64,000 nt of DNA from a virus: the IMG/VR virus record IMGVR_UViG_3300025141_000072, positions 1 through 64,000 of that record. One strand, 5' to 3'. The notes under the pieces were generated by a model. The model ran no database searches. It saw only the letters and a list, made by a program, of their open reading frames with translations, and was not told the origin of the DNA. Below are positions 1 through 64,000 of the stretch, piece by piece; position 1 is the first letter of the stretch; each line of letters begins with the position of its first letter. A program made the translations under genes and the position numbers.

Positions 1-120
1 GGCCGCCAGCGCCCGCGCCTCGGTTGCGTCGAAGTAGTGCCAGCGCCCGACCGGGTAAAACGATGACCGAAGGTGTACGACGCCCGGAGCGCTCCTCGTT
101 TCCACGCCCTGGACGTTCAC
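1..120 (-). CDS. Hypothetical protein, 3' part off the window edge
   Basis: Only the first 40 codons are visible; the gene continues past the left edge. The GTG start at 120-118 overlaps the TGA stop of the upstream gene (GTGA), the coupling used throughout this arm. The visible protein contains an aromatic FYPVGRWHYFD stretch followed by an Ala-rich helix. No family was recognised. Confidence 0.6.
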   Translation of the reverse strand, partial: MNVQGVETRSAPGVVHLRSSFYPVGRWHYFDATEARALAA

Positions 121-599
121 CGCACACCGTCCGAACCCCCGGCGTCCCGGTCGATAACCGACCACGCAATTGTCCCGGCCTCGTGGCGCTCGCCGCCCGG
201 CCGGGGGTGGGCCGCACACCAGTGATCGTCAGACAGGCACACTCGCCATCCGCCGGAGCCGGCGCAGATCTCGCATCGCTCGAGACAGGTCTCCCCGGTC
301 AACCCGTCCCCGCAATCCCGTTCGACGGTCCCATCATCGCAATTGGAGCAAGGCTCGAAGAGGGTGCTCGATCCACATCGAGCACAAGAGGGGACCCACT
401 CCCGCCCGTCGTCGGGTGGCGCTCGGCCGACCACGTCGTCCAGCGACCAGGCGCAGCCAAGACAGACCGGCAACCAGACGAGGTGTCCGTCGAGACGTTC
501 CACCCTCGCCTCTTTTTCGCAGCTCCCCCAGTCGCACGACACACCAACCAGCTCGACCGAAAGCGCTCGCAGCATCGTCTGACCTCCCGAGGCGCTCAC
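117..599 (-). CDS. Cysteine-rich protein with DnaJ-type zinc motifs
   Basis: This 160-residue protein has many paired cysteines (VCLGC, CARC, CSNCDDG, CEICAGSG). The last resembles the CxxCxGxG repeat of DnaJ-type zinc fingers, so zinc binding is likely and a role in RNA or protein contacts is only inferred. GTG start overlaps the upstream stop by GTGA, and its own stop overlaps the next start. Residue M9 is an alternative start. Function unknown. Confidence 0.7.
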   Translation of the reverse strand: MSASGGQTMLRALSVELVGVSCDWGSCEKEARVERLDGHLVWLPVCLGCAWSLDDVVGRAPPDDGREWVPSCARCGSSTLFEPCSNCDDGTVERDCGDGLTGETCLERCEICAGSGGWRVCLSDDHWCAAHPRPGGERHEAGTIAWSVIDRDAGGSDGVR

Positions 600-871
600 A
601 CTTCACCACCGTCCTTGCCCACCTGGATGAGCCCTTCTTTCCTTGTCTTGACCATGTCCAGGCTGACCACGGGTTGTTGCGCCAACTCTTCGTCGGACAT
701 GAACAAGACTTCAGCGTCTCGGTTGATGTCGTAAGAAGCACAGGCGGGCGCAAGGCATCCTTTCCAGTTGTCGGGGTTCTTGGGCAAGGGACACACCGTG
801 AATTCCTTGCCACAGACTTCGCAAATGAAGATCCCGATGGGGGTACCGTATTTATTGATAGCTTCCCGCAT
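596..871 (-). CDS. Small zinc-finger-like hypothetical protein
   Basis: About 91 residues. The N-terminal third has CEVCGKEF and two later cysteines (GCLAPAC), a zinc-knuckle-like arrangement. The rest is acidic and without motif. A GTG at 874 gives a GTGA overlap and the ATG at 871 a TGATG overlap with the upstream gene; ATG is preferred. Function unknown. Confidence 0.65.
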   Translation of the reverse strand: MREAINKYGTPIGIFICEVCGKEFTVCPLPKNPDNWKGCLAPACASYDINRDAEVLFMSDEELAQQPVVSLDMVKTRKEGLIQVGKDGGEV

Positions 872-1110
872 CACGCGCTCCCGCCTCCGTCCGTTGTTGC
901 GTCCACATCCTTCGCCTCGAACTTCGCGCAGCGGCGCACGGCCTTGGCGACCTGCGCCACGGTGTGACGCGACAGCTGCTCCGCCTCGGCGCCGGCCTGC
1001 TCTGCGATGATCTCGGCCGTGAGAGCCTCGAGCGCGTCGCCCAGCTCTGCGAGCGCCTCACCCACGCACCGAGCGCAGACTGGGAAGAGTGGGTGCTTCG
1101 AGCAGCTCAC
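871..1110 (-). CDS. Hypothetical helical protein
   Basis: 79 residues starting at GTG 1110-1108. A short N-terminal segment holds a CxxC (VCARC). The middle is a long Ala/Glu-rich amphipathic helix that may form a coiled coil. It lies in the chained operon, 2 nt after the upstream stop. No family recognised. Confidence 0.6.
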   Translation of the reverse strand: MSCSKHPLFPVCARCVGEALAELGDALEALTAEIIAEQAGAEAEQLSRHTVAQVAKAVRRCAKFEAKDVDATTDGGGSA

Positions 1111-1112
1111 GC

Positions 1113-1373
1113 TCAGTCCTCTGCATACTCGGCCGGCAAGAGGTCGTGCTTCTTGGCCAGGCGAATGAGCAGGATGCGGAGCGCGGGCCCCGGCAGGTCA
1201 CCGCCCAGCTCCGCGACGATCGCTTTCTGGAACACGGCGCGCTCCTCCTTGGTCGTCGCGCACTTCACCTGGAAGTCGCGGCCCTTACCGCCGCGGGTGC
1301 CCTTGCCCTTCGTTCCGCCAGGGTGCAGGCGCTTGCGTGGTCCGGTGAGGATTTCATCGATGATGTCCGGCAC
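1113..1373 (-). CDS. Hypothetical basic protein
   Basis: 86 residues. The N-terminal half is Gly/Lys/Arg-rich (GGTKGKGTRGGKGRDF), suggesting nucleic-acid contact, and the C-terminal half is helical. GTG start, no clear Shine-Dalgarno, 7 nt after the upstream stop, so translation is probably coupled. Function unknown. Confidence 0.6.
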   Translation of the reverse strand: MPDIIDEILTGPRKRLHPGGTKGKGTRGGKGRDFQVKCATTKEERAVFQKAIVAELGGDLPGPALRILLIRLAKKHDLLPAEYAED

Positions 1374-1380
1374 TGCTGGT

Positions 1381-1563
1381 TCACCCCGCCGCCCGGTCCT
1401 GCCCGAGCACCGCGTTCAGTCGGCCCGTGATCAGTGTGATCACCTCGTCCGCGACGTTCGCGGCTGCCTGCTCGGCGACCTTCTTGGCCGCGTGCTTACT
1501 GAGAATGACTTCGAGCTCAGTGGTCAGGCGCCGGACCAAGAGTCTCTTGACCTGTTCGTTCAC
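1381..1563 (-). CDS. Small hypothetical helical protein
   Basis: 60 residues from a GTG start at 1563-1561 that overlaps the TGA of the XRE regulator gene (GTGA). The predicted product is almost entirely helical and Ala-rich, with basic residues at its N-terminus. The open frame extends much further upstream only because of high GC; the overlap fixes the start. Function unknown. Confidence 0.6.
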   Translation of the reverse strand: MNEQVKRLLVRRLTTELEVILSKHAAKKVAEQAAANVADEVITLITGRLNAVLGQDRAAG

Positions 1564-1919
1564 AATCCCTCCGGGACCTCGATCTCGGGCGCCTGTCGTG
1601 CCTCGGGCGCAGGAGGAGCGACCGCCGTCAGGTTCTGCAGCTTGGCGCTGCGTTGGCCGTAGATCACGTTCATCGGGTCGACTTCCAGATACCGAACCAG
1701 GTCGGCGATCAGCACGATGCCGGGTTCGGCCTTCCCGTTCTCGAGTCGCTTGATCACGTCGGGCTCCACCTTGATCACCTCGGCGACCTGGGCCTGCGAC
1801 AGGCCTTTGCGGTCGCGTGCGCGCTTCACAGCCGCGACGAACCTGCGCCAAGGGCCAGGCAGCTTCTCGACCTTCGTGTGCTCAGAGCTGGTCGAACCAG
1901 CCAGTGCGGGCTTTGTCAT
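1560..1919 (-). CDS. XRE-family helix-turn-helix regulator
   Basis: A Cro/C1-type HTH lies around residues 25-80: RKGLSQAQVAEVIKV, then DVIKRLENGKAEPG, then a helix ending in a VDPMNVIYG-like cap. The C-terminal tail is Pro/Ala-rich and probably disordered. The start is placed at ATG 1919; six codons further upstream another start exists. The 5' end overlaps the 3' end of the RecD-like gene by about 38 nt. It likely regulates phage transcription, but no operator can be assigned. Confidence 0.85.
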   Translation of the reverse strand: MTKPALAGSTSSEHTKVEKLPGPWRRFVAAVKRARDRKGLSQAQVAEVIKVEPDVIKRLENGKAEPGIVLIADLVRYLEVDPMNVIYGQRSAKLQNLTAVAPPAPEARQAPEIEVPEGL

Positions 1920-4422
1920 CGCCGGACACGACAACACGCGAGTCCGGACCAGTCAAGTCAGGGGTTGCCGGGTCTGGACTGGCGGGCTTCTCGGACATTG
2001 CATGCTGCAAACGCTCCTGCAGTGTGGTGCGACGCTCCGTGCCTCGAGTATTCTTGGCCGCTCGGACGACCTGAGTCGCCTGGCCGTAGAGCACCACGAG
2101 CTCTGACGCCCGCGTCACGGCCGTGTACAGCAGCGAGCGGGTCAGCATGAAGCTGTGCGCCGCGTGCACTGGGAGCACCACGCACGGGAACTGCGAGCCC
2201 TGGCTCTTGTGGACCGTGATGGCGTATCCGAGCAGCAGTTCCCGGACGTCCTCCTTGCCGTACGCTACCAGCCTGTCCGCGAGCTGGACCACCATGACCC
2301 GATCCGACCGCCCAGACGCGTCGATGGAGACTGGCGCGGTGACCGTGTCGTCGTCACCGAAAGCGTCCCCGGTCGTCAGCCCGAGCGCGTCCAGCTCGTC
2401 GGCCATGATGCCCTTGTAGTCCGCCGCGGCGACCGTCCCCATCTCGCCATTGAAGATCAGCAGGCGGTAGTTGTTCTTCACATGGATGACGCGGTCCCCG
2501 ATCCGCGCCCGATACCCGCCGCCAATCCAGAGCCCGTCCTGCTCGCCGCCCGGGTTCAAGCGCTCCTGCAGCGCGCGATTGAGCCTCTCGACGCCGAGTG
2601 GGCCGCTCTTCTGCGGTGCCATCACCTGGACCTCGGCGATCGGGTCGAACGCCCTCCGGCCGCGCTCAGTGTTCGACGTGGGCAGCACGTTCGCTACCGC
2701 CTTCACGATGCACGCCGCCAGCGTCTCCGGGTCGTCCTCCGGGATGAACATCACGTCGCCGCCAGCTCCGAGGTCCGGGGCCTTGCCGGCGTTGATGTCG
2801 CGCGCCACGTAGGGGATGCGAGAGTCCGCCGCCGTGCGGAAGATCTTGGTGAGCCGGCACACGGGCACAATTCCAGATTCGATGAGGTCGTGCAGCACAC
2901 GGCCGGCTCCGATCGAGGGCAGCTGGTCGACGTCCCCGACGATGATCAGCCTCGCGTTGTTCGGGATTGCCCGGACCAGCGCGTGGAAGAGGCCCGTGTC
3001 AACCATCGACGACTCGTCCACGACCACGGCACCGAGGTCGAGCGGGCCGCCGGTGCTGTTTCCAGATTCGTCTGTGGTCACGTTGCCGTCGTCGTGGCGG
3101 AACCCCTGCCCCGGGACGTACCCCAAGAGGCGGTGAATAGTGGTCGCGTCCCGCCCCGTCTGCTCCTTCATCCGTTGCGCAGCCTTACCTGTCGGGGCGC
3201 AGAGCGCCGTCTCGATACCATTGCGCTCGAGGACTTGCAGGACGGCGTTGACCGTGAAGGTCTTGCCGACGCCTGGGCCACCGGTAGTCACCAGCACGCG
3301 GTGTTCGGCGATCGCCGCGACCGCCTCGGCCTGCTCCGGTGCTGGCGTGATGCCTTTCCAGATTTCCTCGTCGCCCGGGACGTCGAGATCGCGTGTCGTA
3401 TCGGACGCCGCGCCGCCCTTCACCAGCCGCACGATGTGCTCCGCGAGGCCCTGCTCGTCGAAGTCGAGCTGCGCGCTCCACAGCCGGTCCACGTCGTCGC
3501 GCAAGTGCACGTCGGCGTTGTCCAGGCTCGGGAGCGCGTGTCGACGCACGGTCAGTGGGTCTTCGACCCAACCGAGCGCGTTGGGCCACGGCTGCTCGGC
3601 GAGCGTAAGCCCGCGCTGGATCTCGGCAGGGGTGAGCTCTACCGCCTTGCGAATGCGCCCGGCGAGTCGCGACGACTCGCTGCCGTCCAGCTCGGGCGCG
3701 GGGCTCCAGACGTGCCCCTCGTCCTCTGCCATGCGCACCGCGATCGCCGCAGCTGCTCGACAGCGGCGGTCGTCGTCTCGGGCGACGTCGAGCTTCGACC
3801 GAGCGATCTCGTCTACTCGCTTGAAGTCCAGGCCGCTGACGCGCAACAGGATGTACGGGTCGTGCTCGATGAGCTTGCGACTCCGGCCCTCCCAGGTCTC
3901 CAGAACACGGCCTACGAGGCGCTCACCGAGGCCCAGGCCGCCAAGGAACGTGAGCGCGTCGGCCAGGCCCACCTGGTCCCGGTACGTCTCAGCGACAGCC
4001 TCAGCGCGCTCCAGGGTAATTCCATCGACGACCGTCAGCCGCTCCGGGTCGTCCTCGAGCGCGGCGAGGACCGCAGCGCGGCCGCCTAGTGCGCGCATGA
4101 GCAGCCGGGCCCTGACGCGGCCGATCTGCGGCATGCGCGCGAGGAAGGCGACCAGGTCGGCCTCTGTCCCGCCCATGACGGGCGCGGCCGACGTGGTCTT
4201 GAGCTGGACTCCGTATTCGCGGTGGTTGACCCAGTCGCCTCGGACAGCGAGCACATCGCCCGGAGTGACACGGCCCAGTTCACCGACAACGGCGAATTGA
4301 CCGCTGACGGGCGCGTCGGGTGGATGGGCGCCCTCAAACGAGGCGCGGGTCACGGTCCAGCCGCGGTCGCCGGCGTAGAGCACGCGCTCGATGCGGACAT
4401 TGGTTTGCACAGATTCAGGCAC
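1882..4422 (-). CDS. recD2: RecD2-like superfamily 1B DNA helicase
   Basis: 846 residues, close to stand-alone RecD2. The N-terminal ~340 residues include HhH-like tandem helices before the motor core. Walker A is GGPGVGKT near residue 377, Walker B/DESS near 466, a GDxDQLPS motif follows, and the C-terminal motif YAITVHKSQGSQF is near 729. RecD2 enzymes unwind DNA 5' to 3' using ATP; a role in phage replication or recombination is inferred. GTG start at 4422-4420 sits 10 nt after an AGGAGG that overlaps the stop of the upstream ribbon-helix-helix gene. Confidence 0.93.
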   Translation of the reverse strand: MPESVQTNVRIERVLYAGDRGWTVTRASFEGAHPPDAPVSGQFAVVGELGRVTPGDVLAVRGDWVNHREYGVQLKTTSAAPVMGGTEADLVAFLARMPQIGRVRARLLMRALGGRAAVLAALEDDPERLTVVDGITLERAEAVAETYRDQVGLADALTFLGGLGLGERLVGRVLETWEGRSRKLIEHDPYILLRVSGLDFKRVDEIARSKLDVARDDDRRCRAAAAIAVRMAEDEGHVWSPAPELDGSESSRLAGRIRKAVELTPAEIQRGLTLAEQPWPNALGWVEDPLTVRRHALPSLDNADVHLRDDVDRLWSAQLDFDEQGLAEHIVRLVKGGAASDTTRDLDVPGDEEIWKGITPAPEQAEAVAAIAEHRVLVTTGGPGVGKTFTVNAVLQVLERNGIETALCAPTGKAAQRMKEQTGRDATTIHRLLGYVPGQGFRHDDGNVTTDESGNSTGGPLDLGAVVVDESSMVDTGLFHALVRAIPNNARLIIVGDVDQLPSIGAGRVLHDLIESGIVPVCRLTKIFRTAADSRIPYVARDINAGKAPDLGAGGDVMFIPEDDPETLAACIVKAVANVLPTSNTERGRRAFDPIAEVQVMAPQKSGPLGVERLNRALQERLNPGGEQDGLWIGGGYRARIGDRVIHVKNNYRLLIFNGEMGTVAAADYKGIMADELDALGLTTGDAFGDDDTVTAPVSIDASGRSDRVMVVQLADRLVAYGKEDVRELLLGYAITVHKSQGSQFPCVVLPVHAAHSFMLTRSLLYTAVTRASELVVLYGQATQVVRAAKNTRGTERRTTLQERLQHAMSEKPASPDPATPDLTGPDSRVVVSGDDKARTGWFDQL

Positions 4423-4434
4423 GGTCGGGTCCTC

Positions 4435-4797
4435 CTACAGCAGCTCGGCTGCTGACGGTGCGGGTTCTGCGTCCGGCACGGACGCGGGTTCGGGCGTGGC
4501 CGATAGCGCCGGCTCGGGCGCGACGGTCGGTCCAAGAGGCCCCTCGGCCCCGGGGAGCGACGCCCCCGGCGAGGCGCTCGTGTGAGCGCCGAAGTACAAG
4601 GGCACCTGGCGGCCGCTCTCGGGCCACCAGCCGGGCGGGGGCGTCCACCCGCACTTGAGGGCCATGTGCCCGATCTCCATGAGCTGGGACGCCGTACGGC
4701 TGAAGACACCGTTCGACGCTTGGTCGGCCAGACTCTCCACCGCGTCGAAGACGCTCCGTGGAATCGAGATGCTGGCGTTCATTGTCCGTTTTGCCAT
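4435..4797 (-). CDS. Ribbon-helix-helix-like DNA-binding protein
   Basis: 120 residues. Residues 6-50 read as a beta strand (NASISIP) followed by two helices, the pattern of RHH/CopG-type proteins that dimerise and insert a beta ribbon in the major groove. The C-terminal 60 residues are Pro/Ala-rich and probably disordered. It is followed by the RecD2-like gene and preceded by a 550-bp iteron-rich region whose repeats resemble targets of RHH proteins, so it probably binds there. The start lies inside AGAATGG, right after a short stem holding GAGGA in its loop. Confidence 0.7.
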   Translation of the reverse strand: MAKRTMNASISIPRSVFDAVESLADQASNGVFSRTASQLMEIGHMALKCGWTPPPGWWPESGRQVPLYFGAHTSASPGASLPGAEGPLGPTVAPEPALSATPEPASVPDAEPAPSAAELL

Positions 4798-4813
4798 TCT
4801 GCAGTCCTCCTGC
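4798..4813 (-). promoter_or_regulatory. Stem-loop leader with Shine-Dalgarno in the loop
   Basis: On the minus strand GCAG-GAGGA-CTGC is followed by AGAATGG, which contains the start codon of the 4797 gene. The Shine-Dalgarno GAGGA sits in the loop. It is a variant of the leader family seen elsewhere in this arm, with only 3 nt between stem and start. Confidence 0.5.
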
Positions 4814-4816
4814 GAA

Positions 4817-4884
4817 GCTCAGTAGTGGCTACTGAGCCGCTTGTCAATAGTCGACACTCAGCACTCACGGCGTGAGTACTGAGT
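4817..4884. promoter_or_regulatory. Two operator-like inverted repeats
   Basis: Positions 4817-4825 and 4829-4837 form a perfect 9-bp inverted repeat (GCTCAGTAG, 3-nt spacer). Positions 4856-4869 and 4871-4884 form a 14-bp inverted repeat with one mismatch. Both share a CTCAGTA/TACTGAG core and lie just upstream of the RHH gene, so autoregulation is plausible. No promoter hexamers were identified. Confidence 0.55.
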
Positions 4885-4913
4885 ACCAACGGGGTCACCG
4901 GTTGAGTCGAATC

Positions 4914-5237
4914 GATCACCACTTTTGTGTGGCAGTAGTGGTGCCAATAATAATGTGAACAACATCGCTAAGTGTCTCTACTAAGTAGTAGTAGTAGTAG
5001 TAGTAGTTTTTAGATCACCACAATCACCACAATCACCACTGTATATGCCTCGCCAGGAAAATCGGCGAATGCCTCCTGAAAGTACTATAGTAGTTAAGTG
5101 GTGGTGATCGTGGTGATCGCGGTGATCCTAAAATTACTAGAAACGAAAAGGCGGGTGACTCTGCGCACTTGCCGATATTATTCGCAGTAATAGGATCACC
5201 AAAACAGTACTGAACTAAGTGGTGATCGGTGGTGATC
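4914..5237. repeat. 9-bp iteron cluster (GTGGTGATC / GATCACCAC)
   Basis: Tandem triplets occur in opposite orientation at 5013-5039 (GATCACCAC, then AATCACCAC twice) and 5101-5127 (GTGGTGATC twice, then GCGGTGATC). Single or double copies lie at 4914-4922, 5194-5200 (GATCACC), 5219-5227 and 5229-5237. An AGT trinucleotide run lies near 4983-5007. The stretch is AT-rich for this genome and has no gene. Such arrays occur at replication origins and at centromere-like sites bound by RHH proteins; which applies here is not shown. Confidence 0.75.
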
Positions 5238-5257
5238 GGCGTTTATAGCATCGCCAA

Positions 5258-5330
5258 GGGCCCGGAATCCTTCGATAAGTCCCACCGGTCAGAATTCCGG
5301 GCCCCGGGTCAGTCTAGTTCAGTACTGAAC
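5258..5330. other. Hairpin plus 14-bp palindrome at the end of the upstream operon
   Basis: GGGCCCGGAAT at 5258-5268 pairs with ATTCCGGGCCC at 5294-5304 across a 25-nt loop. GTTCAGTACTGAAC at 5317-5330 is a perfect palindrome, and its core CAGTACTGAAC recurs at 5205-5215. They lie just beyond the stop of the 5351 gene, so the hairpin may end or trim transcripts of the long minus-strand operon; there is no clear U-tract. Confidence 0.5.
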
Positions 5331-5350
5331 GCCCTGCAGCGCGCCCTCCG

Positions 5351-5641
5351 CTACCTGAACGATAGCGCGTTGATTGCCTGATCGTAGGCCACGACAGCCT
5401 GTCCACGCTCCCGCAGGTACGTGATGACGTCGAGGAACTCCCCTGCCCGCATCTTGGGCGGCAACTCGTGCCATTCGATCTCGCGGCCTACCTTGCCACC
5501 TGCAGACTGCGCGGGGCTGCTGGTGATGAACACGCAGAACTCGACGGCGTCCGTCGACCCGAAGCCCGTTGCCCCCGTCGCGATCGTGGCGGGGCCGACG
5601 ACCTGCGTCGCCGGGATGGGGGGAGGCGGCATGTCGATCAT
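5351..5641 (-). CDS. Hypothetical protein
   Basis: 96 residues with a Pro-rich N-terminus, a central hydrophobic AVEFCVFITSS strand and a C-terminal helical region. Start ATG 5641 overlaps the stop of the methyltransferase remnant (ATGA). It is the last gene before the iteron region. No family recognised. Confidence 0.65.
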   Translation of the reverse strand: MIDMPPPPIPATQVVGPATIATGATGFGSTDAVEFCVFITSSPAQSAGGKVGREIEWHELPPKMRAGEFLDVITYLRERGQAVVAYDQAINALSFR

Positions 5642-6128
5642 CAGCCGTCACCGCCCACCAGCGACTCGAGGATGCACCGCCCGAACCACTCGGCGACCAC
5701 CGGACACACCGCGTCGCCTATCGCTGCGATTCGTTCCGCACGGATGCGATCCAGCTCGCGAGGTGAGCAGCCGTGGGCAGCGACCAGTTCGGCCGAAAGC
5801 CCATCGTCCACTCGGTGAAGCGCGGGACGAGCTCGCCACCCCAGGACGTCGCCTTGCTCCAGAGGCTCGGCGTGTTCCCCGACGGCCTCTCGAACTTGCC
5901 ACCCTTGCCATGCGACCCGTTCTGCCCCGAGCCGTACGGGACGGCAGTTGGGGTCGGGTGCATCCCACGCGACCAGGAAGAACCGGTCTCTTTCGTGGTG
6001 GGCGCCGAAGGCGCGCGCAGGGATGCAGTCCCAGAGTCCCACGTACCCGAGCGCGGCCAGGTCCGAGGTAATGGTAGCGAGTCCCCTCGACAACGGCCGA
6101 GGTTCGCGCGTTCTTGCGTCGAGCTCAT
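5641..6128 (-). pseudogene. Remnant of a cytosine-5 DNA methyltransferase
   Basis: One frame from about 6093 to 5641 encodes the C-terminal half of a Dcm-type enzyme: a DLAALGYVGLWDC segment, a motif VIII-like GAHHERDRFFLVAW, and a motif X-like IGDAVCPVVAEWFGR. Directly upstream, another frame encodes NARTSAVVEG, which normally precedes it; removing one base from the C4 run at 6083-6086 joins the two. The N-terminal half with the SAM site and catalytic PCQ is absent. The coupled ATG at 6128-6126 opens a third frame. A decayed or truncated gene, or a sequencing error at the homopolymer, are the options. Confidence 0.65.
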
Positions 6129-6727
6129 GCCTGCACCTGGAACACGCGCCCGGCGCCGAGGCACGCAGGGCACGTGGGGTCGTGCACGTGGCGTCCCCAG
6201 CCGCGGCCGGAGCCCTCGCACGCAGGACAGTTACACAACCCGCCCGCGTGCTCGATGCGATCGACTAGTTGGTGCGCTCGCATGCTACGAAGCGTCGGCG
6301 TCACGATGCGCCCGATCGGACGCAGGCCGTTGCCGGCGCCGAGGAGCCGACCGCCGCGCTCGACGTGCCACGCCTTGCGCACCGGGTTCGGTCCGAACTG
6401 CGGCCACGGTACCGGGTGCGACGTCCATGAGGAGCGGTACACCATACCGTTGACGCACTCGTCGCAGTACTTCACGTCGTCGATGCGCGTCGTGCCGAGG
6501 CAGAACGGACAGCGCGCTTGGCCGAGCAGGCCGGGCCACGGCTCGCCTCGTCCCGCCTTGTCGAGCAGCGGCGAGTTGATGTCCACGCCGGCGACGAGCA
6601 CGATGCCGGGCGTCCGGGTCGCGACACCCGACCAGGCCGAGCGTGCGGCAAGCAGCCCCCAACCCCGGTCGACCAGTGCGTGCGACAGCGCGAGTCGCGC
6701 TTCGATGTCGACTGCGTCGTCCGTCAT
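6125..6727 (-). CDS. Zinc-binding protein with DnaJ-type CxxCxGxG motifs
   Basis: 200 residues. The N-terminal half has no recognised fold. The C-terminal half has CPFC...CDEC, CPACEGSGRG and CPACLGAGRV, a DnaJ-like zinc-finger set. ATG 6727 overlaps the upstream TGA (ATGA). Immediately after its stop the same frame continues into a methyltransferase fragment, suggesting an old deletion junction. Function unknown. Confidence 0.7.
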   Translation of the reverse strand: MTDDAVDIEARLALSHALVDRGWGLLAARSAWSGVATRTPGIVLVAGVDINSPLLDKAGRGEPWPGLLGQARCPFCLGTTRIDDVKYCDECVNGMVYRSSWTSHPVPWPQFGPNPVRKAWHVERGGRLLGAGNGLRPIGRIVTPTLRSMRAHQLVDRIEHAGGLCNCPACEGSGRGWGRHVHDPTCPACLGAGRVFQVQA

Positions 6728-6999
6728 GATGCCGGCTCCTCCTCGTGTGCGGCACGCGCTTCGTCGAGCGGCAGCGTCACCAAGGCGTCGACTGGCACGA
6801 GGACCGCGCTGGTGTATCCGTGACTCCACCGAACCCCACACACGATACGCGGCCCAATCTCCCCAAGCTCCTCGTCGATGTACTCAAGCGCCGACTCCAC
6901 GACCGGCTCCTCCAGCTCCAGCGGCTCGACCAGGTCTTCGGTCCCACGCTGCCCCTCCATGATGAGCAGGTGCGTGTGCTCCTTCTTCATGTGTTTCAT
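6724..6999 (-). CDS. Hypothetical acidic protein
   Basis: 91 residues from ATG 6999, with AAAGGGA upstream; a second ATG follows three codons later. After a Lys/His-rich N-terminus the protein is strongly acidic, then has a central segment with GPRIVCGVRWSHGY and a hydrophobic VLVPVDALVTLPL stretch. It leads a coupled group behind a strong stem-loop. No family recognised. Confidence 0.65.
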   Translation of the reverse strand: MKHMKKEHTHLLIMEGQRGTEDLVEPLELEEPVVESALEYIDEELGEIGPRIVCGVRWSHGYTSAVLVPVDALVTLPLDEARAAHEEEPAS

Positions 7000-7073
7000 C
7001 TGTTCAATTCCCTTTCTGCACGGTGCGCACGGGTGCGGACCAGGGCACCAGGCCCCGGTCTGCACCCGTGCGC
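7000..7073 (-). promoter_or_regulatory. Strong stem-loop leader upstream of the 6999 gene
   Basis: Positions 7025-7041 and 7057-7073 form a 17-bp stem (one G-U) with a 15-nt loop, followed on the minus strand by AGAAAGGG and the start codon. It separates the DpdA-like gene from the next group. It could end upstream transcription or act as an RNA-processing or translation element. Stem-to-start spacing here is 25 nt, longer than in the other leaders. Confidence 0.6.
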
Positions 7074-7085
7074 GATGTGCGGTTG

Positions 7086-8333
7086 CTATGCCAGCTGCAG
7101 CTGCACGCTGGGCGAGGGCCCGAAGGCGATGCGGATCGCCAGCTCGGGCAGTGAGGTGATGGAGCTGAGCCCGGACGAGATCAGCTCCCCAGCGACGCGA
7201 CGCGCCGCCGTCAAGACACGGGGGCCACCGCGACGCTCGCGCGGGTGGTTGGCCCTACCGTTGGTGTGCCCCACGCTCTGCGTCAGCAGGTTGCTGTCGC
7301 AGGTCACGAGACAGTCAGGACGCCCGAACGCGATCGCCCCGAGCGCCCGAGCGAACTTCTTCGACGTCGGCCCCATCCCGAGCAGGTGCATGCGCGCCGG
7401 CCGCCGCGTGTGCGCGAACAGCCGGAGCTCGTCCAGCGTGGTCGCGTTCTTCGACATCGGCATCGCCCGCACGTAGTCGAAGCCGAGAATCGCGGTGGCC
7501 GCGATGTCGAACTGCGACTGCGTCATCGAGCACTCGTCGCTCTTCTGTACGCAGACGAGCACGTTGCACCCGCAGCCGTGCCAGCCCCTCACGACGTCCC
7601 TGTAGCGCTCGAGGCGCGCTAGGGTAGTCAGGGGGCACCCGACCCGGTCGGGCGCCACCAGGTGCGCCTGGGAGCCGTACACCATGCCTACGCGAGTCAT
7701 CAGGTCGAGTCGCCGCGTCCACATGCCGTGGGAGATGGGATAGACCGCCTGGGGCCCAGCCGGGCCGAAGCGCATCTCCTTGAACGCCGACGTGTCGAAG
7801 AACAGCGGCAGGCCCAGATGCCGTATCGCGTACAGCGTGTCCTCCCCGATCGTCGACACCTCCTCGGCCGCGACGCCGATCGCTTGGCCGACGCTCGCGA
7901 AGCCACGGAGGTTCGCCGGCTGGTTCGAGCCGCTCGCGAAGTACGCCGCCGGCCGGCCCGAGGCCGCGTCCCAACCGACCAGCCCCGTTGGCAACGCAGG
8001 CGTCGCCGGAGCTGCCGGAGCCGCACCGGCGAGCGCCACGATGCCCGCGAGGCAGAGCTGGACGAGGGCCAGCCCGGCCCGCTTGAGCACACCGCCCAGC
8101 GCCGCCGGACCACCGCTGAAGCGGTCTGGCGTGAGCCCGGCCGCCGCAGCCATGATCGCCTTGGACGGGTACTTCTTGCCGCCGTGCTCGATCATGTAGC
8201 CGCCGCGACCGCCGCGCCGGGCGACCTGTGGGTTGGTGCCGTGCTTCTCGTGGAACGCGGCCGCGCCTAGCTCGTCGTACGACGCCATCGCCGCGAGTAG
8301 CCCCTCGCGGGTCACGTGCTTGAGGGAAGCCAT
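7086..8333 (-). CDS. DpdA/TGT-like protein with N-terminal ScoMcrA-like head domain
   Basis: 415 residues. Residues 1-90 match my memory of the N-terminal head of ScoMcrA-type restriction proteins (REGLLAAMASYDELG, YMIEHGGKKYPSKAI, PDRFSGG). After an Ala/Pro linker, residues ~165-360 resemble tRNA-guanine transglycosylase relatives such as DpdA: FFDTSAF near 178-184, LVAPDRVG near 225-232, VLVCVQ near 258-263, MPMSKNAT, HLLGMG near 316-321 and CDSN near 345-348. DpdA exchanges a base in DNA for a 7-deazaguanine. The assignment is by motif memory and needs a profile search; no preQ0 pathway genes are visible here. No clear Shine-Dalgarno. Confidence 0.5.
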   Translation of the reverse strand: MASLKHVTREGLLAAMASYDELGAAAFHEKHGTNPQVARRGGRGGYMIEHGGKKYPSKAIMAAAAGLTPDRFSGGPAALGGVLKRAGLALVQLCLAGIVALAGAAPAAPATPALPTGLVGWDAASGRPAAYFASGSNQPANLRGFASVGQAIGVAAEEVSTIGEDTLYAIRHLGLPLFFDTSAFKEMRFGPAGPQAVYPISHGMWTRRLDLMTRVGMVYGSQAHLVAPDRVGCPLTTLARLERYRDVVRGWHGCGCNVLVCVQKSDECSMTQSQFDIAATAILGFDYVRAMPMSKNATTLDELRLFAHTRRPARMHLLGMGPTSKKFARALGAIAFGRPDCLVTCDSNLLTQSVGHTNGRANHPRERRGGPRVLTAARRVAGELISSGLSSITSLPELAIRIAFGPSPSVQLQLA

Positions 8334-8337
8334 GTGT

Positions 8338-8541
8338 CTAGCTAGGTGACCAGCAGAACAGCGTGATCGACAAGCAGTGGTACTCGTTGTCGCTCGACTG
8401 CGTCACGACCTTGTCGATGGTCGTCAGCTCCTGGTGCGCCTGCAGCCACGCGGTTACGTCCTCGCCGAGCCGCTCGCGATCACGCTGCATCGTCGCCGTG
8501 AACACCTTCACGACGTTGAAGTGCCGCGCCGCGGTGCTCAC
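8338..8541 (-). CDS. Small conserved-looking hypothetical protein
   Basis: 67 residues from GTG 8541, overlapping the upstream stop by GTGA. The sequence FNVVKVFTAT, DVTAWLQAH and DKVVTQSSDNEYHCLSITLF suggests a compact alpha/beta domain of a type often seen as a short stand-alone phage or bacterial protein. Its stop lies 4 nt before the DpdA-like start, so the two are probably cotranslated. Function unknown. Confidence 0.65.
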   Translation of the reverse strand: MSTAARHFNVVKVFTATMQRDRERLGEDVTAWLQAHQELTTIDKVVTQSSDNEYHCLSITLFCWSPS

Positions 8542-8903
8542 GCCGATGTCTCCAGGCGCTTGATGTACGTCCGCACGAACGCGGCGACCCGCGTCACGAG
8601 GTCGTCGAGCTCGGCATCCGAGCACAGCCGGACCGTGCGGCCGTTCGGCGTGCTCAGGCTCGTGATCACGTGCGTGTCACCGGCCTTGGTCACCGTCCCG
8701 ACGTTCACGCCAGTCCAGCCTCCCGACTTGCCACGGCGCGGGCGCAGGTCGAGGAACACGACTTCGTCCCCCAGCACCTCGATGGTGCGCGGGTCGTGCC
8801 CCGCTGGCTTGCGGCCCACGGCCGTGACGACCGCGCTCAGCACAGTGTCGATCGATCGGTACTTGCTGCTGTGTCTGTCGTTGTCGTGTCTGTTGTCATT
8901 CAT
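8538..8903 (-). CDS. Hypothetical protein
   Basis: 121 residues when started at ATG 8903, which has GGAG seven nt upstream; an ATG at 8915 is in frame. A polar His/Asp/Asn-rich N-terminus is followed by a predicted alpha/beta domain (VVFLDLRPRR, TVTKAGDTHVITS). It overlaps the upstream gene end by 8 nt. No family recognised. Confidence 0.65.
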   Translation of the reverse strand: MNDNRHDNDRHSSKYRSIDTVLSAVVTAVGRKPAGHDPRTIEVLGDEVVFLDLRPRRGKSGGWTGVNVGTVTKAGDTHVITSLSTPNGRTVRLCSDAELDDLVTRVAAFVRTYIKRLETSA

Positions 8904-9249
8904 CGTCTTCTCCATTCTGCGACGCGAGGTCGCTCAACTTGTCGATGTACAGCCACCCAGGACCGTTGCCCTCGGGGTCTTGGCTGCTGTCCACGATGTA
9001 CGGGTCCACACGTCCCGCGTTGATGTCCGCGTGTGTTGAGCCGATCGGCGCGAGCACCAGCCGCTGCGTGAGCGCTTCGGCGCCGAAGCTGCCGTTGTCG
9101 TGCTCGAGCGTCATCACGTCGACGACCATGTACCCGATCAGCGGCTTGAGCCGCTCCTCGTGGAACTTGGCCCCGCGACGCAGCCGCTCGGCGTGCGACG
9201 TGCCGCGCGCGTTCACGCAGTTGCCGCCGCTGCCGCCACTGCCGCCCAT
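8896..9249 (-). CDS. Hypothetical protein
   Basis: 117 residues. A Gly/Ser-rich N-terminus precedes a domain with LKPLIGYMVVDVMTLEHDNG and QRLVLAPIGS, then an acidic tail. ATG 9249 overlaps the upstream TGA (ATGA). Function unknown. Confidence 0.65.
   Translation of the reverse strand: MGGSGGSGGNCVNARGTSHAERLRRGAKFHEERLKPLIGYMVVDVMTLEHDNGSFGAEALTQRLVLAPIGSTHADINAGRVDPYIVDSSQDPEGNGPGWLYIDKLSDLASQNGEDDE
8904..8933 (-). promoter_or_regulatory. Stem-loop/Shine-Dalgarno leader
   Basis: On the minus strand GCGAC-CTCGC-GTCGC is followed by AGAATGGAGAAG; 15 nt separate stem and ATG 8903. The stem lies inside the 3' end of the upstream coding region, so it is both coding and structured. Confidence 0.55.
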
Positions 9250-9755
9250 CAGTCGTACACCACGCGCGCGATCTTCACGGTCAGCGCGTTGCGGTCCAAG
9301 ATCAGCTTGCCGCGATCACTCGGCTCTTCGCCTTGCCACTCGATCTCACCGCTGAGGTGGTAGCCCCGCGGCGCGAGGACGTGGTGGACGATCCACTGGA
9401 GCCACTCCTCGTAGTCGTAGAACTTCTCGCCACCGTCCCAACCGATGTGCAGCCGGTCGTCCGACGGCACCCACTGGCACCACGGACCCGGTTGCCCGTG
9501 CGGTGCCGCTTCGGGCTCGAGGACCGAAGCGTCCCGCTCCTGACCGTAGACCCCGCCACCGTGGACGTAGTACGCGCCGTCTCGGCCCCAGGTCTCGAAG
9601 CCGAAGGACGAGTGGTCCGCGTCCGGCGCGGGCAGCTTCGATGTGTCGCGCGCCATGCGCCGCGTCTTCGCGAGCTTGCACAGGAACGCGTACGTCTCGT
9701 CGTCGAGCGGACGGTCCAACGTGAACTCGCCCTCGAAGTCTGTCTGGTATCCCAT
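9249..9755 (-). CDS. Conserved hypothetical protein of the GYxTxFxGxF type
   Basis: 168 residues. It begins GYQTDFEGEFTLDRPL and contains QPGPWCQWVP, WDGGEKFYDYEEWLQW and APRGYHLSGEIEWQGE. I recognise this as a widely distributed bacterial and phage family of unknown function with exactly these blocks. The start overlaps nothing; a short CTTCG-GAT-CGAAG stem precedes it but without a Shine-Dalgarno. Confidence 0.75.
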   Translation of the reverse strand: MGYQTDFEGEFTLDRPLDDETYAFLCKLAKTRRMARDTSKLPAPDADHSSFGFETWGRDGAYYVHGGGVYGQERDASVLEPEAAPHGQPGPWCQWVPSDDRLHIGWDGGEKFYDYEEWLQWIVHHVLAPRGYHLSGEIEWQGEEPSDRGKLILDRNALTVKIARVVYD

Positions 9756-9760
9756 CGCGG

Positions 9761-10114
9761 TTACTTCGATCCGAAGCTGAGCAGCGCCGGGTTCAGCACG
9801 CCGCCGCCTTCGTTGGCGCGCTCGCCCTCATCACCAAGCTGGGTGTCGAGGTTGTGCCACCGGCGCAGCTCCTCTCCGTGCTCCCAGACGTGCGAGAGCG
9901 TCGACACGGCCGCGCCGTACATGAACCCCGTGATGCCCTCGGTGTCCGCGGCGCGCCCGGTACGCTGCGCGCACGAGGCGAGCGTCTCGCCCGCGTCCAT
10001 CGCCGCCTCCATCGCGTCTGCCCAGCGCTTTGCGTACACGTACACGGCGCGGCCGTACGGGTCGGTGTTGTTGGCGAGTCCCCGCTCCCAACCGGCTTTG
10101 TCTTTGAACTTCAT
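9761..10114 (-). CDS. Conserved hypothetical phage protein
   Basis: 117 residues. MKFKDKAGWERGLANNTDPYG followed by VYVYAKRWADAMEAAM is typical of a small conserved family in phages and bacteria with helical content. A strong AGAAGGAG precedes ATG 10114. It is the first gene after the Mom-like gene and has its own leader. Function unknown. Confidence 0.75.
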   Translation of the reverse strand: MKFKDKAGWERGLANNTDPYGRAVYVYAKRWADAMEAAMDAGETLASCAQRTGRAADTEGITGFMYGAAVSTLSHVWEHGEELRRWHNLDTQLGDEGERANEGGGVLNPALLSFGSK

Positions 10115-10142
10115 CGTTGTCTCCTTCTGCGGCCTAAGCCGC
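10115..10142 (-). promoter_or_regulatory. Stem-loop/Shine-Dalgarno leader, stop codon in loop
   Basis: On the minus strand GCGGC-TTAG-GCCGC is followed by AGAAGGAG, with 14 nt between stem and ATG 10114. The TAG stop of the Mom-like gene lies in the loop, so a terminating ribosome would cover the hairpin. Confidence 0.6.
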
Positions 10143-10949
10143 GGCGCCGTACTTCGGGTACGGCTCCGAAAAGGCTGAGAGCTTCCGCGCAACTCTGCGC
10201 TTCAGCCCCCAGCAGTAAACGTGATTACCGGGGTGTCGTTGTCGTCGGACGCTGGGTGACGCGAGCACGCGCTCCACGTACGCCCGATCTCCCTCATGCG
10301 GCGCCTTCGCAGGGCAGCCTGCATCGAGCAGCTGCGCGTACGCGTAGCCAGCTCCGCGCTCGCCCAGTCGGATCTTCGACAGCGCCCGCTGCGAGATGAC
10401 GCTGCCGTCTGGCGCGAACGTCAGCGTGCGTCGAGACCCTCGACCCCGATACACGCCGTTGGTCGCCTGGTAGATGATGCCGAGGTGCCCCGGCTTGACG
10501 ATCTGCCCGTCCGAAGTGCGCCTCTCGATCGGGTCCGCGTACGAGACGACGCCGTCGATGTCCGGGCGCTCCGCACGCATACGCGCGAAGCACTGCCCGA
10601 TGAACCACGACTCACCGTTGCGGCGCACGTGATCGAGCAGCACGAAGCGGCCGAGCTCCACGCCGGCCAGCGCGTCCACGCCGAGCCAGCGCGGCACCAC
10701 CCGCTGCTGAGCTGGGACGCTGAACACGGCCACTCCGACCAAGCGCGGCACCCCAAGCCGTGGCGCCTCGAACAGCCCGTACCGCAACCGAGCAGCGGGG
10801 TACGTCCCGCTGTAGTGGTGCTGCTGCACGAATGCCTTGGCGGTCGCCTCGTCAACGGGCAGCACCTCGTGGCGACCAGGCTCGAAGCGGCAGTCCACCG
10901 CGGGCCGGAACGACTCGCGCCGGTCCCGCCAGCGCTGTGTCGCCGTCAT
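10134..10949 (-). CDS. mom: Mom-like adenine DNA modification protein
   Basis: 271 residues. The order of motifs fits the Mom family of GNAT-like enzymes that convert adenine in phage DNA to N6-carbamoylmethyl-adenine: AFVQQHHYSGTYP near 39-51, LVGVAVFSVP near 70-79, ELGRFVLLD near 98-106, a DGVVSYADP near 132-140, GHLGIIYQATNGVYRG near 154-169 and a basic C-terminal WGLKRRVARK. In Mu this modification protects DNA from restriction. ATG start immediately follows the upstream stop. No Com-type regulator was identified, though zinc-ribbon proteins are present nearby. Confidence 0.82.
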   Translation of the reverse strand: MTATQRWRDRRESFRPAVDCRFEPGRHEVLPVDEATAKAFVQQHHYSGTYPAARLRYGLFEAPRLGVPRLVGVAVFSVPAQQRVVPRWLGVDALAGVELGRFVLLDHVRRNGESWFIGQCFARMRAERPDIDGVVSYADPIERRTSDGQIVKPGHLGIIYQATNGVYRGRGSRRTLTFAPDGSVISQRALSKIRLGERGAGYAYAQLLDAGCPAKAPHEGDRAYVERVLASPSVRRQRHPGNHVYCWGLKRRVARKLSAFSEPYPKYGAAA

Positions 10950-11234
10950 CTACACGTCCTCCTCAAAGTACGACGTCGTGTACGTCCACTCGGCGAGCTC
11001 CAGGCAGTGCGCACCGAACTCCGTGACGGCCGTGACGTCGAACAGGAACGCCTCACGCGCAGGACCCGGCGCCGGCACCTCATCCGGCAGTGGATGAATC
11101 AGCGCGCGCTTCTCCATCGCCCGCAACACGCGCATGTCCCAGCGCCACGTGGCGTCCGAGCCTCGGTAGCCGCTCTCGATGTCGAGGATTGTCCACAGCT
11201 GCGGCCGCGACAAGCGGATGGCCGGTTGCGCCAT
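10950..11234 (-). CDS. Hypothetical protein, possible winged-helix
   Basis: 94 residues. Helical N-terminal part (SRPQLWTILDIE, WDMRVLRAMEKRALIHPL) followed by a strand region (EAFLFDVTAVTEFG) looks like a small winged-helix fold, though this is only a guess. ATG 11234 overlaps the upstream stop (ATGA) and its own stop abuts the Mom-like start. It may act with that gene. Confidence 0.6.
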   Translation of the reverse strand: MAQPAIRLSRPQLWTILDIESGYRGSDATWRWDMRVLRAMEKRALIHPLPDEVPAPGPAREAFLFDVTAVTEFGAHCLELAEWTYTTSYFEEDV

Positions 11235-11638
11235 CAGGAGTCGCGGTCCTTTGGGCGTAGCTCGACAGTCGCAGCCGGAGCCGGAACCAGCAGGCCGTGC
11301 TCCGTCGATGACGGCGAGTCCGGCACCGTGGCGTCCGGCAGCTTGTCCGGCCGCGTCATGTACCGCGACAGGTCCGGGTACGCCGGCCCCACCACCGACG
11401 GGATCTGCCGTGCGACGGGTACAGGCTGCGGCGTCGTGACGCGCGTCTGCATGCTGCGGATGGCCGCCTTGATGCGCCGGTTCTCGTCGGCGATCTCCCG
11501 GAGTGACCGAGCGGTCGCCCGCGCCTCGTCCTCCTGGCGCTCTCGGCGCTCTCGGCGCTCCGTTCGCCACGTCTGCACCCCCGCCCCGAAGAGCGTGCTG
11601 GCGACGACCACTGCGAGAATCGATAGTCCGATGAACAT
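11234..11638 (-). CDS. Single-pass membrane protein with cytoplasmic coiled coil
   Basis: 134 residues. Residues 1-22 form one transmembrane helix (FIGLSILAVVVASTLFGAG). Next comes a highly charged Arg/Glu coiled coil to about residue 70, then a Pro-rich tail. AAAGGA precedes ATG 11638. It neighbours two other short membrane proteins, one of them superinfection-immunity-like, so it may belong to an exclusion module. No family recognised. Confidence 0.7.
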   Translation of the reverse strand: MFIGLSILAVVVASTLFGAGVQTWRTERRERRERQEDEARATARSLREIADENRRIKAAIRSMQTRVTTPQPVPVARQIPSVVGPAYPDLSRYMTRPDKLPDATVPDSPSSTEHGLLVPAPAATVELRPKDRDS

Positions 11639-11669
11639 GATGTGTCCTTTCTGGCCAGACTCGCTGGCC
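11639..11669 (-). promoter_or_regulatory. Stem-loop/Shine-Dalgarno leader
   Basis: On the minus strand GGCCAG-CGAGT-CTGGCC is followed by AGAAAGGAC, with 14 nt between stem and ATG 11638. It starts a new coupled group. Confidence 0.6.
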
Positions 11670-11673
11670 GGTT

Positions 11674-11775
11674 CTACTTCTTCCCCAAGAGTTGCAAGAG
11701 CAAGACAAGTTGCACAAGCGACAGCACGAGCAGCATGCTGACGACCGCGTCGGCACTGGGCCACTCGAGTGTCAT
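11674..11775 (-). CDS. 33-residue single-transmembrane protein
   Basis: ATG 11775 overlaps the TGA of the superinfection-immunity-like gene (ATGA). A nine-residue polar start is followed by a Leu/Val-rich transmembrane helix (MLLVLSLVQLVLLLQLLG) and KK before TAG. The tight overlap and the clean hydrophobic helix argue that it is expressed. Function unknown. Confidence 0.6.
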   Translation of the reverse strand: MTLEWPSADAVVSMLLVLSLVQLVLLLQLLGKK

Positions 11776-11975
11776 TTGCGCTCCTCGAGCAGTGACCAGA
11801 CGAGCGCGCCGAGCCAGATGACGCCCGTCCAACCGCCGAGCAGGTTGAGCACGAAGATGGCCGTCGTGTTTCGGTGCTTGCGGTAGCCGGCGACGATCGA
11901 CGGCAGGAAGTACGTCAGCAGTGCGAGCGCTAGGAGAATGATCCCGAGGATCGGGTTCCCTGACTCGCTACCCAC
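11772..11975 (-). CDS. Superinfection-immunity-like membrane protein
   Basis: 67 residues with two transmembrane segments: GIILLALALLTYFLPSIVA and FVLNLLGGWTGVIWLGALVW. LPSIVA..RKHRN and NLLGGWTGIGW-type wording is characteristic of the superinfection immunity family (T4 Imm-like), small inner-membrane proteins that block DNA entry of a second phage. The exact partner here is unknown. It overlaps genes on both sides. Confidence 0.8.
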   Translation of the reverse strand: MGSESGNPILGIILLALALLTYFLPSIVAGYRKHRNTTAIFVLNLLGGWTGVIWLGALVWSLLEERK

Positions 11976-13098
11976 GGATCACGCTCCGGAAGTCTGACGC
12001 CGGCCGAGTCCCGGACGGCCGCACCGTCTCCTCACCGAGCCCCGCGTTCGGCGTCGTCACCAGCTTCGCGGCCAGGTCGTGGACCCGCGCCGCGTCGTGG
12101 ACCGGCGTGTCCGGCGCCGGTAGCACCGGAGCCTGCGGCGCTCCGTTGCCCAGCCCCTGCGGCGCGTACGTGTCCGCTGGACGAACGGTCTCGGCGCCCG
12201 CGACCTGGCCGGTCACGGCCGACCGACCCAAGAGCGTCTCTCTTTGTCCCGATGCGTCCGTCAACGCGCGCCGATGCGCAGCGTCCTCCGCAGTCTCGGG
12301 CCGCAGCACGATCTCGCCAGGCTCCACGGGCGTCATCGGGTCTGGGTGCGGGTGCGGGATGAACTCGTCCGGGACTTCGTGGATCGTTGGCTCTCCCATC
12401 TCGATGGACGCCGTTGTAACGGAGGGCGTGGTCGTCTTCGTCTTCGTCGGCGTCACCGCCGCATCCGCACGTTCCTGCTTGGTCTGGATGTGGTGATGAT
12501 CCAGCCGCGATCCGTGCTCGGTGATGCGCCCGACGTAGTCTCGTTCGTGCCTAGCCTCCTGCCGAGGCGTGTACGGACCGACGACCTGGTCGCGGTCGAA
12601 GTCCGCCTCGAAGTACGAGTCGCCAACGGTCTTTGCTGCCGGGTCGTCACCACCCGCGACGCCGAGCAGATCGACCAGCGACTTCGTTAGCAAGCCGGCT
12701 CCGGCGATGAGCGTGCCTGCGCCGACGGCCGTGCCCCACGCAGGGATCGTAGCGACGGCGCCAGTTGCCGCGACGACGCCGCCGACGACGCCGATAGCCC
12801 CGACCGCTACGCCGGTGATCGCTGTGGCCAGCGCCTTGGTCTGAGCCACGGGCGATGCGTCCGGCCAGCCCCCGTGGTCCTGGAAGCGGTCCGCCGTCGG
12901 TGCCGAGACCGCCGACGCAGGCTCGGCGACCGAGACGCTACCGCGCCGGCTGAACGCGTCCACGCGCCGGTCCTCCGTGTCGTGCCCAGCTGCCGGGTCG
13001 ACAGTAGACGCGAGCGCCTCGGCCGCCGCTGGTGCTTCGGACGCCGTCGTCGCGGACGACGCGCGCGGCAGGGTGTAGTTGGGTGCTTTGATGCTCAT
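11968..13098 (-). CDS. Hypothetical membrane-inserted protein
   Basis: 376 residues. A low-complexity Ala-rich N-terminus precedes a Gly/Ala/Val-rich hydrophobic block at about residues 85-145 that could form a membrane hairpin (ITGVAVGAIGVVGGVVAATG, then GAGTLIAGAGLL). The C-terminal half is polar, His/Pro-rich and probably disordered. CGGAG precedes ATG 13098. It heads the group with the immunity-like protein. No family recognised. Confidence 0.65.
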   Translation of the reverse strand: MSIKAPNYTLPRASSATTASEAPAAAEALASTVDPAAGHDTEDRRVDAFSRRGSVSVAEPASAVSAPTADRFQDHGGWPDASPVAQTKALATAITGVAVGAIGVVGGVVAATGAVATIPAWGTAVGAGTLIAGAGLLTKSLVDLLGVAGGDDPAAKTVGDSYFEADFDRDQVVGPYTPRQEARHERDYVGRITEHGSRLDHHHIQTKQERADAAVTPTKTKTTTPSVTTASIEMGEPTIHEVPDEFIPHPHPDPMTPVEPGEIVLRPETAEDAAHRRALTDASGQRETLLGRSAVTGQVAGAETVRPADTYAPQGLGNGAPQAPVLPAPDTPVHDAARVHDLAAKLVTTPNAGLGEETVRPSGTRPASDFRSVIRG

Positions 13099-13174
13099 GT
13101 CAGGCTCCGTTGCAGCTCACGTGCCGAACGCGCGGGCCAGCTTGTACGGACAGAAACACTGTAACGTGTAACAC

Positions 13175-13190
13175 CACTGCACGTGCAGTG
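13175..13190. promoter_or_regulatory. 16-bp palindrome in the gap upstream of the 13098 gene
   Basis: CACTGCACGTGCAGTG is a perfect palindrome inside the 110-nt gap 13099-13208. Next to it GTAAC occurs twice within 13161-13172. It may be an operator or promoter region for the membrane-protein group; no convincing -35/-10 pair was seen. Confidence 0.45.
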
Positions 13191-13208
13191 CACGGCAGGT
13201 AGCCCATG

Positions 13209-13580
13209 CTAGGAGTCCGCACACTTCATCGGCATCGTCCGCTGACCGTGCCAGTGGCGCAGCCGTGTCCCTTCGCGCTCGGCCATCCGCTGCAGCATCG
13301 GCCGGATGCGATCGAGCCAGACCTCCATGGCCACGTCCTCGAGGTTAGCGTCGTCGTCGCCCAACCGCGCTGCGTCCGCCTGTCGCATCGGCACGGTCAG
13401 CTCGATCGCGACGCGCCACGCGTTCGCACCCTTGTACGACACAGGCGACGCCGCTTGCCGCCGCTCGAAGTGCAGCGCGCCGTAGCCGATGTTGTCGTGG
13501 CACTGCGACCCGGCACGCGCTCCGCAACGCGGGCACGCCACGTCGATCGCGTCGGCCGGCACAGGTGTACGCTCGCTCAT
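13209..13580 (-). CDS. Phage zinc-finger protein
   Basis: 123 residues. The N-terminus reads VACPRCGARAGSQC...HFERR, the CxxCxxxxGxxC...H pattern of the short zinc finger common in phage proteins and thought to bind nucleic acid. The rest is helical. ATG 13580 overlaps the upstream TAA by one base (TAATG). Function unknown. Confidence 0.72.
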   Translation of the reverse strand: MSERTPVPADAIDVACPRCGARAGSQCHDNIGYGALHFERRQAASPVSYKGANAWRVAIELTVPMRQADAARLGDDDANLEDVAMEVWLDRIRPMLQRMAEREGTRLRHWHGQRTMPMKCADS

Positions 13581-14035
13581 TATTCGAGCGCTCCGGGCAC
13601 GAAGCGCGACAAGGCCGCCTCGACGTCCCCCGCGTCCGGCGAGCCGCGCCAGTCCATGAACAACCGCACGCGCTTCGACGGGTTGCCCGAGCCCTTCGCT
13701 CCCGGCTTGCGTCCAGCCTTGGCCGCCCTCCGCATGATCTCGTTGGCGAGCTCCGCAGGCGCAGCCTGCTCGATCAGCTTCTCGCACGCCCGTCGGTCGA
13801 GCAGCGTCCGCTCAGCCGCGGGCCAGTCGGCCGCCGTCCGCGAGGCCAGCTCCACCTTGCGCGGCAGGCCCAGGCCGGGCAGTCGGCGGCACAGCAGCCG
13901 CAGGCCCCGAGCGTACTCGGCGTTCCGCGTCTTGCCCGAGCCCGCTCGGGCATGGAACACGACGGTCAGGCCGAAGCGCGACGGCTCCACGGTGAACGTG
14001 GCGTCCACGAGCTGCCCGTCCTCGAAGATGCGCAC
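13580..14035 (-). CDS. Hypothetical protein resembling an accessory domain of type IV restriction proteins
   Basis: 151 residues from GTG 14035. Blocks LTVVFHARAG, RNAEYARGLRLLCRRL and a C-terminal GNPSKRVRLFM recall a domain I remember next to HNH or McrA-type modules, with RxxxYxxGLxLLxxRL and GNxxKRxR signatures. No nuclease motif is present, so it may only bind DNA. Assignment is tentative. Confidence 0.6.
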   Translation of the reverse strand: MRIFEDGQLVDATFTVEPSRFGLTVVFHARAGSGKTRNAEYARGLRLLCRRLPGLGLPRKVELASRTAADWPAAERTLLDRRACEKLIEQAAPAELANEIMRRAAKAGRKPGAKGSGNPSKRVRLFMDWRGSPDAGDVEAALSRFVPGALE

Positions 14036-14036
14036 G

Positions 14037-14594
14037 CTAGTTCGCCCCGGGCGCGTCGACGAACTGCGCCATGTGGTTGGCGAAGTGCCGGATGATGCGG
14101 AGCCGGTCGCGCGCGTTCATCGCGGCCAGTTCGTGGTTCGGCACGATCCGGACGCGCCGCTCCCAGCTCTGCAGGTACACGGCCCAGTACGTGACGCTGC
14201 CGTCCTTGTGGCACGTCGGCGCGATACTGTTCGGCCGGACGGCGACGCGCGTCGGCGCTGTCGCCGGCATCCCAGGCTCCACCATGTCGTGCGCCCCCTC
14301 CGCGAAGAAGTGACCCTGGCACTCCGCGTTGGCCGAGGGCCCCTTGTACTCGGGCGGCGAGCCCGCCGCCTTCCAGCACGCCTCGTGGTACACGGTGCCT
14401 CGCATCGGGTAGCCGATGTCGCCACCCGCTGCGCCCATGACGCGGCCGTAGCCGTCGTACGAGCCGACGAGCGGAGACTTGCGGCCGTACTTGATCACGA
14501 CCACCTGATTCATCCAGGCGTTGATGCGGTTCGTCGCGTGCGGTGCGAGCATCGGATGCCCACAGCACTCGCAGTTGTAACTGAACAGACCCAT
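14037..14594 (-). CDS. Conserved hypothetical phage protein with CxxC
   Basis: 185 residues. GLFSYNCECCGHPML at the start, then GSYDGYGRVMG, GTVYHEACWKAAGSP and ECQGHFF. This block order is familiar from conserved uncharacterised phage and bacterial proteins. Paired cysteines suggest a structural zinc site. ATG 14594 has AAGGAG upstream. Function unknown. Confidence 0.72.
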   Translation of the reverse strand: MGLFSYNCECCGHPMLAPHATNRINAWMNQVVVIKYGRKSPLVGSYDGYGRVMGAAGGDIGYPMRGTVYHEACWKAAGSPPEYKGPSANAECQGHFFAEGAHDMVEPGMPATAPTRVAVRPNSIAPTCHKDGSVTYWAVYLQSWERRVRIVPNHELAAMNARDRLRIIRHFANHMAQFVDAPGAN

Positions 14595-14626
14595 GACGTT
14601 TACTCCTTTGTGGCGCTCTGTGCGCC
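14595..14626 (-). promoter_or_regulatory. Stem-loop/Shine-Dalgarno leader
   Basis: On the minus strand GGCGC-ACAGA-GCGCC is followed by ACAAAGGAG, with 17 nt between stem and ATG 14594. The stem and the Shine-Dalgarno lie inside the last codons of the upstream gene, whose TAA follows the Shine-Dalgarno. Confidence 0.6.
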
Positions 14627-15076
14627 GGTTGCGGCGGCGGACGCGTCTGCATCCGCCTCCCGTTCAATGTGGAGCCAGCGCCCCACGTCATAGTCGAAGG
14701 CCGCGTGGTACTCGGCGGTGAACCGTTCGAACTCCGCCGCCGACAGCACGATGCCCGAGCTGGTGATGCCGCTGATGCCGGCGTGGAACCTGGCCAACAA
14801 GCGCAGGTTGAACAGCCGTACGAGCAGCTGCGGCGAGCCGCACGCTGGCGAGAGCCAGTCGTCGCTGCCGTCCACGATCACCGCGCCCGGGTAGTCCCGG
14901 AACACCTCAGCCTTGGCCGCCCGCACGCCGTCGAACGTCGGCATGTAGTTCACGAACCCCGACGTGCCGCAGTGCTGGTCACCACGCACGCGCCCGGACG
15001 CGTTGTAACGGAGCACCTTCGCGTTCGCCGCTGCGACGGCCTGCGCCTCTGCGATAGGCATGCTGTGCGTCGTCAT
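14600..15076 (-). CDS. Hypothetical protein
   Basis: 158 residues. An Ala-rich helix is followed by GDQHCGTSGFVNYMPTF, GAVIVDGSDDW and a helical C-terminal part ending in an Asp/Ala-rich tail. ATG 15076 overlaps the stop of the reading frame that ends at 15073 (ATGA), which supports that frame as a gene. Function unknown. Confidence 0.65.
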   Translation of the reverse strand: MTTHSMPIAEAQAVAAANAKVLRYNASGRVRGDQHCGTSGFVNYMPTFDGVRAAKAEVFRDYPGAVIVDGSDDWLSPACGSPQLLVRLFNLRLLARFHAGISGITSSGIVLSAAEFERFTAEYHAAFDYDVGRWLHIEREADADASAAATGAQSATKE

Positions 15077-15438
15077 GCCGTGTCCTCCAGCTCAGCTGAG
15101 GTCGAAGCGGCGGCCGGCCGGGACACATAGCCGCTCTCCAGCAAGTGCAGACCACAGATGGCCGAGCGCATACGCTGCCACCAGAGGTGAAACTGCGTTA
15201 CCGGTGAGGTGGAGTCGGTCCACCCGACCGGGAGCCCCTGCAAGACTTCCGTGAAGGTGGGGTTGAGCAGCGGCTGGCCATTGCGCCCAGTCGCCGACCC
15301 GTCCGGCACGGGGAGGATATAGAGCACGTCGGTCAGCGTCCAACCAGCGTGGTGCCGAGACTCCGCTCCACGGGTCCGGTTGCAAGTCGCGTTGCGTGAC
15401 GCCCGAGCGTCCAGCGCCGTCGGCGTGGGCCAGTACAA
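15073..15438 (-). CDS. Overlapping-frame protein resembling the GWT/target-recognition part of phage methylases
   Basis: This frame, +1 relative to the methyltransferase, encodes YWPTPTALDARASRN, HHAGWTLTDVLYILP and LLNPTFTEVLQGLPVGWTDS, wording I know from the target-recognition stretch of phage cytosine methylases (WPTPTA ... LNPxFVExLMGxPxGWT). It ends in an ATGA overlap with the next gene. The start is uncertain: TTG 15438 after AAGGGCGAG gives 121 residues, but entry by ribosomal frameshift from the methyltransferase frame near 15440 is equally possible. It overlaps 347 nt of the methyltransferase gene. Confidence 0.6.
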   Translation of the reverse strand: MYWPTPTALDARASRNATCNRTRGAESRHHAGWTLTDVLYILPVPDGSATGRNGQPLLNPTFTEVLQGLPVGWTDSTSPVTQFHLWWQRMRSAICGLHLLESGYVSRPAAASTSAELEDTA

Positions 15439-15973
15439 AGAGCCGCGCTCGCCCTTGAGAGGCGCCAACCGCAAATGCGTCGACGACGATCGACGCGGTC
15501 CGGTATCCGAGACGTCCGAGGTCCGAGACGATGACGCCGAACGCTTCGTTGTCTTCGAGCGCCGGGACGTTCTCGAGGAAGACCCAGCCGGGCTCACACT
15601 CTCCGATGATGCGCTTGGCGTGCGGCCACTGCCATCGGGGGTCGGCGACGCCCCGGGCAGCGGCAAGGTCACGACGGTTGCCAGCTCGGCTGAAGGGCTG
15701 GCACGGGATGCCCGCAGTGACGAGATCCACGACGCCACGCCACGGTCGGCCGTCGAAGGTGGCAAGCTCATCCCAGACAGGAGCCGGTGCCATGGCCTCG
15801 TCTTCCATCCGCGCCACGAGAGCGGCCGCGGCGCTGTCTTGCCGCTCGACAAAGCACACAGCGTGGGCTCGGGGGTCACAGAGTCGGACGCCGAGCTCGA
15901 GTCCGCCGATACCGGCACAGAGTCCGAGGACCCGTGGTCCGCTGGCACGTACAGAGCTGGCACGTACAACCAC
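15092..15973 (-). CDS. Cytosine-5 DNA methyltransferase (Dcm-type)
   Basis: 293 residues from GTG 15973, with GGGAGGA upstream; the longer frame has no further domain. Motif I LGLCAGIGGLELG is at 16-28, the catalytic GIPCQPFSRAG at 88-98 (Cys91), ENV at 134-136, motif VIII GASQGRARLFVLA at 170-182, and motif X RVDRLHLTGNAVSPLVA at 250-266. It transfers methyl from SAM to cytosine C5. The recognition region between VIII and X is short, and the same DNA encodes a target-recognition-like protein in another frame. Likely protects phage DNA from restriction. Confidence 0.88.
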   Translation of the reverse strand: MVVRASSVRASGPRVLGLCAGIGGLELGVRLCDPRAHAVCFVERQDSAAAALVARMEDEAMAPAPVWDELATFDGRPWRGVVDLVTAGIPCQPFSRAGNRRDLAAARGVADPRWQWPHAKRIIGECEPGWVFLENVPALEDNEAFGVIVSDLGRLGYRTASIVVDAFAVGASQGRARLFVLAHADGAGRSGVTQRDLQPDPWSGVSAPRWLDADRRALYPPRAGRVGDWAQWPAAAQPHLHGSLAGAPGRVDRLHLTGNAVSPLVAAYALGHLWSALAGERLCVPAGRRFDLS

Positions 15974-15977
15974 AAGG

Positions 15978-16193
15978 CTAGTCCTCCCTTCGCGCGTCGA
16001 GCTGCTCGCGGACAACGCGCACGACGCACGCGAGCCGCAAGAGCGAGCTATCGTCCGTGGAGAAGCCGTATGCGCTGAGCTGGTCGGCGAAGTCCTGCAG
16101 CAGCTGCGACGTCGCGTGGTCCATCGCACGGGCGAGCACCTTCGTGTTGAGGTCCGCCGACGCGGGGAACACCAGGTTGCGTTGGATGCTCAT
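15978..16193 (-). CDS. Hypothetical helical protein
   Basis: 71 residues, largely helical (TKVLARAMDHATSQLLQDFADQL, LLRLACVVRVVREQL). It lies directly upstream of the methyltransferase; its 3' end carries the methyltransferase Shine-Dalgarno. No family recognised. Confidence 0.62.
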   Translation of the reverse strand: MSIQRNLVFPASADLNTKVLARAMDHATSQLLQDFADQLSAYGFSTDDSSLLRLACVVRVVREQLDARRED

Positions 16194-16196
16194 CGA

Positions 16197-17042
16197 CTAG
16201 TCCTCCTTCTCCATCGGGTAGCCGTAGCAGGTCACGTGCAGCCGCTCGGCGCGCCCGTCACCGCGCTTCACCTTGTAGTGCTCGAACGTGGGCATCAGCT
16301 CACCAAGCGATGCACCGAACCAACCCTCGGCGCAGAAGTTCCAGCCCTCGTCGAAGGCCGAGACGTGGAACTGCAGCGTCGGGTACTGCTCGGCCAACGC
16401 CTTGAAGATCGGTTCCGGGACTGACCACGCCGTGTCGAACTGCGCAGTGATGACTCCCGGCTCATCATCATCACCGGTGAGCGACTCCGGCCCCGCGGCG
16501 TCACGCCACTTGAAGTCGTAGCTGTTCCACTTCGTGCCCCACTTGGCGACGTTCCACGAGTACCAGGACCCGTGGCCCTCGCACTCGACGATGGAGCGCA
16601 GGAACGCGTGCGCCTCTGCTCGCCAGTCCGCACCGTGCTGCTTGTCCATGACGCGGATGAGGTCGTGTCCAGCTCCGGGCGTCCACTCGATCGCGTGCTT
16701 GGTTGGTGCGGGCGCCGAGCTCTTGCGCCGCAGTCGGTTCCGTGGGTCGGGCACACCACCGTGGTGCATCAGCCCGTACGACTGCGCCGTAAACTGATTA
16801 TCGTTGTTCAACGCCGCAATCACTAGGGCGAGCGCGCCCTCAGTGGCGACCGACGACGCGTCCCCCAGCGCGGCCGGCGGTACGACCACCGACTCGAAGT
16901 CGAGCGTGATCACCGGCGCCGGGACGATCCCGGTGACCACACTCGCCGGTCCTGACTTCTCGTAGATGTGCCGGTCGATGAAGGCGCGCAACGCGCCTTG
17001 CGGTCCGTGGACCGCGAATACGTTTGTCACGTGATTAGGCAT
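16197..17042 (-). CDS. Api92/YubB-like ferredoxin-fold protein (DUF1281 type)
   Basis: 281 residues. It opens MPNHVTNVF and has WYSWNVAKWGTKWNSYDFKW and FHVSAFDEGWNFCAEGWF, hallmarks of the Api92-like/DUF1281 proteins found on phages and plasmids. The family has a ferredoxin-like domain and no established function. ATG 17042 follows a Shine-Dalgarno that lies in the end of the upstream gene. Confidence 0.82.
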   Translation of the reverse strand: MPNHVTNVFAVHGPQGALRAFIDRHIYEKSGPASVVTGIVPAPVITLDFESVVVPPAALGDASSVATEGALALVIAALNNDNQFTAQSYGLMHHGGVPDPRNRLRRKSSAPAPTKHAIEWTPGAGHDLIRVMDKQHGADWRAEAHAFLRSIVECEGHGSWYSWNVAKWGTKWNSYDFKWRDAAGPESLTGDDDEPGVITAQFDTAWSVPEPIFKALAEQYPTLQFHVSAFDEGWNFCAEGWFGASLGELMPTFEHYKVKRGDGRAERLHVTCYGYPMEKED

Positions 17043-17076
17043 GTTATGCCTCTCTTTCTGCCGAGCAGCGCTCAGC
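17043..17076 (-). promoter_or_regulatory. Stem-loop/Shine-Dalgarno leader
   Basis: On the minus strand GCTGAGC-GCT-GCTCGGC (7 bp, one G-U) is followed by AGAAAGAGAGG, with 17 nt between stem and ATG 17042. The element lies inside the 3' end of the upstream gene. Confidence 0.55.
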
Positions 17077-17262
17077 GGTAGCGGGTGAAGTCGAGGCGCT
17101 CCCGTGTGCAGCACCCTCGATGTCCCGTTCGTCTTGTTCTTGCTCCTTGTGCAAGCAGTCGAGGCACCGGCTGCCGTCAGCCAGCCACGCCTCGAGCGTG
17201 CACTCTACGCAGTAGCCCACGTCGGGCTCGACCAGCGTCCAGTGCGAGTCGTGATCGCTCAC
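17044..17262 (-). CDS. Small CxxC protein
   Basis: 72 residues from GTG 17262, overlapping the upstream TGA (GTGA). YCVEC and RCLDCLHKEQEQDERD form a probable zinc ribbon; the tail is Ser/Thr/Ala-rich. Function unknown. Confidence 0.63.
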   Translation of the reverse strand: MSDHDSHWTLVEPDVGYCVECTLEAWLADGSRCLDCLHKEQEQDERDIEGAAHGSASTSPATAERCSAEREA

Positions 17263-18257
17263 AGCAGCGGCACCTCGCCGTAGCACTTCTTGCAGCAGTG
17301 GGTACCGTCGACCCACGTCGTGTAGGCACCGCAGCACGGCGACATGTCCGGCGACGGCACGACGTCGTCCGTGCTGGCCACGTTGCTCAGCACCGGCAGC
17401 GACTTGCGCATGCGCCGATACCCGGCCATGGCGCCCGCCGATCCGTGAGCTGGGTTCCAGATGTGCGCGCGCTGATCGTCCTCGCCCTTCTTACCGTTGC
17501 ACAGCCCACAGTCTCGGCACTGCGGCGTCGTCGGGTCGGTCGCCCGATACGGGCACTGCGCCACGTTGAGGCCGGCATCAGCCAGTGCAGCGAGCGCAGC
17601 GGGCGCCTCGTCTTCCAGCATGGACAGGTAGAAGCGCCACCCGCGCGCCGCAGCCTCCAGCGCGCCCTCGACAGTCTCCACCGACGCCATCGCGGCCGCC
17701 GAGTGCCGCTCGTCGCACGTCCGCCAGTCGTGCAGGTACGAGCTGTGACCGCGCGAGCCAGCTCCGGCGTAGTACGCCTCGAGCAGCTGCTCGGTCACCT
17801 CGAACGGCACGGCCGACTGGTTGCCGTACGCGCCGCCCCGGAGGAACCACCGCGACAGGCGAATGTGCTCGAGCACATCGCAGGCCGACGCGTCCGGGTA
17901 CTTGCCGGCGTGGAACGACTTCCAGACCATCAGCACGCCGTTGACGAGCACCACGTAGCAGCCGCCCATGCGCAGCGGGCAGTTGCCACAGATGCTCCCG
18001 TCGTAGCCGAGCCTGCGCGCCGTGACCGGGTCGACGTCACGCAGCAGCGTGTGGACCTGGATGCACGCGCCGGTCTTCGTGTTCCGCGACGGGTCGATGG
18101 TCCCGACCGCGATCTGGACGATCGCCCGCCCGTCATACAGCGACGGCCCGTCATAGAGCACGACACCGTTCGGCGGCCGACGCCGGGAGCGCTGCGCCCG
18201 ACCCATGACCTCCGCGGAGACAGCGGCTGCGCGGTCGGCGCTAGCGGCGGCGCTCAT
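17259..18257 (-). CDS. DUF7227-like phage protein with cysteine clusters
   Basis: 332 residues. The segment ICGNCPLRMGGCYVVLVNGVLMVWKSFHAGKYP matches a conserved phage family I know as DUF7227-like. C-terminal clusters CRDCGLCNGK and CCGAYTTWVDGTHCCKKC look like zinc or Fe-S ligands. Some relatives sit beside DNA-metabolism genes. ATG 18257 overlaps the upstream stop (ATGA). Biochemical role unknown. Confidence 0.75.
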   Translation of the reverse strand: MSAAASADRAAAVSAEVMGRAQRSRRRPPNGVVLYDGPSLYDGRAIVQIAVGTIDPSRNTKTGACIQVHTLLRDVDPVTARRLGYDGSICGNCPLRMGGCYVVLVNGVLMVWKSFHAGKYPDASACDVLEHIRLSRWFLRGGAYGNQSAVPFEVTEQLLEAYYAGAGSRGHSSYLHDWRTCDERHSAAAMASVETVEGALEAAARGWRFYLSMLEDEAPAALAALADAGLNVAQCPYRATDPTTPQCRDCGLCNGKKGEDDQRAHIWNPAHGSAGAMAGYRRMRKSLPVLSNVASTDDVVPSPDMSPCCGAYTTWVDGTHCCKKCYGEVPLL

Positions 18258-18466
18258 ACCGTGTCCTCCTCGAACAGCTCGGTCGCCTCGCGCTCCTCCG
18301 CAGCGCGCTCCTCCAACGACTCGACGAACGACTCGAACACGCCCTCGCGCGCCATGTGATCCATCGCCATGTCGAGCAGCGTCGCGTTCGACCAGCCCTG
18401 GTCCTGGCAGAGCTGGTTGAAGCGACCGCCCGCCGCGGACCCGCCGCCGTCCACGAACAGCGGCAT
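18254..18466 (-). CDS. Small acidic hypothetical protein
   Basis: 70 residues. Gly-rich start, then a helical acidic C-terminal half (FVESLEERAAEEREATELFEED). Both ends overlap neighbours by ATGA. It sits between the clamp and the DUF7227-like gene. Function unknown. Confidence 0.6.
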   Translation of the reverse strand: MPLFVDGGGSAAGGRFNQLCQDQGWSNATLLDMAMDHMAREGVFESFVESLEERAAEEREATELFEEDTV

Positions 18467-19431
18467 CAGCTGTCGTCCTCGTCCTTCTCCGGCCGCATCG
18501 GCATCACGACCATGAACCCGTCGGCGAGATCCGAGTAGACGCGAACAGGGGCCAGCTCATCGTTGCCCTCGATGGTCGTCGACCCGTCACCCGCGCCGCA
18601 CGCCTTGAGCGCGTCGAGAAGGAATGACGTGTTGAGTCCGACCGTGCACGAGCCCGACGAGTCGAACGTCTCGACGCGCCGCGCCTTGCGGTCCTTCACG
18701 CAGGTATCCAAGGCGGTGGAATCGGGGTGCACCACCACCGCCACCCGATGTATCTTGGACGGCGCGGCCTCGCGGTGCTTCTTCGCATCTGCCTTGGCCG
18801 CGTCCTTGGCCACCGTGAGCTTGCGGTACTCCATCGCGTTCGGCCGCCCCTCGCCCTCACGTGCGTCCTTGCACGCAGCCATGGCTGCCTTGACCGTCGC
18901 GCGATGCTCGAGCACCCGGCCGTCGTACGTCTCGCGCCGCGTCACGTACCGCTCCTTGAGCGCCTTGACCGACTCGGCCAGCGCCTCCTTCAGCGACGCC
19001 GTCATCACCTTCGTCGACCACGCGTGCGAGCTCGGCACCACTTGTCGCCAGTCCGGGAAGGACTGACGGCTGAACGTCGACTGGCCTCGCCGATCGGGCT
19101 CGGCCCACGCTCGATCGGCGTCGGCCAGCGCCGACAACATCGCCGTCGGCATCGTAACCAACGTCCGGAGCTCGCGCTTGTTGGTCAGCGGCACCGACCA
19201 ATCGCGAGGCAGCCGAAGCCCGGTCACCCGCGCGACCGTCAGCCGGTGACCGTCAGTCGTCACGATCACCGCGTCCTCGCCTCCCATATCGCGCTCGACC
19301 CTGAACGCTCTCAGGTTGAGCCTGTCGTCCGACCAGCTCACGCTGTACTGCGCGCGTCGCAGCGCGCCGCACAGCTTCTTCGCGTCGGCCACGGTCAGTC
19401 CCGTAGGCGTCGCCGTCTCTTCTTCATTCAT
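18466..19431 (-). CDS. dnaN: DNA polymerase sliding clamp (beta-clamp-like)
   Basis: 321 residues from ATG 19431, preceded by AAAGGA. VIVTTDGHRLTVARV, FPDWRQVVP and a C-terminal domain with VGLNTSFLLDALKACG, ELAPVRVYSD and GFMVVMPMR match the last domains of bacterial beta clamps. A long Lys/Ala-rich coiled insertion lies in the middle (about residues 145-225). Clamps tether polymerases to DNA; a phage polymerase is not in the window. The frame stays open upstream, see the long form. Confidence 0.8.
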   Translation of the reverse strand: MNEEETATPTGLTVADAKKLCGALRRAQYSVSWSDDRLNLRAFRVERDMGGEDAVIVTTDGHRLTVARVTGLRLPRDWSVPLTNKRELRTLVTMPTAMLSALADADRAWAEPDRRGQSTFSRQSFPDWRQVVPSSHAWSTKVMTASLKEALAESVKALKERYVTRRETYDGRVLEHRATVKAAMAACKDAREGEGRPNAMEYRKLTVAKDAAKADAKKHREAAPSKIHRVAVVVHPDSTALDTCVKDRKARRVETFDSSGSCTVGLNTSFLLDALKACGAGDGSTTIEGNDELAPVRVYSDLADGFMVVMPMRPEKDEDDS

Positions 19432-19782
19432 ACTCGTATCCTTTCTGGGGGCGTCGCCCCCGGTAGCGAGTGAGGGCTCAGCGCTCTCGCGCATGCCCTC
19501 CTCGCTGAAGCACCATCCGGTGACGGTGCGAATCGTGAGTGCTGCAGCGTTAGGCAGGAACGACAGCCCACCGTGCGCTGCTGGCGAGCACTTGCGGCAC
19601 ACGATCTTCGAGAAGACCAGCTTGCCTCCGTGCTCGACGTCGATCGACTGCGACCGGTGCGCATCGAGGATGCCCTTGCACCGAGCGCAGAACATCTGCA
19701 TCCCGACGAAGCCGCGATGCGCCTCGAACTCGATCATCGAGCCGACGCTGCCGACTTCCGTGCCCAGCACGCGGTCTGTCAT
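18466..19782 (-). CDS. Possible long form of the clamp with N-terminal zinc ribbon
   Basis: A second start, ATG 19782, overlaps the upstream gene by ATGA and is in the same frame as the clamp with no stop between. It adds 117 residues containing MFCARC...IVCRKCSP, a zinc-ribbon-like pair. The leader stem-loop and Shine-Dalgarno of the clamp are read in-frame as GGDAPRKDTS. Either both isoforms are made, or a stop codon has been lost. Confidence 0.5.
   Translation of the reverse strand: MTDRVLGTEVGSVGSMIEFEAHRGFVGMQMFCARCKGILDAHRSQSIDVEHGGKLVFSKIVCRKCSPAAHGGLSFLPNAAALTIRTVTGWCFSEEGMRESAEPSLATGGDAPRKDTSMNEEETATPTGLTVADAKKLCGALRRAQYSVSWSDDRLNLRAFRVERDMGGEDAVIVTTDGHRLTVARVTGLRLPRDWSVPLTNKRELRTLVTMPTAMLSALADADRAWAEPDRRGQSTFSRQSFPDWRQVVPSSHAWSTKVMTASLKEALAESVKALKERYVTRRETYDGRVLEHRATVKAAMAACKDAREGEGRPNAMEYRKLTVAKDAAKADAKKHREAAPSKIHRVAVVVHPDSTALDTCVKDRKARRVETFDSSGSCTVGLNTSFLLDALKACGAGDGSTTIEGNDELAPVRVYSDLADGFMVVMPMRPEKDEDDS
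19432..19461 (-). promoter_or_regulatory. Stem-loop/Shine-Dalgarno leader of the clamp
   Basis: On the minus strand GGGGGC-GAC-GCCCCC is followed by AGAAAGGAT, with 15 nt between stem and ATG 19431. Unlike other leaders it is embedded in an uninterrupted reading frame. Confidence 0.6.
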
Positions 19783-20252
19783 GACGACGACTCCGTGTCG
19801 TCCGTGTCGTAGCCCAAGAGCGTCTTGCACTCATCGGTCAGGTTCGGTTCCACGTCGTTGACCGAGCACCACTCCAGCGCCGCGTGCAGCCCGCGACGCT
19901 GCGCGTCCGCCCGCGTCTTGTGGCCGTACTCGAACGACACGATGTCCTCGACGAACGAGCCGGTCGCGCTGTCCACGGTCACCGTGAGCTGGTAGCCGCA
20001 GCCGTGCGGCAGCTCGTCCACCTGCACGTAGCAGCCGTCATCTTCGGAGCCGACGTACAGCTTATCCCACTCATCGTCGTGCTCGATCATGAGTGTGAGC
20101 ATCGAGATGACGTCGTTGTTCAGCTCCTCGAGCAGCAGCTCCGTCACCCCCGGCACCGAGAGCAGCTGCGCCGTCGTCATACCGTCGAGCACCGTCTCCA
20201 GCCCCGCTGCCATCGCAGAAGGCGTGATCCAGCCGTTGTCGTCGCGCGACAC
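19779..20252 (-). CDS. Hypothetical acidic protein
   Basis: 157 residues from GTG 20252. Helical N-terminal half, then GCYVQVDELPHGCGYQLTVTVD strand region and an acidic tail. Its stop overlaps the long clamp start. No family recognised. Confidence 0.63.
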   Translation of the reverse strand: MSRDDNGWITPSAMAAGLETVLDGMTTAQLLSVPGVTELLLEELNNDVISMLTLMIEHDDEWDKLYVGSEDDGCYVQVDELPHGCGYQLTVTVDSATGSFVEDIVSFEYGHKTRADAQRRGLHAALEWCSVNDVEPNLTDECKTLLGYDTDDTESSS

Positions 20253-20256
20253 TGCG

Positions 20257-20595
20257 CTAGTCCATCCAGTCGTCGGGACCGCCGTCGTCGTCCGGGTCGT
20301 ACTCCGGACCGTCGGCGTCGTCGGCCCACTGCGTCTCGGCGTGCTCGTAGCAGGCGTCCAACAGGTCCGCGTCCCCGTACAAGGCGTCCATATCGGCGCG
20401 CGACGTAACCCACGGCCGATCGATGCGCGCTGCCGACAGCACGTCGACCTCGCCGCCCTCCGGCGGATAGCAGCGCTCGATAGGTCCGGTAACGCAGCCC
20501 GGGTCGCCCGGCGTCGCCGTGAACTCGACCCGCCACGTGGCCACGACGCCGCCGTCCTCGTCGAACTGGTGGCAGTCGAACGTGAACTCGGTCAT
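20257..20595 (-). CDS. Hypothetical acidic protein
   Basis: 112 residues. Beta-rich start (TEFTFDCHQF, ATWRVEFTATP) followed by a very acidic Asp-rich tail. ATG 20595 overlaps the upstream TGA. Function unknown. Confidence 0.63.
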   Translation of the reverse strand: MTEFTFDCHQFDEDGGVVATWRVEFTATPGDPGCVTGPIERCYPPEGGEVDVLSAARIDRPWVTSRADMDALYGDADLLDACYEHAETQWADDADGPEYDPDDDGGPDDWMD

Positions 20596-21107
20596 CGCGT
20601 GCCTCCTCGCGACGCGCGCGCCGCGCACGTCGGGCCGCGACCCGCGATGATCGACTCCGGCACGGTCAGCCACAGGTTGCAGTCGATGCACTGGCGAGCG
20701 AGGAACACCTCAAGCTGCGGAGGCACGCGCTGCTGCATGAGGTTCGACCAGAAGTACTGGAACGCCTTGTGCGCGACGGAGTCCTCATCCGGCGTCCCGC
20801 CCCACGGGTACTTGAACGTCGCGCCGTTGTAGTAGTACCGCCGCTCGAAGATCAGGCCCAGCCTCACGTAGTCGGCCGAGTTGTTGGAGCCGTACAGCGT
20901 GCGGACCATGTGCACCGAGCGCTGGTCATCCTTGACCGGCTCGGCCAGCACTTCGTACGTGCGGCGCGCCTCGGTCTTCTTCGACCGCAGCGTCAGCCGG
21001 ACGTGGCCACCGAGCACGATGTCGGCCAGCTGGTCCACGTCGAACTGTTCGGCGTCGAACTGCGCCGGTCCGAGCACGCCTGGCACCACGGGCACGTGCT
21101 CGATCAT
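20592..21107 (-). CDS. Hypothetical protein
   Basis: 171 residues. LADIVLGGHVRLTLRSKKTEARRTYEVLA and NSADYVRLGLIF suggest an alpha/beta fold; a CxxC (CIDC) sits near the C-terminus, followed by a C-terminal CAARAS. ATG 21107 overlaps the upstream TGA. The DYxxLG and YWSN-like wording is reminiscent of conserved phage proteins of unknown role. Confidence 0.63.
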   Translation of the reverse strand: MIEHVPVVPGVLGPAQFDAEQFDVDQLADIVLGGHVRLTLRSKKTEARRTYEVLAEPVKDDQRSVHMVRTLYGSNNSADYVRLGLIFERRYYYNGATFKYPWGGTPDEDSVAHKAFQYFWSNLMQQRVPPQLEVFLARQCIDCNLWLTVPESIIAGRGPTCAARASRGGTR

Positions 21108-21436
21108 GAGCGGTACACCCCGCACACGGTCGTGCTCACGATGTCGACGTCGTACCCGTCCAGCAGGTCCGAGACGCGCGCGACGATGTCGAGCTCGTCA
21201 TGGTACCCGGACTGCCACGGCGGCCAGCAGCCGTCCGATGCCTCCGTGTAGATGGTGACCAGCGCGCCGTTACTGTCGCCGTGCGGATCACCCACGACCA
21301 CGTGCTCGTGCACGAGCAGTCGCGTCGCCCGGGCAAGCGGGGCGTTCCTCGCATCACGCACCCAGCCAGCTCGCGGCACCGCCGCGCAGATGGCCAGCGC
21401 AACGTCGATTGCGCGCGGACGCACGGAGCTGCTCAC
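21104..21436 (-). CDS. Hypothetical protein
   Basis: 110 residues from GTG 21436 (GTGA overlap). RAIDVALAICAAVP, then LLVHEHVVVGDPHGDSNGALVTIYTEASDG and a helical end. The last part may bind a ligand, but nothing is recognised. Confidence 0.6.
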   Translation of the reverse strand: MSSSVRPRAIDVALAICAAVPRAGWVRDARNAPLARATRLLVHEHVVVGDPHGDSNGALVTIYTEASDGCWPPWQSGYHDELDIVARVSDLLDGYDVDIVSTTVCGVYRS

Positions 21437-21858
21437 GAGCCACACCCGTACTTGTCCTGCAATCGAGCCAGCTCGCTCAGATCCACCGCGCGCGCGTCCG
21501 CCTCGGCTGCAGCGCGCAGCTTCTCGCGCCAACCACCAGCATCGAGCCAACGCAGGAACGAGCGCTCGACGTCCGAGTACGAGTGCGTCGGGTCGCCGTA
21601 GCACGGCCACCGCAGCACGTGCTCGACCCACGAGACGTGCGAGACGGGGCCAGCGAACCAGAAGTCCCAGAACCCACCGCGGTCGTAGTGGGCGATGTGC
21701 CCGAACGTCTGCGACAGGCGCCGGTACAGCGTCATGGTGAACAAGCGCTGCTCGAACCCGGACTCGACGAAGCGAACCAGCGCCGTGTGGAACCGGTGCT
21801 TGTCGGCCGTCGAGCAGAACGCCGTGGCCACGAACGTGTCCGCGCGAGGCGTGCTCAT
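21433..21858 (-). CDS. Conserved hypothetical protein with FGHIAHYDRGGFWDFWF block
   Basis: 141 residues. RRLSQTFGHIAHYDRGGFWDFWF is a striking conserved-looking block that I associate with uncharacterised phage proteins. The rest is helical and Trp-rich. ATG 21858 overlaps the upstream TGA. Function unknown. Confidence 0.68.
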   Translation of the reverse strand: MSTPRADTFVATAFCSTADKHRFHTALVRFVESGFEQRLFTMTLYRRLSQTFGHIAHYDRGGFWDFWFAGPVSHVSWVEHVLRWPCYGDPTHSYSDVERSFLRWLDAGGWREKLRAAAEADARAVDLSELARLQDKYGCGS

Positions 21859-22184
21859 GCGCAGTGCCTACAAGGCGACGGATGGTCGAGACGCGGCTCC
21901 ACCGTCCCATACGTCTCAGTGAGCGTGCCCAGGTCGCGCAGCGCCGACTCGATCGACTCGGCGTCCATCCACCCGACCGTGAGCGACTCGACCACGGCCC
22001 CGTCGGACTCGCGGATCACGACGAACTCGGCTGCGCCGTCCTCGCTGAACGCGTCGTTCAGGAGCAGGTGCCCGGCGTGCCGGAACCCGACACACAGGCA
22101 CCACGAGTGCGCCACGAGCTTCGCAGCCAGCTCCGCAGCATCCGCGACGTTCGCCACGTCGAACACCCGTCTTGTGTGCATCAT
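21855..22184 (-). CDS. Hypothetical protein
   Basis: 109 residues; ATG 22184 or the adjacent ATG 22181 may be used. Predicted alpha/beta, with a cysteine pair LCVGF region and a C-terminal CRHC. Two nt separate it from the upstream stop. No family recognised. Confidence 0.6.
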   Translation of the reverse strand: MMHTRRVFDVANVADAAELAAKLVAHSWCLCVGFRHAGHLLLNDAFSEDGAAEFVVIRESDGAVVESLTVGWMDAESIESALRDLGTLTETYGTVEPRLDHPSPCRHCA

Positions 22185-22186
22185 GG

Positions 22187-22405
22187 CTAAGCCGTCACCT
22201 CGATGCGCACCGCGCACTCGAGCCGGGCCGCCATGGCCCTCGCCGCCTTGGCCTGGCGGCGGAACTGTTCGCTGAGGCTGCCCATATCAGGCCCGAGGGC
22301 GAGCCTGTTGTACTCGTCGGCCGCTACGGCCAACGCATGGATGAGCGTCCAGCGCTCATCCTCGGTCAGCGCGCAAGGCGCCTTCGTCATTGTTGTGTCA
22401 GTCAT
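22187..22405 (-). CDS. Small helical hypothetical protein
   Basis: 72 residues, mostly helical (EDERWTLIHALAVAADEYNRLAL, FRRQAKAARAMAARL). GAAGGAAGC precedes ATG 22405. It starts a group behind its own leader. Function unknown. Confidence 0.63.
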   Translation of the reverse strand: MTDTTMTKAPCALTEDERWTLIHALAVAADEYNRLALGPDMGSLSEQFRRQAKAARAMAARLECAVRIEVTA

Positions 22406-22431
22406 GCTTCCTTCAATCTGCCCTTGCGGGC
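22406..22431 (-). promoter_or_regulatory. Stem-loop/Shine-Dalgarno leader with GNRA loop
   Basis: On the minus strand GCCC-GCAA-GGGC, a GNRA tetraloop, is followed by AGATTGAAGGAAG; 14 nt separate stem and ATG 22405. Confidence 0.55.
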
Positions 22432-22477
22432 GGGTACACGCGGACGGACCGCGCGTCATTGTGCGAGCGCTCCGGGC

Positions 22478-22807
22478 CTAGCCCGTGCCCTCGCCGTCGA
22501 TCGGTTCCAAGGTGAACGCCGTCAAGAAGTACCGATCCCACTTCTTGTAGATCAGCGCGTTGCGCGGCCCGCTCACGCACCAGCCGCATCGGCCCGCCGG
22601 CGTGTCATGGGCCACGGTGCTGCGTGGCGCCTTGCCGAGCACGTGCCAGCCGTGCGTGTCGTGCGCCACACGACGAGCAGCTTCCGCGGTGGTCACGGGC
22701 TTGCCGTCATCGCCGACGAGCAGGATCAGCTCGCCACAGGCCACGAAGCGCAGCACGCTGTAGTCGTCGCGCCGCGCACGTCGACCGCCGCTCTTCTTCG
22801 CCGTCAT
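22478..22807 (-). CDS. Hypothetical basic protein
   Basis: 109 residues. Lys/Arg-rich N-terminus, SVLRFVACGELILLVGDDGKPV strand region, and GRCGWCVSGPRNALIYK. ATG 22807 overlaps the upstream TGA. Function unknown. Confidence 0.62.
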   Translation of the reverse strand: MTAKKSGGRRARRDDYSVLRFVACGELILLVGDDGKPVTTAEAARRVAHDTHGWHVLGKAPRSTVAHDTPAGRCGWCVSGPRNALIYKKWDRYFLTAFTLEPIDGEGTG

Positions 22808-23286
22808 GACACGGCTCCCGGGAGCAGCGCGAGCAGCGCAGAAGGCACAGGCACCGTGACCTCGGCGGGCACCGTCGTTGGGCCCACCACGGTGTGCGTT
22901 CCGTCCACCGCGTAGCAGTGCCACACGTGCAGCTGCCCGTGCTCGACGTCCGGGTCGATGCGGTCATTCGGGTACGGCTCGTACGCGAGCTCCTCAACGT
23001 CCTCGGGGTTGCTGGTGTCGAAAAGGTCACGCCACGTGCGGCGCCGCCTGGCCACGACGGCCTCGAGCGACGTCACGCTATCCGGGTCCTCGAACTGCGG
23101 CTCCCAACGGTGGCCGCAGCACTGGCACGACGTCGTGTAGAAGTAGAACCCCAACGCACGGAACCGCTCGTCCGCGTCGTCGCTCGTGGTGGCCTGGACC
23201 CAGACCTCCGAACCGCTGCGCCCGTCCACGATCATCCCGTCAGAACCTGTGGGGTTCTGGTCGTAGCGATACCAAGCCGTCGTCAT
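22804..23286 (-). CDS. Hypothetical protein with CxCCGHRW motif
   Basis: 160 residues. TTSCQCCGHRWEPQF suggests a zinc site; the C-terminus is beta-rich and Val/Pro-rich. A LGFYFYTTSCQCCGHRW-type block is familiar from conserved phage proteins of unknown role. ATG 23286 overlaps the upstream TGA. Confidence 0.65.
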   Translation of the reverse strand: MTTAWYRYDQNPTGSDGMIVDGRSGSEVWVQATTSDDADERFRALGFYFYTTSCQCCGHRWEPQFEDPDSVTSLEAVVARRRRTWRDLFDTSNPEDVEELAYEPYPNDRIDPDVEHGQLHVWHCYAVDGTHTVVGPTTVPAEVTVPVPSALLALLPGAVS

Positions 23287-23630
23287 GACATGAACCTCTT
23301 CGCGAGGCGCACGATACCGCGCGCCGTCTCGCCGTCCTGCGCCACGGCCACGAGCACGCCGAGCAGCTCGACGGTCTCGACCACCGACAGCGGCTCGAAC
23401 GGCTTGGTGGTCATCGCCCGCCACCCAGCGGCGTGCGCGCTGCCACGACCCTCGTGGTCGTCGCACACCTCGATGATGTACGACTTGCGGCCGTAGCGCG
23501 TGCCGGCCCCGGCGTGCAGGTCCTTGGTCGGATCCCGCATCGACAGGTCCGCAGCGCACACCTCGTCGACCTCGAAGTCATTGAGCGGGCGCAGCCCGAT
23601 GCAGCCACACGAGTACTTGACCAGCTCCAT
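23283..23630 (-). CDS. Hypothetical protein
   Basis: 115 residues. ELVKYSCGCIGLRP near the start, YIIEVCDDHEG in the middle, then a helical C-terminus. Cysteine and histidine placement hints at metal binding. Function unknown. Confidence 0.62.
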   Translation of the reverse strand: MELVKYSCGCIGLRPLNDFEVDEVCAADLSMRDPTKDLHAGAGTRYGRKSYIIEVCDDHEGRGSAHAAGWRAMTTKPFEPLSVVETVELLGVLVAVAQDGETARGIVRLAKRFMS

Positions 23631-23632
23631 AG

Positions 23633-23797
23633 CTACTGCACCTCCACGACGGTCGGCGCGAACTCACACACGCTGCACGACACGGCCACAGCCTCGGCCT
23701 CGACGGCGTCTGCCCAGACCACGGCCGAGCCGTACACGAGCCCGTAGCCGAGCATCGACAGCACCACCAGCCAGGCCAGGTCCTGCAGCACGCGCAT
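23633..23797 (-). CDS. 54-residue single-transmembrane protein with CxxC
   Basis: ATG 23797 overlaps the RadC-like gene stop by one base (TGATG) and TAG ends 2 nt before the next start. Residues ~8-30 form a transmembrane helix (AWLVVLSMLGYGLVYGSAVV), followed by an acidic stretch and CSVCEF. Size, coupling and the clean helix support a real gene. Confidence 0.6.
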   Translation of the reverse strand: MRVLQDLAWLVVLSMLGYGLVYGSAVVWADAVEAEAVAVSCSVCEFAPTVVEVQ

Positions 23798-24231
23798 CAG
23801 GTGATGCTCCGCGCGTCGTCCGGCGTGAACACCAGCGAGTCCACCAAGGGCACGCCGAGCAGCGTACCGGCCTCGGCCAGCCGTGCCGTGATCGCGAGGT
23901 CCTCGTCGGACGGCGTCGTGTCACCGCTCGGGTGGTTGTGCGCCACGATGATCTGCGCGGCGAACGCCTTGAGCGCTGGCGCGAACACCTCCCGCGGATG
24001 CAGGAGGCACGAGTTCAGCGTCCCAGTGGCCACGACGTCGAAGCCGATGAGGCGACAGCGCGTGTCGAGGTACAGCGCCAAGAAGCTCTCCTTGGCCCAC
24101 GACAGCTTCCGCTTGTCCATGATCGCGCGACACGCCGCCGCAGCCACGTCAGCGTCCGTGATCTTCTCCGACGGGTCACGGTCCGCGACGATGGACACCG
24201 TCACGGTGCGCAGCTTCATCTTGTAGCGCAT
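23797..24231 (-). CDS. radC: RadC-like JAMM/MPN domain protein
   Basis: 144 residues. The JAMM metal site is intact: HNHPSGDTTPSDEDL near residues 99-113, preceded by a LYLDTRCRLIGFDVVATGTLNSCLLHPREVF-like region in pieces typical of RadC. The N-terminal helix-hairpin-helix domain of chromosomal RadC is missing. The role of RadC is unsettled (genome maintenance or anti-restriction-type functions have been proposed). GTG 24234 is an alternative start. Confidence 0.85.
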   Translation of the reverse strand: MRYKMKLRTVTVSIVADRDPSEKITDADVAAAACRAIMDKRKLSWAKESFLALYLDTRCRLIGFDVVATGTLNSCLLHPREVFAPALKAFAAQIIVAHNHPSGDTTPSDEDLAITARLAEAGTLLGVPLVDSLVFTPDDARSIT

Positions 24232-24458
24232 CACAGCACGCGCCTCACAGACTCGGCGAACCGCGAGTGCGGCGAGCCCGGCGTCCAGTCGGGCGCCTGT
24301 GGGATCGGCCCGGCGATCGTCCGGCTCGGGTTGAGCCAGACGCCCGTACGGTCAGCGATCACGGCCGCCTCACCGACGGCCGCCACGGCCATGCCGGTGT
24401 CCGAGTACATCCGGTACACGAGCTGGCAGCAGCCCGCGCCAGTACGCGCGACCCACAT
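24231..24458 (-). CDS. Small hypothetical protein
   Basis: 75 residues from ATG 24458, one nt after the upstream TAG. GMAVAAVGEAAVIADRTG is the only hydrophobic stretch; the rest is polar. Coupled to the RadC-like gene. Function unknown. Confidence 0.58.
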   Translation of the reverse strand: MWVARTGAGCCQLVYRMYSDTGMAVAAVGEAAVIADRTGVWLNPSRTIAGPIPQAPDWTPGSPHSRFAESVRRVL

Positions 24459-24459
24459 G

Positions 24460-24678
24460 CTACAGCCCCTCCCGGTACACGAAGCGGCCCGCGACCAGGT
24501 CCTCCGACGTCTCGGCGACGGCGAACTTGGTGCAGTACGTCCGCGCTCGCACGAGCTCGACGGCGTCCGCAGGCGTAGGCGCCTTTGCACGACGCACACG
24601 GAACACAGACGAGGTCGACAAGTCGCGGCGCTTTGGCGCCTGCCCGGCCACGAACCACACGGCAGTGCCGCCGCTCAC
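24460..24678 (-). CDS. Small hypothetical protein
   Basis: 72 residues from GTG 24678, which overlaps the stop of a 48-codon frame (GTGA). TAVWFVAGQAPKRRDLS and a helical C-terminus. A longer frame to 24726 exists but the overlap favours the shorter one. Confidence 0.57.
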   Translation of the reverse strand: MSGGTAVWFVAGQAPKRRDLSTSSVFRVRRAKAPTPADAVELVRARTYCTKFAVAETSEDLVAGRFVYREGL

Positions 24679-24821
24679 GAGAGACGAAGCCTCATGCCCG
24701 TACGCAGCATCGGCAGCACGAGCCACCGGTGCCAGCGGGACCGACGAGGCAGCGCACGACTCAGCTCCAAGCCGAGATCGTGCAACGCCACACCGACCAC
24801 ACGCGCGATCCGGCGACGCAT
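24675..24821 (-). CDS. 48-residue Arg-rich protein
   Basis: ATG 24821 follows the upstream TAG by 3 nt, and TGA overlaps the next GTG. The product is strongly basic (RRRIARVVG, PRRSRWHRW). It fits the spacing of the chain but could be incidental, because the frame is short and GC-rich. Confidence 0.45.
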   Translation of the reverse strand: MRRRIARVVGVALHDLGLELSRALPRRSRWHRWLVLPMLRTGMRLRLS

Positions 24822-24824
24822 GGG

Positions 24825-25091
24825 CTACGACTCCTCCGGCGGCAGGTGCGACCAGATGTCTTCGATGAGCACGTCGTCCTCGCTGTAGAGTACGGGCACC
24901 TCATACCGATCGCCGTAGTTGCCGGTCACGACGTGGTAGTCATGCAACTCGGTCCACCCCGACGGGCGGAACTCGACCGTGCAGTCGTAGTAGCTCGTCC
25001 GCCAACAGCGCGTGCTGTCTCCGTCTGCGGTGAAGCAGCGGAAGACGCGGACCTCGGCATCGTACGCTTCGGCCACGACCTGGGCGGTCAT
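24825..25091 (-). CDS. Hypothetical acidic protein
   Basis: 88 residues from ATG 25091. Beta-rich (AEVRVFRCFTADGDSTRCW, DCTVEFRPSGW) and ending in an acidic helix. One nt after the upstream TAG. Function unknown. Confidence 0.6.
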   Translation of the reverse strand: MTAQVVAEAYDAEVRVFRCFTADGDSTRCWRTSYYDCTVEFRPSGWTELHDYHVVTGNYGDRYEVPVLYSEDDVLIEDIWSHLPPEES

Positions 25092-25092
25092 G

Positions 25093-25293
25093 CTACGACT
25101 CCTCCGTCGGCACGTGCGCAGCGAACACGCGAGCGAACGCAGCTTGCTGAGCAGCCCGGCGCTCACGCACGTCGGACGCGACGGCGTCCTGCACCACCAC
25201 GTGCTCGCTGCCGCGCACACGAGTGCGCGTGCCCGAGCCGACCACGGCCTTGCGCTTCGCCCAGCGGGCGGCGCGATCGCGACGAGTCGTCAC
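25093..25293 (-). CDS. Small basic hypothetical protein
   Basis: 66 residues from GTG 25293 (GTGA overlap). Arg/Lys-rich N-terminal half, then a helix (RERRAAQQAAFARVFAAH). Possibly nucleic-acid binding. Function unknown. Confidence 0.58.
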   Translation of the reverse strand: MTTRRDRAARWAKRKAVVGSGTRTRVRGSEHVVVQDAVASDVRERRAAQQAAFARVFAAHVPTEES

Positions 25294-25514
25294 TGCGACG
25301 ACCTCAGCTCACGCGCCACGTCGTGCGCAGCGTTCGACGCCGTGTCGTAGTCGACACCATCGGCCACGAGCTGGCCCTGCTCGGCCACGCCCGCGCGCAG
25401 CTCCGCATCGGCCACGTGGCCAGCCGGCCACACGTGCACGTGCACCTCGCCGGTGACGTCGTACACGACCGCGGACGTCCACTGGCCGTCGAACACGTCG
25501 ACGCCGCCGCTCAC
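25290..25514 (-). CDS. Small hypothetical protein
   Basis: 74 residues from GTG 25514 (GTGA overlap). Beta-rich first half (SAVVYDVTGEVHVHVWPAG), helical second half. Function unknown. Confidence 0.58.
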   Translation of the reverse strand: MSGGVDVFDGQWTSAVVYDVTGEVHVHVWPAGHVADAELRAGVAEQGQLVADGVDYDTASNAAHDVARELRSSQ

Positions 25515-25735
25515 AGCAGCACCGCCTTGCGGTCGAGGACCACCGGCCCCAGCCCGAACAGCATCGGGCGCTCGCGCACCACGTGGCCCCCGTCGGGGAG
25601 CCGGAACGTGGCCACGTCGGCCCCGTTCCGGTGGTGCCGGCTCACCAGCACCGCGCCGGGCTCCAGGCCGAACATCGCGGCCACGCTGCGCTGCGCGCGC
25701 TGCTTGCGCGCGCGTCGTCGCGCGTTGCCGTTCAT
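25511..25735 (-). CDS. Small basic hypothetical protein
   Basis: 74 residues from ATG 25735 (ATGA overlap). Arg-rich N-terminus (RRRARKQRAQR) then a beta-rich domain (GAVLVSRHHRNGADVATFRLP). Function unknown. Confidence 0.6.
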   Translation of the reverse strand: MNGNARRRARKQRAQRSVAAMFGLEPGAVLVSRHHRNGADVATFRLPDGGHVVRERPMLFGLGPVVLDRKAVLL

Positions 25736-26628
25736 CGCGACACCTTCACGCCGAAGTCGAGGGCCAACGCCTCGAGCGCCGTCCGCTCGAACTCGCGGCG
25801 CTCGGCCTTCTCGGCCGCGAGCCGCTTGGCCTCGGCGCGGGCGGCCTTGGCCTCGGCGCGACGCGCGCCGTCGACCAACGCCTGGGCCTTGCGACCCAGC
25901 TCCGCGGCCTCGCGGAGCAGCGCGACCTTCTGGTCGCGCCGGGTGCGACCCAGCCGGGCCTTGGCCCGGAGCTGGACCGCCTTGGCCCGCAGTTCCTTGA
26001 CCGCGGCCGTCCGCTCCTCCACGGCCTCGGCGCAGTGGTCGGCCCACTGCTCCTGCCGCGCCTTGCGGCTTGCGGCCTCGGCCGCCTGGGCGGCCAGCGC
26101 GCGGGCCTCGTCGCTCGCGTCGGCCACGATGCTCGCGACCTCGACCTCGCGCTCGGCGATGTCCCGGAGCTCAGCAGCCCCGGGCGCATCCGGCCCGGTC
26201 AACGGCGTGTCCAACGCCCGACGGACCGCCTCGACATCCCCGGCGGCCTTGAACCGGCCACCGGCCCCGCGGCCAGCGACCTGGCCAAAGGCCACGGCCG
26301 CAGCATGGCCGATCTGCCGGTCCGCCTCGGCGCGGACGGCCTGCTTCGCGCCGTCCAACGCAGCGAGGTCGCCCTTCGCCTCGGCCACGAACGAGCGCAT
26401 CTCGCTCGTGGCCGCCTTGGCCTCCGCGACTTCAGCAGCGAGCGGGGCGATGTCGCCCCGCGCCGCCGCGGCTCGCGCCTTCAGCGCCCCCAAGGGGAAT
26501 GAGGACTCGCGAACCTTGCGTGCTTCGTCGCGCTGCTGGCGCCGTTCGGCGCTCTCGCGTCGAGCGCTCTCACGCTCAGCGCGACGGTCGCCGCGCGCCG
26601 TCTTCCGGCCATTCTTCTTGCGTGCCAT
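25732..26628 (-). CDS. Large Ala/Arg/Glu-rich coiled-coil protein
   Basis: 298 residues from ATG 26628, with ACGGAGG upstream. The N-terminus is Arg/Lys-rich; almost the whole length is charged helix with heptad-like Ala/Leu spacing, broken near residue 125 by a Gly-rich GRGAGGRF. No enzymatic motif. It could be a scaffold or DNA-organising protein, but this is inference. Confidence 0.7.
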   Translation of the reverse strand: MARKKNGRKTARGDRRAERESARRESAERRQQRDEARKVRESSFPLGALKARAAAARGDIAPLAAEVAEAKAATSEMRSFVAEAKGDLAALDGAKQAVRAEADRQIGHAAAVAFGQVAGRGAGGRFKAAGDVEAVRRALDTPLTGPDAPGAAELRDIAEREVEVASIVADASDEARALAAQAAEAASRKARQEQWADHCAEAVEERTAAVKELRAKAVQLRAKARLGRTRRDQKVALLREAAELGRKAQALVDGARRAEAKAARAEAKRLAAEKAERREFERTALEALALDFGVKVSR

Positions 26629-26658
26629 GGTGGCACCTCCGTTGTGGGGCAAAGCCCC
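26629..26658 (-). promoter_or_regulatory. Stem-loop/Shine-Dalgarno leader
   Basis: On the minus strand GGGGC-TTT-GCCCC is followed by ACAACGGAGG, with 17 nt between stem and ATG 26628. Upstream of the stem it shares ATCACCGGGGC with the leader of the 27045 gene. Confidence 0.6.
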
Positions 26659-26847
26659 GGTGATGTTTGTCCGCTGGGAGCGAGGTCACCGCGTGCGGAC
26701 TCGACGCGGTGACCATGACGGCAGGACTGCCGCCCACGTGTGCTCACGAGTGCATGCTGCACTCATGCCCACACGTGGACAGCGCCACCGACAGCGTGAG
26801 CTGCCGATGGCGCGTCCCTTGGCTACGACAGTCGGACTAGGCGGGAC
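26659..26847 (-). other. Intergenic stretch with tandem stem-loops
   Basis: No gene was found. GGTCACCGCGT at 26684-26694 pairs with ACGCGGTGACC at 26704-26714. A nested cruciform follows: CCACGTGTG 26734-26742 with CACACGTGG 26770-26778, enclosing GAGTGCA 26748-26754 with TGCACTC 26758-26764. A third, imperfect GCGCCA/TGGCGC stem lies further on. The order suggests a structured leader or non-coding RNA on the minus-strand transcript. Confidence 0.5.
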
Positions 26848-27045
26848 CTAGGCGGTGAGGCGCTCGGCCAGCGCCACGACCTTCTTGTTGAGGTTGCGGC
26901 ACTCGGCGGGCGTGCGCGCCCCGTACGAGGCGACCTGCGTAGTGCCGTCGAACACCTGGATCCAGCGGCCGTGGGTGCGCAGGCCGAAGCCGTAGCCGGT
27001 GGCGGTGCTGTCGAGGTTGTACTTCTTGATGATGTAGGACGCCAT
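26848..27045 (-). CDS. Small hypothetical protein
   Basis: 65 residues from ATG 27045 with AAAGGGAG upstream. IIKKYNLDSTATGYGFGLRTHGRWIQVFDG suggests a compact beta domain, then a basic helix. Stands alone behind its own leader and is followed by tandem stem-loops. Function unknown. Confidence 0.65.
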   Translation of the reverse strand: MASYIIKKYNLDSTATGYGFGLRTHGRWIQVFDGTTQVASYGARTPAECRNLNKKVVALAERLTA

Positions 27046-27076
27046 GGTTGGCTCCCTTTCTGGGGCTACTCGCCCC
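27046..27076 (-). promoter_or_regulatory. Stem-loop/Shine-Dalgarno leader
   Basis: On the minus strand GGGGC-GAGTA-GCCCC is followed by AGAAAGGGAG, with 16 nt between stem and ATG 27045. Confidence 0.6.
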
Positions 27077-27159
27077 GGTGATCGACCCACCGAAATGGCA
27101 GGTCGAAAGCGTGAAGTTGTAGGTGGTAGGCCCAGCGAGCCGGGCTTAGCGCGCGTCAG

Positions 27160-27369
27160 TTAGCGGGCGCTCTCGGCCCCGACGCCCGCGCGCCCTCGGC
27201 CCCAGCTTGCGCTGTCCAGGGCGAGCCCGTACTCGTCGAGCAGGCTGGCCAGCCCATCCGGGCAGGCGTCCGCGTCGAGCGGGGCGTCGGCGCTGTGTCG
27301 GTGCGGCGACGGCAGGACAGGCTCAAAACCTGCCGCCACGCCCTCTCGTGCCTCGTGTGCGTCGTACAT
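27160..27369 (-). CDS. Small hypothetical protein
   Basis: 69 residues from ATG 27369; GTG 27378 is also possible. No Shine-Dalgarno, but it closely follows the upstream stop at 27381. Asp/Ala/Pro-rich sequence without motif. Function unknown. Confidence 0.52.
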   Translation of the reverse strand: MYDAHEAREGVAAGFEPVLPSPHRHSADAPLDADACPDGLASLLDEYGLALDSASWGRGRAGVGAESAR

Positions 27370-27380
27370 GACGGACACGG

Positions 27381-27830
27381 CTAGCGCCCCCTGGCCACGG
27401 GCCACAGCTCGGACAGTTCAACGGCCAGCTCGACGCGCTGGCCACGGTGGCGCTTGTCGAGGCGGACGGTCGCTTCGCCGTTCAGCCTGCGGACGGACGC
27501 GACGCGCCCCGTCCGCCCGTCGGCGAGCGCCACACGCTGGCCCCTGGCCACCGGCGCGGACCTTGTGCGGATCACACGACTCTCGGCCGTGCGGCTGGCC
27601 ACGGCGTCGAGCTTGGCGAGCTCCGGCTCGAGGGGGCCAGCGTCCCACCCGGCCCCCTTGGCGGTGCGCGAGCCGCCACTGGCGCGAACGCGGACTTCAC
27701 CAGTGGCGTTCGACAGCAACCGGCCACGAGGGTGGCGCGGACCCTCGGTCGGCTTCGGCCGGGCGCCGCGCTTGAAGGTCCACCCGGTGGACGGGTGGAC
27801 CTGTGTCTCATTCCAGCGGCCACCGCTCAT
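27381..27830 (-). CDS. Hypothetical basic protein with SH3-like C-terminus
   Basis: 149 residues. Basic, Gly/Arg-rich N-terminal half (GRWNETQVHPSTGWTFKRGA). The last ~45 residues (QRVALADGRTGRVASVRRL..ATVRLD) resemble small SH3-like beta barrels in nucleic-acid-binding proteins. ATG 27830 overlaps the upstream TGA. Confidence 0.62.
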   Translation of the reverse strand: MSGGRWNETQVHPSTGWTFKRGARPKPTEGPRHPRGRLLSNATGEVRVRASGGSRTAKGAGWDAGPLEPELAKLDAVASRTAESRVIRTRSAPVARGQRVALADGRTGRVASVRRLNGEATVRLDKRHRGQRVELAVELSELWPVARGR

Positions 27831-28063
27831 GCCGCGGCCTCGGCCTGTGCCTCGGCGATCAGCGCCGCGAACGGCGTCACGGCGGGCTCCGGCCGGTCGA
27901 ACACGGTGTGCAACACGGCGTCGAAAGCCTCGAACGTCTCGGCCAGCACGACGGTCTCGCCCGGAGGCAGAGCCGCCGGCTTGGGCGTGATGTGGGAGCC
28001 GCACTCCGGCACGGGGGCCGGAGCGAGCAGCGCTATGCGGTGTGCGTAGTCAGCGAGGGTCAT
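27827..28063 (-). CDS. Small helical hypothetical protein
   Basis: 78 residues from ATG 28063 (ATGA overlap). Helical, with ETVVLAETFEAFDAVLHTVF in the middle. A longer frame upstream to 28554 starts after GGGGAGGTG but overlaps the next gene completely and looks unlike protein. Function unknown. Confidence 0.6.
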   Translation of the reverse strand: MTLADYAHRIALLAPAPVPECGSHITPKPAALPPGETVVLAETFEAFDAVLHTVFDRPEPAVTPFAALIAEAQAEAAA

Positions 28064-28374
28064 CGTGCGACTCCCGCGAAGACGCAGGCGGCGCGCAACG
28101 GCGCGTGCGTCTCGTGGTTCTCGGCCTGCAATCGACGACGGGCGACCGGCCAGGTCGTCTGGTGGCACCACAGCGGCAGGGGCGCGAGTCCCTGCTCGCG
28201 CCGCCACTGATCGTAGGAGGCGGCGGACACGTGGCTGCGAAGCGCCACGGCCTCGGCCACGAGCGTGCGGTCCGCGTCGAACGCGCGGTCCGGACCGTTG
28301 GCTTTGATGTCGGCCAGCCACGGCTCTAGCCTGTCCGAGAAGGTCGGGCTCTTGTTGTTGATCCAGTCCATCAT
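28060..28374 (-). CDS. Hypothetical helical protein
   Basis: 104 residues from ATG 28374 (or 28371). MMDWINNKSPTFSDRL, then VAEAVALRSHVSAASYDQWRR and a C-terminal helical region with two cysteines. TTGGATCC lies upstream. First gene of the long chain that runs left. Function unknown. Confidence 0.63.
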   Translation of the reverse strand: MMDWINNKSPTFSDRLEPWLADIKANGPDRAFDADRTLVAEAVALRSHVSAASYDQWRREQGLAPLPLWCHQTTWPVARRRLQAENHETHAPLRAACVFAGVAR

Positions 28375-28405
28375 CGAAGGATCCAATCTGGGGCGCGCTG
28401 GCCCC
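28375..28405 (-). promoter_or_regulatory. Stem-loop/Shine-Dalgarno leader
   Basis: On the minus strand GGGGC-CAGCGC-GCCCC is followed by AGATTGGAT, with 15 nt between stem and ATG 28374. Confidence 0.55.
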
Positions 28406-29461
28406 GGTGGCCACGAGCCGCTGGCTCGCGGGCGTGCGTGTGGGGGCTGGCCATCCTGGCCACTGGCCACGGGCCGCGCGCACGGGCACGCGGGTGGCCA
28501 CAGGCAACGCGCACGGCCAGGGGTCGAACCTGGCCATCACCTCCCCTCCAACGGGGCGTGCGCACGAACCGGCCAGTGGCCAGGGGCTCAGGCTTTGTAC
28601 TTCTCTGAGCTGGTTCCCTGGCCACGAGCACGACGGCGCACGAGCATGCGCGCGGGTGTCCGGGCTCCTACGCTCGGCCGGTCTCCCGGCCGCTGACGTC
28701 CGTGTCATTGCGAGCTACTGGTGAAGTCCGGCGGTTCCGACTGGCGGAATCGCCGGGCCGCAGTCAGACGTCGCTGCGTACCCCGAACTGCGAACGCGCG
28801 CCCATGCCCTAGCATGGTGCGTCGTCTCGGTTCGTAAGGTGCGCCGCTCCCGGTTCCGGTTGGCCGGTCCCCCATGCTCGTTCGCGTATGGGTCGGAAGC
28901 GTTGCACCTCTACCGCAGTCAAGCGGCTGTCGCCCTAGCGCCGATGGCGCATGGTAAGGCGTGCCTATGCGGGTGTGACGGACAAGCGGACGGGATGCCG
29001 TCGGCTTGATGGTGTTGACCGTATCCGCAGTGATGCGCGCGCTAGCAGGCGCTAGCGCGGTGCGGTGTCGGTTCTCGTCGCGGGGTTGCGTGCCCTAGGC
29101 GCACGCAATGTGTCGCCCCGTACCTAGTTCTCCCGCGAACCCAACGTCCGCGACCTTGCTTGCCATTTGTTCGGCGCGTTGCTCCTTGCTGCGCAGAAAA
29201 GCACGGACGGCTTGGCTCGGTCGGTTGTCGCTGGATTCGAGAACGGATGCCCATGGTCAGCCCCGGTGCACGTGCCGATCTGCAACGCGCGCAACGCCCG
29301 GGTCCTAGTGCATCGAATGTAAAAGAGCGTGATCGGCGCGTTCTGTGCGGCTACGGTGCACTGTGCTTTGCCCAAGGGTTCCGGTCGGCTTATGGTAGGG
29401 TCGGTTGTCCGAGTGACCTACCCGCGTCGGGGTTGGGCTAGGCGCGACAGAACGAGCAAGT
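28406..29461. other. About 1.1 kb with no convincing gene; TGGCCA-rich at one end
   Basis: No frame on either strand looks like protein. The first 250 bp are crowded with TGGCCA/GGCCAC hexamers. Short hairpins occur, for example TTGCGTGC 29086-29093 with GCACGCAA 29101-29108. On the minus strand a T-arm-like CCAGG-TTCGACC-CCTGG lies near 28512-28528, but no complete tRNA can be folded around it. It separates the long left operon from the 30131 gene. Confidence 0.5.
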
Positions 29462-29491
29462 GCGGGCGGTAGGTGCGACCCTACCGCCCGC
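29462..29491 (-). terminator. Strong hairpin after the 29514-30131 gene
   Basis: GCGGGCGGTAGG at 29462-29473 pairs with CCTACCGCCCGC at 29480-29491, 12 bp with a 6-nt loop. It lies 22 nt beyond the stop codon on the minus strand. There is no clear U-tract (CACTTGCTC follows), so it may stabilise or process the 3' end rather than terminate on its own. Confidence 0.5.
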
Positions 29492-29513
29492 GGTCCTGCG
29501 GTCCTGTCGCGCG

Positions 29514-30131
29514 CTAGGCGCTCGCCTGCGCGTCCGCCTTCGCCTTCGCCGCTTCCGCCTTCACCGTGGCGTTGCGCGCCTGCCTACCGGCGCTGCGTGC
29601 CTTGCGGCTGAGGCGCTTGTCGCCGGTCCGGTCCGCCTTGCTCTGAAGCGCCGACGCGCTACCCGCGAGACACTGGAGCATGCTCAGACACAGCGACACG
29701 CGCAGGCTGGTCAGCCGCTTGGCGACGTTGGTCGCCTTGGGCGTCTTGCCCGAGGTACCCGCCACGGTGATGACGTCGATCGACGCACCCGAGCGGAAGT
29801 AGAACGCCTTGCCGGGCTTGCCGGAGTACTCGCTGCGTGCGTCCTGCGCGTCCATGTCGCAGGCGCACACGCCGTACGTGCGGTCGAACCCGCCCTGCGC
29901 GACGGGGCGCACCTTGATCGACTTGGCGATCGAGATGATCAGCCCCATGAGTACGTCCGCCCCGTCCGCGTCGTTCCGCGCCGCGATCTGGGCCCTCGTG
30001 ACGGGCTTGTCGAGGACGGCGGACACGTCCGCGTCCGTGAACACGGCCAAGTCCAGGGTAGGGTTGAGCGGCGCGTCGGCGGTCCCGATGGCGCGGTCGG
30101 TCGTGGCGTTGGTGTTCTTGTTCGTGGTCAT
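29514..30131 (-). CDS. Hypothetical protein, first gene of the left arm
   Basis: 205 residues from ATG 30131. Thr/Asn-rich N-terminus, then LDLAVFTDADVSAVLDKPVTRAQI, a central beta-rich part (GASIDVITVAGTSGK) and a long basic Ala/Lys C-terminal helix. It stands alone, bracketed by a leader and a hairpin, nearest to the divergent control region, so it may be expressed strongly and early. No family recognised. Confidence 0.7.
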   Translation of the reverse strand: MTTNKNTNATTDRAIGTADAPLNPTLDLAVFTDADVSAVLDKPVTRAQIAARNDADGADVLMGLIISIAKSIKVRPVAQGGFDRTYGVCACDMDAQDARSEYSGKPGKAFYFRSGASIDVITVAGTSGKTPKATNVAKRLTSLRVSLCLSMLQCLAGSASALQSKADRTGDKRLSRKARSAGRQARNATVKAEAAKAKADAQASA

Positions 30132-30214
30132 GGTCGTTCCGATCTGCCCTGTGCGGGCGGTTTGCGTGCTACGGGCGGACCGCGCCGTGGGTCCGTATGA
30201 CCCGCGGCGCGTCC
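30132..30214 (-). promoter_or_regulatory. Leader of the 30131 gene with two stem-loops
   Basis: On the minus strand GCCC-GCACA-GGGC (30146-30158) is followed by AGATCGGAAC, with 14 nt between stem and ATG 30131. Further upstream 30177-30193 pairs with 30199-30214 as a long GC stem with one bulge. Confidence 0.55.
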
Positions 30215-30778
30215 GGTTTGTGTGTGTCCGTGCAAGCACGTCTGTAGCGTAGCATATGGTGACATCGTTAGGCAAAGTCGCAACCCCTTGGAATCGTTGG
30301 GGAAATACGATAGTTTGAAATGCAAGCTAGCTTGCTCCCCTCGGATACCCTACTTGACAGACGCTAATCGTGTCCGGACTTGACACCCGCATTTTTGTCC
30401 ATGCGAGGAGTCGCCCCGTTACGTGGACACCGCTAGACGTTTTCGCCGCACCGACGACCGATCCCCCTTGCAAGCTAGCTTGCACGATCCACGGATCGGT
30501 CGACCCGCCGATCGACCTACCGCAGGACGGCTTGCAACTCGAGGGGAGCGCCGCAACCCCTCCTGCCGAAGGGCAAGTTGCGGCGCGCCCCGCCTCCCCT
30601 GCCGCAGGACAGCTTGCGGGGGTGGTGGACTGTCGCTTGCGCTCATTGGGGGGCCAAGCCCCTCCGCGGCGCGCCCCGTGTGCACGGGCTTAGGGTATCC
30701 CGCTGCCTACATGACGGGGGCCCCGCGCGCGCCTGCAGTCGATTCACCGGTCCGTGCGCCCATGCTACAAAAGACGCC
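30215..30778. promoter_or_regulatory. Divergent control region between the two arms
   Basis: No gene. The palindrome GCAAGCTAGCTTGC occurs at 30322-30335 and 30470-30483. GGATACCCTA occurs at 30343-30352 and, inverted, at 30691-30700, and again at 38640-38649 before another gene. ACTTGACA occurs twice at about 30352-30383. CCGCAGGAC(G/A)GCTTGC recurs near 30519 and 30602. The TTGACA hexamers resemble -35 elements, but no matching -10 was found. It probably controls both arms. Confidence 0.6.
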
Positions 30779-31321
30779 ATGACGTCCGAGACCTGCACCG
30801 CTTCCGCTGGCATCACCTGCTTACTCGTGGAGGACGATGCAGCGGTCGCAGGGCTAGTTCGCCGCTTCCTCCTCGACGCGCAGGTCATCATCGCGGGCTC
30901 GCTGTTCGAGGCCGAACGCCAGACTGCCACCTACGACTTCGACCTGATCATCGCCGACTCGAACCTCCCAGACGCCCGGGGCGCCGAGATCATCGAGGCG
31001 CTGCACGGCCAAGCTCCGATACTGGTGCTCACGGCCCACGAGGACGAACGGCTGCTTCGACTGTGCATCCGGGCTGGCGCGGACGACTTCCAGTCGAAGA
31101 GCACCATGCGCCGGCAGAATCTGCGCGAGCGCGTGCTGGTCATGCTCGCACGACGACGACGCGAAGCACAGGCAGCCGCGACGGCCGGACTGGGGTCGCT
31201 GATCGATGCGCGGGGTCCGCCGAACAGCCTCTACGACTCAGAGCGCAAGTTCGCGAAGCAGCTCCTTGAGCTGGAGCGGACAACCCGCTTGTCGGTATCC
31301 CGCTTCCTTGCCGCGGGGTAG
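30779..31321 (+). CDS. Stand-alone response-regulator receiver domain protein
   Basis: 180 residues. Residues ~12-125 form a receiver domain with all key residues: acidic pocket E18/D19/D20, phosphoacceptor D60 (LIIADSNLPD), T85 (LVLTA) and K107 (FQSKS). No output domain follows, only about 55 helical residues. No histidine kinase is in the window, so it may be phosphorylated by a host kinase or act as a decoy. First gene of the right arm. Confidence 0.85.
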   Translation: MTSETCTASAGITCLLVEDDAAVAGLVRRFLLDAQVIIAGSLFEAERQTATYDFDLIIADSNLPDARGAEIIEALHGQAPILVLTAHEDERLLRLCIRAGADDFQSKSTMRRQNLRERVLVMLARRRREAQAAATAGLGSLIDARGPPNSLYDSERKFAKQLLELERTTRLSVSRFLAAG

Positions 31322-31339
31322 CCGCGGTACAACGGAGCG

Positions 31340-31879
31340 GTGACCGAGCTGCTCGAAAAGTTGATCGACGTGCAGATCGCCGGGATCCGCGAGGCGATCG
31401 ACGCTGGGTTCGAGGCGGCCAAGGAGCGGCATTCACGGCAAGAGCACGAGCTGGACACGCTTCGGGAGCGCATCAATGCGCTCCCGGCCGGCCAGGTCTC
31501 GGAGCTGGCTACGAAGCTGGCGACCTACGAAGCGCGGCACACACAGGCGCATGATCGGCTGGAGGAGCTGCGGCGGCTCGTGCTGGGTCCGGATCTCGAA
31601 TCCGGACTGCCTGCGCGGCTAGACGCGCTCGAGGCGCGGGCCCCGGCGCTCGCGCCGTTGACGGAGCACACGCCTCCGCTCGGTGAGCGCGTCGCGTCGA
31701 TGGAGCTCGAAGTCGCGGAGAACTCCAAGACGACGGCCGAGCTGCGTCGGTGGAAACGGCGCGTGCTCATCGCGCTCGGCAGTGGCGGCGGCATCGGCTT
31801 CCTGGGCGGCGGCGGCATGGAGAAGCTCGCCGTCTCGCTGCGGGCCGTGGTCGAGGCGCTGACCGGTGGCGGGGGCTGA
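31340..31879 (+). CDS. Coiled-coil protein with hydrophobic C-terminus
   Basis: 179 residues from GTG 31340 with CGGAG upstream. Long charged helices (residues ~1-125), then RRWKRRVLIALGSGGGIGFLGGGG, a probable membrane-associated Gly-rich stretch after a basic cluster, and a short helix. It may anchor at the membrane; holin or spanin-like roles are possible but unproven. Confidence 0.65.
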   Translation: MTELLEKLIDVQIAGIREAIDAGFEAAKERHSRQEHELDTLRERINALPAGQVSELATKLATYEARHTQAHDRLEELRRLVLGPDLESGLPARLDALEARAPALAPLTEHTPPLGERVASMELEVAENSKTTAELRRWKRRVLIALGSGGGIGFLGGGGMEKLAVSLRAVVEALTGGGG

Positions 31880-31893
31880 GGCGGGACGGGGCG

Positions 31894-32133
31894 ATGGTCC
31901 CGGTCCGGGTGTTGCGGTTCAACGGGCGCCGGCGCGGCGGCGACTTGTACCTGCTCGCCGAATTCTGGCGAGAACGCATGCGCCCGCCAGGTGTCGCCGA
32001 CGCCGTGACGGCGCTACAGATGACGTGGCCGGCCTACCAGCAGGAGCGGTCCGTGATGCTCGCCTACATCGAGACACTGCTCGAGGATCTCGGCGACTAT
32101 CTCCAGAACCAGGTGGTTCTGGTGCCGGTGTAG
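31894..32133 (+). CDS. Small hypothetical protein
   Basis: 79 residues from ATG 31894. LYLLAEFWRERMRPPGV, then AYIETLLEDLGDYLQNQ. Helical, no motif. Lies between two membrane-related genes. Function unknown. Confidence 0.6.
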   Translation: MVPVRVLRFNGRRRGGDLYLLAEFWRERMRPPGVADAVTALQMTWPAYQQERSVMLAYIETLLEDLGDYLQNQVVLVPV

Positions 32134-32151
32134 TCGGAGGTACAGTGGCGC

Positions 32152-32412
32152 ATGCCGATCGTGGACGCCCAGCTCGCGCAAGCTGACCGGAACTACCGAC
32201 GGCGGTCGTCCGAGGTCGTAGGTATTCTCAGTGGGTTCATGTGGGCCGGGCTCGGCGCCACGCTGGGTGACTTGCTCGGGGCCCCCGGAGGGCTCGACGG
32301 CATGGCCTTTGGTCTCGGCGCTGGCGCGGCGTTCGCTTTCGGCTTCGGTCTGTTCCGGCTCCATCGAGCTGAGGTCCGCGTCCGCAAAGCCATGTGGGCT
32401 CGCCGCGAGTAG
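32152..32412 (+). CDS. Small membrane protein
   Basis: 86 residues. Two hydrophobic segments (VVGILSGFMWAGLGATLGDLL and GMAFGLGAGAAFAFGFGLF) with basic ends predict a two-helix membrane protein. Holin is a possibility by topology only. Function unknown. Confidence 0.65.
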   Translation: MPIVDAQLAQADRNYRRRSSEVVGILSGFMWAGLGATLGDLLGAPGGLDGMAFGLGAGAAFAFGFGLFRLHRAEVRVRKAMWARRE

Positions 32413-32514
32413 CCACGAGATGCCGCGGCGATTTTGGCGGCGCCTCGCGCGCGCGTGACTGTCCGTACAGAAATTAGCTAGTCTGCCACACAGTTGTGTG
32501 GTACCACACAAGAG

Positions 32515-32823
32515 ATGGACGACGAGACCACGACCACGCGTCGCGACTTCCTCCGACGGGCGACCGGCGCCTGCCTGGCCGTTGCGGCCGTTGGCGCTGG
32601 CGCACTGCCGACCGTGACGCCACCCGGAGCGGCGATCCGGAACATCGTCGTCCGGTTCAACGGCCGTGAGGTCGGATACGCGGCAGCATGGACGATCTGC
32701 ACACCGTCGCCGCTCGAGCACGTCGAGCTCGATGCTGGCGTGATCGCGGACCTGGCCCCGACCTCCTACGACGTCTCATTCACTGCAAGCGGCCGCCCGC
32801 GAAAGGACAAGAACGATGGGTAA
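32515..32823 (+). CDS. Small protein with a Tat signal
   Basis: 102 residues from ATG 32515. TTTTRRDFLRRATG followed by a hydrophobic CLAVAAVGAGALP is a textbook twin-arginine signal, so export through the host Tat pathway of a folded protein is expected. The mature part (NIVVRFNGREVGYAA, EHVELDAGVIADL) has no recognised fold. Stop overlaps the next start. Confidence 0.7.
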   Translation: MDDETTTTRRDFLRRATGACLAVAAVGAGALPTVTPPGAAIRNIVVRFNGREVGYAAAWTICTPSPLEHVELDAGVIADLAPTSYDVSFTASGRPRKDKNDG

Positions 32824-33085
32824 GAAGCGAACGCCAACGGATGCCGCCAAGGCCAAGCACGCGCGGAGGAAGCTGCGGCTGGACGCGGCGGCCGCGCCGC
32901 GGAAGAGGGCCGAGGGCCAGCAGCAGCGGCGGGACGCGCGACGTGCGCAGCTCGAACGCGCGATCGGCAAGTGGGAGCACCGCATCGAGGGGCTGGGCGC
33001 TTGCATCGGCGACGCGAAGCGCGAGATCGCGACGATCGACCGGAACGCCAAGGTGGCCGCGACGCTCGCGGCGGCCGCGGAGTGA
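32816..33085 (+). CDS. Basic coiled-coil hypothetical protein
   Basis: 89 residues, Lys/Arg/Ala-rich helices throughout. ATG 32816 overlaps the upstream stop by 8 nt. Possibly DNA-binding. Function unknown. Confidence 0.6.
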   Translation: MGKKRTPTDAAKAKHARRKLRLDAAAAPRKRAEGQQQRRDARRAQLERAIGKWEHRIEGLGACIGDAKREIATIDRNAKVAATLAAAAE

Positions 33086-33088
33086 CGA

Positions 33089-33286
33089 ATGCCACGTGAC
33101 GACTTCGCAGAGCGGCAGGCGCAGCGCGCAGCCATCGAGCGCTGGCGGGCGACCTTCAAGCGCGCGGGCTTCGGCGACCACGCCATCGACTTCAGCTGGG
33201 TTCGTGCGCACGTGATCAATGCGATGGGCGCAGCGGTCGAGGCCGAGTTGTATCGTGACGCGCTGGAGCGGCAGAGTGATGGGTAG
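33089..33286 (+). CDS. Small hypothetical protein
   Basis: 65 residues, helical (FAERQAQRAAIERWRATFKRAG, VINAMGAAVEAELYRDAL). Overlaps the next gene start by 8 nt. Function unknown. Confidence 0.6.
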   Translation: MPRDDFAERQAQRAAIERWRATFKRAGFGDHAIDFSWVRAHVINAMGAAVEAELYRDALERQSDG

Positions 33287-34175
33287 AGCTGGCATGAGCG
33301 ACGACGCGCTGGTCAGCTACGACAAGCTGCAGGCCATGTTGCGCCGCGACGACCTGTTGGGCGCGTCGCTCCGGGCGTCGCTCGAGCGGACCGAGGCGCT
33401 GCTCGCCGACCGATTCTTGCCGCCGCGTAGCGGCTTCACCGTTCGACTGAAAGGGACACGCATGCTGAAACCACAACACCTACGACACCTCCTCCGTTCG
33501 TCGCGGAAGCCGAAGCGCTCGGAGGAGCGCGGGCTCGACCTCCCGGACGCGGCCTGGCAGCTGCTCGACGACGGGGCCGAGCTCATGCTCCACGAGAATC
33601 ACGGCGCGTTCGTGATCGCCGACGGTGCGCTCGCGTGGCCGACCGAAGGCAAGCCGGCCGCGTACCTCGTCGACCGCGTCGTCGCGGAGTACGAAGCCAA
33701 GCGCGCCGCTGGTGGCAGCGCCGAGGTCGAGTGGTCCGGGGAGTGGCCGGTGGAGCCCGGCTTCTACTGGTTCTTCGGGCGCCGCGCGGAGGACCGCCTC
33801 TCGGAGCCTCCGGGCCTGCACGCTGCTCAGGCACAGATCATGGTGGAGTCGTTCCTCACGGCCGACGGCGAGCGCAAGTCGCGGGAGTTCCTGCTGGTGA
33901 CGAGCGACGGGCGCCCGGTCGTCCGCGGCCAAGGCTTCACGCACGGTATGTGGGCGCCGATTCAGGCGCCGGACGAGGACGAGCTCCCGATCGACATGCT
34001 CGCGTCGATGCCACCGCCGGACCCGCAGCAGGGCGGCGCGGTCGTGCACTGCGTCCGCGCCGGCCAGTCGCTCTGCGGCGCGCAGATCGGTCCGGGCGCG
34101 ACCGTCGCCCGCGTCACCCAGCTCGCGCTGATCTCGTGCCCGACGTGCCGGGCGCAGGCGGAGCGCGTCGGATGA
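33279..34175 (+). CDS. Hypothetical protein with C-terminal CxxC
   Basis: 298 residues from ATG 33279 (MSDDAL at 33294 is an alternative). Basic helical N-terminal third, a central alpha/beta part (EPGFYWFFGRRAEDR, REFLLVTSDGRPVV) and a C-terminal CVRAGQSLCGAQ...ISCPTC zinc-like cluster. No family recognised. Confidence 0.65.
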   Translation: MGRAGMSDDALVSYDKLQAMLRRDDLLGASLRASLERTEALLADRFLPPRSGFTVRLKGTRMLKPQHLRHLLRSSRKPKRSEERGLDLPDAAWQLLDDGAELMLHENHGAFVIADGALAWPTEGKPAAYLVDRVVAEYEAKRAAGGSAEVEWSGEWPVEPGFYWFFGRRAEDRLSEPPGLHAAQAQIMVESFLTADGERKSREFLLVTSDGRPVVRGQGFTHGMWAPIQAPDEDELPIDMLASMPPPDPQQGGAVVHCVRAGQSLCGAQIGPGATVARVTQLALISCPTCRAQAERVG

Positions 34176-34387
34176 CGAGCGCCGAGCGCCGGAACGCCGA
34201 GCGCGTACCGCGTCCGAGTCCCGGGCGCTTCATCCTGATGCGGCAGGATACGGACGTCGACACCTGGCGGTGGATGCTCGTGTTCCGTGGCTACACGTAC
34301 ATGGCGTCGTCGTTCCTTCAGCTCGTGTGGATGTTCATCCGTTACGGCTGGGAGCGCGACGGCGCGCAGGGGAGGGCGGCACGATGA
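34172..34387 (+). CDS. Small hypothetical protein with hydrophobic segment
   Basis: 71 residues from ATG 34172 (ATGA overlap). RGYTYMASSFLQLVWMFIRYGWE could be membrane-associated. Its stop overlaps the next start (ATGA). Function unknown. Confidence 0.58.
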   Translation: MTSAERRNAERVPRPSPGRFILMRQDTDVDTWRWMLVFRGYTYMASSFLQLVWMFIRYGWERDGAQGRAAR

Positions 34388-35238
34388 ACGTGGTGGAGAT
34401 GGTGAAGGCGCGACTCGCCGGCGTCCGCGCCGACGGGCTCGTGAACACGGAACTGGAGTGCGGCTGCGGCCTCGACGACTTCTACCCGTGCGGCACGATC
34501 GGCATGGCGTGCAGAGCTGCGCTCTGTGACGACGACGGCGACGGCATGTTCTACGCGATCGGGACCGAGGACGCGGAGCGCGTCCGGCGGCGCCGCACCG
34601 AGGCCGCGTACCGGGCGTCCCGCGCCGAGGCGCTCGCGGAGACGTTCCGCGTCGGCGATCTGACCGAGCTTCGAGACGCCGACCACTTCGCGAGCGCGGT
34701 GCACCCGTTCATCGGGACGTGTCCCGGCTGCGAGGGGATCCGGCACCGGCATCCAGCGGGACCGTGTCCCGACTGCGACTCGGTCGAGCCCATAGAGCCG
34801 CTGCTGCACACGCCGCCCGCGTTCGACTGGCAGGGCGCGTCTGCGCCCGACCTCATCGACTTCGGCGAGGGTCACGTCGTCTCGCTGCGCCGGTGCGACT
34901 GCGTGACGCGCGGCGAGCGGTGCATGGCGCGGACGATACCCAACGAGTTTCGGTGCGTCGTGCACCAGCCGATCATCACGGTCGAAGACGCGCTGCGCGG
35001 TCTCGAGCCCGTAGCGTGGGACAGGCTCGGCTTCGTCGCGATCGGCGATCGGCTGTCGATGTGGACGGGCGAGACGCGGACGGTGCTGCTTACGGGCGTC
35101 GACGCCGAGACGCTGCCGTTCGACGGACCGCAGCCGGAGGGCGCCGAGGCGTACCTAGTTCCGGAAGGCGACCTGCATACGGCGGAGCGCGCCGAGTTAC
35201 TCAACGGCGTTACGGCCGTCGCATTCGTGAAGGAGTGA
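34384..35238 (+). CDS. Cysteine-rich hypothetical protein
   Basis: 284 residues. N-terminal MVKARLAGVRADGLVN..ECGCGLDDFYPCG resembles a small conserved phage module, followed by CPGCEGI..GPCPDCDS and CDCVTRGERC zinc-like clusters. The C-terminal quarter has no motif. ATG 34384 overlaps the upstream stop. Confidence 0.65.
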   Translation: MNVVEMVKARLAGVRADGLVNTELECGCGLDDFYPCGTIGMACRAALCDDDGDGMFYAIGTEDAERVRRRRTEAAYRASRAEALAETFRVGDLTELRDADHFASAVHPFIGTCPGCEGIRHRHPAGPCPDCDSVEPIEPLLHTPPAFDWQGASAPDLIDFGEGHVVSLRRCDCVTRGERCMARTIPNEFRCVVHQPIITVEDALRGLEPVAWDRLGFVAIGDRLSMWTGETRTVLLTGVDAETLPFDGPQPEGAEAYLVPEGDLHTAERAELLNGVTAVAFVKE

Positions 35239-35240
35239 GC

Positions 35241-36440
35241 ATGGACATCTTGAACGCACGAGCCGCGATCCAATCCGTCGACGCTGAGGGCACGATGCAC
35301 GTGCTCGTCGAGGTCGAGTGGCCCGAGCGCATGCGCCGGGCGGCCCGCAACTCGCCAGGTGGGCTGCCGGCGATCAGCACGGCGCTCGTCGGCGAGGGCA
35401 AGAGCACGATTCGCGGGAGCACGGCTAAGTCGCTGTACGAGTCGGCGTCGGAGCGCGACAAGCGCGAGCGTGCGGAACGGAAGCAAGTGAGGCAGGCCAA
35501 GCGCCGAGCAAACAAGGCGCTGCGAACCGCGAGACGCAGCAACACCGCGCTGCCGATCGACATCATCGTGTCCGCGCTCGGCGACCTGCCGCCGGACCCC
35601 GTCATCTTGCTGCGCTCCGACAAGCCATACCCGGCCGAGATGTTCCGGGCGCTGTGCAAGGTGCTCTGCACCCGTTTCGGTGACGGCACGCAGGTCGTCA
35701 TGCTCAAGAGCGCCGACACTCTCGACGTCGCGAGCCTGGCCGAGCTGGAGCAGCTGGCGGCCGAGATGAATCAGCGCTTCGGTGAGGTGCGCAACGAGAG
35801 CTGGGTCGCCCGCGCCCGCTTCGCGATCAGTGAGCTCGTCGCCCTCGCGGCGTTCGAAGGGCAGACGCGAGAGCTGGGTGAGGAGGAGCGGCAGCGGCAC
35901 CGTCTCGGCATCGAGTCCGGGCCGGTCACGCACCTGCGGCAGCGCACGTTGGTCGACCGCACCGAGACTGAGATCAGCTTCCGCATCCGCGACGGCTTGC
36001 TGCCCCGCCTCAAGCTGGCCGAAGCCGAGCCGTGGACCAGCGAAGTGATCACGCACGGCGCCGACGACGACGACGACGGGCTCGGGCACATCCCCGAGTC
36101 CCGGCGTGCCGCGTTCCGGCCGAAGGTCCGCGAGCGGCCGCCCATACAGACCCCCATGCAGCGGACGTTCCACGTCGAGGACCTGTTCGGTACGCCGGGA
36201 GGTCCGGTGGCGATGGTCCGTCCCGGTCTTGACGTCCCGGAGCCTGGCGACCTCGTGTGGTTGGTCGACCAGCGGCAGCGCGGTGGTGGTCCCGGCAGCC
36301 TGCGGCCGTGGAAGGGCGCCAAGCTCGTCAAGGTGCTCGCCGTGCACCGTGTCGGCGGCAACGTCGAGGCCGCGAAGCGTGAGCTTCACGACAACTACGG
36401 CCTGCGCTTCGAGGTCGTGCCCGAGACGGTGCAGCCATGA
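35241..36440 (+). CDS. Hypothetical protein
   Basis: 399 residues from ATG 35241 with AAGGAGTGAGC upstream. A basic coiled stretch at ~70-110 precedes an alpha/beta region (LPIDIIVSALGDLPPDPVILLRS, GDGTQVVMLKSAD). A C-terminal part has a compact GDLVWLVDQRQRG beta domain. No catalytic motif recognised. It is the longest gene of the pre-terminase block. Confidence 0.65.
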   Translation: MDILNARAAIQSVDAEGTMHVLVEVEWPERMRRAARNSPGGLPAISTALVGEGKSTIRGSTAKSLYESASERDKRERAERKQVRQAKRRANKALRTARRSNTALPIDIIVSALGDLPPDPVILLRSDKPYPAEMFRALCKVLCTRFGDGTQVVMLKSADTLDVASLAELEQLAAEMNQRFGEVRNESWVARARFAISELVALAAFEGQTRELGEEERQRHRLGIESGPVTHLRQRTLVDRTETEISFRIRDGLLPRLKLAEAEPWTSEVITHGADDDDDGLGHIPESRRAAFRPKVRERPPIQTPMQRTFHVEDLFGTPGGPVAMVRPGLDVPEPGDLVWLVDQRQRGGGPGSLRPWKGAKLVKVLAVHRVGGNVEAAKRELHDNYGLRFEVVPETVQP

Positions 36441-36973
36441 GCAACGTGTGGAGCGTCATGGTCACGTGCGCTGGTCTCGACGAAGGCGGCAAGCTGTTCG
36501 CCGAGGCGATGCCGAACCGCTGCACCGAGTACGCGCACCGCGACTACGATGGTCCGCTGCGCGAGGTCAGTGGCGACGGTGGCGGCCAGCAGGGCTGGCA
36601 CCTGGACGTCTGGCTCGGGAGCTACAAGGTCGTCGACATCGATGAGCTGGAGACGATGCTGCGCGAGTGGACTCGGGTGTGGAAGTACAAGGCACTGGAG
36701 CCTGGCGAGCAGCGCTTCTTCGACGCGGACCTCGTCTCGTGCTTCATCTGCTACGAGGAAGACGGCGGGAGTCATGCACGTCCGGTCCAAGTCTGGCCGC
36801 CAGCTCCGACCGGCGCGCCGTGCCCGCACTGTCGTCGTGTCGACCCAGAGCCGCAGCCGCGCACGCTCACTGCGCAGGAGGCGTGCAGCGGATGCAACGG
36901 ACGGGCGACCACACACGAGCCGTGTCATGCGTGCGGTGCGCATGTCGCTCCGTTGGAGGTGCACGATGACTGA
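36437..36973 (+). CDS. Hypothetical protein with C-terminal zinc clusters
   Basis: 178 residues. Alpha/beta N-terminal domain (WHLDVWLGSYKVVDIDELETML), then CPHC, CSGCNGRATTHEPCHACG, a DnaJ-like zinc arrangement. ATG 36437 overlaps the upstream stop. Zinc ribbons recur through both arms. Confidence 0.65.
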   Translation: MSNVWSVMVTCAGLDEGGKLFAEAMPNRCTEYAHRDYDGPLREVSGDGGGQQGWHLDVWLGSYKVVDIDELETMLREWTRVWKYKALEPGEQRFFDADLVSCFICYEEDGGSHARPVQVWPPAPTGAPCPHCRRVDPEPQPRTLTAQEACSGCNGRATTHEPCHACGAHVAPLEVHDD

Positions 36974-37685
36974 CGAGACGCGCTCGAACATCGCTACTGC
37001 GCAGCAACGTGCTGCGATGCGCCGCAAGTTGTCGCCGTCGGAGCGCGCCGGCTTCGACAGGCTCCGGCCTACGTTCGCCGTCCGGGCGCGCGAGCGCAGC
37101 TTCGTAGCGCGCATCGCGGATGCGATCGCCGACGGCCGCTGCCGGGAAGGGCCGCGCGTCGTGTTGCGGTGGGATAACGGCCGCGTCTCGCTGGCCGAGC
37201 ACGACCCGTCGCAGACGGCATTCAGCTACCCGCACACGCTCGAGTGGGCCGAGAAGAACGCCCGACTGCTGATGCCCGGCGACAAGCTCAAGTACGAGCT
37301 GCCCGACGACGACTGCGTGCCGGACGACATCGCTGTCGCCGCTGGCGGTGCGCTCGGCGCGCTGCATCGGCCGCAGCGTGCGGTCGAGCGCGACGGCGCG
37401 ATCGGCCGCTTCTGGCGTCACGCACGCAAGATGTCCCAGTACGGGTCGCCGGCCACGTCGCTGTTCCGGCAGGAATTCCCCGGCACCGACCTCGACATTC
37501 ACGGCGTCCCGCCGCCGCCGGAGCCGTACGATGACGAACGGACCTTGCGTGGCGGCCGTGGTCGCAAGCCGCCGCTGTCGCCGTACCTGACCGATCGCGT
37601 CGGCGACGTGCTCCGGGATGAGCAACGGCGCCGGCACGCGCGCGCGCACGCGCTCGCACTCTCACACTCAACAAGGAGGACATGA
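36966..37685 (+). CDS. Hypothetical protein
   Basis: 239 residues from ATG 36966, overlapping the upstream end by 8 nt. Helical N-terminus with KLSPSERAGFDRLRP, then a short beta region (RVVLRWDNGRVSLAEHD). Its end carries the AGGAGG of the next gene. No family recognised. Confidence 0.62.
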   Translation: MTDETRSNIATAQQRAAMRRKLSPSERAGFDRLRPTFAVRARERSFVARIADAIADGRCREGPRVVLRWDNGRVSLAEHDPSQTAFSYPHTLEWAEKNARLLMPGDKLKYELPDDDCVPDDIAVAAGGALGALHRPQRAVERDGAIGRFWRHARKMSQYGSPATSLFRQEFPGTDLDIHGVPPPPEPYDDERTLRGGRGRKPPLSPYLTDRVGDVLRDEQRRRHARAHALALSHSTRRT

Positions 37686-38278
37686 TGACCGACAACGACA
37701 AGACCGCAGCCGGGACCCTGCAGCCGCCGCGCACGCCGGTGCTCGACAACAAGGGCGTGGCTCGCGCGCGCTATCCGGGGTGGACCGAGTTCCGGCTGGT
37801 CGACCTCGCCGCCGCGCCTGGCATGGTCGGCTACCCGGCGCCTGGGACCGTCGACGGCGATTCGTGGACCATCCTCGACGTGTTCGAGTCGGCCGAGGTC
37901 GTGCTGCTGGGCAAAACCCGCGATGACTACGTCGCCGGCGTCTGCGCCGAGCGCGACAAGGCCATCGCCGAGGCCCACGACGCACGGTCGTCGATGCGGG
38001 AGCAGGAGCGCCAGACGTCCCGTTTCCAGACCGACCTGGCCGTGGCCGAGGACCGGTTGTCCGTCGCGGAGGCCGAGCGCCGGGCGCTGGTCAAGGAGCG
38101 GGCGCGGGACAAGGACCTGCTTTGTCTCTTCGAGGCCGATTTCGCGACGCTCCGCAAGGAGCTGGGCGACGAGCGTCTCCGCGAGGTCGTCGGGCGCGCC
38201 GAGCCGCCGAAGCTCGAGCGCGAGGACGGCGAGCGTTATTCGCGTACGGACCCGTGCGACGCGGCGGACCTGCTGTGA
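37682..38278 (+). CDS. Hypothetical protein with C-terminal coiled coil
   Basis: 198 residues from ATG 37682 or 37685 with AGGAGG upstream. Residues ~25-80 form a small beta domain (YPGWTEFRLVDLAAAPG, SAEVVLLGKTRDDYVAGV), followed by a long coiled coil. GTGA overlap with the next gene. Function unknown. Confidence 0.65.
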   Translation: MMTDNDKTAAGTLQPPRTPVLDNKGVARARYPGWTEFRLVDLAAAPGMVGYPAPGTVDGDSWTILDVFESAEVVLLGKTRDDYVAGVCAERDKAIAEAHDARSSMREQERQTSRFQTDLAVAEDRLSVAEAERRALVKERARDKDLLCLFEADFATLRKELGDERLREVVGRAEPPKLEREDGERYSRTDPCDAADLL

Positions 38279-38514
38279 GTCGCGAGACGCCGTCGCTGCC
38301 TGCGCCTGCGCCCTACACGGACGCCGAGCTGGAGGCGCACCAGCGCGAGGTGGAGCAGTGCGTCCGGGAGGTTCGTCGGATGCCGCGTCGCCGGCGTCGA
38401 GTGTCCGGCGACGCGCCGTGGTGGGCCAAGCTGCTGGCCGTGTTCTTCGGCCTGTCGGTCGGGGCGGCGATAGCCGATGCGATACACGGACCGCCCGTGG
38501 ACCCGTGGAGCTGA
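38275..38514 (+). CDS. Single-transmembrane protein
   Basis: 79 residues from GTG 38275 (GTGA overlap). A polar helix and a basic MPRRRRRVSG stretch precede a transmembrane helix (WAKLLAVFFGLSVGAAIADAI) near the C-terminus, so a cytoplasmic N-terminus is likely. Function unknown. Confidence 0.62.
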   Translation: MSRETPSLPAPAPYTDAELEAHQREVEQCVREVRRMPRRRRRVSGDAPWWAKLLAVFFGLSVGAAIADAIHGPPVDPWS

Positions 38515-38652
38515 ACGCCGCTGGATACCGGCCGCAAGGGGCGCTGAGCGCTCTGTGGTGCCGCTGGCGTGGTCCTGGTACCCTACCAGGGCCCGGACTG
38601 TTACGCGTAAAGGTGGGCGCGCTCCCCGCCGAGCCGAAGGGATACCCTAGTC
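38515..38652 (+). promoter_or_regulatory. Intergenic region with hairpin and palindrome
   Basis: CCTGGTA 38574-38580 pairs with TACCAGG 38584-38590. TTACGCGTAA at 38601-38610 is a palindrome. GGATACCCTA at 38640-38649, shared with the central control region, ends four nt before the GTG start at 38653. A transcription start close to the GTG would give a nearly leaderless message. This may be the late-gene promoter region. Confidence 0.5.
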
Positions 38653-38907
38653 GTGGTGACGGATAAGCAGATCGAGGTGCTACGGGCGTTCATGGACGCG
38701 CGCAGAGCGGACCGGCCGCCCCCGACGTTCCGGGAGCTGTGTGAGCGTTTCGGTTGGAGCTCGACGGGCACGGCGCGTGATCACGTGCAGGCGCTCGGCC
38801 GGCAGGCGCTGCTCGAGGACGTGGTCGGTGTGCGGTCGCGGCGCTGGCGGTTGACGCGCCGCGGGGTCCGGATCGCGCAGGACGCGATCGACGCCGAGGT
38901 CGGCTGA
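38653..38907 (+). CDS. LexA-type winged-helix DNA-binding protein
   Basis: 84 residues. TDKQIEVLRAFMDARRADRPPPTFRELCERFGWSSTGTARDHVQAL is the LexA-like winged HTH in short form, with no protease domain. GTG start 4 nt after a GGATACCCTA motif. It lies just before the terminase and probably regulates the structural genes. The preceding region may be its own operator. Confidence 0.75.
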   Translation: MVTDKQIEVLRAFMDARRADRPPPTFRELCERFGWSSTGTARDHVQALGRQALLEDVVGVRSRRWRLTRRGVRIAQDAIDAEVG

Positions 38908-38980
38908 GGCGCAAGCCGGCACTGCCGTCGCTTCTACCACGCGCCGAGGCACCTCACCACCACTGTGATAGTCTGCGACC

Positions 38981-41743
38981 GTGAGCGTGCGTGCGCCGCG
39001 GGTGGACCAGAAGGTCGTCGACGCGATGTGTCGCCGTTCGCTGGCCTTCTTCGCGAGCGAGAAGCTCATCGGCGATCCAGAACCGCCCTTTTCTGGACGC
39101 TTCCTCGTCGCCGAACATCATGAGGCGTGGTCGGACCTCATCTGCAACTACGATCGCGTCTGCATCGAGGCGGCCCGAGGTCACGGAAAGTGCATGACCG
39201 GCGACGCGCTGATCCTACGGTCGGACGGCGCGCTGATCCGGCACGACGAGTGGCAAGGCGGCGAGGTCTATGCCTACGTGGGCAAGCAGCAGTTCGAGGC
39301 CGTCGAAGCGTCAGCCGCGGAAAGCCAGGGATTACAACCCTGCTTGACCGTGCGTACGCGATCCGGCCGGCAGGTCACCGTGACCACCAACCACCCACTG
39401 CTCGTCGAGGGGCGCGGGTGGGTCGAGGCGGCGGACCTCGTCGTCGGAGACTGTGTAGCGGTGCCTGCTGGTCTGTCCGTCAGCGGCAGCGAGCCGCTGC
39501 GGTGCCCCTGGACGTTGGGGCTGCTCATCGGCGACGGCTCCCTGCAGTCGACGAGCTCGCCGACAGTGACGACCGCCGACCAGGCCGTCGTCTTCGCGCT
39601 TACTGATGAGGTCGAAGCGCAGGGGTGGCACCTGAAGAAGCGAGAACCGCTCGGCTTCGCGCTCATCGCGCCCGGGACGCCGCGCGACTCACGGCCGAAA
39701 GCGTGGATTCGCGAGCTGGGCCTCTTGGGTCGGACGTCGCACACAAAGCGCGTTCCGTCAGCAGTGTTCCAGGCCCCACCCGCAGACGTCGCGGCGTTCT
39801 TAGCTGGTTACTTCGACGCGGACGGCTCGGTGAACAAGCACGGCGGGGGCGCGCTCGAGTACTACTCGGTGAGCGAGGGTCTGCTCCGCGACGTCCAGCA
39901 CCTGCTGCTGCGCTTCGGTGTCCGGAGCACGCTGGCGGTCAAGCGCGGACGTTACCGTGGCGCTGCGCACCTGAGCTGGCGGCTGACCATCCGCGGCGGG
40001 TACATCCTCCGCTTCGCTGGCGCGATTCGTCCGCGTGGACAGAAGGCCGAAGCGCTTGAAGCGCTTGCGCGCGACCTCGAACCCAAGGTGCGGAGCATCA
40101 ACTGGAACCAGTGTGCGTACGAGCCGATCGTCGACATCGAGGACGCCGGTGAGCAGGAGGTCTACGCGATCCACGTGCAGGGCCCGGAGAACTACATCGC
40201 CAACGACGTGGTGAACCACAACAGCCACTTCTTTACCCTAGCGCTTCCCCTATGGGATGCCTTCCGCGTCAAGTCGGCCGGCCTCGACCCACCGGACTGC
40301 GTCATCTTCAGTGCGTCGCAGCGGCAGGCGCAGCGGCTGCTCAAGAAGATCCAGATCCAGCTCGAAACGAACCCGAAGCTCGCGCACCTCCTCCCCGGCG
40401 AGCACGAGCGGCAGCAGTGGTCGACGCAAGGCCTCCGGCTCGCCAACGGCTACACGATCAACGCGAGCGGCTACGGCACGAAGGTCCGCGGTGGTCACCC
40501 GCGCCTGATCGTGGTCGACGACGGGTTCAACGACAACACGGCCTATTCCGAGCTGGTTCGCGCCAAGGAGATCGACTACTTCTTCCAGGCCATCCGGCCG
40601 ATGCTGATTCCCGGCGGCAAGATCGCCGTAGTCGGCACGCCGCTGCATCGCCAGGACCTCTACGCGCTGCTGTCGAAGAACCCGCAGTACGAGTTTCGGC
40701 GGTACCCTGCCATTCGGGAGTCGGGTCCGCACGAGGGCGGGCCGCTGTGGCCGGAGCTGTACTCGATGGATGACCTCCGCGGCATCGAAGAGGAGATCAA
40801 GTCGATCCGCTTCACCCGCGAGTACCTGTGCCAGCCCGTCGCGGATGGCAGCTCCCTGTTCCCCCGACGGCTCTTCGAGGGCGACGGCGTCGAGCAGCCG
40901 GACATCAAGCTCGGGATGCCGCTCGAGTTCTGGCAGCGGCTGGGTGTTCAGTTCACGGCCATCGGCGTTGACTTCGGCCTGAGCAGCTCGGTGTCGGCCG
41001 ACTACACCGTCGTGTGGACTATGGGCCTGGACTCGGCCGGCAACCGCTGGATCATGGACATCTACCGGGAGAAGGGCCTCGAATACACCGAGCAGAAGAA
41101 GCTCATCGTGCACGCCGCGAAGCGGTACCAGGCCGACCTGGTCTACGTGGAGAGCAATCAAGCCCAGCGCATCTACGGTGACGAGCTCCGGAACGAGACC
41201 GACCTGCCGATCCAGAACCACAACACCGGCGAGAACAAGCACTCGCAGGTGAAGGGGCTCCCGGCGCTCCGCGTGCTGCTTGAGAACAAGAAGTACCGGC
41301 TGCCGCTGGGCGATGAGCGCAGCCGGAAGCTCGTCGGCGCCTGGATCGAGGAGATGCAGGGCGTCACGGTGCAGATGGGCAAGGTGGTCAGCCTGGCCGA
41401 GCACGACGACCTGCCGATGGCCAACTGGATCTGCGAGCGCGCGTTCGCCGATACGCCCTTCGACTTCAGCTTCGGCGAGGAAGAAGGGGACCGCGAGGCG
41501 TTCGACGAGCTGATGCGCGACATCGCGGGCACCGGCGACCCGGCCGACCCCGACTACATCGAGGACGACGCGTTCGTCCTCGGCACGCAGCCGGCTGGAC
41601 GCGGCCGGCCGCCGACGATCAACGCCCGTGCGGTCGACGGCAACCCCGAGGACGTGTTGCAGAACACGCAGCCCCCGGCTAAGAACACGGGCTACCCGTT
41701 CGGCGCGCCCACGGCCGCGCAGATCCTGGGAGGCGGCTTCTGA
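38981..41743 (+). CDS. terL: Large terminase subunit, intein-containing
   Basis: 920 residues before splicing, 576 after. Exteins: Walker A is EAARGHGK at residues 63-70 continuing as S415 after the intein. Walker B LIVVDD lies near 509-514. The C-terminal RNase H-like nuclease has GVDFGLSSSVSADYTVVW near 662-679, YVESNQ and a later SLAEHDDLPMANW. The protein packages DNA by ATP hydrolysis and cuts concatemers. A GTG start is used. It begins the virion module. Confidence 0.95.
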   Translation: MSVRAPRVDQKVVDAMCRRSLAFFASEKLIGDPEPPFSGRFLVAEHHEAWSDLICNYDRVCIEAARGHGKCMTGDALILRSDGALIRHDEWQGGEVYAYVGKQQFEAVEASAAESQGLQPCLTVRTRSGRQVTVTTNHPLLVEGRGWVEAADLVVGDCVAVPAGLSVSGSEPLRCPWTLGLLIGDGSLQSTSSPTVTTADQAVVFALTDEVEAQGWHLKKREPLGFALIAPGTPRDSRPKAWIRELGLLGRTSHTKRVPSAVFQAPPADVAAFLAGYFDADGSVNKHGGGALEYYSVSEGLLRDVQHLLLRFGVRSTLAVKRGRYRGAAHLSWRLTIRGGYILRFAGAIRPRGQKAEALEALARDLEPKVRSINWNQCAYEPIVDIEDAGEQEVYAIHVQGPENYIANDVVNHNSHFFTLALPLWDAFRVKSAGLDPPDCVIFSASQRQAQRLLKKIQIQLETNPKLAHLLPGEHERQQWSTQGLRLANGYTINASGYGTKVRGGHPRLIVVDDGFNDNTAYSELVRAKEIDYFFQAIRPMLIPGGKIAVVGTPLHRQDLYALLSKNPQYEFRRYPAIRESGPHEGGPLWPELYSMDDLRGIEEEIKSIRFTREYLCQPVADGSSLFPRRLFEGDGVEQPDIKLGMPLEFWQRLGVQFTAIGVDFGLSSSVSADYTVVWTMGLDSAGNRWIMDIYREKGLEYTEQKKLIVHAAKRYQADLVYVESNQAQRIYGDELRNETDLPIQNHNTGENKHSQVKGLPALRVLLENKKYRLPLGDERSRKLVGAWIEEMQGVTVQMGKVVSLAEHDDLPMANWICERAFADTPFDFSFGEEEGDREAFDELMRDIAGTGDPADPDYIEDDAFVLGTQPAGRGRPPTINARAVDGNPEDVLQNTQPPAKNTGYPFGAPTAAQILGGGF
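39191..40222 (+). other. Intein with LAGLIDADG endonuclease in terL
   Basis: 344 residues from Cys71 (CMTGDALI, block A) to Asn414 (block G VVNHN, followed by Ser). Block B is VTVTTNHPLLV. Two LAGLIDADG motifs, LGLLIGDGSL and LAGYFDADGSV, mark a homing endonuclease. Insertion splits the Walker A between GHGK and S, so the terminase is inactive until splicing. All splice-junction residues look intact. Confidence 0.95.
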
Positions 41744-41844
41744 TGCACATCTGTCCTGAAGAGGTCCTCGCGTTCGTAGCGGCGCTGCCGTTCGCGCGCG
41801 TCGCGTGGGCTCGGTGGAGAGCGAGGCGCGCATGCCAAAGCTGA
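41743..41844 (+). CDS. 33-residue small protein after terL
   Basis: ATG 41743 overlaps the terL stop (TGATG). Sequence MHICPEEVLAFVAALPFARVAWARW followed here by RARRACQS is of a type (MHICxEEV..AALPF) often found just downstream of phage terminases. It overlaps the next gene by 13 nt. Function unknown. Confidence 0.65.
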   Translation: MHICPEEVLAFVAALPFARVAWARWRARRACQS

Positions 41845-43409
41845 TGCTGCGGAGGTCCCTGGCTTCGATGCGCGGTGCCACAGGCCTGTCGTTGTCGCCG
41901 TTCAACCACGGTGAGCGCACGCCGGGCCAGGTCCCGCGACGCGACGCGGCCTGGACGCTCGCGCCCGAGGCTATGGAGCTGGCGACTGCGCAGGCGGTGC
42001 CCGAGGCGCAGCTGCTCCTGCGGCACACGGCGCCGGTGTTCCGGGCGAACGACGTCGCCAAGGGCCTGGGCCTCGATCGCGTGCTGGAGAAGCGGCTCGG
42101 CGGTATGGTGAAGGACGCGATGCACAGCGCGGTCAACGAGGCCGTGTTCCGTCAGGACCTGATGGGTCGACTCCGAAGCCAGCAGGGCCTCGAGCCCGAG
42201 CGTCGGCGCGCGGTCTTCCAGCGCGCCCTCATGTTCTGGCGAACGCAGGACGGCGGCATGGCGCGCAAACAGTCACAGCGCATGCTCTGCAAGGCCAAGA
42301 AGACCGAGGTTCCGGTGTCACCGGCCGTCGAGTCGGCGTCGGCCAAGCTGGGCATCCCGGAGCACAAGGTCCCCGCGCGCGGCCGCGCCGACCCGGTGCA
42401 GCAGGTGATGGGCGACAGCAAGCGCGCGCTGCCACCGGGCGCCGTGCGCGTCCATTACAGCAAGACCCGTGGCGGCTACGTGCGCGCCGAGAAGTTGCCC
42501 GACGGCTCGTGGAAGATCTTGGGCAAGGTGCACGACAAGGACGGCGGCAGCGCTAAGAAGAAGGACTCGCACCCCGAGCTGCACCCGAAGGACGAGCACC
42601 CCAGCTCGCCGCCACCTGGCAAGGAACCTGTCCACACGCGGGACGGCAAGCCGTACCGGCGACACCCGAACCCCCCGATGACCATCGGTAAGGCCGTCGT
42701 GTACTCTCGCAGAGGAACGCAAGGAACGGCTTCGGCCGAGGAGAAGAAGAACATGGAACGCGAAGAGCTGTTCAAGGCGATCAAGAACTTCCAGGTGCCG
42801 GCGGCCGATGCACCGGCGTCGGACGACGTCAGCAAGGGCGAGAGCATGGAGGGCATGCCGTCGCCTGGCGGCGCCGGCGGCACGATGCAGAAGCTCGACA
42901 GCAGCGGTCATGAGAAGGACCCCGAGCAGCAGCTGAAGCCCGGCAAGCCCGAAGGTCACGAGCTCGGCAACGGCAAGGGCTCCGGCGACGGTGGCGGCCT
43001 GGGCGGCGCGACCAAGGACGGTGGCGGCATGACCAAGGGTGTCGAGCCGCGCGCCGATCCGCGGGCGAACTTCCCCGTCGCGATGCCGACGGTGCGCGGC
43101 GCGCAGTGGACGCAAGGCCCGGACGCCCGTGTGGCGTATAGCTCCGTCGCCGACGAGAAGATCGCCAAGGCGATGGAGGACGGGACGCTGAGCCCTGAGT
43201 TCGGGATGCCGGCGCACTCGCCGCTGTACGGCCTGAACAAGTGCGGCAACTGCGCGACCGGCTTCAGCAAGGCGCTGACGGTGTGCCCCGGCTGCGGGAC
43301 TGACCGCCTCGCCGGGACGAACGTCTCCGGCCCGCGCGTCCAGCTCGCCAAGTCGGTGACGCAGCGGCTGACGCCGCCACCCCCCGGCGACCTGCACTTC
43401 GAGGACTAA
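41832..43409 (+). CDS. Hypothetical virion-module protein with C-terminal zinc ribbon
   Basis: 525 residues from ATG 41832. A helical N-terminal third, a Lys/Gly-rich beta segment (VRVHYSKTRGGYVRAEKLPDGSW), a long low-complexity Gly/Lys middle, and a C-terminal CGNCATGFSKALTVCPGCG zinc ribbon. An internal ATG at 42752 preceded by GAGGAGAAGAAG could give a shorter C-terminal product. Lies between terminase and portal. No family recognised. Confidence 0.68.
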   Translation: MPKLMLRRSLASMRGATGLSLSPFNHGERTPGQVPRRDAAWTLAPEAMELATAQAVPEAQLLLRHTAPVFRANDVAKGLGLDRVLEKRLGGMVKDAMHSAVNEAVFRQDLMGRLRSQQGLEPERRRAVFQRALMFWRTQDGGMARKQSQRMLCKAKKTEVPVSPAVESASAKLGIPEHKVPARGRADPVQQVMGDSKRALPPGAVRVHYSKTRGGYVRAEKLPDGSWKILGKVHDKDGGSAKKKDSHPELHPKDEHPSSPPPGKEPVHTRDGKPYRRHPNPPMTIGKAVVYSRRGTQGTASAEEKKNMEREELFKAIKNFQVPAADAPASDDVSKGESMEGMPSPGGAGGTMQKLDSSGHEKDPEQQLKPGKPEGHELGNGKGSGDGGGLGGATKDGGGMTKGVEPRADPRANFPVAMPTVRGAQWTQGPDARVAYSSVADEKIAKAMEDGTLSPEFGMPAHSPLYGLNKCGNCATGFSKALTVCPGCGTDRLAGTNVSGPRVQLAKSVTQRLTPPPPGDLHFED

Positions 43410-43421
43410 AGGACCAATCCA

Positions 43422-45209
43422 GTGGCGGACGACAAAGACAGCGGGTCGTTCCGGCGATCTCTGCTCAGCTTCGCGGCCAAGTCGGCCGCCGCTGGATTGG
43501 ACCGCCTCGAGGACACGCTCTTCAAGGGCGAGGAGGCCGACATTGGCGGCGCGGCCGAGGCTGGCGGGTCCGGTCCTCCGGGCGCCGCGGCCAACGCATC
43601 GGCCACGCAGGGTGCGACCGTCGTCAAGGGACCGCAGGTGCTCGGCGGCCTGCCCCCGGAGATGGGGCAGGCTCCACCGTCGACAGGGCTCCGCGACGCG
43701 ATGATCTCGAAGGCGCAGGCGAACGGCGCGCTTCCCGGCGAACCGCTCACTGAAGCGCAGGCCATCTACTGGGACCCCTTCGCCCTCGTCGAGCAGCTCG
43801 GTTACAAAGAGAAGCCGACCGCCGTCACCTACGGCACGCTGCAGGCGATGGTCTGGCGGCTGCCGATCCTGCGCGCGATCATCAAGACGCGCGTGGACCA
43901 GATCGCCGCGTTCTGCTTGCCGCAGCAGCCTCCGCAAGACCCAGGGTTCCGGGTTCGACTGCGCGAGACCAGCCGCACGCCGCAGGTGTACGAGCTTCAA
44001 GAGATGCGCCGCATCGAGGAGTGGCTCCTCACGACGGGCGTCGTGCTCGAGGACCGCCGCGAGCGGCACGGGATGGAGTACCTCGTCCGCCAGATCACCA
44101 ACGACACGCTGATGTACGACCAGCTCAACCTGGAGGTCGTCGGCGATCGTAAGGGCCGGCCGTGCCAGTGGTACGCCGTCGACCCCGCGACCGTGCGCTT
44201 CGTCGACTCGGCCAAGCTGGCTCCGGAGCACTCGATGGACGCGCCGTACTGCGTCCAGATCTACGACAACGTCGTCACCGGCGAGTTCACTCGGCGCGAG
44301 ATGGTGTTCGGCGTCCGGAACCCACGAAGCGACATCCGCTCGCACGGCTACGGCACCAGCGAGACCGAGATGATGGTCAACACCATCACCTACTTGCTGT
44401 GGGGCATGGAGTACAACGGGCGACAGTTCTCGCAGGGCTCGATCGCCAAGGGCCTACTCAACATCAAAGGGCCGATGCCCGAGCGCCAGCTCCGCGCGTT
44501 TCGCCGGCAGTGGTACCAGATGGTTGCGGGCGTCGAGAACGCCTGGCGCACGCCGATCATCAACGCGGAGGACATGGAGTGGGTCGACCTCAACAAGTCG
44601 AACCGCGACATGGAGTTCGGCGCCTGGCTCGACTTCCTGATCAAGATCGCCTGCGCCATCTACGCGATGGACCCGATCGAGGTGAACTTCAAGTACGGCG
44701 GCTCAGGCCAGAAGGCGATGTTCGAGGCCGCCAACAAGGTCAAGATCGTCGAGTCGAAGGCCAAGGGCCTGCAGCCGCTGCTGAAGTTCGTCGGCAAGGT
44801 GTTCAACGAGAACGTCCTATGGCCGAACACCGAAGACTTCTCGCTCGAGTTCACCGGCTTGTCGCCGATGACGCCGAAGGAGCTCGCCGATCTCGAAACG
44901 CAGAAGGTCCGGACGTACGTGATGGTCGACGAGATCCGGGCGATGCACGACATGGCGCCGCTCGCTGACGGGCTCGGCCAGATCATCGACTCGCCGAACT
45001 GGATGGAGGCGCGCCGCGAGCTGCTCCTACAAGAGCAGATGGCCGCGGAGCAGGGTGGCGGCGAGAAGAAGCCGGAGTCGTCATCCTCGAGCGCAACGGA
45101 CTCGAACACGGCGACGCCGGGTACAGCTCCGGGCGGCACGCAGCAGCCGCCACCGGCGGTGACCAAGTCGCTGGCGGACGACTCGACCGTCTGGGACATC
45201 AGGCTCTAG
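43422..45209 (+). CDS. Portal protein
   Basis: 595 residues from GTG 43422. Position after terL, length, and blocks such as VTYGTLQAMVWRLPILRAIIKTR, YDQLNLEVVGDRKGRPCQWYAVD, NTITYLLWGMEYNGRQFSQGS and SNRDMEFGAWLDFLIKIACAIYAMDPIEV identify a dodecameric phage portal, through which DNA enters and leaves the head. The N- and C-terminal ~100 residues are low-complexity. A Ser/Pro-rich tail follows the clip region. Confidence 0.9.
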   Translation: MADDKDSGSFRRSLLSFAAKSAAAGLDRLEDTLFKGEEADIGGAAEAGGSGPPGAAANASATQGATVVKGPQVLGGLPPEMGQAPPSTGLRDAMISKAQANGALPGEPLTEAQAIYWDPFALVEQLGYKEKPTAVTYGTLQAMVWRLPILRAIIKTRVDQIAAFCLPQQPPQDPGFRVRLRETSRTPQVYELQEMRRIEEWLLTTGVVLEDRRERHGMEYLVRQITNDTLMYDQLNLEVVGDRKGRPCQWYAVDPATVRFVDSAKLAPEHSMDAPYCVQIYDNVVTGEFTRREMVFGVRNPRSDIRSHGYGTSETEMMVNTITYLLWGMEYNGRQFSQGSIAKGLLNIKGPMPERQLRAFRRQWYQMVAGVENAWRTPIINAEDMEWVDLNKSNRDMEFGAWLDFLIKIACAIYAMDPIEVNFKYGGSGQKAMFEAANKVKIVESKAKGLQPLLKFVGKVFNENVLWPNTEDFSLEFTGLSPMTPKELADLETQKVRTYVMVDEIRAMHDMAPLADGLGQIIDSPNWMEARRELLLQEQMAAEQGGGEKKPESSSSSATDSNTATPGTAPGGTQQPPPAVTKSLADDSTVWDIRL

Positions 45210-45218
45210 GAGGCAACG

Positions 45219-45611
45219 ATGCGCGTCGAACACCAGATCCACGTTCAGATTCACGACGACAGCGACGCGAAGGACGCGTTGTGGGCGCCCGATAAGACGC
45301 TGGCCAAAGAGGTCATCACGAACATGCAGCGGATGACCTCCGGCACGTTCCAGATCGCCGCGGCCGCGACGGAGGTGCTCGCGCTCGGCGACATCACCGC
45401 GGTGCGCGCGATCTACATCGAGGTCGACGACGACTTCAACGTGGTGTGGAACGGCGGTGACGAGATCTTCAATTACCTACTGGCCGACGCGACCAGCGGC
45501 CGCAAGGCGCGTTGCTTCAACGAGATGACCGTGACGGCCTGCTCGATCACCAACCCGGGCGCGGCGGCCATCAACGGCCGCTACGTGGTGTTCGGAGATC
45601 CGACGGCCTGA
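45219..45611 (+). CDS. Hypothetical structural protein
   Basis: 130 residues from ATG 45219 after AGGAGGCAACG. HQIHVQIHDD, then AIYIEVDDDFNVVWNGGDEIFNYLLA suggests a beta-rich virion component, like those around head or tail connectors. No family recognised. TGATG overlap with the next gene. Confidence 0.65.
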   Translation: MRVEHQIHVQIHDDSDAKDALWAPDKTLAKEVITNMQRMTSGTFQIAAAATEVLALGDITAVRAIYIEVDDDFNVVWNGGDEIFNYLLADATSGRKARCFNEMTVTACSITNPGAAAINGRYVVFGDPTA

Positions 45612-45946
45612 TGGGGCGGATCATCAACGATCGAATCTCGCCGCGGCACGTTGAGGCGTGCGTGGACCAGTGCACCGCCGTCGCTTTTCGGCGGCGCGGG
45701 CACGACTTCGTCGTGCAGGTCCCGGGTTCCGAGAACACGCCAGCGATGCACACCGTGAAGCCGTCGTGGGACTACACCATCGACGGCCAGTCGCGGATCA
45801 TGTGCCTGACCATGGACGTGGAGCAGTACATCAACGCGCGACGGCGCACGTTGGAGAAGCACAACGGCACGTTGACCAAGTTCGCGCGGATCTCGCTGCA
45901 GTACGGCGACGATCTCAACACGTGGCCCTTTGGGCGCACGAGGTAG
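45611..45946 (+). CDS. Hypothetical protein
   Basis: 111 residues from ATG 45611 (TGATG overlap). VAFRRRGHDFVVQVPGSENTPAMHTVKPSWDYTIDG gives an alpha/beta pattern. In the structural cluster, so perhaps a connector or completion protein. Function unknown. Confidence 0.62.
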   Translation: MGRIINDRISPRHVEACVDQCTAVAFRRRGHDFVVQVPGSENTPAMHTVKPSWDYTIDGQSRIMCLTMDVEQYINARRRTLEKHNGTLTKFARISLQYGDDLNTWPFGRTR

Positions 45947-45949
45947 CCG

Positions 45950-47389
45950 ATGCACTTTCGTCTTGAAGCTGCGCAAGGTGAGTTGCGGTCGAAGGGTCGG
46001 CAGCTGGTCAAGGCGATCGCCGATCGGCTCGTCGAAGAGGACACCGAGCTCGCGAAGGCGCTCCGCGGGCTGGTCGTGCCGATCAAGGCATACGTGACGA
46101 TTCCGATCCCCGCGCACCTCGCCCTGGACTGGCCGGCAGATGGCCGCGTCGGTGAGGACTCGACGCCCCCGCACTTCACGGTGCTGTACATCGGCGAGAT
46201 CGAACCCCTGCGCCGCAACGCCGTACTGACCGCCGTGCAAGCGGCCATCGAAGACGTCCCGGGGTTCTCGGCGCAGCTGTCTCGCGGCGTCTCGTGGTTC
46301 ACGTCGCACGAGGGCAAGGAGATCGCGCATAAGGGCCTGGTGGCTGGTGCGGCCGAGCTGCGCTGGTTGCACGAGCGCGTGCGTGGTGCGGCAGCTGGTG
46401 CTGGCTGCGCGATCAAGCACGCGGGCCGCGAGTTCAAGCCGCACTCGACTCTTGGGTACCTCGACGCCCGCGACTACCCGCAGAGCTGGCCCATCCCCGA
46501 AGGTTCGTTCGTCGTCGACTCGATCGACGTCGGCTTCTCGGACGGAGACTGCCGGCGCTTCATGCTCGCGGACCCACTGTCCAAGAACGACAGCGACGCG
46601 TCGTACAACATCGCGGCCGGCTCCCAGATGGGCGCGCGGGCGGTGGGGCCTGGTGGCTCCGGACCGAACATTGCGTCGTTCTCGCCAGTCCAGCTCAAGC
46701 CGCAGACCTCGGAGCGCATGCGCGAGCGCGTGACCGGTCAGGTCCGCACCGACGAGGAGCTCGCCTTCGCGCGGCACGCCATGGACGTGCGCAAGGAGGG
46801 CATGAAGCTGATCTGGAACACGCCGGACGCCACGAAGGTGTTCGAGCTGCCGCAGCCGACGCACCGGAGCGACACGGCGCAGAACGCGCTCGACGAGGCG
46901 CCGGCGCAAAAGCTCCGGCTCGAGGACAACGCGGACCGGCTACGCGCGGGCTCTGCCGAGTCGGCGCCGAACCACATGGGCCAGAAGCCAGTCGGTCCGG
47001 CGCTGATGCTGCCGGCGAGCTACACGAAGTGCGAGCTGCCCGCCGACGCGACGCCGTCTGCGGCGCCGACACTCGGCATGAGCGCTGCGGCCCCGAAGCC
47101 GCGGAGCGTCTCGTTGAGCGGACCGCTCGGTGTCGGCGGCACGCACACGGTGAAGAAGCGCGGCATAGGCGAAGTTACACTCGGTCGGACCGAGGTGGGA
47201 TACACTGTCGCCATGGACGGCTTCGACCTGGTGGAGTTCGCTTCCTTGTCCGCGGCCTGCGATCACGTGTGGGTGCGGACCAAGGGCTACGAAGACGCCG
47301 CGTCCTACAAAGCCGCGCTCGGCGTGAACAAGGTGCCCAGCGGAGCTGGATGGAAGTTCTGGGGCCTCAAGCGCAAGAGGGCCGCCTGA
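45950..47389 (+). CDS. 2H phosphoesterase-domain protein
   Basis: 479 residues. Two catalytic-type His-x-Thr motifs, HFT at 75-77 and HST at 165-167, 90 residues apart, within FTVLYIGEI and HSTLGYL contexts, define a LigT/2H fold. Such enzymes cleave 2'-5' or 3'-5' phosphodiester bonds in RNA or cyclic nucleotides; T4 Acb1, which destroys CBASS signals, belongs here. The remaining ~300 residues are largely low-complexity. It lies among virion genes, so it may be packaged. Substrate unknown. Confidence 0.8.
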   Translation: MHFRLEAAQGELRSKGRQLVKAIADRLVEEDTELAKALRGLVVPIKAYVTIPIPAHLALDWPADGRVGEDSTPPHFTVLYIGEIEPLRRNAVLTAVQAAIEDVPGFSAQLSRGVSWFTSHEGKEIAHKGLVAGAAELRWLHERVRGAAAGAGCAIKHAGREFKPHSTLGYLDARDYPQSWPIPEGSFVVDSIDVGFSDGDCRRFMLADPLSKNDSDASYNIAAGSQMGARAVGPGGSGPNIASFSPVQLKPQTSERMRERVTGQVRTDEELAFARHAMDVRKEGMKLIWNTPDATKVFELPQPTHRSDTAQNALDEAPAQKLRLEDNADRLRAGSAESAPNHMGQKPVGPALMLPASYTKCELPADATPSAAPTLGMSAAAPKPRSVSLSGPLGVGGTHTVKKRGIGEVTLGRTEVGYTVAMDGFDLVEFASLSAACDHVWVRTKGYEDAASYKAALGVNKVPSGAGWKFWGLKRKRAA

Positions 47390-47655
47390 TGCCCGTGCAT
47401 GTCCCGACGAAGCTCGTGCTCGACGCCGACAGTCCCGGGGCGATTCGGTGTCCCGGGTGCCGGAACAAGGCGCTGCAGAAGTCGTCGGACGGTGCCCTGA
47501 CGCTCCGGCCCAAAGGTCCGGTCCGCTTCGAGGACGACCGCTGCTTCATGAAGTGCTTCTACTGCGACCGCTCGATCGAGTTGCCGCTAGCGCTCGCCAA
47601 GAGCGAAGACGCTGCGCCGGCGCGCGTCGTGCTCCGCATGCCCGCGCGGCGCTAA
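47389..47655 (+). CDS. Small zinc-ribbon protein
   Basis: 88 residues from ATG 47389 (TGATG overlap). IRCPGCRNKALQKSS and MKCFYCDRSIELPLA form a four-cysteine ribbon. Zinc ribbons of this type can act in transcription or, as in Mu Com, in translational control of mom; a link to the Mom-like gene here is only speculative. Confidence 0.65.
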   Translation: MPVHVPTKLVLDADSPGAIRCPGCRNKALQKSSDGALTLRPKGPVRFEDDRCFMKCFYCDRSIELPLALAKSEDAAPARVVLRMPARR

Positions 47656-47682
47656 AGCGCCCCTGGGGCGCATTGCGCCCAG
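47648..47682 (+). other. Tandem hairpins around a stop codon
   Basis: GGCGC-TAAA-GCGCC at 47648-47661 places the TAA stop in the loop. A second stem CTGGGGCGC-ATT-GCGCCCAG, with one bulge, follows at about 47663-47682. They could end or process the upstream message. Confidence 0.5.
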
Positions 47683-47683
47683 C

Positions 47684-47712
47684 TTGACCGGACTCCACTA
47701 CTACCGTAAGAC
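47684..47712 (+). promoter_or_regulatory. Sigma-70-like promoter
   Basis: TTGACC at 47684-47689 and TAAGAC at 47707-47712 are separated by exactly 17 nt. A start near 47719 would give an RNA of about 100 nt before the terminator ending at 47816. Hexamers match the consensus only partly. Confidence 0.45.
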
Positions 47713-47762
47713 CAAAGACCAAGGCTCGGTCGGGAAACGTCGTTCGCGCGGCAGATTCCGGG

Positions 47763-47816
47763 AAGGGGCGCATGTGAGGACCTGGCACGGATCCCCACCT
47801 GCGCCCCTTTTCTATT
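47763..47816 (+). terminator. Rho-independent terminator upstream of the head protease
   Basis: AAGGGGCGCA at 47763-47772 pairs with TGCGCCCCTT at 47800-47809, with further pairing inside, then TTTTCTATTT. It lies between the promoter-like element and the protease gene, so it may attenuate the gene or end a short RNA. Confidence 0.75.
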
Positions 47817-47848
47817 TAACCCCGACCCGGCCTGTGGAGAACGCTGTG

Positions 47849-48793
47849 GATGAGCTCTGGGACGAACTGGTGAAGGGCATGTCGGGCGACGACACGTTCC
47901 GCTACTTCGCGCCGCTCTCGTTCTTCGAGAAGGCCAACGCGCCCAAAGGCGAAGAACGCCGTTTCGGCGGCATCTCCACGACGGACGAGAAGGACCAGGA
48001 GGGGGAGAACATCCTCCAACGCGGCCTCGACTTCGACAGCTACTTCATGAAGAAGGGCTGGTTCAACGACAACCACGCCAAGAACGCCGGCGGCATCGTC
48101 GGGTACCCGTCCAGCGTCCAGTTCTTCAAGAAGGGCGCGCGACTGCCTGACGGTCAAACGGCCAAGGCGAACCTGCACTGGACCGAGGGCTACTTGCTCA
48201 ACGGCCACCCGCCCGCCGACGCCATCTGGTCGGCCGGCATGGCCCTGCAGAAGTCCGGTGGGCGCCGAAGTCTTGGGCAGTCCATTGAAGGCAAGGTGCT
48301 TCGGCGGTCAGGGCCGAACAACAAGACGATCGCCCGCGCGCTCGTGCGCAACGTGGCCATCACACACTGCCCCGTCAACGTGGGCAGCTCGCTCAACTTC
48401 CTCGCCAAAGCGCTCGTCGCAGCCGAAGAGGCCGACGGCGAAGAGAAGCAAGACGGTGACGAGGGCCAGTCCAAGGCGCCGAAGCCAGCGCAGAAGGACG
48501 AGAAGATCGCCGCGCTGGCCGTGGGCGCGCCCGGTGGTGACGGCGCCCCGGCGACCGGCCTCGGCGAGCAACCTGGGTCTTCGGCCGGGCGCATCCTCAC
48601 GGCGCAGTCGCTCGAGGGCGACCTGGTCAACACACTCGCGGAGGGCCGTTCGTCCGCCACACACAAGTCGCTGTCGCGCGGCCAGGCGATGGACCTGATC
48701 TTTGCGCGGTTCCCGAGGCTCAGCGCCGCCGAAGCCGGCCGCATGCTCGACCTCACTTACACGATGAAACAGAAGGGGCTTCTAGCGCCATGA
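47849..48793 (+). CDS. Putative head maturation protease
   Basis: 314 residues from GTG 47849 with GGAG upstream; GTG 47834 is also possible. FEKANAPKGEERRFGGISTTDEKDQEGENIL, FMKKGWFNDNHAKNAGGIVGYP and WTEGYLLNGHPP match, in my memory, phage proteins between portal and capsid annotated as prohead proteases; LGQSIEGKV and VRNVAITHCPVN also fit. The His/Ser catalytic residues cannot be named with certainty. A Lys/Glu-rich linker precedes a C-terminal helical part. Follows an attenuator-like leader. Confidence 0.7.
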   Translation, partial: DELWDELVKGMSGDDTFRYFAPLSFFEKANAPKGEERRFGGISTTDEKDQEGENILQRGLDFDSYFMKKGWFNDNHAKNAGGIVGYPSSVQFFKKGARLPDGQTAKANLHWTEGYLLNGHPPADAIWSAGMALQKSGGRRSLGQSIEGKVLRRSGPNNKTIARALVRNVAITHCPVNVGSSLNFLAKALVAAEEADGEEKQDGDEGQSKAPKPAQKDEKIAALAVGAPGGDGAPATGLGEQPGSSAGRILTAQSLEGDLVNTLAEGRSSATHKSLSRGQAMDLIFARFPRLSAAEAGRMLDLTYTMKQKGLLAP

Positions 48794-49593
48794 AGATGAC
48801 CAATTGCAAAGGGTGCAACAAGGAGTACCCGGACAACGTGCTCAACGACGGCAAGTGCAAGGGCTGCATGAGCAAGGGTGAGGAGAACACCGTGACTACG
48901 GACGAGCTCAAGAAGTCGATGGACAAGATCGAGCAGCTGACCAAGGCCGAGACGCCGGAGGCGCGCAAGCAGGACCTCCTGCAGAAGAGCCTGGACGGCA
49001 GCGCCACCGCCGAGGAGTCGGTCGAGCTGGCATCGCTGCTCAAGGGCGAGAAGCCTGCTGGCGCGGACGTCGCCGGCGACCTGACCAAGTCGCTCACCGA
49101 CGGTGACGACCTGCAGAAGTCGATCGACGTCAGCAGCGCGCTGGCCGACCTGGTCGGCAACCTCGAGAAGGCGCTCGGCTCCGTCGGCGAGCAGATCGAG
49201 AAGTCCGCGTCGCACCAAGGCGAGGTCAACCTCGTGCTGGCCAAGGGCCTGCTCGACAGCTGCAAGCTCACGGTCCAGACCAACGATCTGGTGAAGAGCC
49301 TGCAGACCGAGATCGAGTCCTACGGCCGCCAGCCGGCCGGACAGCGTCGCTCGGCGAGCACGCCGGCCGACGTGGTCAACAAGTCGCACGGCGGCCAGGC
49401 CCCGAGCGAGGACCAGATCACCAAGAGCGACGTCATCGGGCTCATGGAGGCCATGTACGACGAGGGTCGTACGCCGATGGCGCCGTGCGGCGAGGATCTC
49501 AACAAGGCCATCGCGAAGATGGAGAGCGTCGGCGACGTCAGCGCTCCCATGATGCGCGACCTGGCCGCGTACCGCTCCAAGCGGATGAACTAA
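48790..49593 (+). CDS. Scaffold-like coiled-coil protein with N-terminal zinc motif
   Basis: 267 residues. NCKGCNKEYP...GKCKGCMSKG is an N-terminal four-Cys motif. The rest is a long acidic and basic helix typical of scaffolding proteins, and it lies between protease and capsid. ATG 48790 overlaps the protease stop (ATGA). Role by position. Confidence 0.65.
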   Translation: MKMTNCKGCNKEYPDNVLNDGKCKGCMSKGEENTVTTDELKKSMDKIEQLTKAETPEARKQDLLQKSLDGSATAEESVELASLLKGEKPAGADVAGDLTKSLTDGDDLQKSIDVSSALADLVGNLEKALGSVGEQIEKSASHQGEVNLVLAKGLLDSCKLTVQTNDLVKSLQTEIESYGRQPAGQRRSASTPADVVNKSHGGQAPSEDQITKSDVIGLMEAMYDEGRTPMAPCGEDLNKAIAKMESVGDVSAPMMRDLAAYRSKRMN

Positions 49594-49639
49594 GGCACCG
49601 TCGAACACTCGGTTCCAACGGAAGAAGGAAGGAAACACG

Positions 49640-51091
49640 ATGCAAGGTCACAACATGGTGAGCTGGCGCGACTACGAGGGTGCCGACGGTCACGGGCAGG
49701 CAACTGTTCAGGACGTCGTCGAGCTCAAGAAGGCGCTGTCCGCAGGCTCTTCGATCAACGCGCCGGCGACCGCTGCCGGAGAGGGCTTCCCGCTCCGCGT
49801 CGAGAGCCTCGAGCGTACGCTCAAGAACACCACGTATCGGATGGAGCACATCCGCCTGTGGAAGAACATCCCGAAGGTCCCGGCCTACAACACGGTCGAG
49901 GAGTACAACCGGGTGAACGAGTACGGCGCGCACGACCAGGGCGCATTCATCCGAGAGGGTGAGCTTCCTGGCGAGACCGACGCGACGTACGAGCGGGTCT
50001 ACGCGACGGTGAAGTACCTCGGTACTCTTCGCCGCGTCACCCACGTCATGAGCCTGGTGAAGCCGGCTCACGGCAACGTCATCGCGCAAGAGACCGTCGC
50101 TGGTACCATGTACCTGCTCCGTCAGCTCGAGCGCGCGCTGTTCTACGCGGACTCCACGCTGGACACCGACCAGTTCGATGGCTTCGAGGCGCTGATCGCG
50201 AACAACGCGCCGGCGACGCACATCATCGACCTGCGCGGAGCCCCGCTCGCCGAGGACAACCTCATCGACGCGGCGCTGACCATCCAGAACGCGCCCGCGT
50301 ACGGCATCCCGACGCACCTCCACATCAACCCGGCGGTCAAGGCCGATCTCGTGAAGAGCTTCTTCCCGAAGGCGCGCTACGACCTGATGGAGAAGCAGGA
50401 CGGCATGGTCGGCCTGAACATCAACGGGTTCACCTCGCCGGCCGGCGACGTGCGCTTCGAGCCGAACGTCTTCATCGACGACGGCGGCGTGGTTCCGGGC
50501 GCGGCCGTTGGCCCCGCGGCCAACATCCCGGCGACGCCCCTGCTCACCGTGGCTCCGGCCGCGGGCGGCGCAGCGACCGGGCCCTTGTGGCTCGCGGGCA
50601 CGGGCGACCACGACGTGGGCGCCTACATCTGGCGCATCGTCGCGGTGAACCGCTTCGGCCAGAGCGCGTCTCGTCGGTTCCCCGCGGGCGCGGCGACGTT
50701 CACGCCCACGGCGGGCCAGTCGGTCACGATGACCACCACCGATGGTGGTGGCCCGGCCGCGTCGTACTTCAAGGTCTACCGGACCTTGCGGGCGGGCGCG
50801 GACCTGACCCAGCGGCTCATCCTGCGGGTGGCCAACGGCGGCGGCGCGGTGCTGATCACGGACCTCAACGCGAGGCTCCCGCGGACCACGACCGGGTTCA
50901 TGTTCCAACAGGACAACACGAACATGTCGTTCGCGCAGCTCGCGCCGATGATCAAGGTGCCCCTGGCCATCGTCGACACGGCGATTCGCTGGATGCAGCT
51001 CATCTACGGAACGCCGAAGCTGTACACGCCGAACCACAACGTCCTCTTCCGGAATATCGGACGCGCCGCCGACTTCGTCGGCACGCCGTAG
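49640..51091 (+). CDS. Major capsid protein with Ig/FN3-like insertion
   Basis: 483 residues from ATG 49640 behind GAAGGAAGG. N- and C-terminal parts (TYRMEHIRLWKNIPKVPAYNTVEEYN, VKYLGTLRRVTHVMSLVKPAHG, PLAIVDTAIRWMQLIYGTP) look HK97-like and match capsid position. Residues ~290-425 are inserted and beta-rich with YIWRIVAVNRFGQSASRRF and ASYFKVYRTLR, a fibronectin-III-like pattern that would decorate the capsid. A strong hairpin follows. Confidence 0.85.
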   Translation: MQGHNMVSWRDYEGADGHGQATVQDVVELKKALSAGSSINAPATAAGEGFPLRVESLERTLKNTTYRMEHIRLWKNIPKVPAYNTVEEYNRVNEYGAHDQGAFIREGELPGETDATYERVYATVKYLGTLRRVTHVMSLVKPAHGNVIAQETVAGTMYLLRQLERALFYADSTLDTDQFDGFEALIANNAPATHIIDLRGAPLAEDNLIDAALTIQNAPAYGIPTHLHINPAVKADLVKSFFPKARYDLMEKQDGMVGLNINGFTSPAGDVRFEPNVFIDDGGVVPGAAVGPAANIPATPLLTVAPAAGGAATGPLWLAGTGDHDVGAYIWRIVAVNRFGQSASRRFPAGAATFTPTAGQSVTMTTTDGGGPAASYFKVYRTLRAGADLTQRLILRVANGGGAVLITDLNARLPRTTTGFMFQQDNTNMSFAQLAPMIKVPLAIVDTAIRWMQLIYGTPKLYTPNHNVLFRNIGRAADFVGTP

Positions 51092-51119
51092 TCCTCGGGG
51101 ACGCCGAGCAAGCAGTAGA

Positions 51120-51152
51120 GCTGGGGGCTGGACGACCGGTCCAGCCCCCAGC
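51120..51152 (+). terminator. 14-bp perfect hairpin after the capsid gene
   Basis: GCTGGGGGCTGGAC at 51120-51133 pairs perfectly with GTCCAGCCCCCAGC at 51139-51152 around a 5-nt loop. GTTTCAG follows, a weak U-tract. It may partially terminate or mark an mRNA end after the highly expressed capsid gene. Confidence 0.7.
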
Positions 51153-51172
51153 GTTTCAGTAAGGAGACCTCG

Positions 51173-51520
51173 ATGGGCGCAGCGAAAGACAAGCACCTGC
51201 ACGACTTCATCCCGATGCGCGAGCTCGGCATCCGTAACCTCGTTGGCACACACCAACGTGGTCTGGGGATGCAGGTGGCCGTCGGGCAGTACACGGCCCT
51301 CGGCGCGGGCGCCGAGACGGTCTCGTTCGGCGACGACCTCGGTCTGCAGGACATGGCCGATACCAACTACGTCGTCGTTTGCACGGCCGACGACGGCGCG
51401 ATCGCCGCGGGCATCACGCGGACGGTCGACGGGTTCGACACACCAGCTGGCGTGTTCGCGCTCAACGACGTCATCGACGTAGTCGTGGTCGGTCAGATCG
51501 AAGGTCATCCGAACCCGTAA
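51173..51520 (+). CDS. Hypothetical structural protein, decoration-like
   Basis: 115 residues after TAAGGAGACCTCG. GQYTALGAGAETVSFGDDLGLQ, TNYVVVCTADDGAIA and DVIDVVVVGQI suggest a beta-sandwich of the size of phage decoration or head-tail proteins. Family not recognised. Lies right after the capsid gene. Confidence 0.65.
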   Translation: MGAAKDKHLHDFIPMRELGIRNLVGTHQRGLGMQVAVGQYTALGAGAETVSFGDDLGLQDMADTNYVVVCTADDGAIAAGITRTVDGFDTPAGVFALNDVIDVVVVGQIEGHPNP

Positions 51521-51532
51521 GCGAGGTAACGC

Positions 51533-51859
51533 ATGTCGGCCATTGGACTCAGAGGCCACCAACCGCGCGTGCGGCGGTTTGTGGGGGCCGTAGCGCCTGC
51601 GGACGCAGCTGCGGCCGTCGTGCGGCGGGACGCGCCGCAGCCCACGAGCTGGCTGCAGATCCGGAACGAGGAGGCGGCTGGAGGGAACCAGCTCCGCGTC
51701 TACTTCCTCGAGGCGGACTTCACAGCCAACGCGAATTTCATCGTGATCGAGCCGGCTTCTGAGTACGAAGGTCCGGCTGAGGTGAAGGAGTTCTGGGTGC
51801 GGTCCGTGGGCGGCGCGATTGCGGACGCGGTCGCCGTCTTCTACATGCGGAGAGGCTAA
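51533..51859 (+). CDS. Hypothetical structural protein
   Basis: 108 residues. LRVYFLEADFTANANFIVIEPAS and AVAVFYMRRG suggest a beta-rich virion part. Follows the previous gene by 12 nt. Function unknown. Confidence 0.62.
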   Translation: MSAIGLRGHQPRVRRFVGAVAPADAAAAVVRRDAPQPTSWLQIRNEEAAGGNQLRVYFLEADFTANANFIVIEPASEYEGPAEVKEFWVRSVGGAIADAVAVFYMRRG

Positions 51860-51862
51860 GCA

Positions 51863-52618
51863 ATGGGCATCTCGCAATCGCAGGGCGGTGGCGGCACAGC
51901 AGCAGAAGTCCTCGACGAAGCCATCGCCGTAGCCGGCAACGACTCGACGCTGAACTTCACGGGCGCAGGCGTTACTGCGACGCAAGACGGCGGCGACCCG
52001 AATCAGGTCAACATTGACATCCCAGGCGTTGCTGGCGGAGACCACGGCGTCCTCGTCGGTCTGGGTGACGACGACCATACTCAGTATCTGTTGGCCGACG
52101 GTACTCGTGCCTTGACCGGGCCAATGGACTTCGGCGGCGCGGCTCATACGAACGCCGAGAGCTTCGCGCTTGCCAACGCAGCCTGCAGCGGCATCTTCCG
52201 CGCGCTCGTCAACGCGATCGAGATCGGCGCGGTCAGCGCGCACAGCGTCCGGCTGATGGTCAGCAACGCGAAGAAGTTCCAGATCAACGCCAGCGTGATG
52301 GAGCTGACGAACGTCGGTGTCCGTCACGAGTACGTCGCGTACGGGGCCGGCAACGACACGCTCGCGGTGACGCAGAGCATTGTCGGTAAGACCGGTATCA
52401 CCGGCGGCGGCGATACAATGACGCTACCAGCTCCAGCGACAGCCGGCGCGGGTTGGATCTGCTCGATCACTGACGAGTCCGGCGGCGCCGGCACCGACCA
52501 CATCACGGTCGACGTCTCGGGCGGCGCGAACATCTCCGGCCAGGCGTCGGTGGACATCACCGAGGACTACGGGACGCTCAACGTCTACAGCAACGGGTCC
52601 GAATACTTCATCAGGTAG
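51863..52618 (+). CDS. Tail-fibre-like protein with DHTQYL repeat
   Basis: 251 residues. DHGVLVGLGDDDHTQYLLADGTRALTG is the phage tail-fibre repeat unit found in many tail proteins; the C-terminal half is beta-rich and Gly/Thr-rich. Probably part of a receptor-binding fibre or baseplate appendage. Confidence 0.72.
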   Translation: MGISQSQGGGGTAAEVLDEAIAVAGNDSTLNFTGAGVTATQDGGDPNQVNIDIPGVAGGDHGVLVGLGDDDHTQYLLADGTRALTGPMDFGGAAHTNAESFALANAACSGIFRALVNAIEIGAVSAHSVRLMVSNAKKFQINASVMELTNVGVRHEYVAYGAGNDTLAVTQSIVGKTGITGGGDTMTLPAPATAGAGWICSITDESGGAGTDHITVDVSGGANISGQASVDITEDYGTLNVYSNGSEYFIR

Positions 52619-52629
52619 GAGAGGCAACG

Positions 52630-52875
52630 ATGGCACGAGACAGAGTCAACATCGGCCGCGCGGTTCGTAGGCCCGTCGCGAACACGATCGACGTCGTCAA
52701 TGTCACCGCGCAGTTCGACGGCGACATGAACCTGACGAGCCTCGCGGTCTTCTTCACCTTGGAGGGTGACGAGACGGTTTACGAAGGCAGCGCGTTCACG
52801 CCCGGCGTGCCGGTCGGCCAGCTCCGCCGCGAAGTCCGGCGCGTCGCGAAGGCCGCAGCCGAGGCGCTCGGATGA
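52630..52875 (+). CDS. Hypothetical small structural protein
   Basis: 81 residues. Beta-rich first half (NTIDVVNVTAQFDGDMNLTSLAVFFTLEG), helical end. In the tail-fibre group, overlaps the next gene (ATGA). Function unknown. Confidence 0.62.
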   Translation: MARDRVNIGRAVRRPVANTIDVVNVTAQFDGDMNLTSLAVFFTLEGDETVYEGSAFTPGVPVGQLRREVRRVAKAAAEALG

Positions 52876-53210
52876 GCTACCTCGTACCGGCGCCGCACCA
52901 GGTGGTCATCCCGTCGCTGACGGCGTGGACCGGCGTCGCCGAGCGTCTCGTTGGCTCGGTCTACCTCCCCGTGCGCAAGATCCCGATCATCCGCGCGTAC
53001 TTGGGTGAGGAGACCGCGGCACACGACGCCTCGCTGCGGCTCCGTCGTGACACAGGTGGGGCTGAATTGACGACGCTGACCTCTGGCGCCCTCCCGGCCA
53101 ACGTGCAGGTTGTCGACGTCACCGTCGCCAACGCCGACTGGTACCACCTGTATCTGCTCACCGATGACGCGGCTGGCGTCTGCATCTGCACGGGCGTGCG
53201 CTTCGAGTAG
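52872..53210 (+). CDS. Beta-sandwich tail protein paralogous to the 55907 gene product
   Basis: 112 residues. LGEETAAHDASLRLRRD, then WYHLYLLTDDAAGVCICTGVRFE matches the C-terminal domain of the protein encoded at 55907-56458 (LGEETGTYDASLRIRK, WYELYLYSDNASGTAICTG) in order and spacing. Probably a jelly-roll tail domain. Confidence 0.68.
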   Translation: MSYLVPAPHQVVIPSLTAWTGVAERLVGSVYLPVRKIPIIRAYLGEETAAHDASLRLRRDTGGAELTTLTSGALPANVQVVDVTVANADWYHLYLLTDDAAGVCICTGVRFE

Positions 53211-53219
53211 GAGAGATCG

Positions 53220-54221
53220 ATGCCTGATTACGAAAAGAGTTGGACCCTTTCTTGGGACGTCGACGTCACCGGCGCATCGGCTGTGCTCACCGGCGCAGGC
53301 TGGGCCATCGCGCTCAAAGACCTGCTGCTCGATACCGCCGAAGCCGATGGCGGCGAGTGGACGATCGAAGGCTGCTCCGACGGGTCTGCTGTGGATGCTA
53401 CCGATCGCTGGGGCAGCGACACGTCAAAGGTCGTCTGGGATTCGGCCGGCCAGCCGCACTCGTGGATCGAGCTGTCGAAGACGTACCGCGGCACGACCTG
53501 GTACCTCATCATCGACTGCGCCAACACCGACGGCGAGACGTTGACCGTGGTGTACAGCCACACGGCTCCGTCCACTGGCGGAACGACCACGAACCGTCCG
53601 ACTACCGCGGGCGCGTCGGCGTACACGTACACCGACCAGTGCATCAGCCACGTCGGCGGGCAGACGATGTACTTCCACGGCTCTCGAAACGAGGACGGCG
53701 GCTTCCTCGTCTCGTCGGGCCGTACTGGACTCGACAAGCTCCCGCTCAACATGGTCTTCGCGACGTTGGAGACGACGCGTACGAACCTGGCCGACCCCTA
53801 CGCCGTCTGGTTCGGCTTGAAGTACAACGAGGCCGACACGTACGGTCCGTGGGAGCTGAACGACTCCAGCAACGGAATGGCCGACGACACGAACTTCGGG
53901 ATGTTCGACGAGACGGGTGCGACCGACGCGGATGGCTTCGAGTCGTGTCCTGGCTACACGGCACATACCCACATCACGACCAACCAGTCTGCGTGCGCGC
54001 AGTTCCCGATCGGTGGGGACGCAGTTGACGGCTCGTGGCCGACACTCCCGGTCCACGTCTTCAATGGCGACGCTGGGCAATACAGCTTGCGTGGCCGATG
54101 GGCCGATGTCTGGCAGACGAGCTTACAAAGTCAGCTCGGCGGTGCCCCGACGGGCGGTCCGTTCACTCACATCGTGACCGGATGGGTGGGCATCCCGAGC
54201 GATACGGAGCCGACGCACTAA
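53220..54221 (+). CDS. Tail-fibre or tailspike-associated protein
   Basis: 333 residues from ATG 53220. Beta-rich, with many Ser/Thr/Gly, two YTYTDQC and MYFHGSRNEDGG segments and TPAHTHIT-like loops. Fits a tail-tip protein; no enzyme motif seen. Overlaps the next start by TAATG. Confidence 0.62.
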   Translation: MPDYEKSWTLSWDVDVTGASAVLTGAGWAIALKDLLLDTAEADGGEWTIEGCSDGSAVDATDRWGSDTSKVVWDSAGQPHSWIELSKTYRGTTWYLIIDCANTDGETLTVVYSHTAPSTGGTTTNRPTTAGASAYTYTDQCISHVGGQTMYFHGSRNEDGGFLVSSGRTGLDKLPLNMVFATLETTRTNLADPYAVWFGLKYNEADTYGPWELNDSSNGMADDTNFGMFDETGATDADGFESCPGYTAHTHITTNQSACAQFPIGGDAVDGSWPTLPVHVFNGDAGQYSLRGRWADVWQTSLQSQLGGAPTGGPFTHIVTGWVGIPSDTEPTH

Positions 54222-54484
54222 TGGACATGTACGACAACCAACTGTTCGCGAACGCGCCGCTTAACATGCGGCAGTCGTCGCCGAGCGTTCGCATGTTCAA
54301 CACAGATCCGTCAGGCGGTGGTGGAGCGACGACGACGTACCACCTGCGCGCGTGGGACAGTGGACTCGTGCAGTACGTGACGTGGACGAGCGCGGACACG
54401 CCCGATCTCTCGCCAGCGTCCGGAGACACGACGCCGAACTACACCGGGACCCTCTCGGGCCACCACATCAGTTACACGACGTAG
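54221..54484 (+). CDS. Hypothetical tail protein
   Basis: 87 residues from ATG 54221. Contains SSPSVRMFNTDPS and a Thr/Gly-rich strand region (ATTTYHLRAWDSGLVQYVTW). In the fibre cluster; function unknown. Confidence 0.6.
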   Translation: MDMYDNQLFANAPLNMRQSSPSVRMFNTDPSGGGGATTTYHLRAWDSGLVQYVTWTSADTPDLSPASGDTTPNYTGTLSGHHISYTT

Positions 54485-54493
54485 GAGTCCCCC

Positions 54494-55903
54494 TTGCGCT
54501 ACGACATCGAGCACTTCTGGCAGGTTCCGGATGCGGACGACTATGCGCCGGCGATGGAGCGGGCGCAGCAGTGGATCCCACCGGACGGGCACATCGAGCT
54601 GGTCTTCGGGCCGAAGCTCTACCGCTTCAGCAAGAAGGTCGATCTCTACCGCGGCGTCAGCCTCATAGGACTGGAGTCGGTCGTCGGCATCAAGGGCGAC
54701 GCGACGCCGCAGGGCGGCAACGAGGCTGTCCCGACGCTGCACTTCGACAACAGCACCATCGGCTTCGAGATCCACTTCCCCGGCACGTACGCACCGGAAC
54801 CGGAAAGCCGCGGCACCGTCACGATGCGCAACCTGGTGCTCCACGGCTCAGGGCACCTGTCCGGGTTGGAGAACCACGGCATCCGCGTCCGAAACCGGCC
54901 CGTGCTCGACGGCATCACCGTCCGCCAGTTTGGCGGCGATGGCATCCATGCGTACTGCACGAGCCCCGTTTTGCCTGGAGGCGACGAGAACCCAGGCAAC
55001 TGCAACCTGATGAAGCTCAACAACGTCAGGTTGTACTTGAATGGTGGCCACGGTCTGTACCTGAACGGAGCGGACTCAAACGGCGGTGTGTTCATCGGGC
55101 TCGACGTCAACGCGAACGGGCAGGCGTTGCTCGAGGCCATCCAGATCTACGACTCCAGCTTCCTCGGAAACGTCTACATTGGCTTCCACATTGGCGGAAA
55201 TCAGTACGGCGGACGCGCAGTCGTCACGGACAACGCGAACGCTCGCTGCTTGTTGTTGGGCTGCTACGTCGAGGGCGTCAAAGGCCTGCACATGGTGCCC
55301 CCTTCGATGTCCGTCGGCGGCTTCTGTGGCCCCGAAGAGGGGGCCACTGCGCACATCGACGCGGACCTGAACGGGCTCGTGCGTGTGGAGCCCGGCGTGA
55401 CGTGCATGAACAGCGCCGGCGACAACGTCATCGAGACGCGTCTCGGCAGCGCAAAGATCGGCAACGTCGCTCTGGAGCTGCTCGTCGATCAATCGGCGAC
55501 GCAGCGCATCCACTACGCGAGAAAGAACCCCGGTTGGTGGGAGTTCATCGACAGCAATGCAGCCACGTTGATCGCCTTCGCGATCTCAACCAAATTCGCC
55601 GAAGAGGGCCGCGGTCAGATCTGGTTCCCGAACGGGCTCTACTTCGGAGGCATCAATAGCCCGCGAGGCAAGCAGACCACGGAGCTGCGCGGCGGCATTG
55701 AGGTCGTCGTCACCGAACTGGGCGGCGCAGCGCGAGCTGAAGGGCACGCCACTGCGCCTCCGCACGCTGGCGACTGGGCGCAGGGCGACAAGGTGTGGAA
55801 CTCCGAGCCTGCTGCCGGCGCTACGCTCGGCTGGATCTGCACGGTCTCCGGAACGCCGGGGACGTGGGCATCGATGGCTGCGATCGGGGACGAGGAGCCC
55901 TAG
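54494..55903 (+). CDS. Tailspike-like right-handed beta-helix protein
   Basis: 469 residues from TTG 54494 with TAGGAG upstream. Repeated short strands (RNLVLHGSGHLSGL, HGIRVRNRPVLDGITVRQFGGDG, NVRLYLNGGHGLYLNG) give the pattern of pectate-lyase-like beta helices used by tailspikes to bind and cut surface glycans. A C-terminal GDKVWNSEP..GWICTVSG motif is typical of trimeric fibre ends. Catalytic residues cannot be assigned. Confidence 0.78.
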   Translation: MRYDIEHFWQVPDADDYAPAMERAQQWIPPDGHIELVFGPKLYRFSKKVDLYRGVSLIGLESVVGIKGDATPQGGNEAVPTLHFDNSTIGFEIHFPGTYAPEPESRGTVTMRNLVLHGSGHLSGLENHGIRVRNRPVLDGITVRQFGGDGIHAYCTSPVLPGGDENPGNCNLMKLNNVRLYLNGGHGLYLNGADSNGGVFIGLDVNANGQALLEAIQIYDSSFLGNVYIGFHIGGNQYGGRAVVTDNANARCLLLGCYVEGVKGLHMVPPSMSVGGFCGPEEGATAHIDADLNGLVRVEPGVTCMNSAGDNVIETRLGSAKIGNVALELLVDQSATQRIHYARKNPGWWEFIDSNAATLIAFAISTKFAEEGRGQIWFPNGLYFGGINSPRGKQTTELRGGIEVVVTELGGAARAEGHATAPPHAGDWAQGDKVWNSEPAAGATLGWICTVSGTPGTWASMAAIGDEEP

Positions 55904-55906
55904 TCC

Positions 55907-56458
55907 GTGGGGCTCACCAAACCGAACGCGGGTTCTGGTGGGCTCGCGAAGCCTGAAGCGGGCGGCGGAGGCGGCGTGACCGATCACGGCGCCCTGACCG
56001 GGCTCGCCGACGACGACCATACTCAGTACGCACTCGCCGACGGGTCACGCGCGTTCACGGCGCCGGTCGGCGGGATCGCGCCAGTCGCGGGCGCCGACTT
56101 GGCGACGAAGACCTACGTGGACGGCGTGGTTGTCGCCGGGGCCATTCATGCGGTCCTGGCCATCACCGCCGTCACGGGGACGACGGAGACCTTGGTTGGC
56201 GCCGTGAAGCTCCCAGCCAACGCGAACACCTCGATCGCGGCCTGGCTTGGCGAAGAGACCGGCACGTACGATGCGAGCTTACGGATTCGGAAGGCGAGCG
56301 ACGCGACGGTCCTTGCGACGCTGGCGGCGTCCACTGCAACGCCGGCCGAGGTCACGGCCGCTGGGGTCAACGTCCCGAGCGAGGCTTGGTACGAGCTGTA
56401 CTTGTACTCCGACAATGCGAGCGGCACGGCGATCTGTACCGGGGTGAACTTCGGGTAA
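55907..56458 (+). CDS. Tail-fibre protein with DHTQY repeat and beta-sandwich
   Basis: 183 residues from GTG 55907. DHGALTGLADDDHTQYALADGSRAF is the same repeat as in the 51863 gene. The last ~100 residues are paralogous to the 52872 gene product. The two halves suggest modular exchange within the fibre genes. Confidence 0.7.
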   Translation: MGLTKPNAGSGGLAKPEAGGGGGVTDHGALTGLADDDHTQYALADGSRAFTAPVGGIAPVAGADLATKTYVDGVVVAGAIHAVLAITAVTGTTETLVGAVKLPANANTSIAAWLGEETGTYDASLRIRKASDATVLATLAASTATPAEVTAAGVNVPSEAWYELYLYSDNASGTAICTGVNFG

Positions 56459-56709
56459 TGCCGGAAGCCGCCATCAACGCCCTACAGTCGGTGTGGCCTC
56501 TGCTCGTCGCCGCCGTAGCGATCCTGCTCAGCGCCGGTGCCGCGATCGGGTGGTGGCTTGTTCATCACGGCACGGTTGGGCAGGAGGAGCGACTCCGTCG
56601 AGAACGCCGCGCCCGCATCCGTGAAGTCTTGGTCGCGTTCGACGTGTCGCCTGACCGCCGAGATGCCTGCGTGGACGCGCTCGAGCGGCTCATGGCATCC
56701 TGGGACTAG
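56458..56709 (+). CDS. Small membrane protein
   Basis: 83 residues from ATG 56458 (TAATG overlap). One transmembrane helix (VWPLLVAAVAILLSAGAAIGWWLV) followed by a basic helical tail. A holin or lysis role is possible by topology alone. Function unknown. Confidence 0.62.
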   Translation: MPEAAINALQSVWPLLVAAVAILLSAGAAIGWWLVHHGTVGQEERLRRERRARIREVLVAFDVSPDRRDACVDALERLMASWD

Positions 56710-56711
56710 TC

Positions 56712-56999
56712 GTGCCGCATCCGTTCATCCACTTCTTCTCGCTCGCGACGAAGCCGACGTACACACAGTCGTCTGTGCCGTTCGTCGGGACGCACGTCAT
56801 CGTCTCGAACGACGACAGCACGAACCACGCCGAGTTCTCGCTCGACGGCGGCACGACCGTGCATGGGCAGGTCCTCGCCGGCGAGACGCTGGAGCTGGAC
56901 GATCTCCGCTTCGCGACTGTCGACGTCCGCGACTACGCGAGCGGCTCGGCCGCGACGGTGCGGTGCTGGGTCACCAGCAAGACCGCGCAGCAGCTGTAG
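56712..56999 (+). CDS. Hypothetical protein
   Basis: 95 residues. Beta-rich (GTHVIVSNDDSTNHAEFSLDGG, TVHGQVLAGETLELDDL). Between the fibre genes and the glycan cluster. Function unknown. Confidence 0.6.
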   Translation: MPHPFIHFFSLATKPTYTQSSVPFVGTHVIVSNDDSTNHAEFSLDGGTTVHGQVLAGETLELDDLRFATVDVRDYASGSAATVRCWVTSKTAQQL

Positions 57000-57050
57000 C
57001 CTCGAGCTCTTCTTGCCGTCCGGACAGAAATGTGACAGCGTCCCTCCGGC

Positions 57051-57251
57051 GTGTCCGGACGAAAATCCAAGCCGGTCGGCCGCCCTGCGGGCTCTGGCGA
57101 GTTCCCTGACCGTGTCGAAGTTCGCGTGCGCGCGGGCGACAAGCGCGAGCTGACCGAGCGCTTCGAGGAAGAGAATGCCGCGCGCTCGCCGCGCTACCGA
57201 TTCGCCTCCATGGCGTCTTGGATGCGCAGGAAGCTGGGGCTCCGGCCGTGA
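57051..57251 (+). CDS. Small basic protein with AT-hook-like N-terminus
   Basis: 66 residues from GTG 57051. KPVGRPAGSG is AT-hook-like; then RVEVRVRAGDKRELTERFEEEN, which could be ribbon-helix-helix-like, and a basic end. Its stop overlaps the first glycosyltransferase start (GTGA). May regulate the glycan genes; this is inference. Confidence 0.55.
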   Translation: MSGRKSKPVGRPAGSGEFPDRVEVRVRAGDKRELTERFEEENAARSPRYRFASMASWMRRKLGLRP

Positions 57252-58456
57252 CTCGGCGACTGCTGCTGCACTCCGATTCGCTGTGCGCCGACACGGGGTT
57301 CGCGGGCGTCGTGCGCACGATCGTCTCGGAGCTTCGCGATTGGGAGATCGACCAGGTCGGCATCAATCACCCAGACGCGCTCGTCGACCACGACCACGCG
57401 CGCATTTACTCGACGCGCGGCCAGAAGGACCACGGTGGCCAGCTCGCGTGCAACCTGTACCTGCAGCGCGACTACGACCTCATGCTCATCGTGCAGGACC
57501 TCCACGTCGGCGCGCAGTGGGCCCGCGGGCTCCGCAGCGCCCGCGTGCAGCGTGCTCGCCAGCGGTTGAAGAAGACCCCGATCGTGTTCCTGTTCCCGGT
57601 CGACGGACCCATGCTCGGCTTTACCGAGCTGGTAGACCTCGCCGATTGCGCCGTGACCTGCACGCGCTGGGGCCGGCAGATCGTCGGCGACGTCTCCACC
57701 GCGCGGGTCCAGGTCGTCCCGCACGACGTGGACGTCGATGCGTTCCGGCCGCTGGGCGACGCAGAACGGGCCCGTCTCCGCCGTAGCGTGTTCAACGTGC
57801 GTCCGGACGTACTCACCGTGCTGTCCGTCGCGGTGAACACCATCCGCAAGGATCTGTTCCAAGCGCTGCAGGGCATCGCAGCGCTGAAGGCTCGGCGCGG
57901 TCCGGTCGTCAAGGTGCACTTCCACACGTCCGGTGTGCACCAGGGCATGAACCTGCAGCTGATGGCGTCGTCGCTCGGGCTGGTGCAGGGTCTCGACTAC
58001 CAGATCGCAGACCCGTCTCTGCTGGGCGCACCGCGCGAGATCATCAACGAGCTCTACAACGCGTCCGACGCCGTGCTGTTCACGTCGCGGCGTGAGGGCT
58101 GGGGCTTGCCTATGACGGAGGCGATGGCGGCCGGGACGGCTGTCGTCGCGCCGCGCTACGGCCCATTCGAGGAGTTGCTGGGCGACGACCGCGGCTTCCT
58201 GCACGAGCCGGCCGGCCTGATCTGGACGGACAAGGAGCACAGGGGTCCGTGCTGGTTGTCCGACCCAGAGGCCGTCGCCGATCAGCTCGAGCTTGTGCTG
58301 GAGTGGCGCGGCACCCCCGCGCACCAGCAGCTCCTCGATCGTGCCCGCGCGTACGTGGGCCACTTCGCGCCGACGGTGCTCGCGCCGCGCTGGCGCAAGC
58401 TGCTGTACGACGTCGCGGCCGGCCAGGTGCCCGCGGTCGAGGGAGCACTGCAGTGA
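57248..58456 (+). CDS. Glycosyltransferase, GT4-like
   Basis: 402 residues from GTG 57248 (GTGA overlap). N-terminal sugar-acceptor domain, then VLSVAVNTIRKDLFQALQGIAAL and LFTSRREGWGLPMTEAMAAGTAVVAPRYGPFEELLGD, the GT4 GPGT-like acidic motif region. Transfers a sugar from a nucleotide donor, substrate unknown. First of six chained genes. GT-B fold expected. Confidence 0.85.
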   Translation: MTRRLLLHSDSLCADTGFAGVVRTIVSELRDWEIDQVGINHPDALVDHDHARIYSTRGQKDHGGQLACNLYLQRDYDLMLIVQDLHVGAQWARGLRSARVQRARQRLKKTPIVFLFPVDGPMLGFTELVDLADCAVTCTRWGRQIVGDVSTARVQVVPHDVDVDAFRPLGDAERARLRRSVFNVRPDVLTVLSVAVNTIRKDLFQALQGIAALKARRGPVVKVHFHTSGVHQGMNLQLMASSLGLVQGLDYQIADPSLLGAPREIINELYNASDAVLFTSRREGWGLPMTEAMAAGTAVVAPRYGPFEELLGDDRGFLHEPAGLIWTDKEHRGPCWLSDPEAVADQLELVLEWRGTPAHQQLLDRARAYVGHFAPTVLAPRWRKLLYDVAAGQVPAVEGALQ

Positions 58457-59628
58457 CCTACGACGTCCCGGCACTCGACGTCTCGGGCGTCCCGCCCGTG
58501 CGCTTCTCCGCCGACTTCGCCTCGCCCACGGGCTACGCGAACGACGCGCGGATGCTGGCCTACGCGCTCATCCAGGCCGGCGTGGACGTGACGCTCGATG
58601 CCATCCCGATGGACCGAGGCTCTGCCGACTACGGACCGGTCGCCGAGGTACTCCGTCCGCACTTCGGGCGCGAGCTGGACACACCGATCCAGATCATGGA
58701 CACCGTGCCCAATTTCTGGCCGACGTACCGGAAGAAGAGCGCGTATGCGATCGCCCGGCTGGCCTGGGAGACCGACACGACGCCGGCGGACTGGACGCGA
58801 CTCGCCGAGCGCACGTGCATCGACGAGGTCTGGGCGCCCAGCTCGTTCAACACGAGCGTGCTGTCGGACGGCCTGTCGCTCCCGAGCTTCGTCGTCCCCA
58901 TGGCGCACGACCTCGACTTCATGGATCAGCACGGCGAGGGGTTGGACCTGCGTGAGCAGGGCATCGCCGACGACGTCTTCGTGTTCCTGTCCGTCGGCAC
59001 CTGGATCAAGCGGAAGAACTTCGAGGGACTGCTCGCGGCCTACTGCGCGGAGTTCGGACCGGACGAGCCGGTGCACCTGGTCCTCAAGATCAACAGCGGT
59101 CGTGTCGATGCGGCCGGCCGCGCGGCGGTCGAGGCCGAAGTCGCGGAGATCCTGATCAGCCTCGGCGCCGATCGCCGGCTGCCTCCGATCACGATCCTGC
59201 AGCAGCACCTACCGACCGCCGAGATGATCGGCCTGTACCGCCGGGCGCAGTGCGGCGTGTTCCCGACGCACGGCGAGGGCTGGGGACTGCCGATCAGTGA
59301 GATGATGGCCTGCGGCACGTCGTCAATCGTGACCGGCTGGGGCGGCGTGCTCGAGTTCTGCACCGAGGAGACCGCGCACCTGCTGCCGTACCAGCCGACG
59401 CCTGTCCGCGGGATGCAGCCGATGCCGTGGTACGACGTCCGCCACAGCTGGGCCGAGCCCGACCTGACCGCGCTCCGCGCCCGCATGCGCGAGGTCGCAG
59501 AGAGTCGTGATGCTTGGCAGAAGGTTGGCTGGCAGGCCAAGCGCCATGTTCAGGAGCGGTTCGGTATGCGCGCTGTCGCGCAGCGCATGATCTACCGGCT
59601 GCGCGCGATCGCCGCGGAGCACCTCTAG
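58453..59628 (+). CDS. Glycosyltransferase, GT4-like
   Basis: 391 residues from GTG 58453 (GTGA overlap). ADFASPTGYANDARMLAYAL at the start, DEVWAPSSFNTSV, FVFLSVGTWIKRKNFEGLLAAY and FPTHGEGWGLPISEMMACGTSSIVTGWGGVLEF give a full GT4 GT-B layout. Belongs to the glycan cluster. Confidence 0.87.
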   Translation: MTYDVPALDVSGVPPVRFSADFASPTGYANDARMLAYALIQAGVDVTLDAIPMDRGSADYGPVAEVLRPHFGRELDTPIQIMDTVPNFWPTYRKKSAYAIARLAWETDTTPADWTRLAERTCIDEVWAPSSFNTSVLSDGLSLPSFVVPMAHDLDFMDQHGEGLDLREQGIADDVFVFLSVGTWIKRKNFEGLLAAYCAEFGPDEPVHLVLKINSGRVDAAGRAAVEAEVAEILISLGADRRLPPITILQQHLPTAEMIGLYRRAQCGVFPTHGEGWGLPISEMMACGTSSIVTGWGGVLEFCTEETAHLLPYQPTPVRGMQPMPWYDVRHSWAEPDLTALRARMREVAESRDAWQKVGWQAKRHVQERFGMRAVAQRMIYRLRAIAAEHL

Positions 59629-60479
59629 TGCGCGTCGTACTCGCCACCATCGCGCTGAACGAGGCCGAGTTCATCGGTCGCCAGCTGGAGCAGCACCGGA
59701 ACTGGCCTGGGCTGGTCGGGTGGGTCTGGGTCGAGGGCGCCGCGGAGCACTACGGCCGGCAGCACCCAAAGGCCGTGACCGACGATGGCCGCTCGGTCGA
59801 CGCGACGTCCCGGCTGCTGGCTGAGGCAGCACAGCGCGACCCCTGCATCCGCTACGTGGCGCACGGCTGGGCGCGCGGGAACGAGCGGGGCATGGGCGGC
59901 CAGAAGATCCAGCTCCGCAATGCGTACTGCAAGGTCGCTGACGAGCTCGACGCTGACGTCCTGATCGTCATCGACGCGGACGAGTTCTACTCGAAGGATG
60001 ACCAGGAGCGGATCTTGGACATCATGGCGACGCGTGGCACCGACTACGACGCGTTCCTCTTCCGCCAGCGACACCTGTGGCGGCCGCCGTCGATGCTCGG
60101 GGCCGACTCGACGCTGGAAGTCACCGGCGGCTACTGGGCCGTGCCGCACGTGCGCGTGTGGTGGTACGAGCGGGGCGCCCGGTACCAGAACCACAATCAC
60201 CTCGCCCTGCCTGGCCAGTGCTACAACCCGAAGCGCTTGTATCGACCGCAGCCCGGCGACCCCGAATGTCTCCACCTCGGCTTCGCCCGCGACCCCCGTC
60301 ATCGGCTGCGCACGAACGCCTACTACGTCGCGCGCGGTGAGGGGCGCGAGCGGGGCTTCAACCGGCAGCACTACGTCGACTGTCGCGACGCCTGGGCGAC
60401 GTGGCTGCCCGACACGCAACTGCCGAACGGCGCCAAGGTCGCCGCGTTCGAGGCCGCGCTGCCCGAGGTGCTGCGATGA
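59628..60479 (+). CDS. Glycosyltransferase, GT2-like
   Basis: 283 residues from GTG 59628 overlapping the upstream TAG. ATIALNEAEFIGRQLEQHRNW and VLIVIDADEFYSKDDQ (DxD) indicate a GT-A fold, GT2-type. A DxD-containing enzyme with a HGWARGNERGMGGQKIQLRN block may use a nucleotide sugar. Substrate unknown. Confidence 0.8.
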   Translation: MRVVLATIALNEAEFIGRQLEQHRNWPGLVGWVWVEGAAEHYGRQHPKAVTDDGRSVDATSRLLAEAAQRDPCIRYVAHGWARGNERGMGGQKIQLRNAYCKVADELDADVLIVIDADEFYSKDDQERILDIMATRGTDYDAFLFRQRHLWRPPSMLGADSTLEVTGGYWAVPHVRVWWYERGARYQNHNHLALPGQCYNPKRLYRPQPGDPECLHLGFARDPRHRLRTNAYYVARGEGRERGFNRQHYVDCRDAWATWLPDTQLPNGAKVAAFEAALPEVLR

Positions 60480-61543
60480 CGAGCTACACGCGCATCGGGC
60501 TCGTCGGCTACTGCTGCGCCACAGGGCTCGGCTACGAGAACCGCCGCATGTGGGCCGGCCTACCCGACGTGCACTGGCTCATCTGGCCGCACGACCTGCT
60601 CGGCGTCGAGGACCAGGCCGCGCTGGAGCAGTCCTTCGCGGCTGACAACGGCATGCTCAATTACGACGTCGTGTACGCCGAGAGCTCGAACGCGCGGCTG
60701 CTCGCTGTCGACGCGTTCCTCGACAGCGTCGACGTGGTCGTCTGCGCCGAGCGGCCGTTCCCGGATGACCTGTTCGCGCGGGCGCGTGCCCGCGGCGTCC
60801 GCACTGTTCTACTCGTCAACCCGGAGTGGCGACTCGGTGAGTCGTGGTCCGAGGCGGACGTCGTCATCGCGCGCACGTCGGTCTGCCATCGCGTCGTGCA
60901 GCAGGTGACCGGCCGCCGCGACGTCCAGCTCATCCCCTGCCCGCTCGACATCGAGCAGCTGCCCTTCACGCACACGCTCCGAGCAGATTGGGGTCTGTAC
61001 TCGCATGGGTGGGGCGGCGTGCACGATCGCAAGGGCTGGCCCACGATCCGTGCGCTGCTGCGGGCCGTGCCGACCGCGCCGATCGCCGTGAGGTCGCAAC
61101 GGGAGCTGCCCGACTCGCCAGTGCCGATTCATCCCGCGGTGGCGACGCCGGCGGACCTGTATGACCCGAACGGTGAGGTCTCGGCGGACGTCGCGATTCA
61201 GCCGTCCCGGTTCGAGGGCGTTGGGCTCGCCGTGCTGGAGGCGATGGCCTGCGGCCTGCCCGTGCTCACCACTGACGCCGCGCCGATGAACGAGTACGTG
61301 CATGCGGCCTACAAGAATCTCGCGCATTATGCGCTGCTCGAGATCGAGCGCACCGAGCTCGTGCCCATGTGGGCGCCGTGGCCGTCGCATCTCGTGGAGC
61401 CGGCGACCGTGGCGCAGGCCATGTCCGAGCTGCAGGCGCACCCCGAGGTCGTCGCCGAGCTGTCGATGCGCGGCCGCGCCTACGTCGTGGCGCATCACGG
61501 GCGGCCTGCGTGGGACGCGCTGCGGGAGGCGATCGTCGGATGA
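60476..61543 (+). CDS. Glycosyltransferase, GT4-like
   Basis: 355 residues from ATG 60476 (ATGA overlap). VGYCCATGLGYENRRMW, VVCAERPFP, and DVAIQPSRFEGVGLAVLEAMACGLPVLTTDAAPMNEYV are the usual GT4 markers. Chained to its neighbours; acceptor unknown. Confidence 0.83.
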   Translation: MTSYTRIGLVGYCCATGLGYENRRMWAGLPDVHWLIWPHDLLGVEDQAALEQSFAADNGMLNYDVVYAESSNARLLAVDAFLDSVDVVVCAERPFPDDLFARARARGVRTVLLVNPEWRLGESWSEADVVIARTSVCHRVVQQVTGRRDVQLIPCPLDIEQLPFTHTLRADWGLYSHGWGGVHDRKGWPTIRALLRAVPTAPIAVRSQRELPDSPVPIHPAVATPADLYDPNGEVSADVAIQPSRFEGVGLAVLEAMACGLPVLTTDAAPMNEYVHAAYKNLAHYALLEIERTELVPMWAPWPSHLVEPATVAQAMSELQAHPEVVAELSMRGRAYVVAHHGRPAWDALREAIVG

Positions 61544-62553
61544 GGATTCACGTCGTCACGCACGAAGACATGGACGGGTTCCTGTGGGGCGTGCTCGAGG
61601 GCTGGCTCAACAGCGGCGCGTGCGCTGACCACGAGGTCCGCGTGAGCAGCGACCGCACGCTGCTTGGTCCAGCGTCGCCCGACTTCTGGGAGACGCTCCC
61701 CCGCACCGACGCGATCCTGTTCTGCGTGACCAGCGCGAAGTCCACGCACGCGCCGCGCGCCTTCGACACCATCGCCAAGCACGACCTGTGGAAGCACGTG
61801 GTGCACTCGGACTACGTCCACAACACCAAGCTCAAGTACCCGAAGCTCGCCGAGCGTTGCGGGCGCCTCCTCGTCGGCAAGCGCTTCAAGTACCTGCGCT
61901 GCTGCAAGGACTGGGACCACGCCGAGTGGCTCCCGCGCACCGGCATTCAGCAGCGCACGTTGCGGTACGCGCCGCCGTTGCCCTGGTTACAGTGGAAGGA
62001 CCTGCCGGTCGTCGGCGTCTATCACACATTCAAGGCGGCGCAGAAGCACCGGCTCCCGTGGTTGAAGGCTGCCGCTGAGACGTTGCAGGGCGGCGTGCTC
62101 GGCTCGGTCGCGACGCGGCCGTTGCTCGAGCAGCAACCTCTGTTGCAGCGGGTCTACGGCACGCGTCACAGCAGCGACTACTTGGAGCAGGCGTCGCGTG
62201 CGCGTATCGGCCTGTACCTCATGGGCGGTACGGCGCTCGGTCACCAGTTCTGGGAGTACGCCGCGCTCGGCTGCGCCATCGTCGCGCAGCACGCGAGTAC
62301 GCATCCGTTGACGGAAGAGGACACGCAGGAGTGGGAGCACTTCAGCGAGGCTCGCGGTGAGTCGCTGGTCGAGGGCGAGGACTTCGTCTACTTCAAGACG
62401 GAGGACGAGCTGCGGTCGGTGCTCGCCGAGCTGCACCACGACCCGGAGCGCTGCGCGCTGATGGCGAAGCGTGTCCGGCGCAAGACGCAGCCGTTCTGCA
62501 GCATCGCTCGCAGCTTGCATGTGCTGCGGGCACTGCAGGGGGTGTCACGATGA
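61540..62553 (+). CDS. Glycosyltransferase-like protein
   Basis: 337 residues from ATG 61540 (ATGA overlap). C-terminal LYLMGGTALGHQFWEYAALGCAIVAQHASTHPLTEED resembles the acceptor part of GT1/GT4 enzymes, although the N-terminal half is not typical. Likely acts in the same glycan pathway. Confidence 0.65.
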   Translation: MRIHVVTHEDMDGFLWGVLEGWLNSGACADHEVRVSSDRTLLGPASPDFWETLPRTDAILFCVTSAKSTHAPRAFDTIAKHDLWKHVVHSDYVHNTKLKYPKLAERCGRLLVGKRFKYLRCCKDWDHAEWLPRTGIQQRTLRYAPPLPWLQWKDLPVVGVYHTFKAAQKHRLPWLKAAAETLQGGVLGSVATRPLLEQQPLLQRVYGTRHSSDYLEQASRARIGLYLMGGTALGHQFWEYAALGCAIVAQHASTHPLTEEDTQEWEHFSEARGESLVEGEDFVYFKTEDELRSVLAELHHDPERCALMAKRVRRKTQPFCSIARSLHVLRALQGVSR

Positions 62554-63731
62554 ATTGGCGTCGTGCAGAGATCGTAGACAGGAACACGATTCACTGGAGC
62601 GCGCCGACCAGCGTGTCGGTCCCCGCGCTGCGCACGCGGGAAGGTAACAGGACTATCCAGGTCGTGCCCGCGAAGGTCCGCAGCACGACAGACGACGGTC
62701 CGCCTGTCGTGCTCCTGCCGCTGTACGAACGCGTGACGCATTATCACGGCATGATCAGGAACCAACTGCTGCGTATCGCTGCAGAGTTGCGTGTGCGCCA
62801 GCGTACCTTCCGTGTGCTCATTCCCGGCTACGCGCGTTCAACGATTCCCGTGATGCCCACGCCGCGTGGGCCTGAGTTGCCGATGCTGCAGCATGTTGAG
62901 GCACTGACGGGGCACGCGCCGTTGTTCTTGGATGACCTGCCGGCCGGCACGACGTTCGGGCGCTTTGCCGTAGCTGCAGCACCCACGGCGGAGATGGAGT
63001 CTCGTGCACTCCTGGGTCCCTGCGCGCTCGAGGCGGCCGCACCTTTAATGGAGCTGCGCAAGCGCACGCGCGCGCATCTCGGACTACCACAGGGTCCTGC
63101 GTGGTCGCGGGACGTCCGCCCGGTTGCCGTCGTGCTCGACCGGGCTGATCGACGCTGTCCCGTGCCGGAAGATGCGGCGTGGCTCGACGCGACGCTTGCA
63201 GGCGCGGGGTTCGACGTTGAGCACATCGAGCCACTGGCTGTGGAGTTTGCTTTACGGATAGCGACCTTTGCTCGCGCGGCGCTATTTATCAGTGTGCACG
63301 GCGCTGGGACAGCCAACCTCATGTGGCAGAACGCCGGCGCGGTCGCCATCGAGCTGACGACTTGGGAAGGGCGATCGGCGATCTACCGAAATGCGGCCGT
63401 GCTCGCAGGCGTGCACTTCTTCACGAGCGAGGCGGTGGAGCCTCCGCGGCGCGAGGACTGGCCGACCACGTATCGCGACCGGGCCAACCCCGCTGTCCAA
63501 AAAGCCGTGCGTGCTGGCGTGGATTCTGGCAAGCCCGTCGCTGAGTGGCCTGTGCGGAACGCGCGGCTGTGGATTAGTACCAGCTCGCCGCTACGGCTCG
63601 ACCGCTCACGTCTGCGCCTGCAGATTGAAGAGGCTCGATCCCGGCTCGGGCTCCGAGACCTTCTAGGGCCGTGGGGCCGAAGCAGCCAGCCCGCAGACCG
63701 CTGGCTGACCGTCCCGCCGGGGGCGAAATGA
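62550..63731 (+). CDS. Glycosyltransferase family 61-like (DUF563) protein
   Basis: 393 residues from ATG 62550 (ATGA overlap). VVLLPLYERVTHYHG and ALFISVHGAGTANLMWQNAGAVAIELTTW match the HGAGxxNxxF..G..viEi signature of GT61 enzymes. Sixth in the run. ATGA overlap with the last gene. Substrate unknown. Confidence 0.78.
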   Translation: MNWRRAEIVDRNTIHWSAPTSVSVPALRTREGNRTIQVVPAKVRSTTDDGPPVVLLPLYERVTHYHGMIRNQLLRIAAELRVRQRTFRVLIPGYARSTIPVMPTPRGPELPMLQHVEALTGHAPLFLDDLPAGTTFGRFAVAAAPTAEMESRALLGPCALEAAAPLMELRKRTRAHLGLPQGPAWSRDVRPVAVVLDRADRRCPVPEDAAWLDATLAGAGFDVEHIEPLAVEFALRIATFARAALFISVHGAGTANLMWQNAGAVAIELTTWEGRSAIYRNAAVLAGVHFFTSEAVEPPRREDWPTTYRDRANPAVQKAVRAGVDSGKPVAEWPVRNARLWISTSSPLRLDRSRLRLQIEEARSRLGLRDLLGPWGRSSQPADRWLTVPPGAK

Positions 63732-64000
63732 CGCCGCCTATCGACGCCGTGCCGTGGTTCGCGCAAGGTGCCGTGGAGTATCTCGATGCGATCCTCTCTG
63801 CGCACGAGCCCGCGCCGCGCGTACTCGAGTTCGGCGCTGGCGGTTCCAGCGTTTGGCTCGCATCACGCTGCGCACGTCTCATCTCCATCGAGAGCTCAGC
63901 CGCGTGGGCGGACAGCGTACGCGACGGCCTCAAGCTGCTCGGGGCCGACCATGCCACCGTGCTGTTAGTCGAAGCAGACGACCCCGCAGACTTCGACCCG
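63728..64000 (+). CDS. SAM-dependent methyltransferase, 3' end beyond window
   Basis: 91 visible residues from ATG 63728; the gene continues past the right edge. VLEFGAGGSSVWLASR is a motif I SAM-binding site and RLISIESSAAW the following motif II acidic strand, so this is a Rossmann-fold methyltransferase. Its place at the end of the glycan run suggests it methylates sugars; this is inference. Confidence 0.8.
   Translation, partial: MTPPIDAVPWFAQGAVEYLDAILSAHEPAPRVLEFGAGGSSVWLASRCARLISIESSAAWADSVRDGLKLLGADHATVLLVEADDPADFDP

Follow-up and report, generated by a model that had tools for sequence, protein, structure and literature searches.

Base exchange by DpdA, the DNA-guanine transglycosylase of the type found in Enterobacteria phage 9g, is already known; how enzymes of this type pick the guanines to be replaced is, to our knowledge, poorly understood. 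DpdA proteins conserve a histidine (His196 in the phage 9g enzyme) that DpdA2 lacks, and the DpdA phages that have no preQ0 genes, a large known group, may draw on the preQ0 of the host (PMC6884629). DpdC belongs to the YaaA family, and homologues of tRNA-guanine transglycosylase (TGT) associated with acetyltransferases, in the form of a GNAT and a TGT homologue, have been described in the BREX-related capture (BRC) systems (PMC12839542). The Type IV restriction endonuclease ScoMcrA (PDB 5zmm) carries a small, flexibly attached head of unknown function, its dimer contacts being made by the other three domains (PMC6224610).

The major features of the window, the stretch of 64,000 nucleotides that was analysed from a 66,039-base virus record (IMGVR_UViG_3300025141_000072), are collected in Table 1. 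The open reading frame of interest was found to be intact, running from ATG to TAG at the coordinates given by an earlier sequence-only reading. That reading had proposed a ScoMcrA-like head fused to a DpdA/TGT-like protein, and the proposal was supported for both halves by sequence profiles and predicted structure. The window protein alone gave no match in Pfam, PHROGs or NCBIfam, so the resemblance became significant only once relatives were added. No match was obtained by megablast of a 25-kb stretch of the record against 50,697 phage records, nor by tblastn against 50,697 phage records with the window protein, L037, the plasmid relative P0002 or one head, and no TGT was present among the matches of a PDB sequence search made with the first six-sequence alignment.

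Table 1. Position and basis of the features discussed (coordinates are those of the window)
Feature	Position	Strand	Basis
Whole gene: ScoMcrA-type head, linker and DpdA-like barrel	7086..8333	-	415 aa
Head domain, residues 1-91	8061..8333	-	ScoMcrA profile match; structure match; PADLOC mREase_IV in 10/10 heads
DpdA/TGT-like (beta-alpha)8 barrel, residues 127-387	7173..7955	-	AlphaFold2, Foldseek, VIA-align, hhalign
Codon D180, predicted catalytic acid/base	7794..7796	-	52/52 domains; aligned with D72 of 9g DpdA and with D89 of E. coli TGT (motif DSG)
Codon D229 in VAPD motif, predicted base-pocket residue	7647..7649	-	52/52 domains
Codon H316	7386..7388	-	52/52 domains; aligned with the DpdA-specific conserved His196 of phage 9g
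Codon D346, predicted nucleophile	7296..7298	-	52/52 domains; aligned with D215 of 9g DpdA (global alignment)
Mom-family gene, possible modification-cassette partner	10134..10949	-	Pfam Mom E 7e-25; PHROG 1384 E 4.6e-28
Partial C5 cytosine methylase-like ORF, possible partner or remnant	5641..6093	-	Matches Pfam positions 123-163 only
C5 cytosine methylase-like gene, possible partner	15092..16129	-	Pfam E 1.7e-25

Members of the barrel family were found on about 50 viral and six bacterial contigs and on several large plasmids. Head and barrel were encoded in one chain in L002, L003, L009, L035, L036, L039 (also L040 and L041) and L053, and the fusion architecture was present in at least seven phage lineages besides the window. 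Since it recurs across several metagenomes, it was deemed not to result from an assembly join. In L057 and L061 the head was a separate reading frame directly before that of the barrel. When the viral collection was searched for the head, all 10 loci retrieved carried the barrel as well, the search motif having been derived from such heads. On the barrel tree the ten members with a head required two label changes versus 9.2 in shuffles; the fusion may or may not go back to a single origin. Other contexts of the barrel were also observed. Very large phage proteins, resembling polyvalent proteins, contained a DpdA-like barrel in L015, L018, L019, L046, L054, L058 and L060, some of them together with ADP-ribosyltransferase, PAPS-reductase or DUF6884 domains. 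Unannotated relatives were located on large Alteromonas or Pseudomonas plasmids (L004:7797-9017, L005:7929-8747 and L006:5980-6777), and in L006 the following gene carries the annotation phosphoribosyltransferase.

The AlphaFold2 model of the second half contained eight strands alternating with helices (residues 130-134, 152-155, 177-180, 223-226, 257-261, 288-292, 314-318 and 342-348), and the TIM barrel expected from the sequence-only reading was thus present. The core at residues 127-348 was well modelled, with pLDDT values of 75-98 in blocks of residues 130-349, and residues 350-396 fell below a pLDDT of 50. The best PDB match by Foldseek was the tRNA-guanine transglycosylase 2nso (E 2.2e-4). 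The VIA-align list consisted almost entirely of TGT entries at a Z of about 13, but one aldolase scored 13.0 versus 13.4 for TGT, so the barrel fold alone was considered unspecific. The family profile was therefore judged on sequence, which here decides rather than fold. Aligned by hhalign to 13 phage DpdA proteins, it gave an E of 9e-9 in local and 7e-11 in global mode, while 20 column shuffles gave 0.11 or worse against the same DpdA alignment and the reversed profile gave 0.22; with only the 17 members nearest the window, the E was 1e-6. Against the single E. coli TGT sequence, coverage was limited to the DSG motif. P0002 matched PHROG 887 (queuine tRNA-ribosyltransferase) with an E of 3.5e-7. 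It was concluded from these profiles that residues ~127-387 of the window protein are a barrel homologous to phage DpdA. The likeness noted earlier for residues ~165-360 was therefore real, but its extent had been drawn too short.

For the first half, a profile was constructed from ten phage sequences aligned over window residues 1-91. This profile matched residues 5-94 of ScoMcrA in PDB 5zmm with an E of 2.6e-16, compared to 0.82 for the runner-up. The Type IV restriction profile of PADLOC was aligned at its front with window residues 6-64 (E 8e-4 for the whole protein and 4e-5 for the head alone). The AlphaFold2 model of the isolated head (mean pLDDT 78.6) aligned to 5zmm only, at Foldseek rank 1 (E 3.7e-3), and superposed on it with a VIA-align Z of 10.5 at 1.9 A over 71 residues. 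Judged by profile and model together, residues ~1-91 are homologous to the ScoMcrA head, in agreement with the resemblance first proposed for residues 1-90; profile searches have thus placed each half in the family expected for it. Calling it a restriction-type, DNA-reading head was right as to its kinship, but "DNA-reading" goes beyond the evidence, the function of the ScoMcrA head being unknown (PMC6224610). The linker between head and barrel contained a strongly hydrophobic stretch at 8019-8075 (residues 87-105), with a mean hydropathy of 2.13 over 19 residues, that resembled a membrane segment. A weaker hydrophobic stretch was found at the same place in L035 and was absent in the other members.

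On plasmids, the head formed part of HNH endonucleases, a NOV_C-domain protein (annotated DUF3883), a protein combining DUF3427 with HNH, and an McrB-like AAA ATPase; the gene next to that of the ATPase encodes an McrBC component (PF10117, E 7e-72). The occurrence of one head in ScoMcrA, in other HNH enzymes and in an McrB-like ATPase beside McrC, together with its flexible attachment in ScoMcrA, would also suit an arrangement in which the barrel modifies DNA and the head, making no DNA contact, acts as a protein-interaction module or decoy for host Type IV restriction enzymes that bear the same head. The ScoMcrA dimer, however, is held by contacts of the other three domains and not of the head, and we consider such a role unlikely.

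Conservation was scored over the 52 barrel domains of the family. Seven positions were invariant (D180, D229, P292, H316, L318, G319 and D346), and position 263 was Q in 48 domains and H in the remaining 4. The two aspartates singled out by the sequence-only reading, D180 and D346, were thus exactly placed. The zinc motif CxCxxC of tRNA TGT, present as CDCYTC at position 302 of the E. coli enzyme, was found in none of the 52 family members and in none of the 13 DpdAs. This bears on whether the protein might be a minimal TGT acting on host or phage tRNA rather than on DNA, as could be argued from the fold and motif shared with tRNA-guanine transglycosylase and from the frequent annotation of phage DpdAs as queuine tRNA-ribosyltransferases. 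The missing zinc motif, the retained DpdA histidine, the DNA-modifying enzymes encoded nearby and the derivation of the head from DNA-restricting enzymes all argue against a tRNA substrate, which we regard as very improbable.

The window protein also deviates from the family: T181-S182 stands where 51 of the 52 domains have S-G, and S265 replaces the G of nearly all other members. Together with the long terminal branch of the window on the barrel tree (1.02) and the poorly modelled residues 350-396, these substitutions could mean that this copy is inactive or repurposed, for example for binding DNA without base exchange. That interpretation has to be set against the intact reading frame, the retention of every invariant position and an identity to other head members of up to 45%, and it was deemed rather improbable.

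The base that would be inserted is suggested by the neighbours of the barrel gene in related records. In L072, whose barrel is 29% identical to that of the window (E 3e-21), the barrel gene comes after those for QueD (PTPS), QueC, FolE and a radical-SAM protein and forms a tight operon with them. The barrel gene of L011 adjoins a radical-SAM gene and QueC, and Mom lies about 3 kb further on. DUF6884 was found in the same chain as the barrel in L046, L060 and L064, and in the last of these the DUF6884 region overlaps a weak YaaA-family match. From the L072 operon and the QueC gene of L011, 7-deazaguanine chemistry was deduced to be the best reading, and the context of the relatives, including the DUF6884 chains, points to a 7-deazaguanine of the preQ0 type. 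QueC and FolE were both searched for in the 66-kb window record and neither was found, which bears out, for these two genes, the earlier remark that no preQ0 pathway genes are visible.

Mom, which has a GNAT-like fold, was encoded close to the barrel gene both in the window and in several relatives. The combined p for this proximity was 0.027 over five records, which is suggestive only. In one phage protein of 1153 aa (L071:4633-8091, plus strand), the DpdA-like barrel lies between a C5-methylase match and a match to Mom that falls slightly short of the family cut-off, so that the three appear to be combined in one chain. G047 was considered as a Mom-barrel fusion and rejected because its coordinates place Mom ~8 kb from the barrel and outside the barrel reading frame.

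C5-methylases above cut-off were present in 13 of 36 records. Such a gene is located before the head-barrel gene of L035 and after the barrel of L061; in the window, the truncated match of the shorter C5-methylase-like reading frame suggests that it may be a remnant. The L035 methylase (4685-5911, plus strand), directly before the head-barrel gene, carries a SymE-like N-terminal domain. The same gene run of the window includes a 238-aa reading frame (6125-6841, minus strand) with a match to the DnaJ-like CxxCxGxG zinc finger that is below cut-off (E 2.5e-4). Right after the head-barrel gene of L002, the product of 9161-9556 (plus strand) weakly resembles nucleoside 2-deoxyribosyltransferase (E 6e-6, below the curated cut-off). 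This enzyme was rejected as a recurrent partner, as the L002 gene was the one weak instance and none reached threshold in 25 records. PAPS reductase was likewise rejected as a general partner, being found in 6 of 21 records (one copy lies near L035) and absent from the window record.

Taken together, we consider it likely, though well short of assured, that the gene encodes a DNA-modifying base-exchange enzyme of a phage, belonging to a DpdA-like branch and extended by a ScoMcrA-type head. This assignment is supported by the DpdA profile match, the TGT-like barrel, the invariant residues, the relatives with preQ0 genes, the chains that combine the barrel with DUF6884, the C5-methylase and Mom neighbours or fusions, the absent zinc motif, the homology of the head and the existence of other DpdA phages that carry no preQ0 genes. 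Counted against it were the absence of QueC and FolE as a source of the base, the T181-S182 and S265 substitutions, the poorly modelled region, the near-tie with an aldolase and the modest p for Mom. Both the modification of DNA and the base inserted are predicted from relatives and neighbours. In the proposed mechanism, D346 would attack C1' of deoxyguanosine in phage DNA to form a covalent deoxyribose intermediate, with D180 and H316 assisting the exchange. Guanine would leave, and its place would be taken by a 7-deazaguanine, either preQ0 itself or a derivative of it, probably drawn from the host pool, and the modified phage DNA would thereby be hidden from host restriction. Less certainly, the head may serve to tether or steer the barrel, either to DNA itself or to a DNA-bound partner. 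A more specific form of this idea is put forward as an unlikely extension, in which the head recognises a DNA mark, such as a cytosine that the neighbouring C5-methylase has modified, or a DNA-bound partner, and guides base exchange to those sites: 7-deazaguanine would then be written in a targeted, mark-dependent pattern, and a restriction sensor would have been turned into the guide of a writer.

The fusion of a ScoMcrA head with a DpdA-like barrel was not encountered in literature searches of open-access papers. The recurrent pairing points to a new branch among the enzymes with which phages disguise their DNA, and the family may conceivably belong to a phage DpdA subfamily that was named later. 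The recurrent fusion with a restriction-enzyme domain makes the head a concrete candidate targeting module of DpdA-type enzymes and also offers a route to learning what the ScoMcrA head does. With about 50 phage members, the family widens the circle of phages in which modified guanine is likely to occur. Its association with Mom, with cytosine methylases and with preQ0 genes sketches a toolkit of modules for base modification.

Compared to the described systems, the window protein is closest to phage DpdA, with which it shares the homologous barrel, both acidic residues, the conserved histidine and the lack of the tRNA-TGT zinc motif. It differs from DpdA in its additional head and in the absence of QueC and FolE from its record; many DpdA phages, too, have no preQ0 genes (PMC6884629). 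Phage DpdA was not hit by tblastn with the window protein, L037 or P0002 as query. With ScoMcrA it has the head in common, but the sulfur-binding, SRA-like and HNH domains are replaced by the base-exchange barrel; no HNH nuclease domain was matched by Pfam in the window protein, residues 127-387 being the barrel. The TIM-barrel fold and, in the family, the DSG motif (D180-T181-S182 in the window protein itself) are those of bacterial tRNA-guanine transglycosylase, unlike which it has no CxCxxC motif and a much shorter C-terminal part. As in the BRC systems, a TGT homologue is accompanied by an acetyltransferase-type associate, here the neighbouring Mom, but the present locus is that of a phage and its TGT homologue bears a head domain.

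Follow-up and report, generated by a model that had tools for sequence, protein, structure and literature searches.

The DNA analysed here, hereafter the window, is 64 kb of a 66,039-base IMG/VR virus record and has a GC content of 68%. Its plus strand carries terminase, portal and protease genes and that of a major head protein distantly like SPO1-type phages, and its early genes lie on the minus strand, between ∼1 and 30 kb. A cultured close relative of this phage was looked for and not found; the nearest records are G001, with 99.9–100% identity from position 30173 on, and G003 and G002, with ∼68–86% identity where aligned. A hairpin followed by a Shine-Dalgarno (SD) sequence is placed on early minus-strand genes of the window, and was not found on its late plus-strand genes. 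An earlier sequence-only reading had listed eleven minus-strand starts with a GC stem 14–17 nt upstream. On recomputing the stems we find that all eleven fit this description, each with 4–7 bp and at most one G-U pair, a loop of 3–6 nt, and a 3′ end 14–17 nt before the start codon. The leaders are given below, loops in parentheses.

Leader of gene 30131, 30132..30158, minus strand: ACC-GCCC(gcaca)GGGC-AGATCGGAACGACC-ATG; first gene past the early promoter region
Leader of gene 28374, 28375..28405, minus strand: ACC-GGGGC(cagcgc)GCCCC-AGATTGGATCCTTCG-ATG
Leader of gene 27045, 27046..27076, minus strand: ACC-GGGGC(gagta)GCCCC-AGAAAGGGAGCCAACC-ATG
Leader of gene 26628, 26629..26658, minus strand: ACC-GGGGC(ttt)GCCCC-ACAACGGAGGTGCCACC-ATG
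Leader of gene 22405, 22406..22431, minus strand: CCC-GCCC(gcaa, GNRA)GGGC-AGATTGAAGGAAGC-ATG; gap between stem and SD larger than at other sites
Leader of gene 19431, 19432..19461, minus strand: ACC-GGGGGC(gac)GCCCCC-AGAAAGGATACGAGT-ATG
Leader of gene 17042, 17043..17076, minus strand: ACC-GCTGAGC(gct)GCTCGGC-AGAAAGAGAGGCATAAC-ATG
Leader of gene 14594, 14595..14626, minus strand: ACC-GGCGC(acaga)GCGCC-ACAAAGGAGTAAACGTC-ATG; within the upstream gene's end
Leader of gene 11638, 11639..11669, minus strand: ACC-GGCCAG(cgagt)CTGGCC-AGAAAGGACACATC-ATG
Leader of gene 10114, 10115..10142, minus strand: GCC-GCGGC(ttag)GCCGC-AGAAGGAGACAACG-ATG; loop holds the upstream gene's stop TAG
Leader of gene 8903, 8904..8933, minus strand: TGA-GCGAC(ctcgc)GTCGC-AGAATGGAGAAGACG-ATG; within the upstream gene's end
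Loosely related leader of gene 4797, 4798..4837, minus strand: GCTCAGTAG(cca)CTACTGAGC-TTCGCAGGAGGACTGCAGA-ATG; 9 bp stem 19 nt from the ATG, no AGA, different flank
Loosely related leader of gene 6999: AGAAAGGG; no good abutting stem

The last two had been named as related forms, a kinship that we can keep only in a loose sense, given the different flank of the one and the want of a good abutting stem in the other.

Association with translation starts and anatomy

Of the 265 other ATGs on the minus strand of the early region, 22 (8.3%) have a stem of this kind before them; the share is 11.7% for plus-strand ATGs and 8.8% for other minus-strand ATGs that follow an SD sequence. When leaders were dinucleotide-shuffled, a mean of 1.4 of 14 retained such a stem, with a maximum of 5 in 500 shuffles. 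The enrichment at starts has a binomial P of ∼4e-10 for 14 starts hand-chosen as uncoupled, and an automated classification places the element at 9/19 uncoupled vs 2/29 coupled starts (Fisher P 0.003). The control against other ATGs and shuffled leaders, which the sequence-only reading had itself proposed, is therefore passed, and the element is tied to translation starts. That some stems lie within the upstream gene's coding end is also borne out, as at 8903 and 14594. Both of these genes start at coupled positions, however, so the further claim that the marked genes head coupled groups does not extend to all eleven.

The common layout is ACC - G(stem)loop(stem)C - A[GC]A - GGA - ATG. ACC precedes 8/11 window stems (CCC at 22405) and A[GC]A follows all 11; the closing pair is a G-C in fixed orientation in 11/11 window stems, and in 45/47 sites of the wider set. 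Scanning the minus strand for any stem followed by A[GC]A, we found 8 that are also preceded by ACC, all 8 with an ATG 14–17 nt on, while the same scan of the plus strand for ACC-stem-A[GC]A returned 2 matches, neither with a start codon. The proposal that architecture rather than sequence is conserved thus holds for the stem, whose letters vary with compensation, but not for the ACC, the closing G-C pair and the A[GC]A, which are conserved as sequence.

Nor is the constant distance, as had been thought, that from stem to start codon. What is fixed is instead the spacing of stem and SD core, as a rule 5 nt: stem and GG are 5 nt apart in 8/10 scored window sites, over a stem-to-start distance of 12–17 nt, and across four genomes this ruler applies to 8/10, 6/6, 6/10 and 11/11 sites, with 12–19 nt from stem to start. 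The standard anti-SD is UCCUU, at the 3′ end of 16S rRNA; if AAGGA pairs with it, three nucleotides (AGA) would be left between the stem and the SD duplex. No run of T follows the stems, A[GC]A and then purines being found at all 11 window sites, and we accordingly rejected the intrinsic terminator, a GC stem followed by a run of U, as an identity for these sites.

Covariation and distribution across genomes

To examine the stems we used a descriptor search and pair counting in place of a covariance model (MAFFT misaligns short stems of unequal length). Pair counting over 20 sites was confined to the lower four pairs, and the 100% pairing found there is no evidence, since the sites were chosen for their stems. 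The covariation score of the lower stem, 0.83 over 20 distinct leaders vs 0.18 when shuffled and at most 0.27 when slid, is likewise that of leaders selected for stems. The unbiased tests are a scan that leaves the inner pairs free and a test of leaders chosen blind to structure. For the first, IMG/VR was scanned with ACCGCC-N7-13-GGCAGAAAGGA, giving 57 distinct matches that reach genomes of ∼40% GC. The fourth pair is standard in 36/57, against a shuffling expectation of 22.4 and a maximum of 34 in 2000 shuffles, and the fifth is standard in 32 of the 36 that have the fourth, with A-T as well as G-C pairs. The inner pairs thus show the compensatory change that the sequence-only reading had asked to be looked for, and selection on the RNA structure of the element is well supported.

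Two early-gene proteins of the window have no relatives in IMG/VR, so that orthologous leaders could be drawn only from G001 and G003. In G001 the promoter region at the gene 30131 locus is retained, and the leader ACC-GCGGG(cgatga)CCCGC-AGATCGGA stands before a gene without nucleotide similarity, which on that ground we take to be unrelated; G003 has a homologous gene with the leader ACC-GCCC(cttacc)GGGC-AGAACGGA, and the window has ACC-GCCC(gcaca)GGGC-AGATCGGA. Across the three, shape and flanks are constant and the stem or the loop differs.

The element is not peculiar to the window phage, and is widespread. Scanning IMG/VR with ACCGSSSC-N3-6-GSSSC-AGAAAGGA, a pattern that does not require complementarity, we obtained 38 contigs; the arms are complementary in 34/40 matches, against an expectation of 1 in 8, and an ATG lies 11–19 nt downstream in 30 of the 34. 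With no condition on the ACC, GCCGC-N-GCGGC-AGAAAGGA is found in 53 contigs vs 10 for the non-complementary control GCGGC-N-GCGGC; an ATG accompanies 54/58 of its matches, and ACC precedes 12/58. In bacterial genomes 45/105 matches are complementary, a weaker excess, as expected if many matches are prophages. A few of the bacterial matches precede ordinary chromosomal genes, where they are single copies. Two of these loci, L211 and L221, begin with glmS-like sequence and might belong to the tail of a riboswitch already known.

Three further genomes carry many copies, with stems that differ between copies: the metagenomic phages G013 (44.7 kb, 6 copies) and G015 (55.9 kb, ∼12 copies), and contig 3 of the Oscillospiraceae assembly G033, in which a bacterial insertion has 14 copies in a 16 kb stretch at ∼65–81 kb. 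Since nearly all copies on this contig lie in that one stretch, and none in the flanking contig, the element is not a host habit there, and we rejected a host-gene feature in G033. In G015, as in the window, every copy is on the minus strand and at a distance from the terminase gene, which is on the plus strand; none is close to the genes of DNA polymerase and primase.

For the structure-blind test, leaders were chosen by A[GC]AA[AG]GG and an open reading frame only. A hairpin abuts 4/6 of those in G000, 5/8 in G013, 7/15 in G015 and 12/18 in the G033 insertion, in exact register. In the comparison sets the figures are 3/76 for distant relatives of the window's head gene, 0/20 for six larger records and 0/7 for the remainder of the G033 contig. 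The phages with the element span 33–70% GC, and their hosts are probably unrelated. In a comparison of orthologues in a gut element (L165, L167, L169, L190), the other orthologues are without the hairpin, and its presence is therefore a habit of the genome and not bound to the gene. We also note that GGCAGAAAGGA is absent from RDJL Phi 1, Delta and RcRudolph, which share the G013 topoisomerase, and from YuA.

Possible functions of the hairpin

A conserved, covarying RNA hairpin abuts the SD sequence on early genes of unrelated phages. Our favoured explanation, to which we would give a probability of about 0.5 on the sequence data, is that it may serve early phage genes as a cis-acting module of translation initiation, the 30S platform taking up the hairpin next to the SD duplex. 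With its G-C closing pair, and with an unpaired ACC-type stretch before it, the short, stable hairpin would end exactly where the SD duplex must form. It would not be melted but accommodated on the platform, beside or stacked on that duplex, and once docked would help to recruit and position the 30S subunit for fresh initiation, to the benefit of genes that are unable to rely on coupling to an upstream cistron. Enrichment at genuine starts, compensatory change, the structure-blind test, the database scans and the mostly uncoupled starts support such a module, and the exact ruler from stem to SD directs attention to the SD duplex, hence to the platform of the 30S subunit. The pairing with 16S rRNA, the docking on the platform and the gain in initiation are what we infer from these.

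In E. coli, hairpins beside the SD can indeed be accommodated on the platform (PMC3936740). The main argument against an initiation module comes from the same standby-site model, in which a hairpin close to the SD is neutral or costly, not helpful (PMC3936740). Folding predictions also argue against it, in that they suggest no gain in SD accessibility, the SD being unpaired at 0.53 with the hairpin vs 0.52 with its arms held single-stranded. Furthermore, a closing pair so strictly G-C and a flank of ACC are of a specificity that a generic spacer hairpin would not call for, many phages and the window's own late genes manage without the element, and it is missing from orthologues of one element-bearing gene. 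A bolder form of the initiation reading, which we hold only tentatively and think on balance doubtful, is that these leaders may represent a new, widespread class of phage cis-RNA: a ribosome-docking hairpin whose G-C pair and AGA linker would be set by the 16S rRNA end in the SD duplex, repeatedly put on early genes, including anti-defence genes, by unrelated phages, and winning ribosomes at once after infection with no phage protein.

Several other explanations have to be weighed. The best of these, though rather unlikely in our view, is an element of mRNA processing or stability, in which the hairpin marks or protects an end between cistrons, blocking 5′-end-dependent decay downstream and 3′ exonucleases upstream. 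The GC stems and small loops, lying between cistrons of polycistronic early units, would suit such a role, and 5′ mRNA stabilisers that bring a hairpin and a strong SD close together in the leader are known from Bacillus (STAB-SD) and the leader of its phage SP82. Those stabilisers, however, act at transcript 5′ ends in Firmicutes, whereas most sites of the element are operon-internal. A barrier hairpin, moreover, would not need exactly 5 nt to the SD core, some stems lie inside upstream coding sequence, and the first gene after the promoter (30131) also has the element.

Less probable again is a site at which a trans-acting protein, of phage or host, would turn early genes on or off by reading the shape together with the ACC, G-C closing pair and AGA. 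The near-invariant orientation of the closing pair, the fixed flanks and the restriction to early genes are what such a site would lead one to expect; against this, the letters of the inner stem and loop are free, and the phages differ widely in GC content and probably in host. By blastp at E<1e-3, a search that could miss remote homologues, no protein is common to all four multi-copy genomes, the only similarity being one weak G013/G015 pair. The suggested binding site for a phage regulator therefore fails to find its regulator, an operator for a phage protein of the RegA, gp43 or coat type was rejected on the same search, and the lack of a shared candidate makes the universal ribosome the more likely recogniser.

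We consider it improbable that the hairpin is a structural insulator, locking local GC-rich sequence so that the SD is kept single-stranded. The SD of element leaders is predicted to be slightly more open than that of other starts of the genome (0.49–0.53 vs 0.39–0.42), yet the constrained folding leaves accessibility unchanged when the arms are held apart, and the element is present in phages of ∼40% GC too. Finally, a functionless by-product of GC-rich composition, or terminator remains, is hardly credible even though, at 68% GC, 8–12% of the genome's random ATGs have such a stem before them: chance is refuted for the whole set (single sites could still be due to it) by the enrichment, exact register, compensatory change and structure-blind test, and the stems are without a following run of T.

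Related elements and the genes concerned

The sequence-only reading knew of no described element with this layout, and we have not come upon one: at the curated score no Rfam family matches within the window (a single match elsewhere, below threshold, is unrelated to the element), and no earlier description was found in the literature searched, in which subscription journals are incompletely covered. Its recurrence in unrelated phages suggests a shared, apparently undescribed, way of starting translation. The closest repeated, start-linked elements that we found are the SAS and ESAS of Cluster K mycobacteriophages, repeated just upstream of many gene starts in one genome and suspected to act in translation initiation (PMC3203893); part of that set carries inverted repeats beside the start-associated sequence. 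Both are constant in sequence, SAS over 13 bp (GGGATAGGAGCCC) and ESAS as a 17-bp repeat consensus with a spacer of 4–13 bp (PMC3203893), whereas the window stems are of 4–7 bp with freely varying letters, and it is the structure and short flanks that are conserved. Membership of either was rejected: the window leaders read A[GC]A[AT]NGGA and have no GGGATAGGAGCCC-like sequence 3–8 bp before the start, nor do their stems, which differ by site, form 17-bp imperfect inverted repeats with a shared consensus.

The standby-site module (Espah Borujeni et al., PMC3936740) resembles the element in having a single-stranded distal site, a hairpin and a short proximal site, then the SD, and in our leaders the hairpin is likewise separate from the SD and abuts the A[GC]A as a proximal stretch. 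The predicted probability of the hairpin has a mean of 0.79, but falls to 0.15 at 11638 and 0.09 at 30131. That module, however, is a biophysical description of single leaders, whereas the element repeats one geometry across a genome and across phages; what is its own is the fixed proximal length and the fixed closing pair. The translational operators of T4 gp43 and gp32 are also hairpins formed by the RNA of phage leaders, close to start codons, that of gp43 ∼40 nt upstream, but they serve one gene each and have conserved loop letters read by a phage protein (PMC3014915).

If the initiation reading is true, many phages would use a structure just before the SD, with a fixed ruler, to start the translation of early genes, and ribosomes would do more than tolerate it. 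The element would then offer laboratory work a portable part for starting translation, and pose a concrete structural question within reach of cryo-EM, namely whether the hairpin stacks on the SD duplex. Early and anti-defence genes in phage DNA without annotation could then also be sought with it as a compact descriptor. Outside the window, genes below elements include those of anti-repressors, ParB-like proteins, major head proteins and an ArdC-like anti-restriction protein, kinds so varied that no single function is marked. Within it, the element-bearing gene 10114, whose upstream neighbour is a Mom-like gene, encodes a homologue of the Thoeris inhibitor Tad4 (Pfam E 1e-31).

The boundary at the first early gene

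Comparing window positions 30150-30400 with positions 640-900 of L085, one of the individual sequences used in our comparisons, reveals an abrupt recombination boundary at 30173. Between the window and its nearest record (G001), the promoter region and all sequence to the right of it are 99.9-100% identical; despite this common promoter region, the first early gene in G001 differs from that of the window.

Hairpin leaders in other genomes

In an Oscillospiraceae assembly, 14 hairpin leaders lie in a lower-GC insertion (G033 contig 3, ~65-81 kb; L312, L313), which may be a prophage or mobile element that has not been described before. Of its proteins, only an amidoligase had a Pfam match. Additional IMG/VR contigs (L333, L369 and L373) carry 3-4 copies each.

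Gene content and repeats of the early region

The early region of the window looks rich in counter-defence genes, given that a Mom-like protein and a DNA methyltransferase are found alongside Tad4, the gene for which itself carries a hairpin leader:

9764-10114, minus strand: encodes a type I Thoeris inhibitor of the Tad4 type (Pfam PF25186, E 1.3e-31)
10137-10949, minus strand: Mom-like DNA modification protein
15092-15961, minus strand: DNA methyltransferase

The tRNA of undetermined type called by ARAGORN at 26192-26288 (minus strand) falls within the ORF at 25735-26628, and is probably spurious. Elsewhere lies a repeat region:

4880-5310: AT-rich non-coding stretch with repeat units GGTGATC / GATCACCAC

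These units occur in both orientations and are iteron-like, and the stretch is a possible origin or regulatory region.
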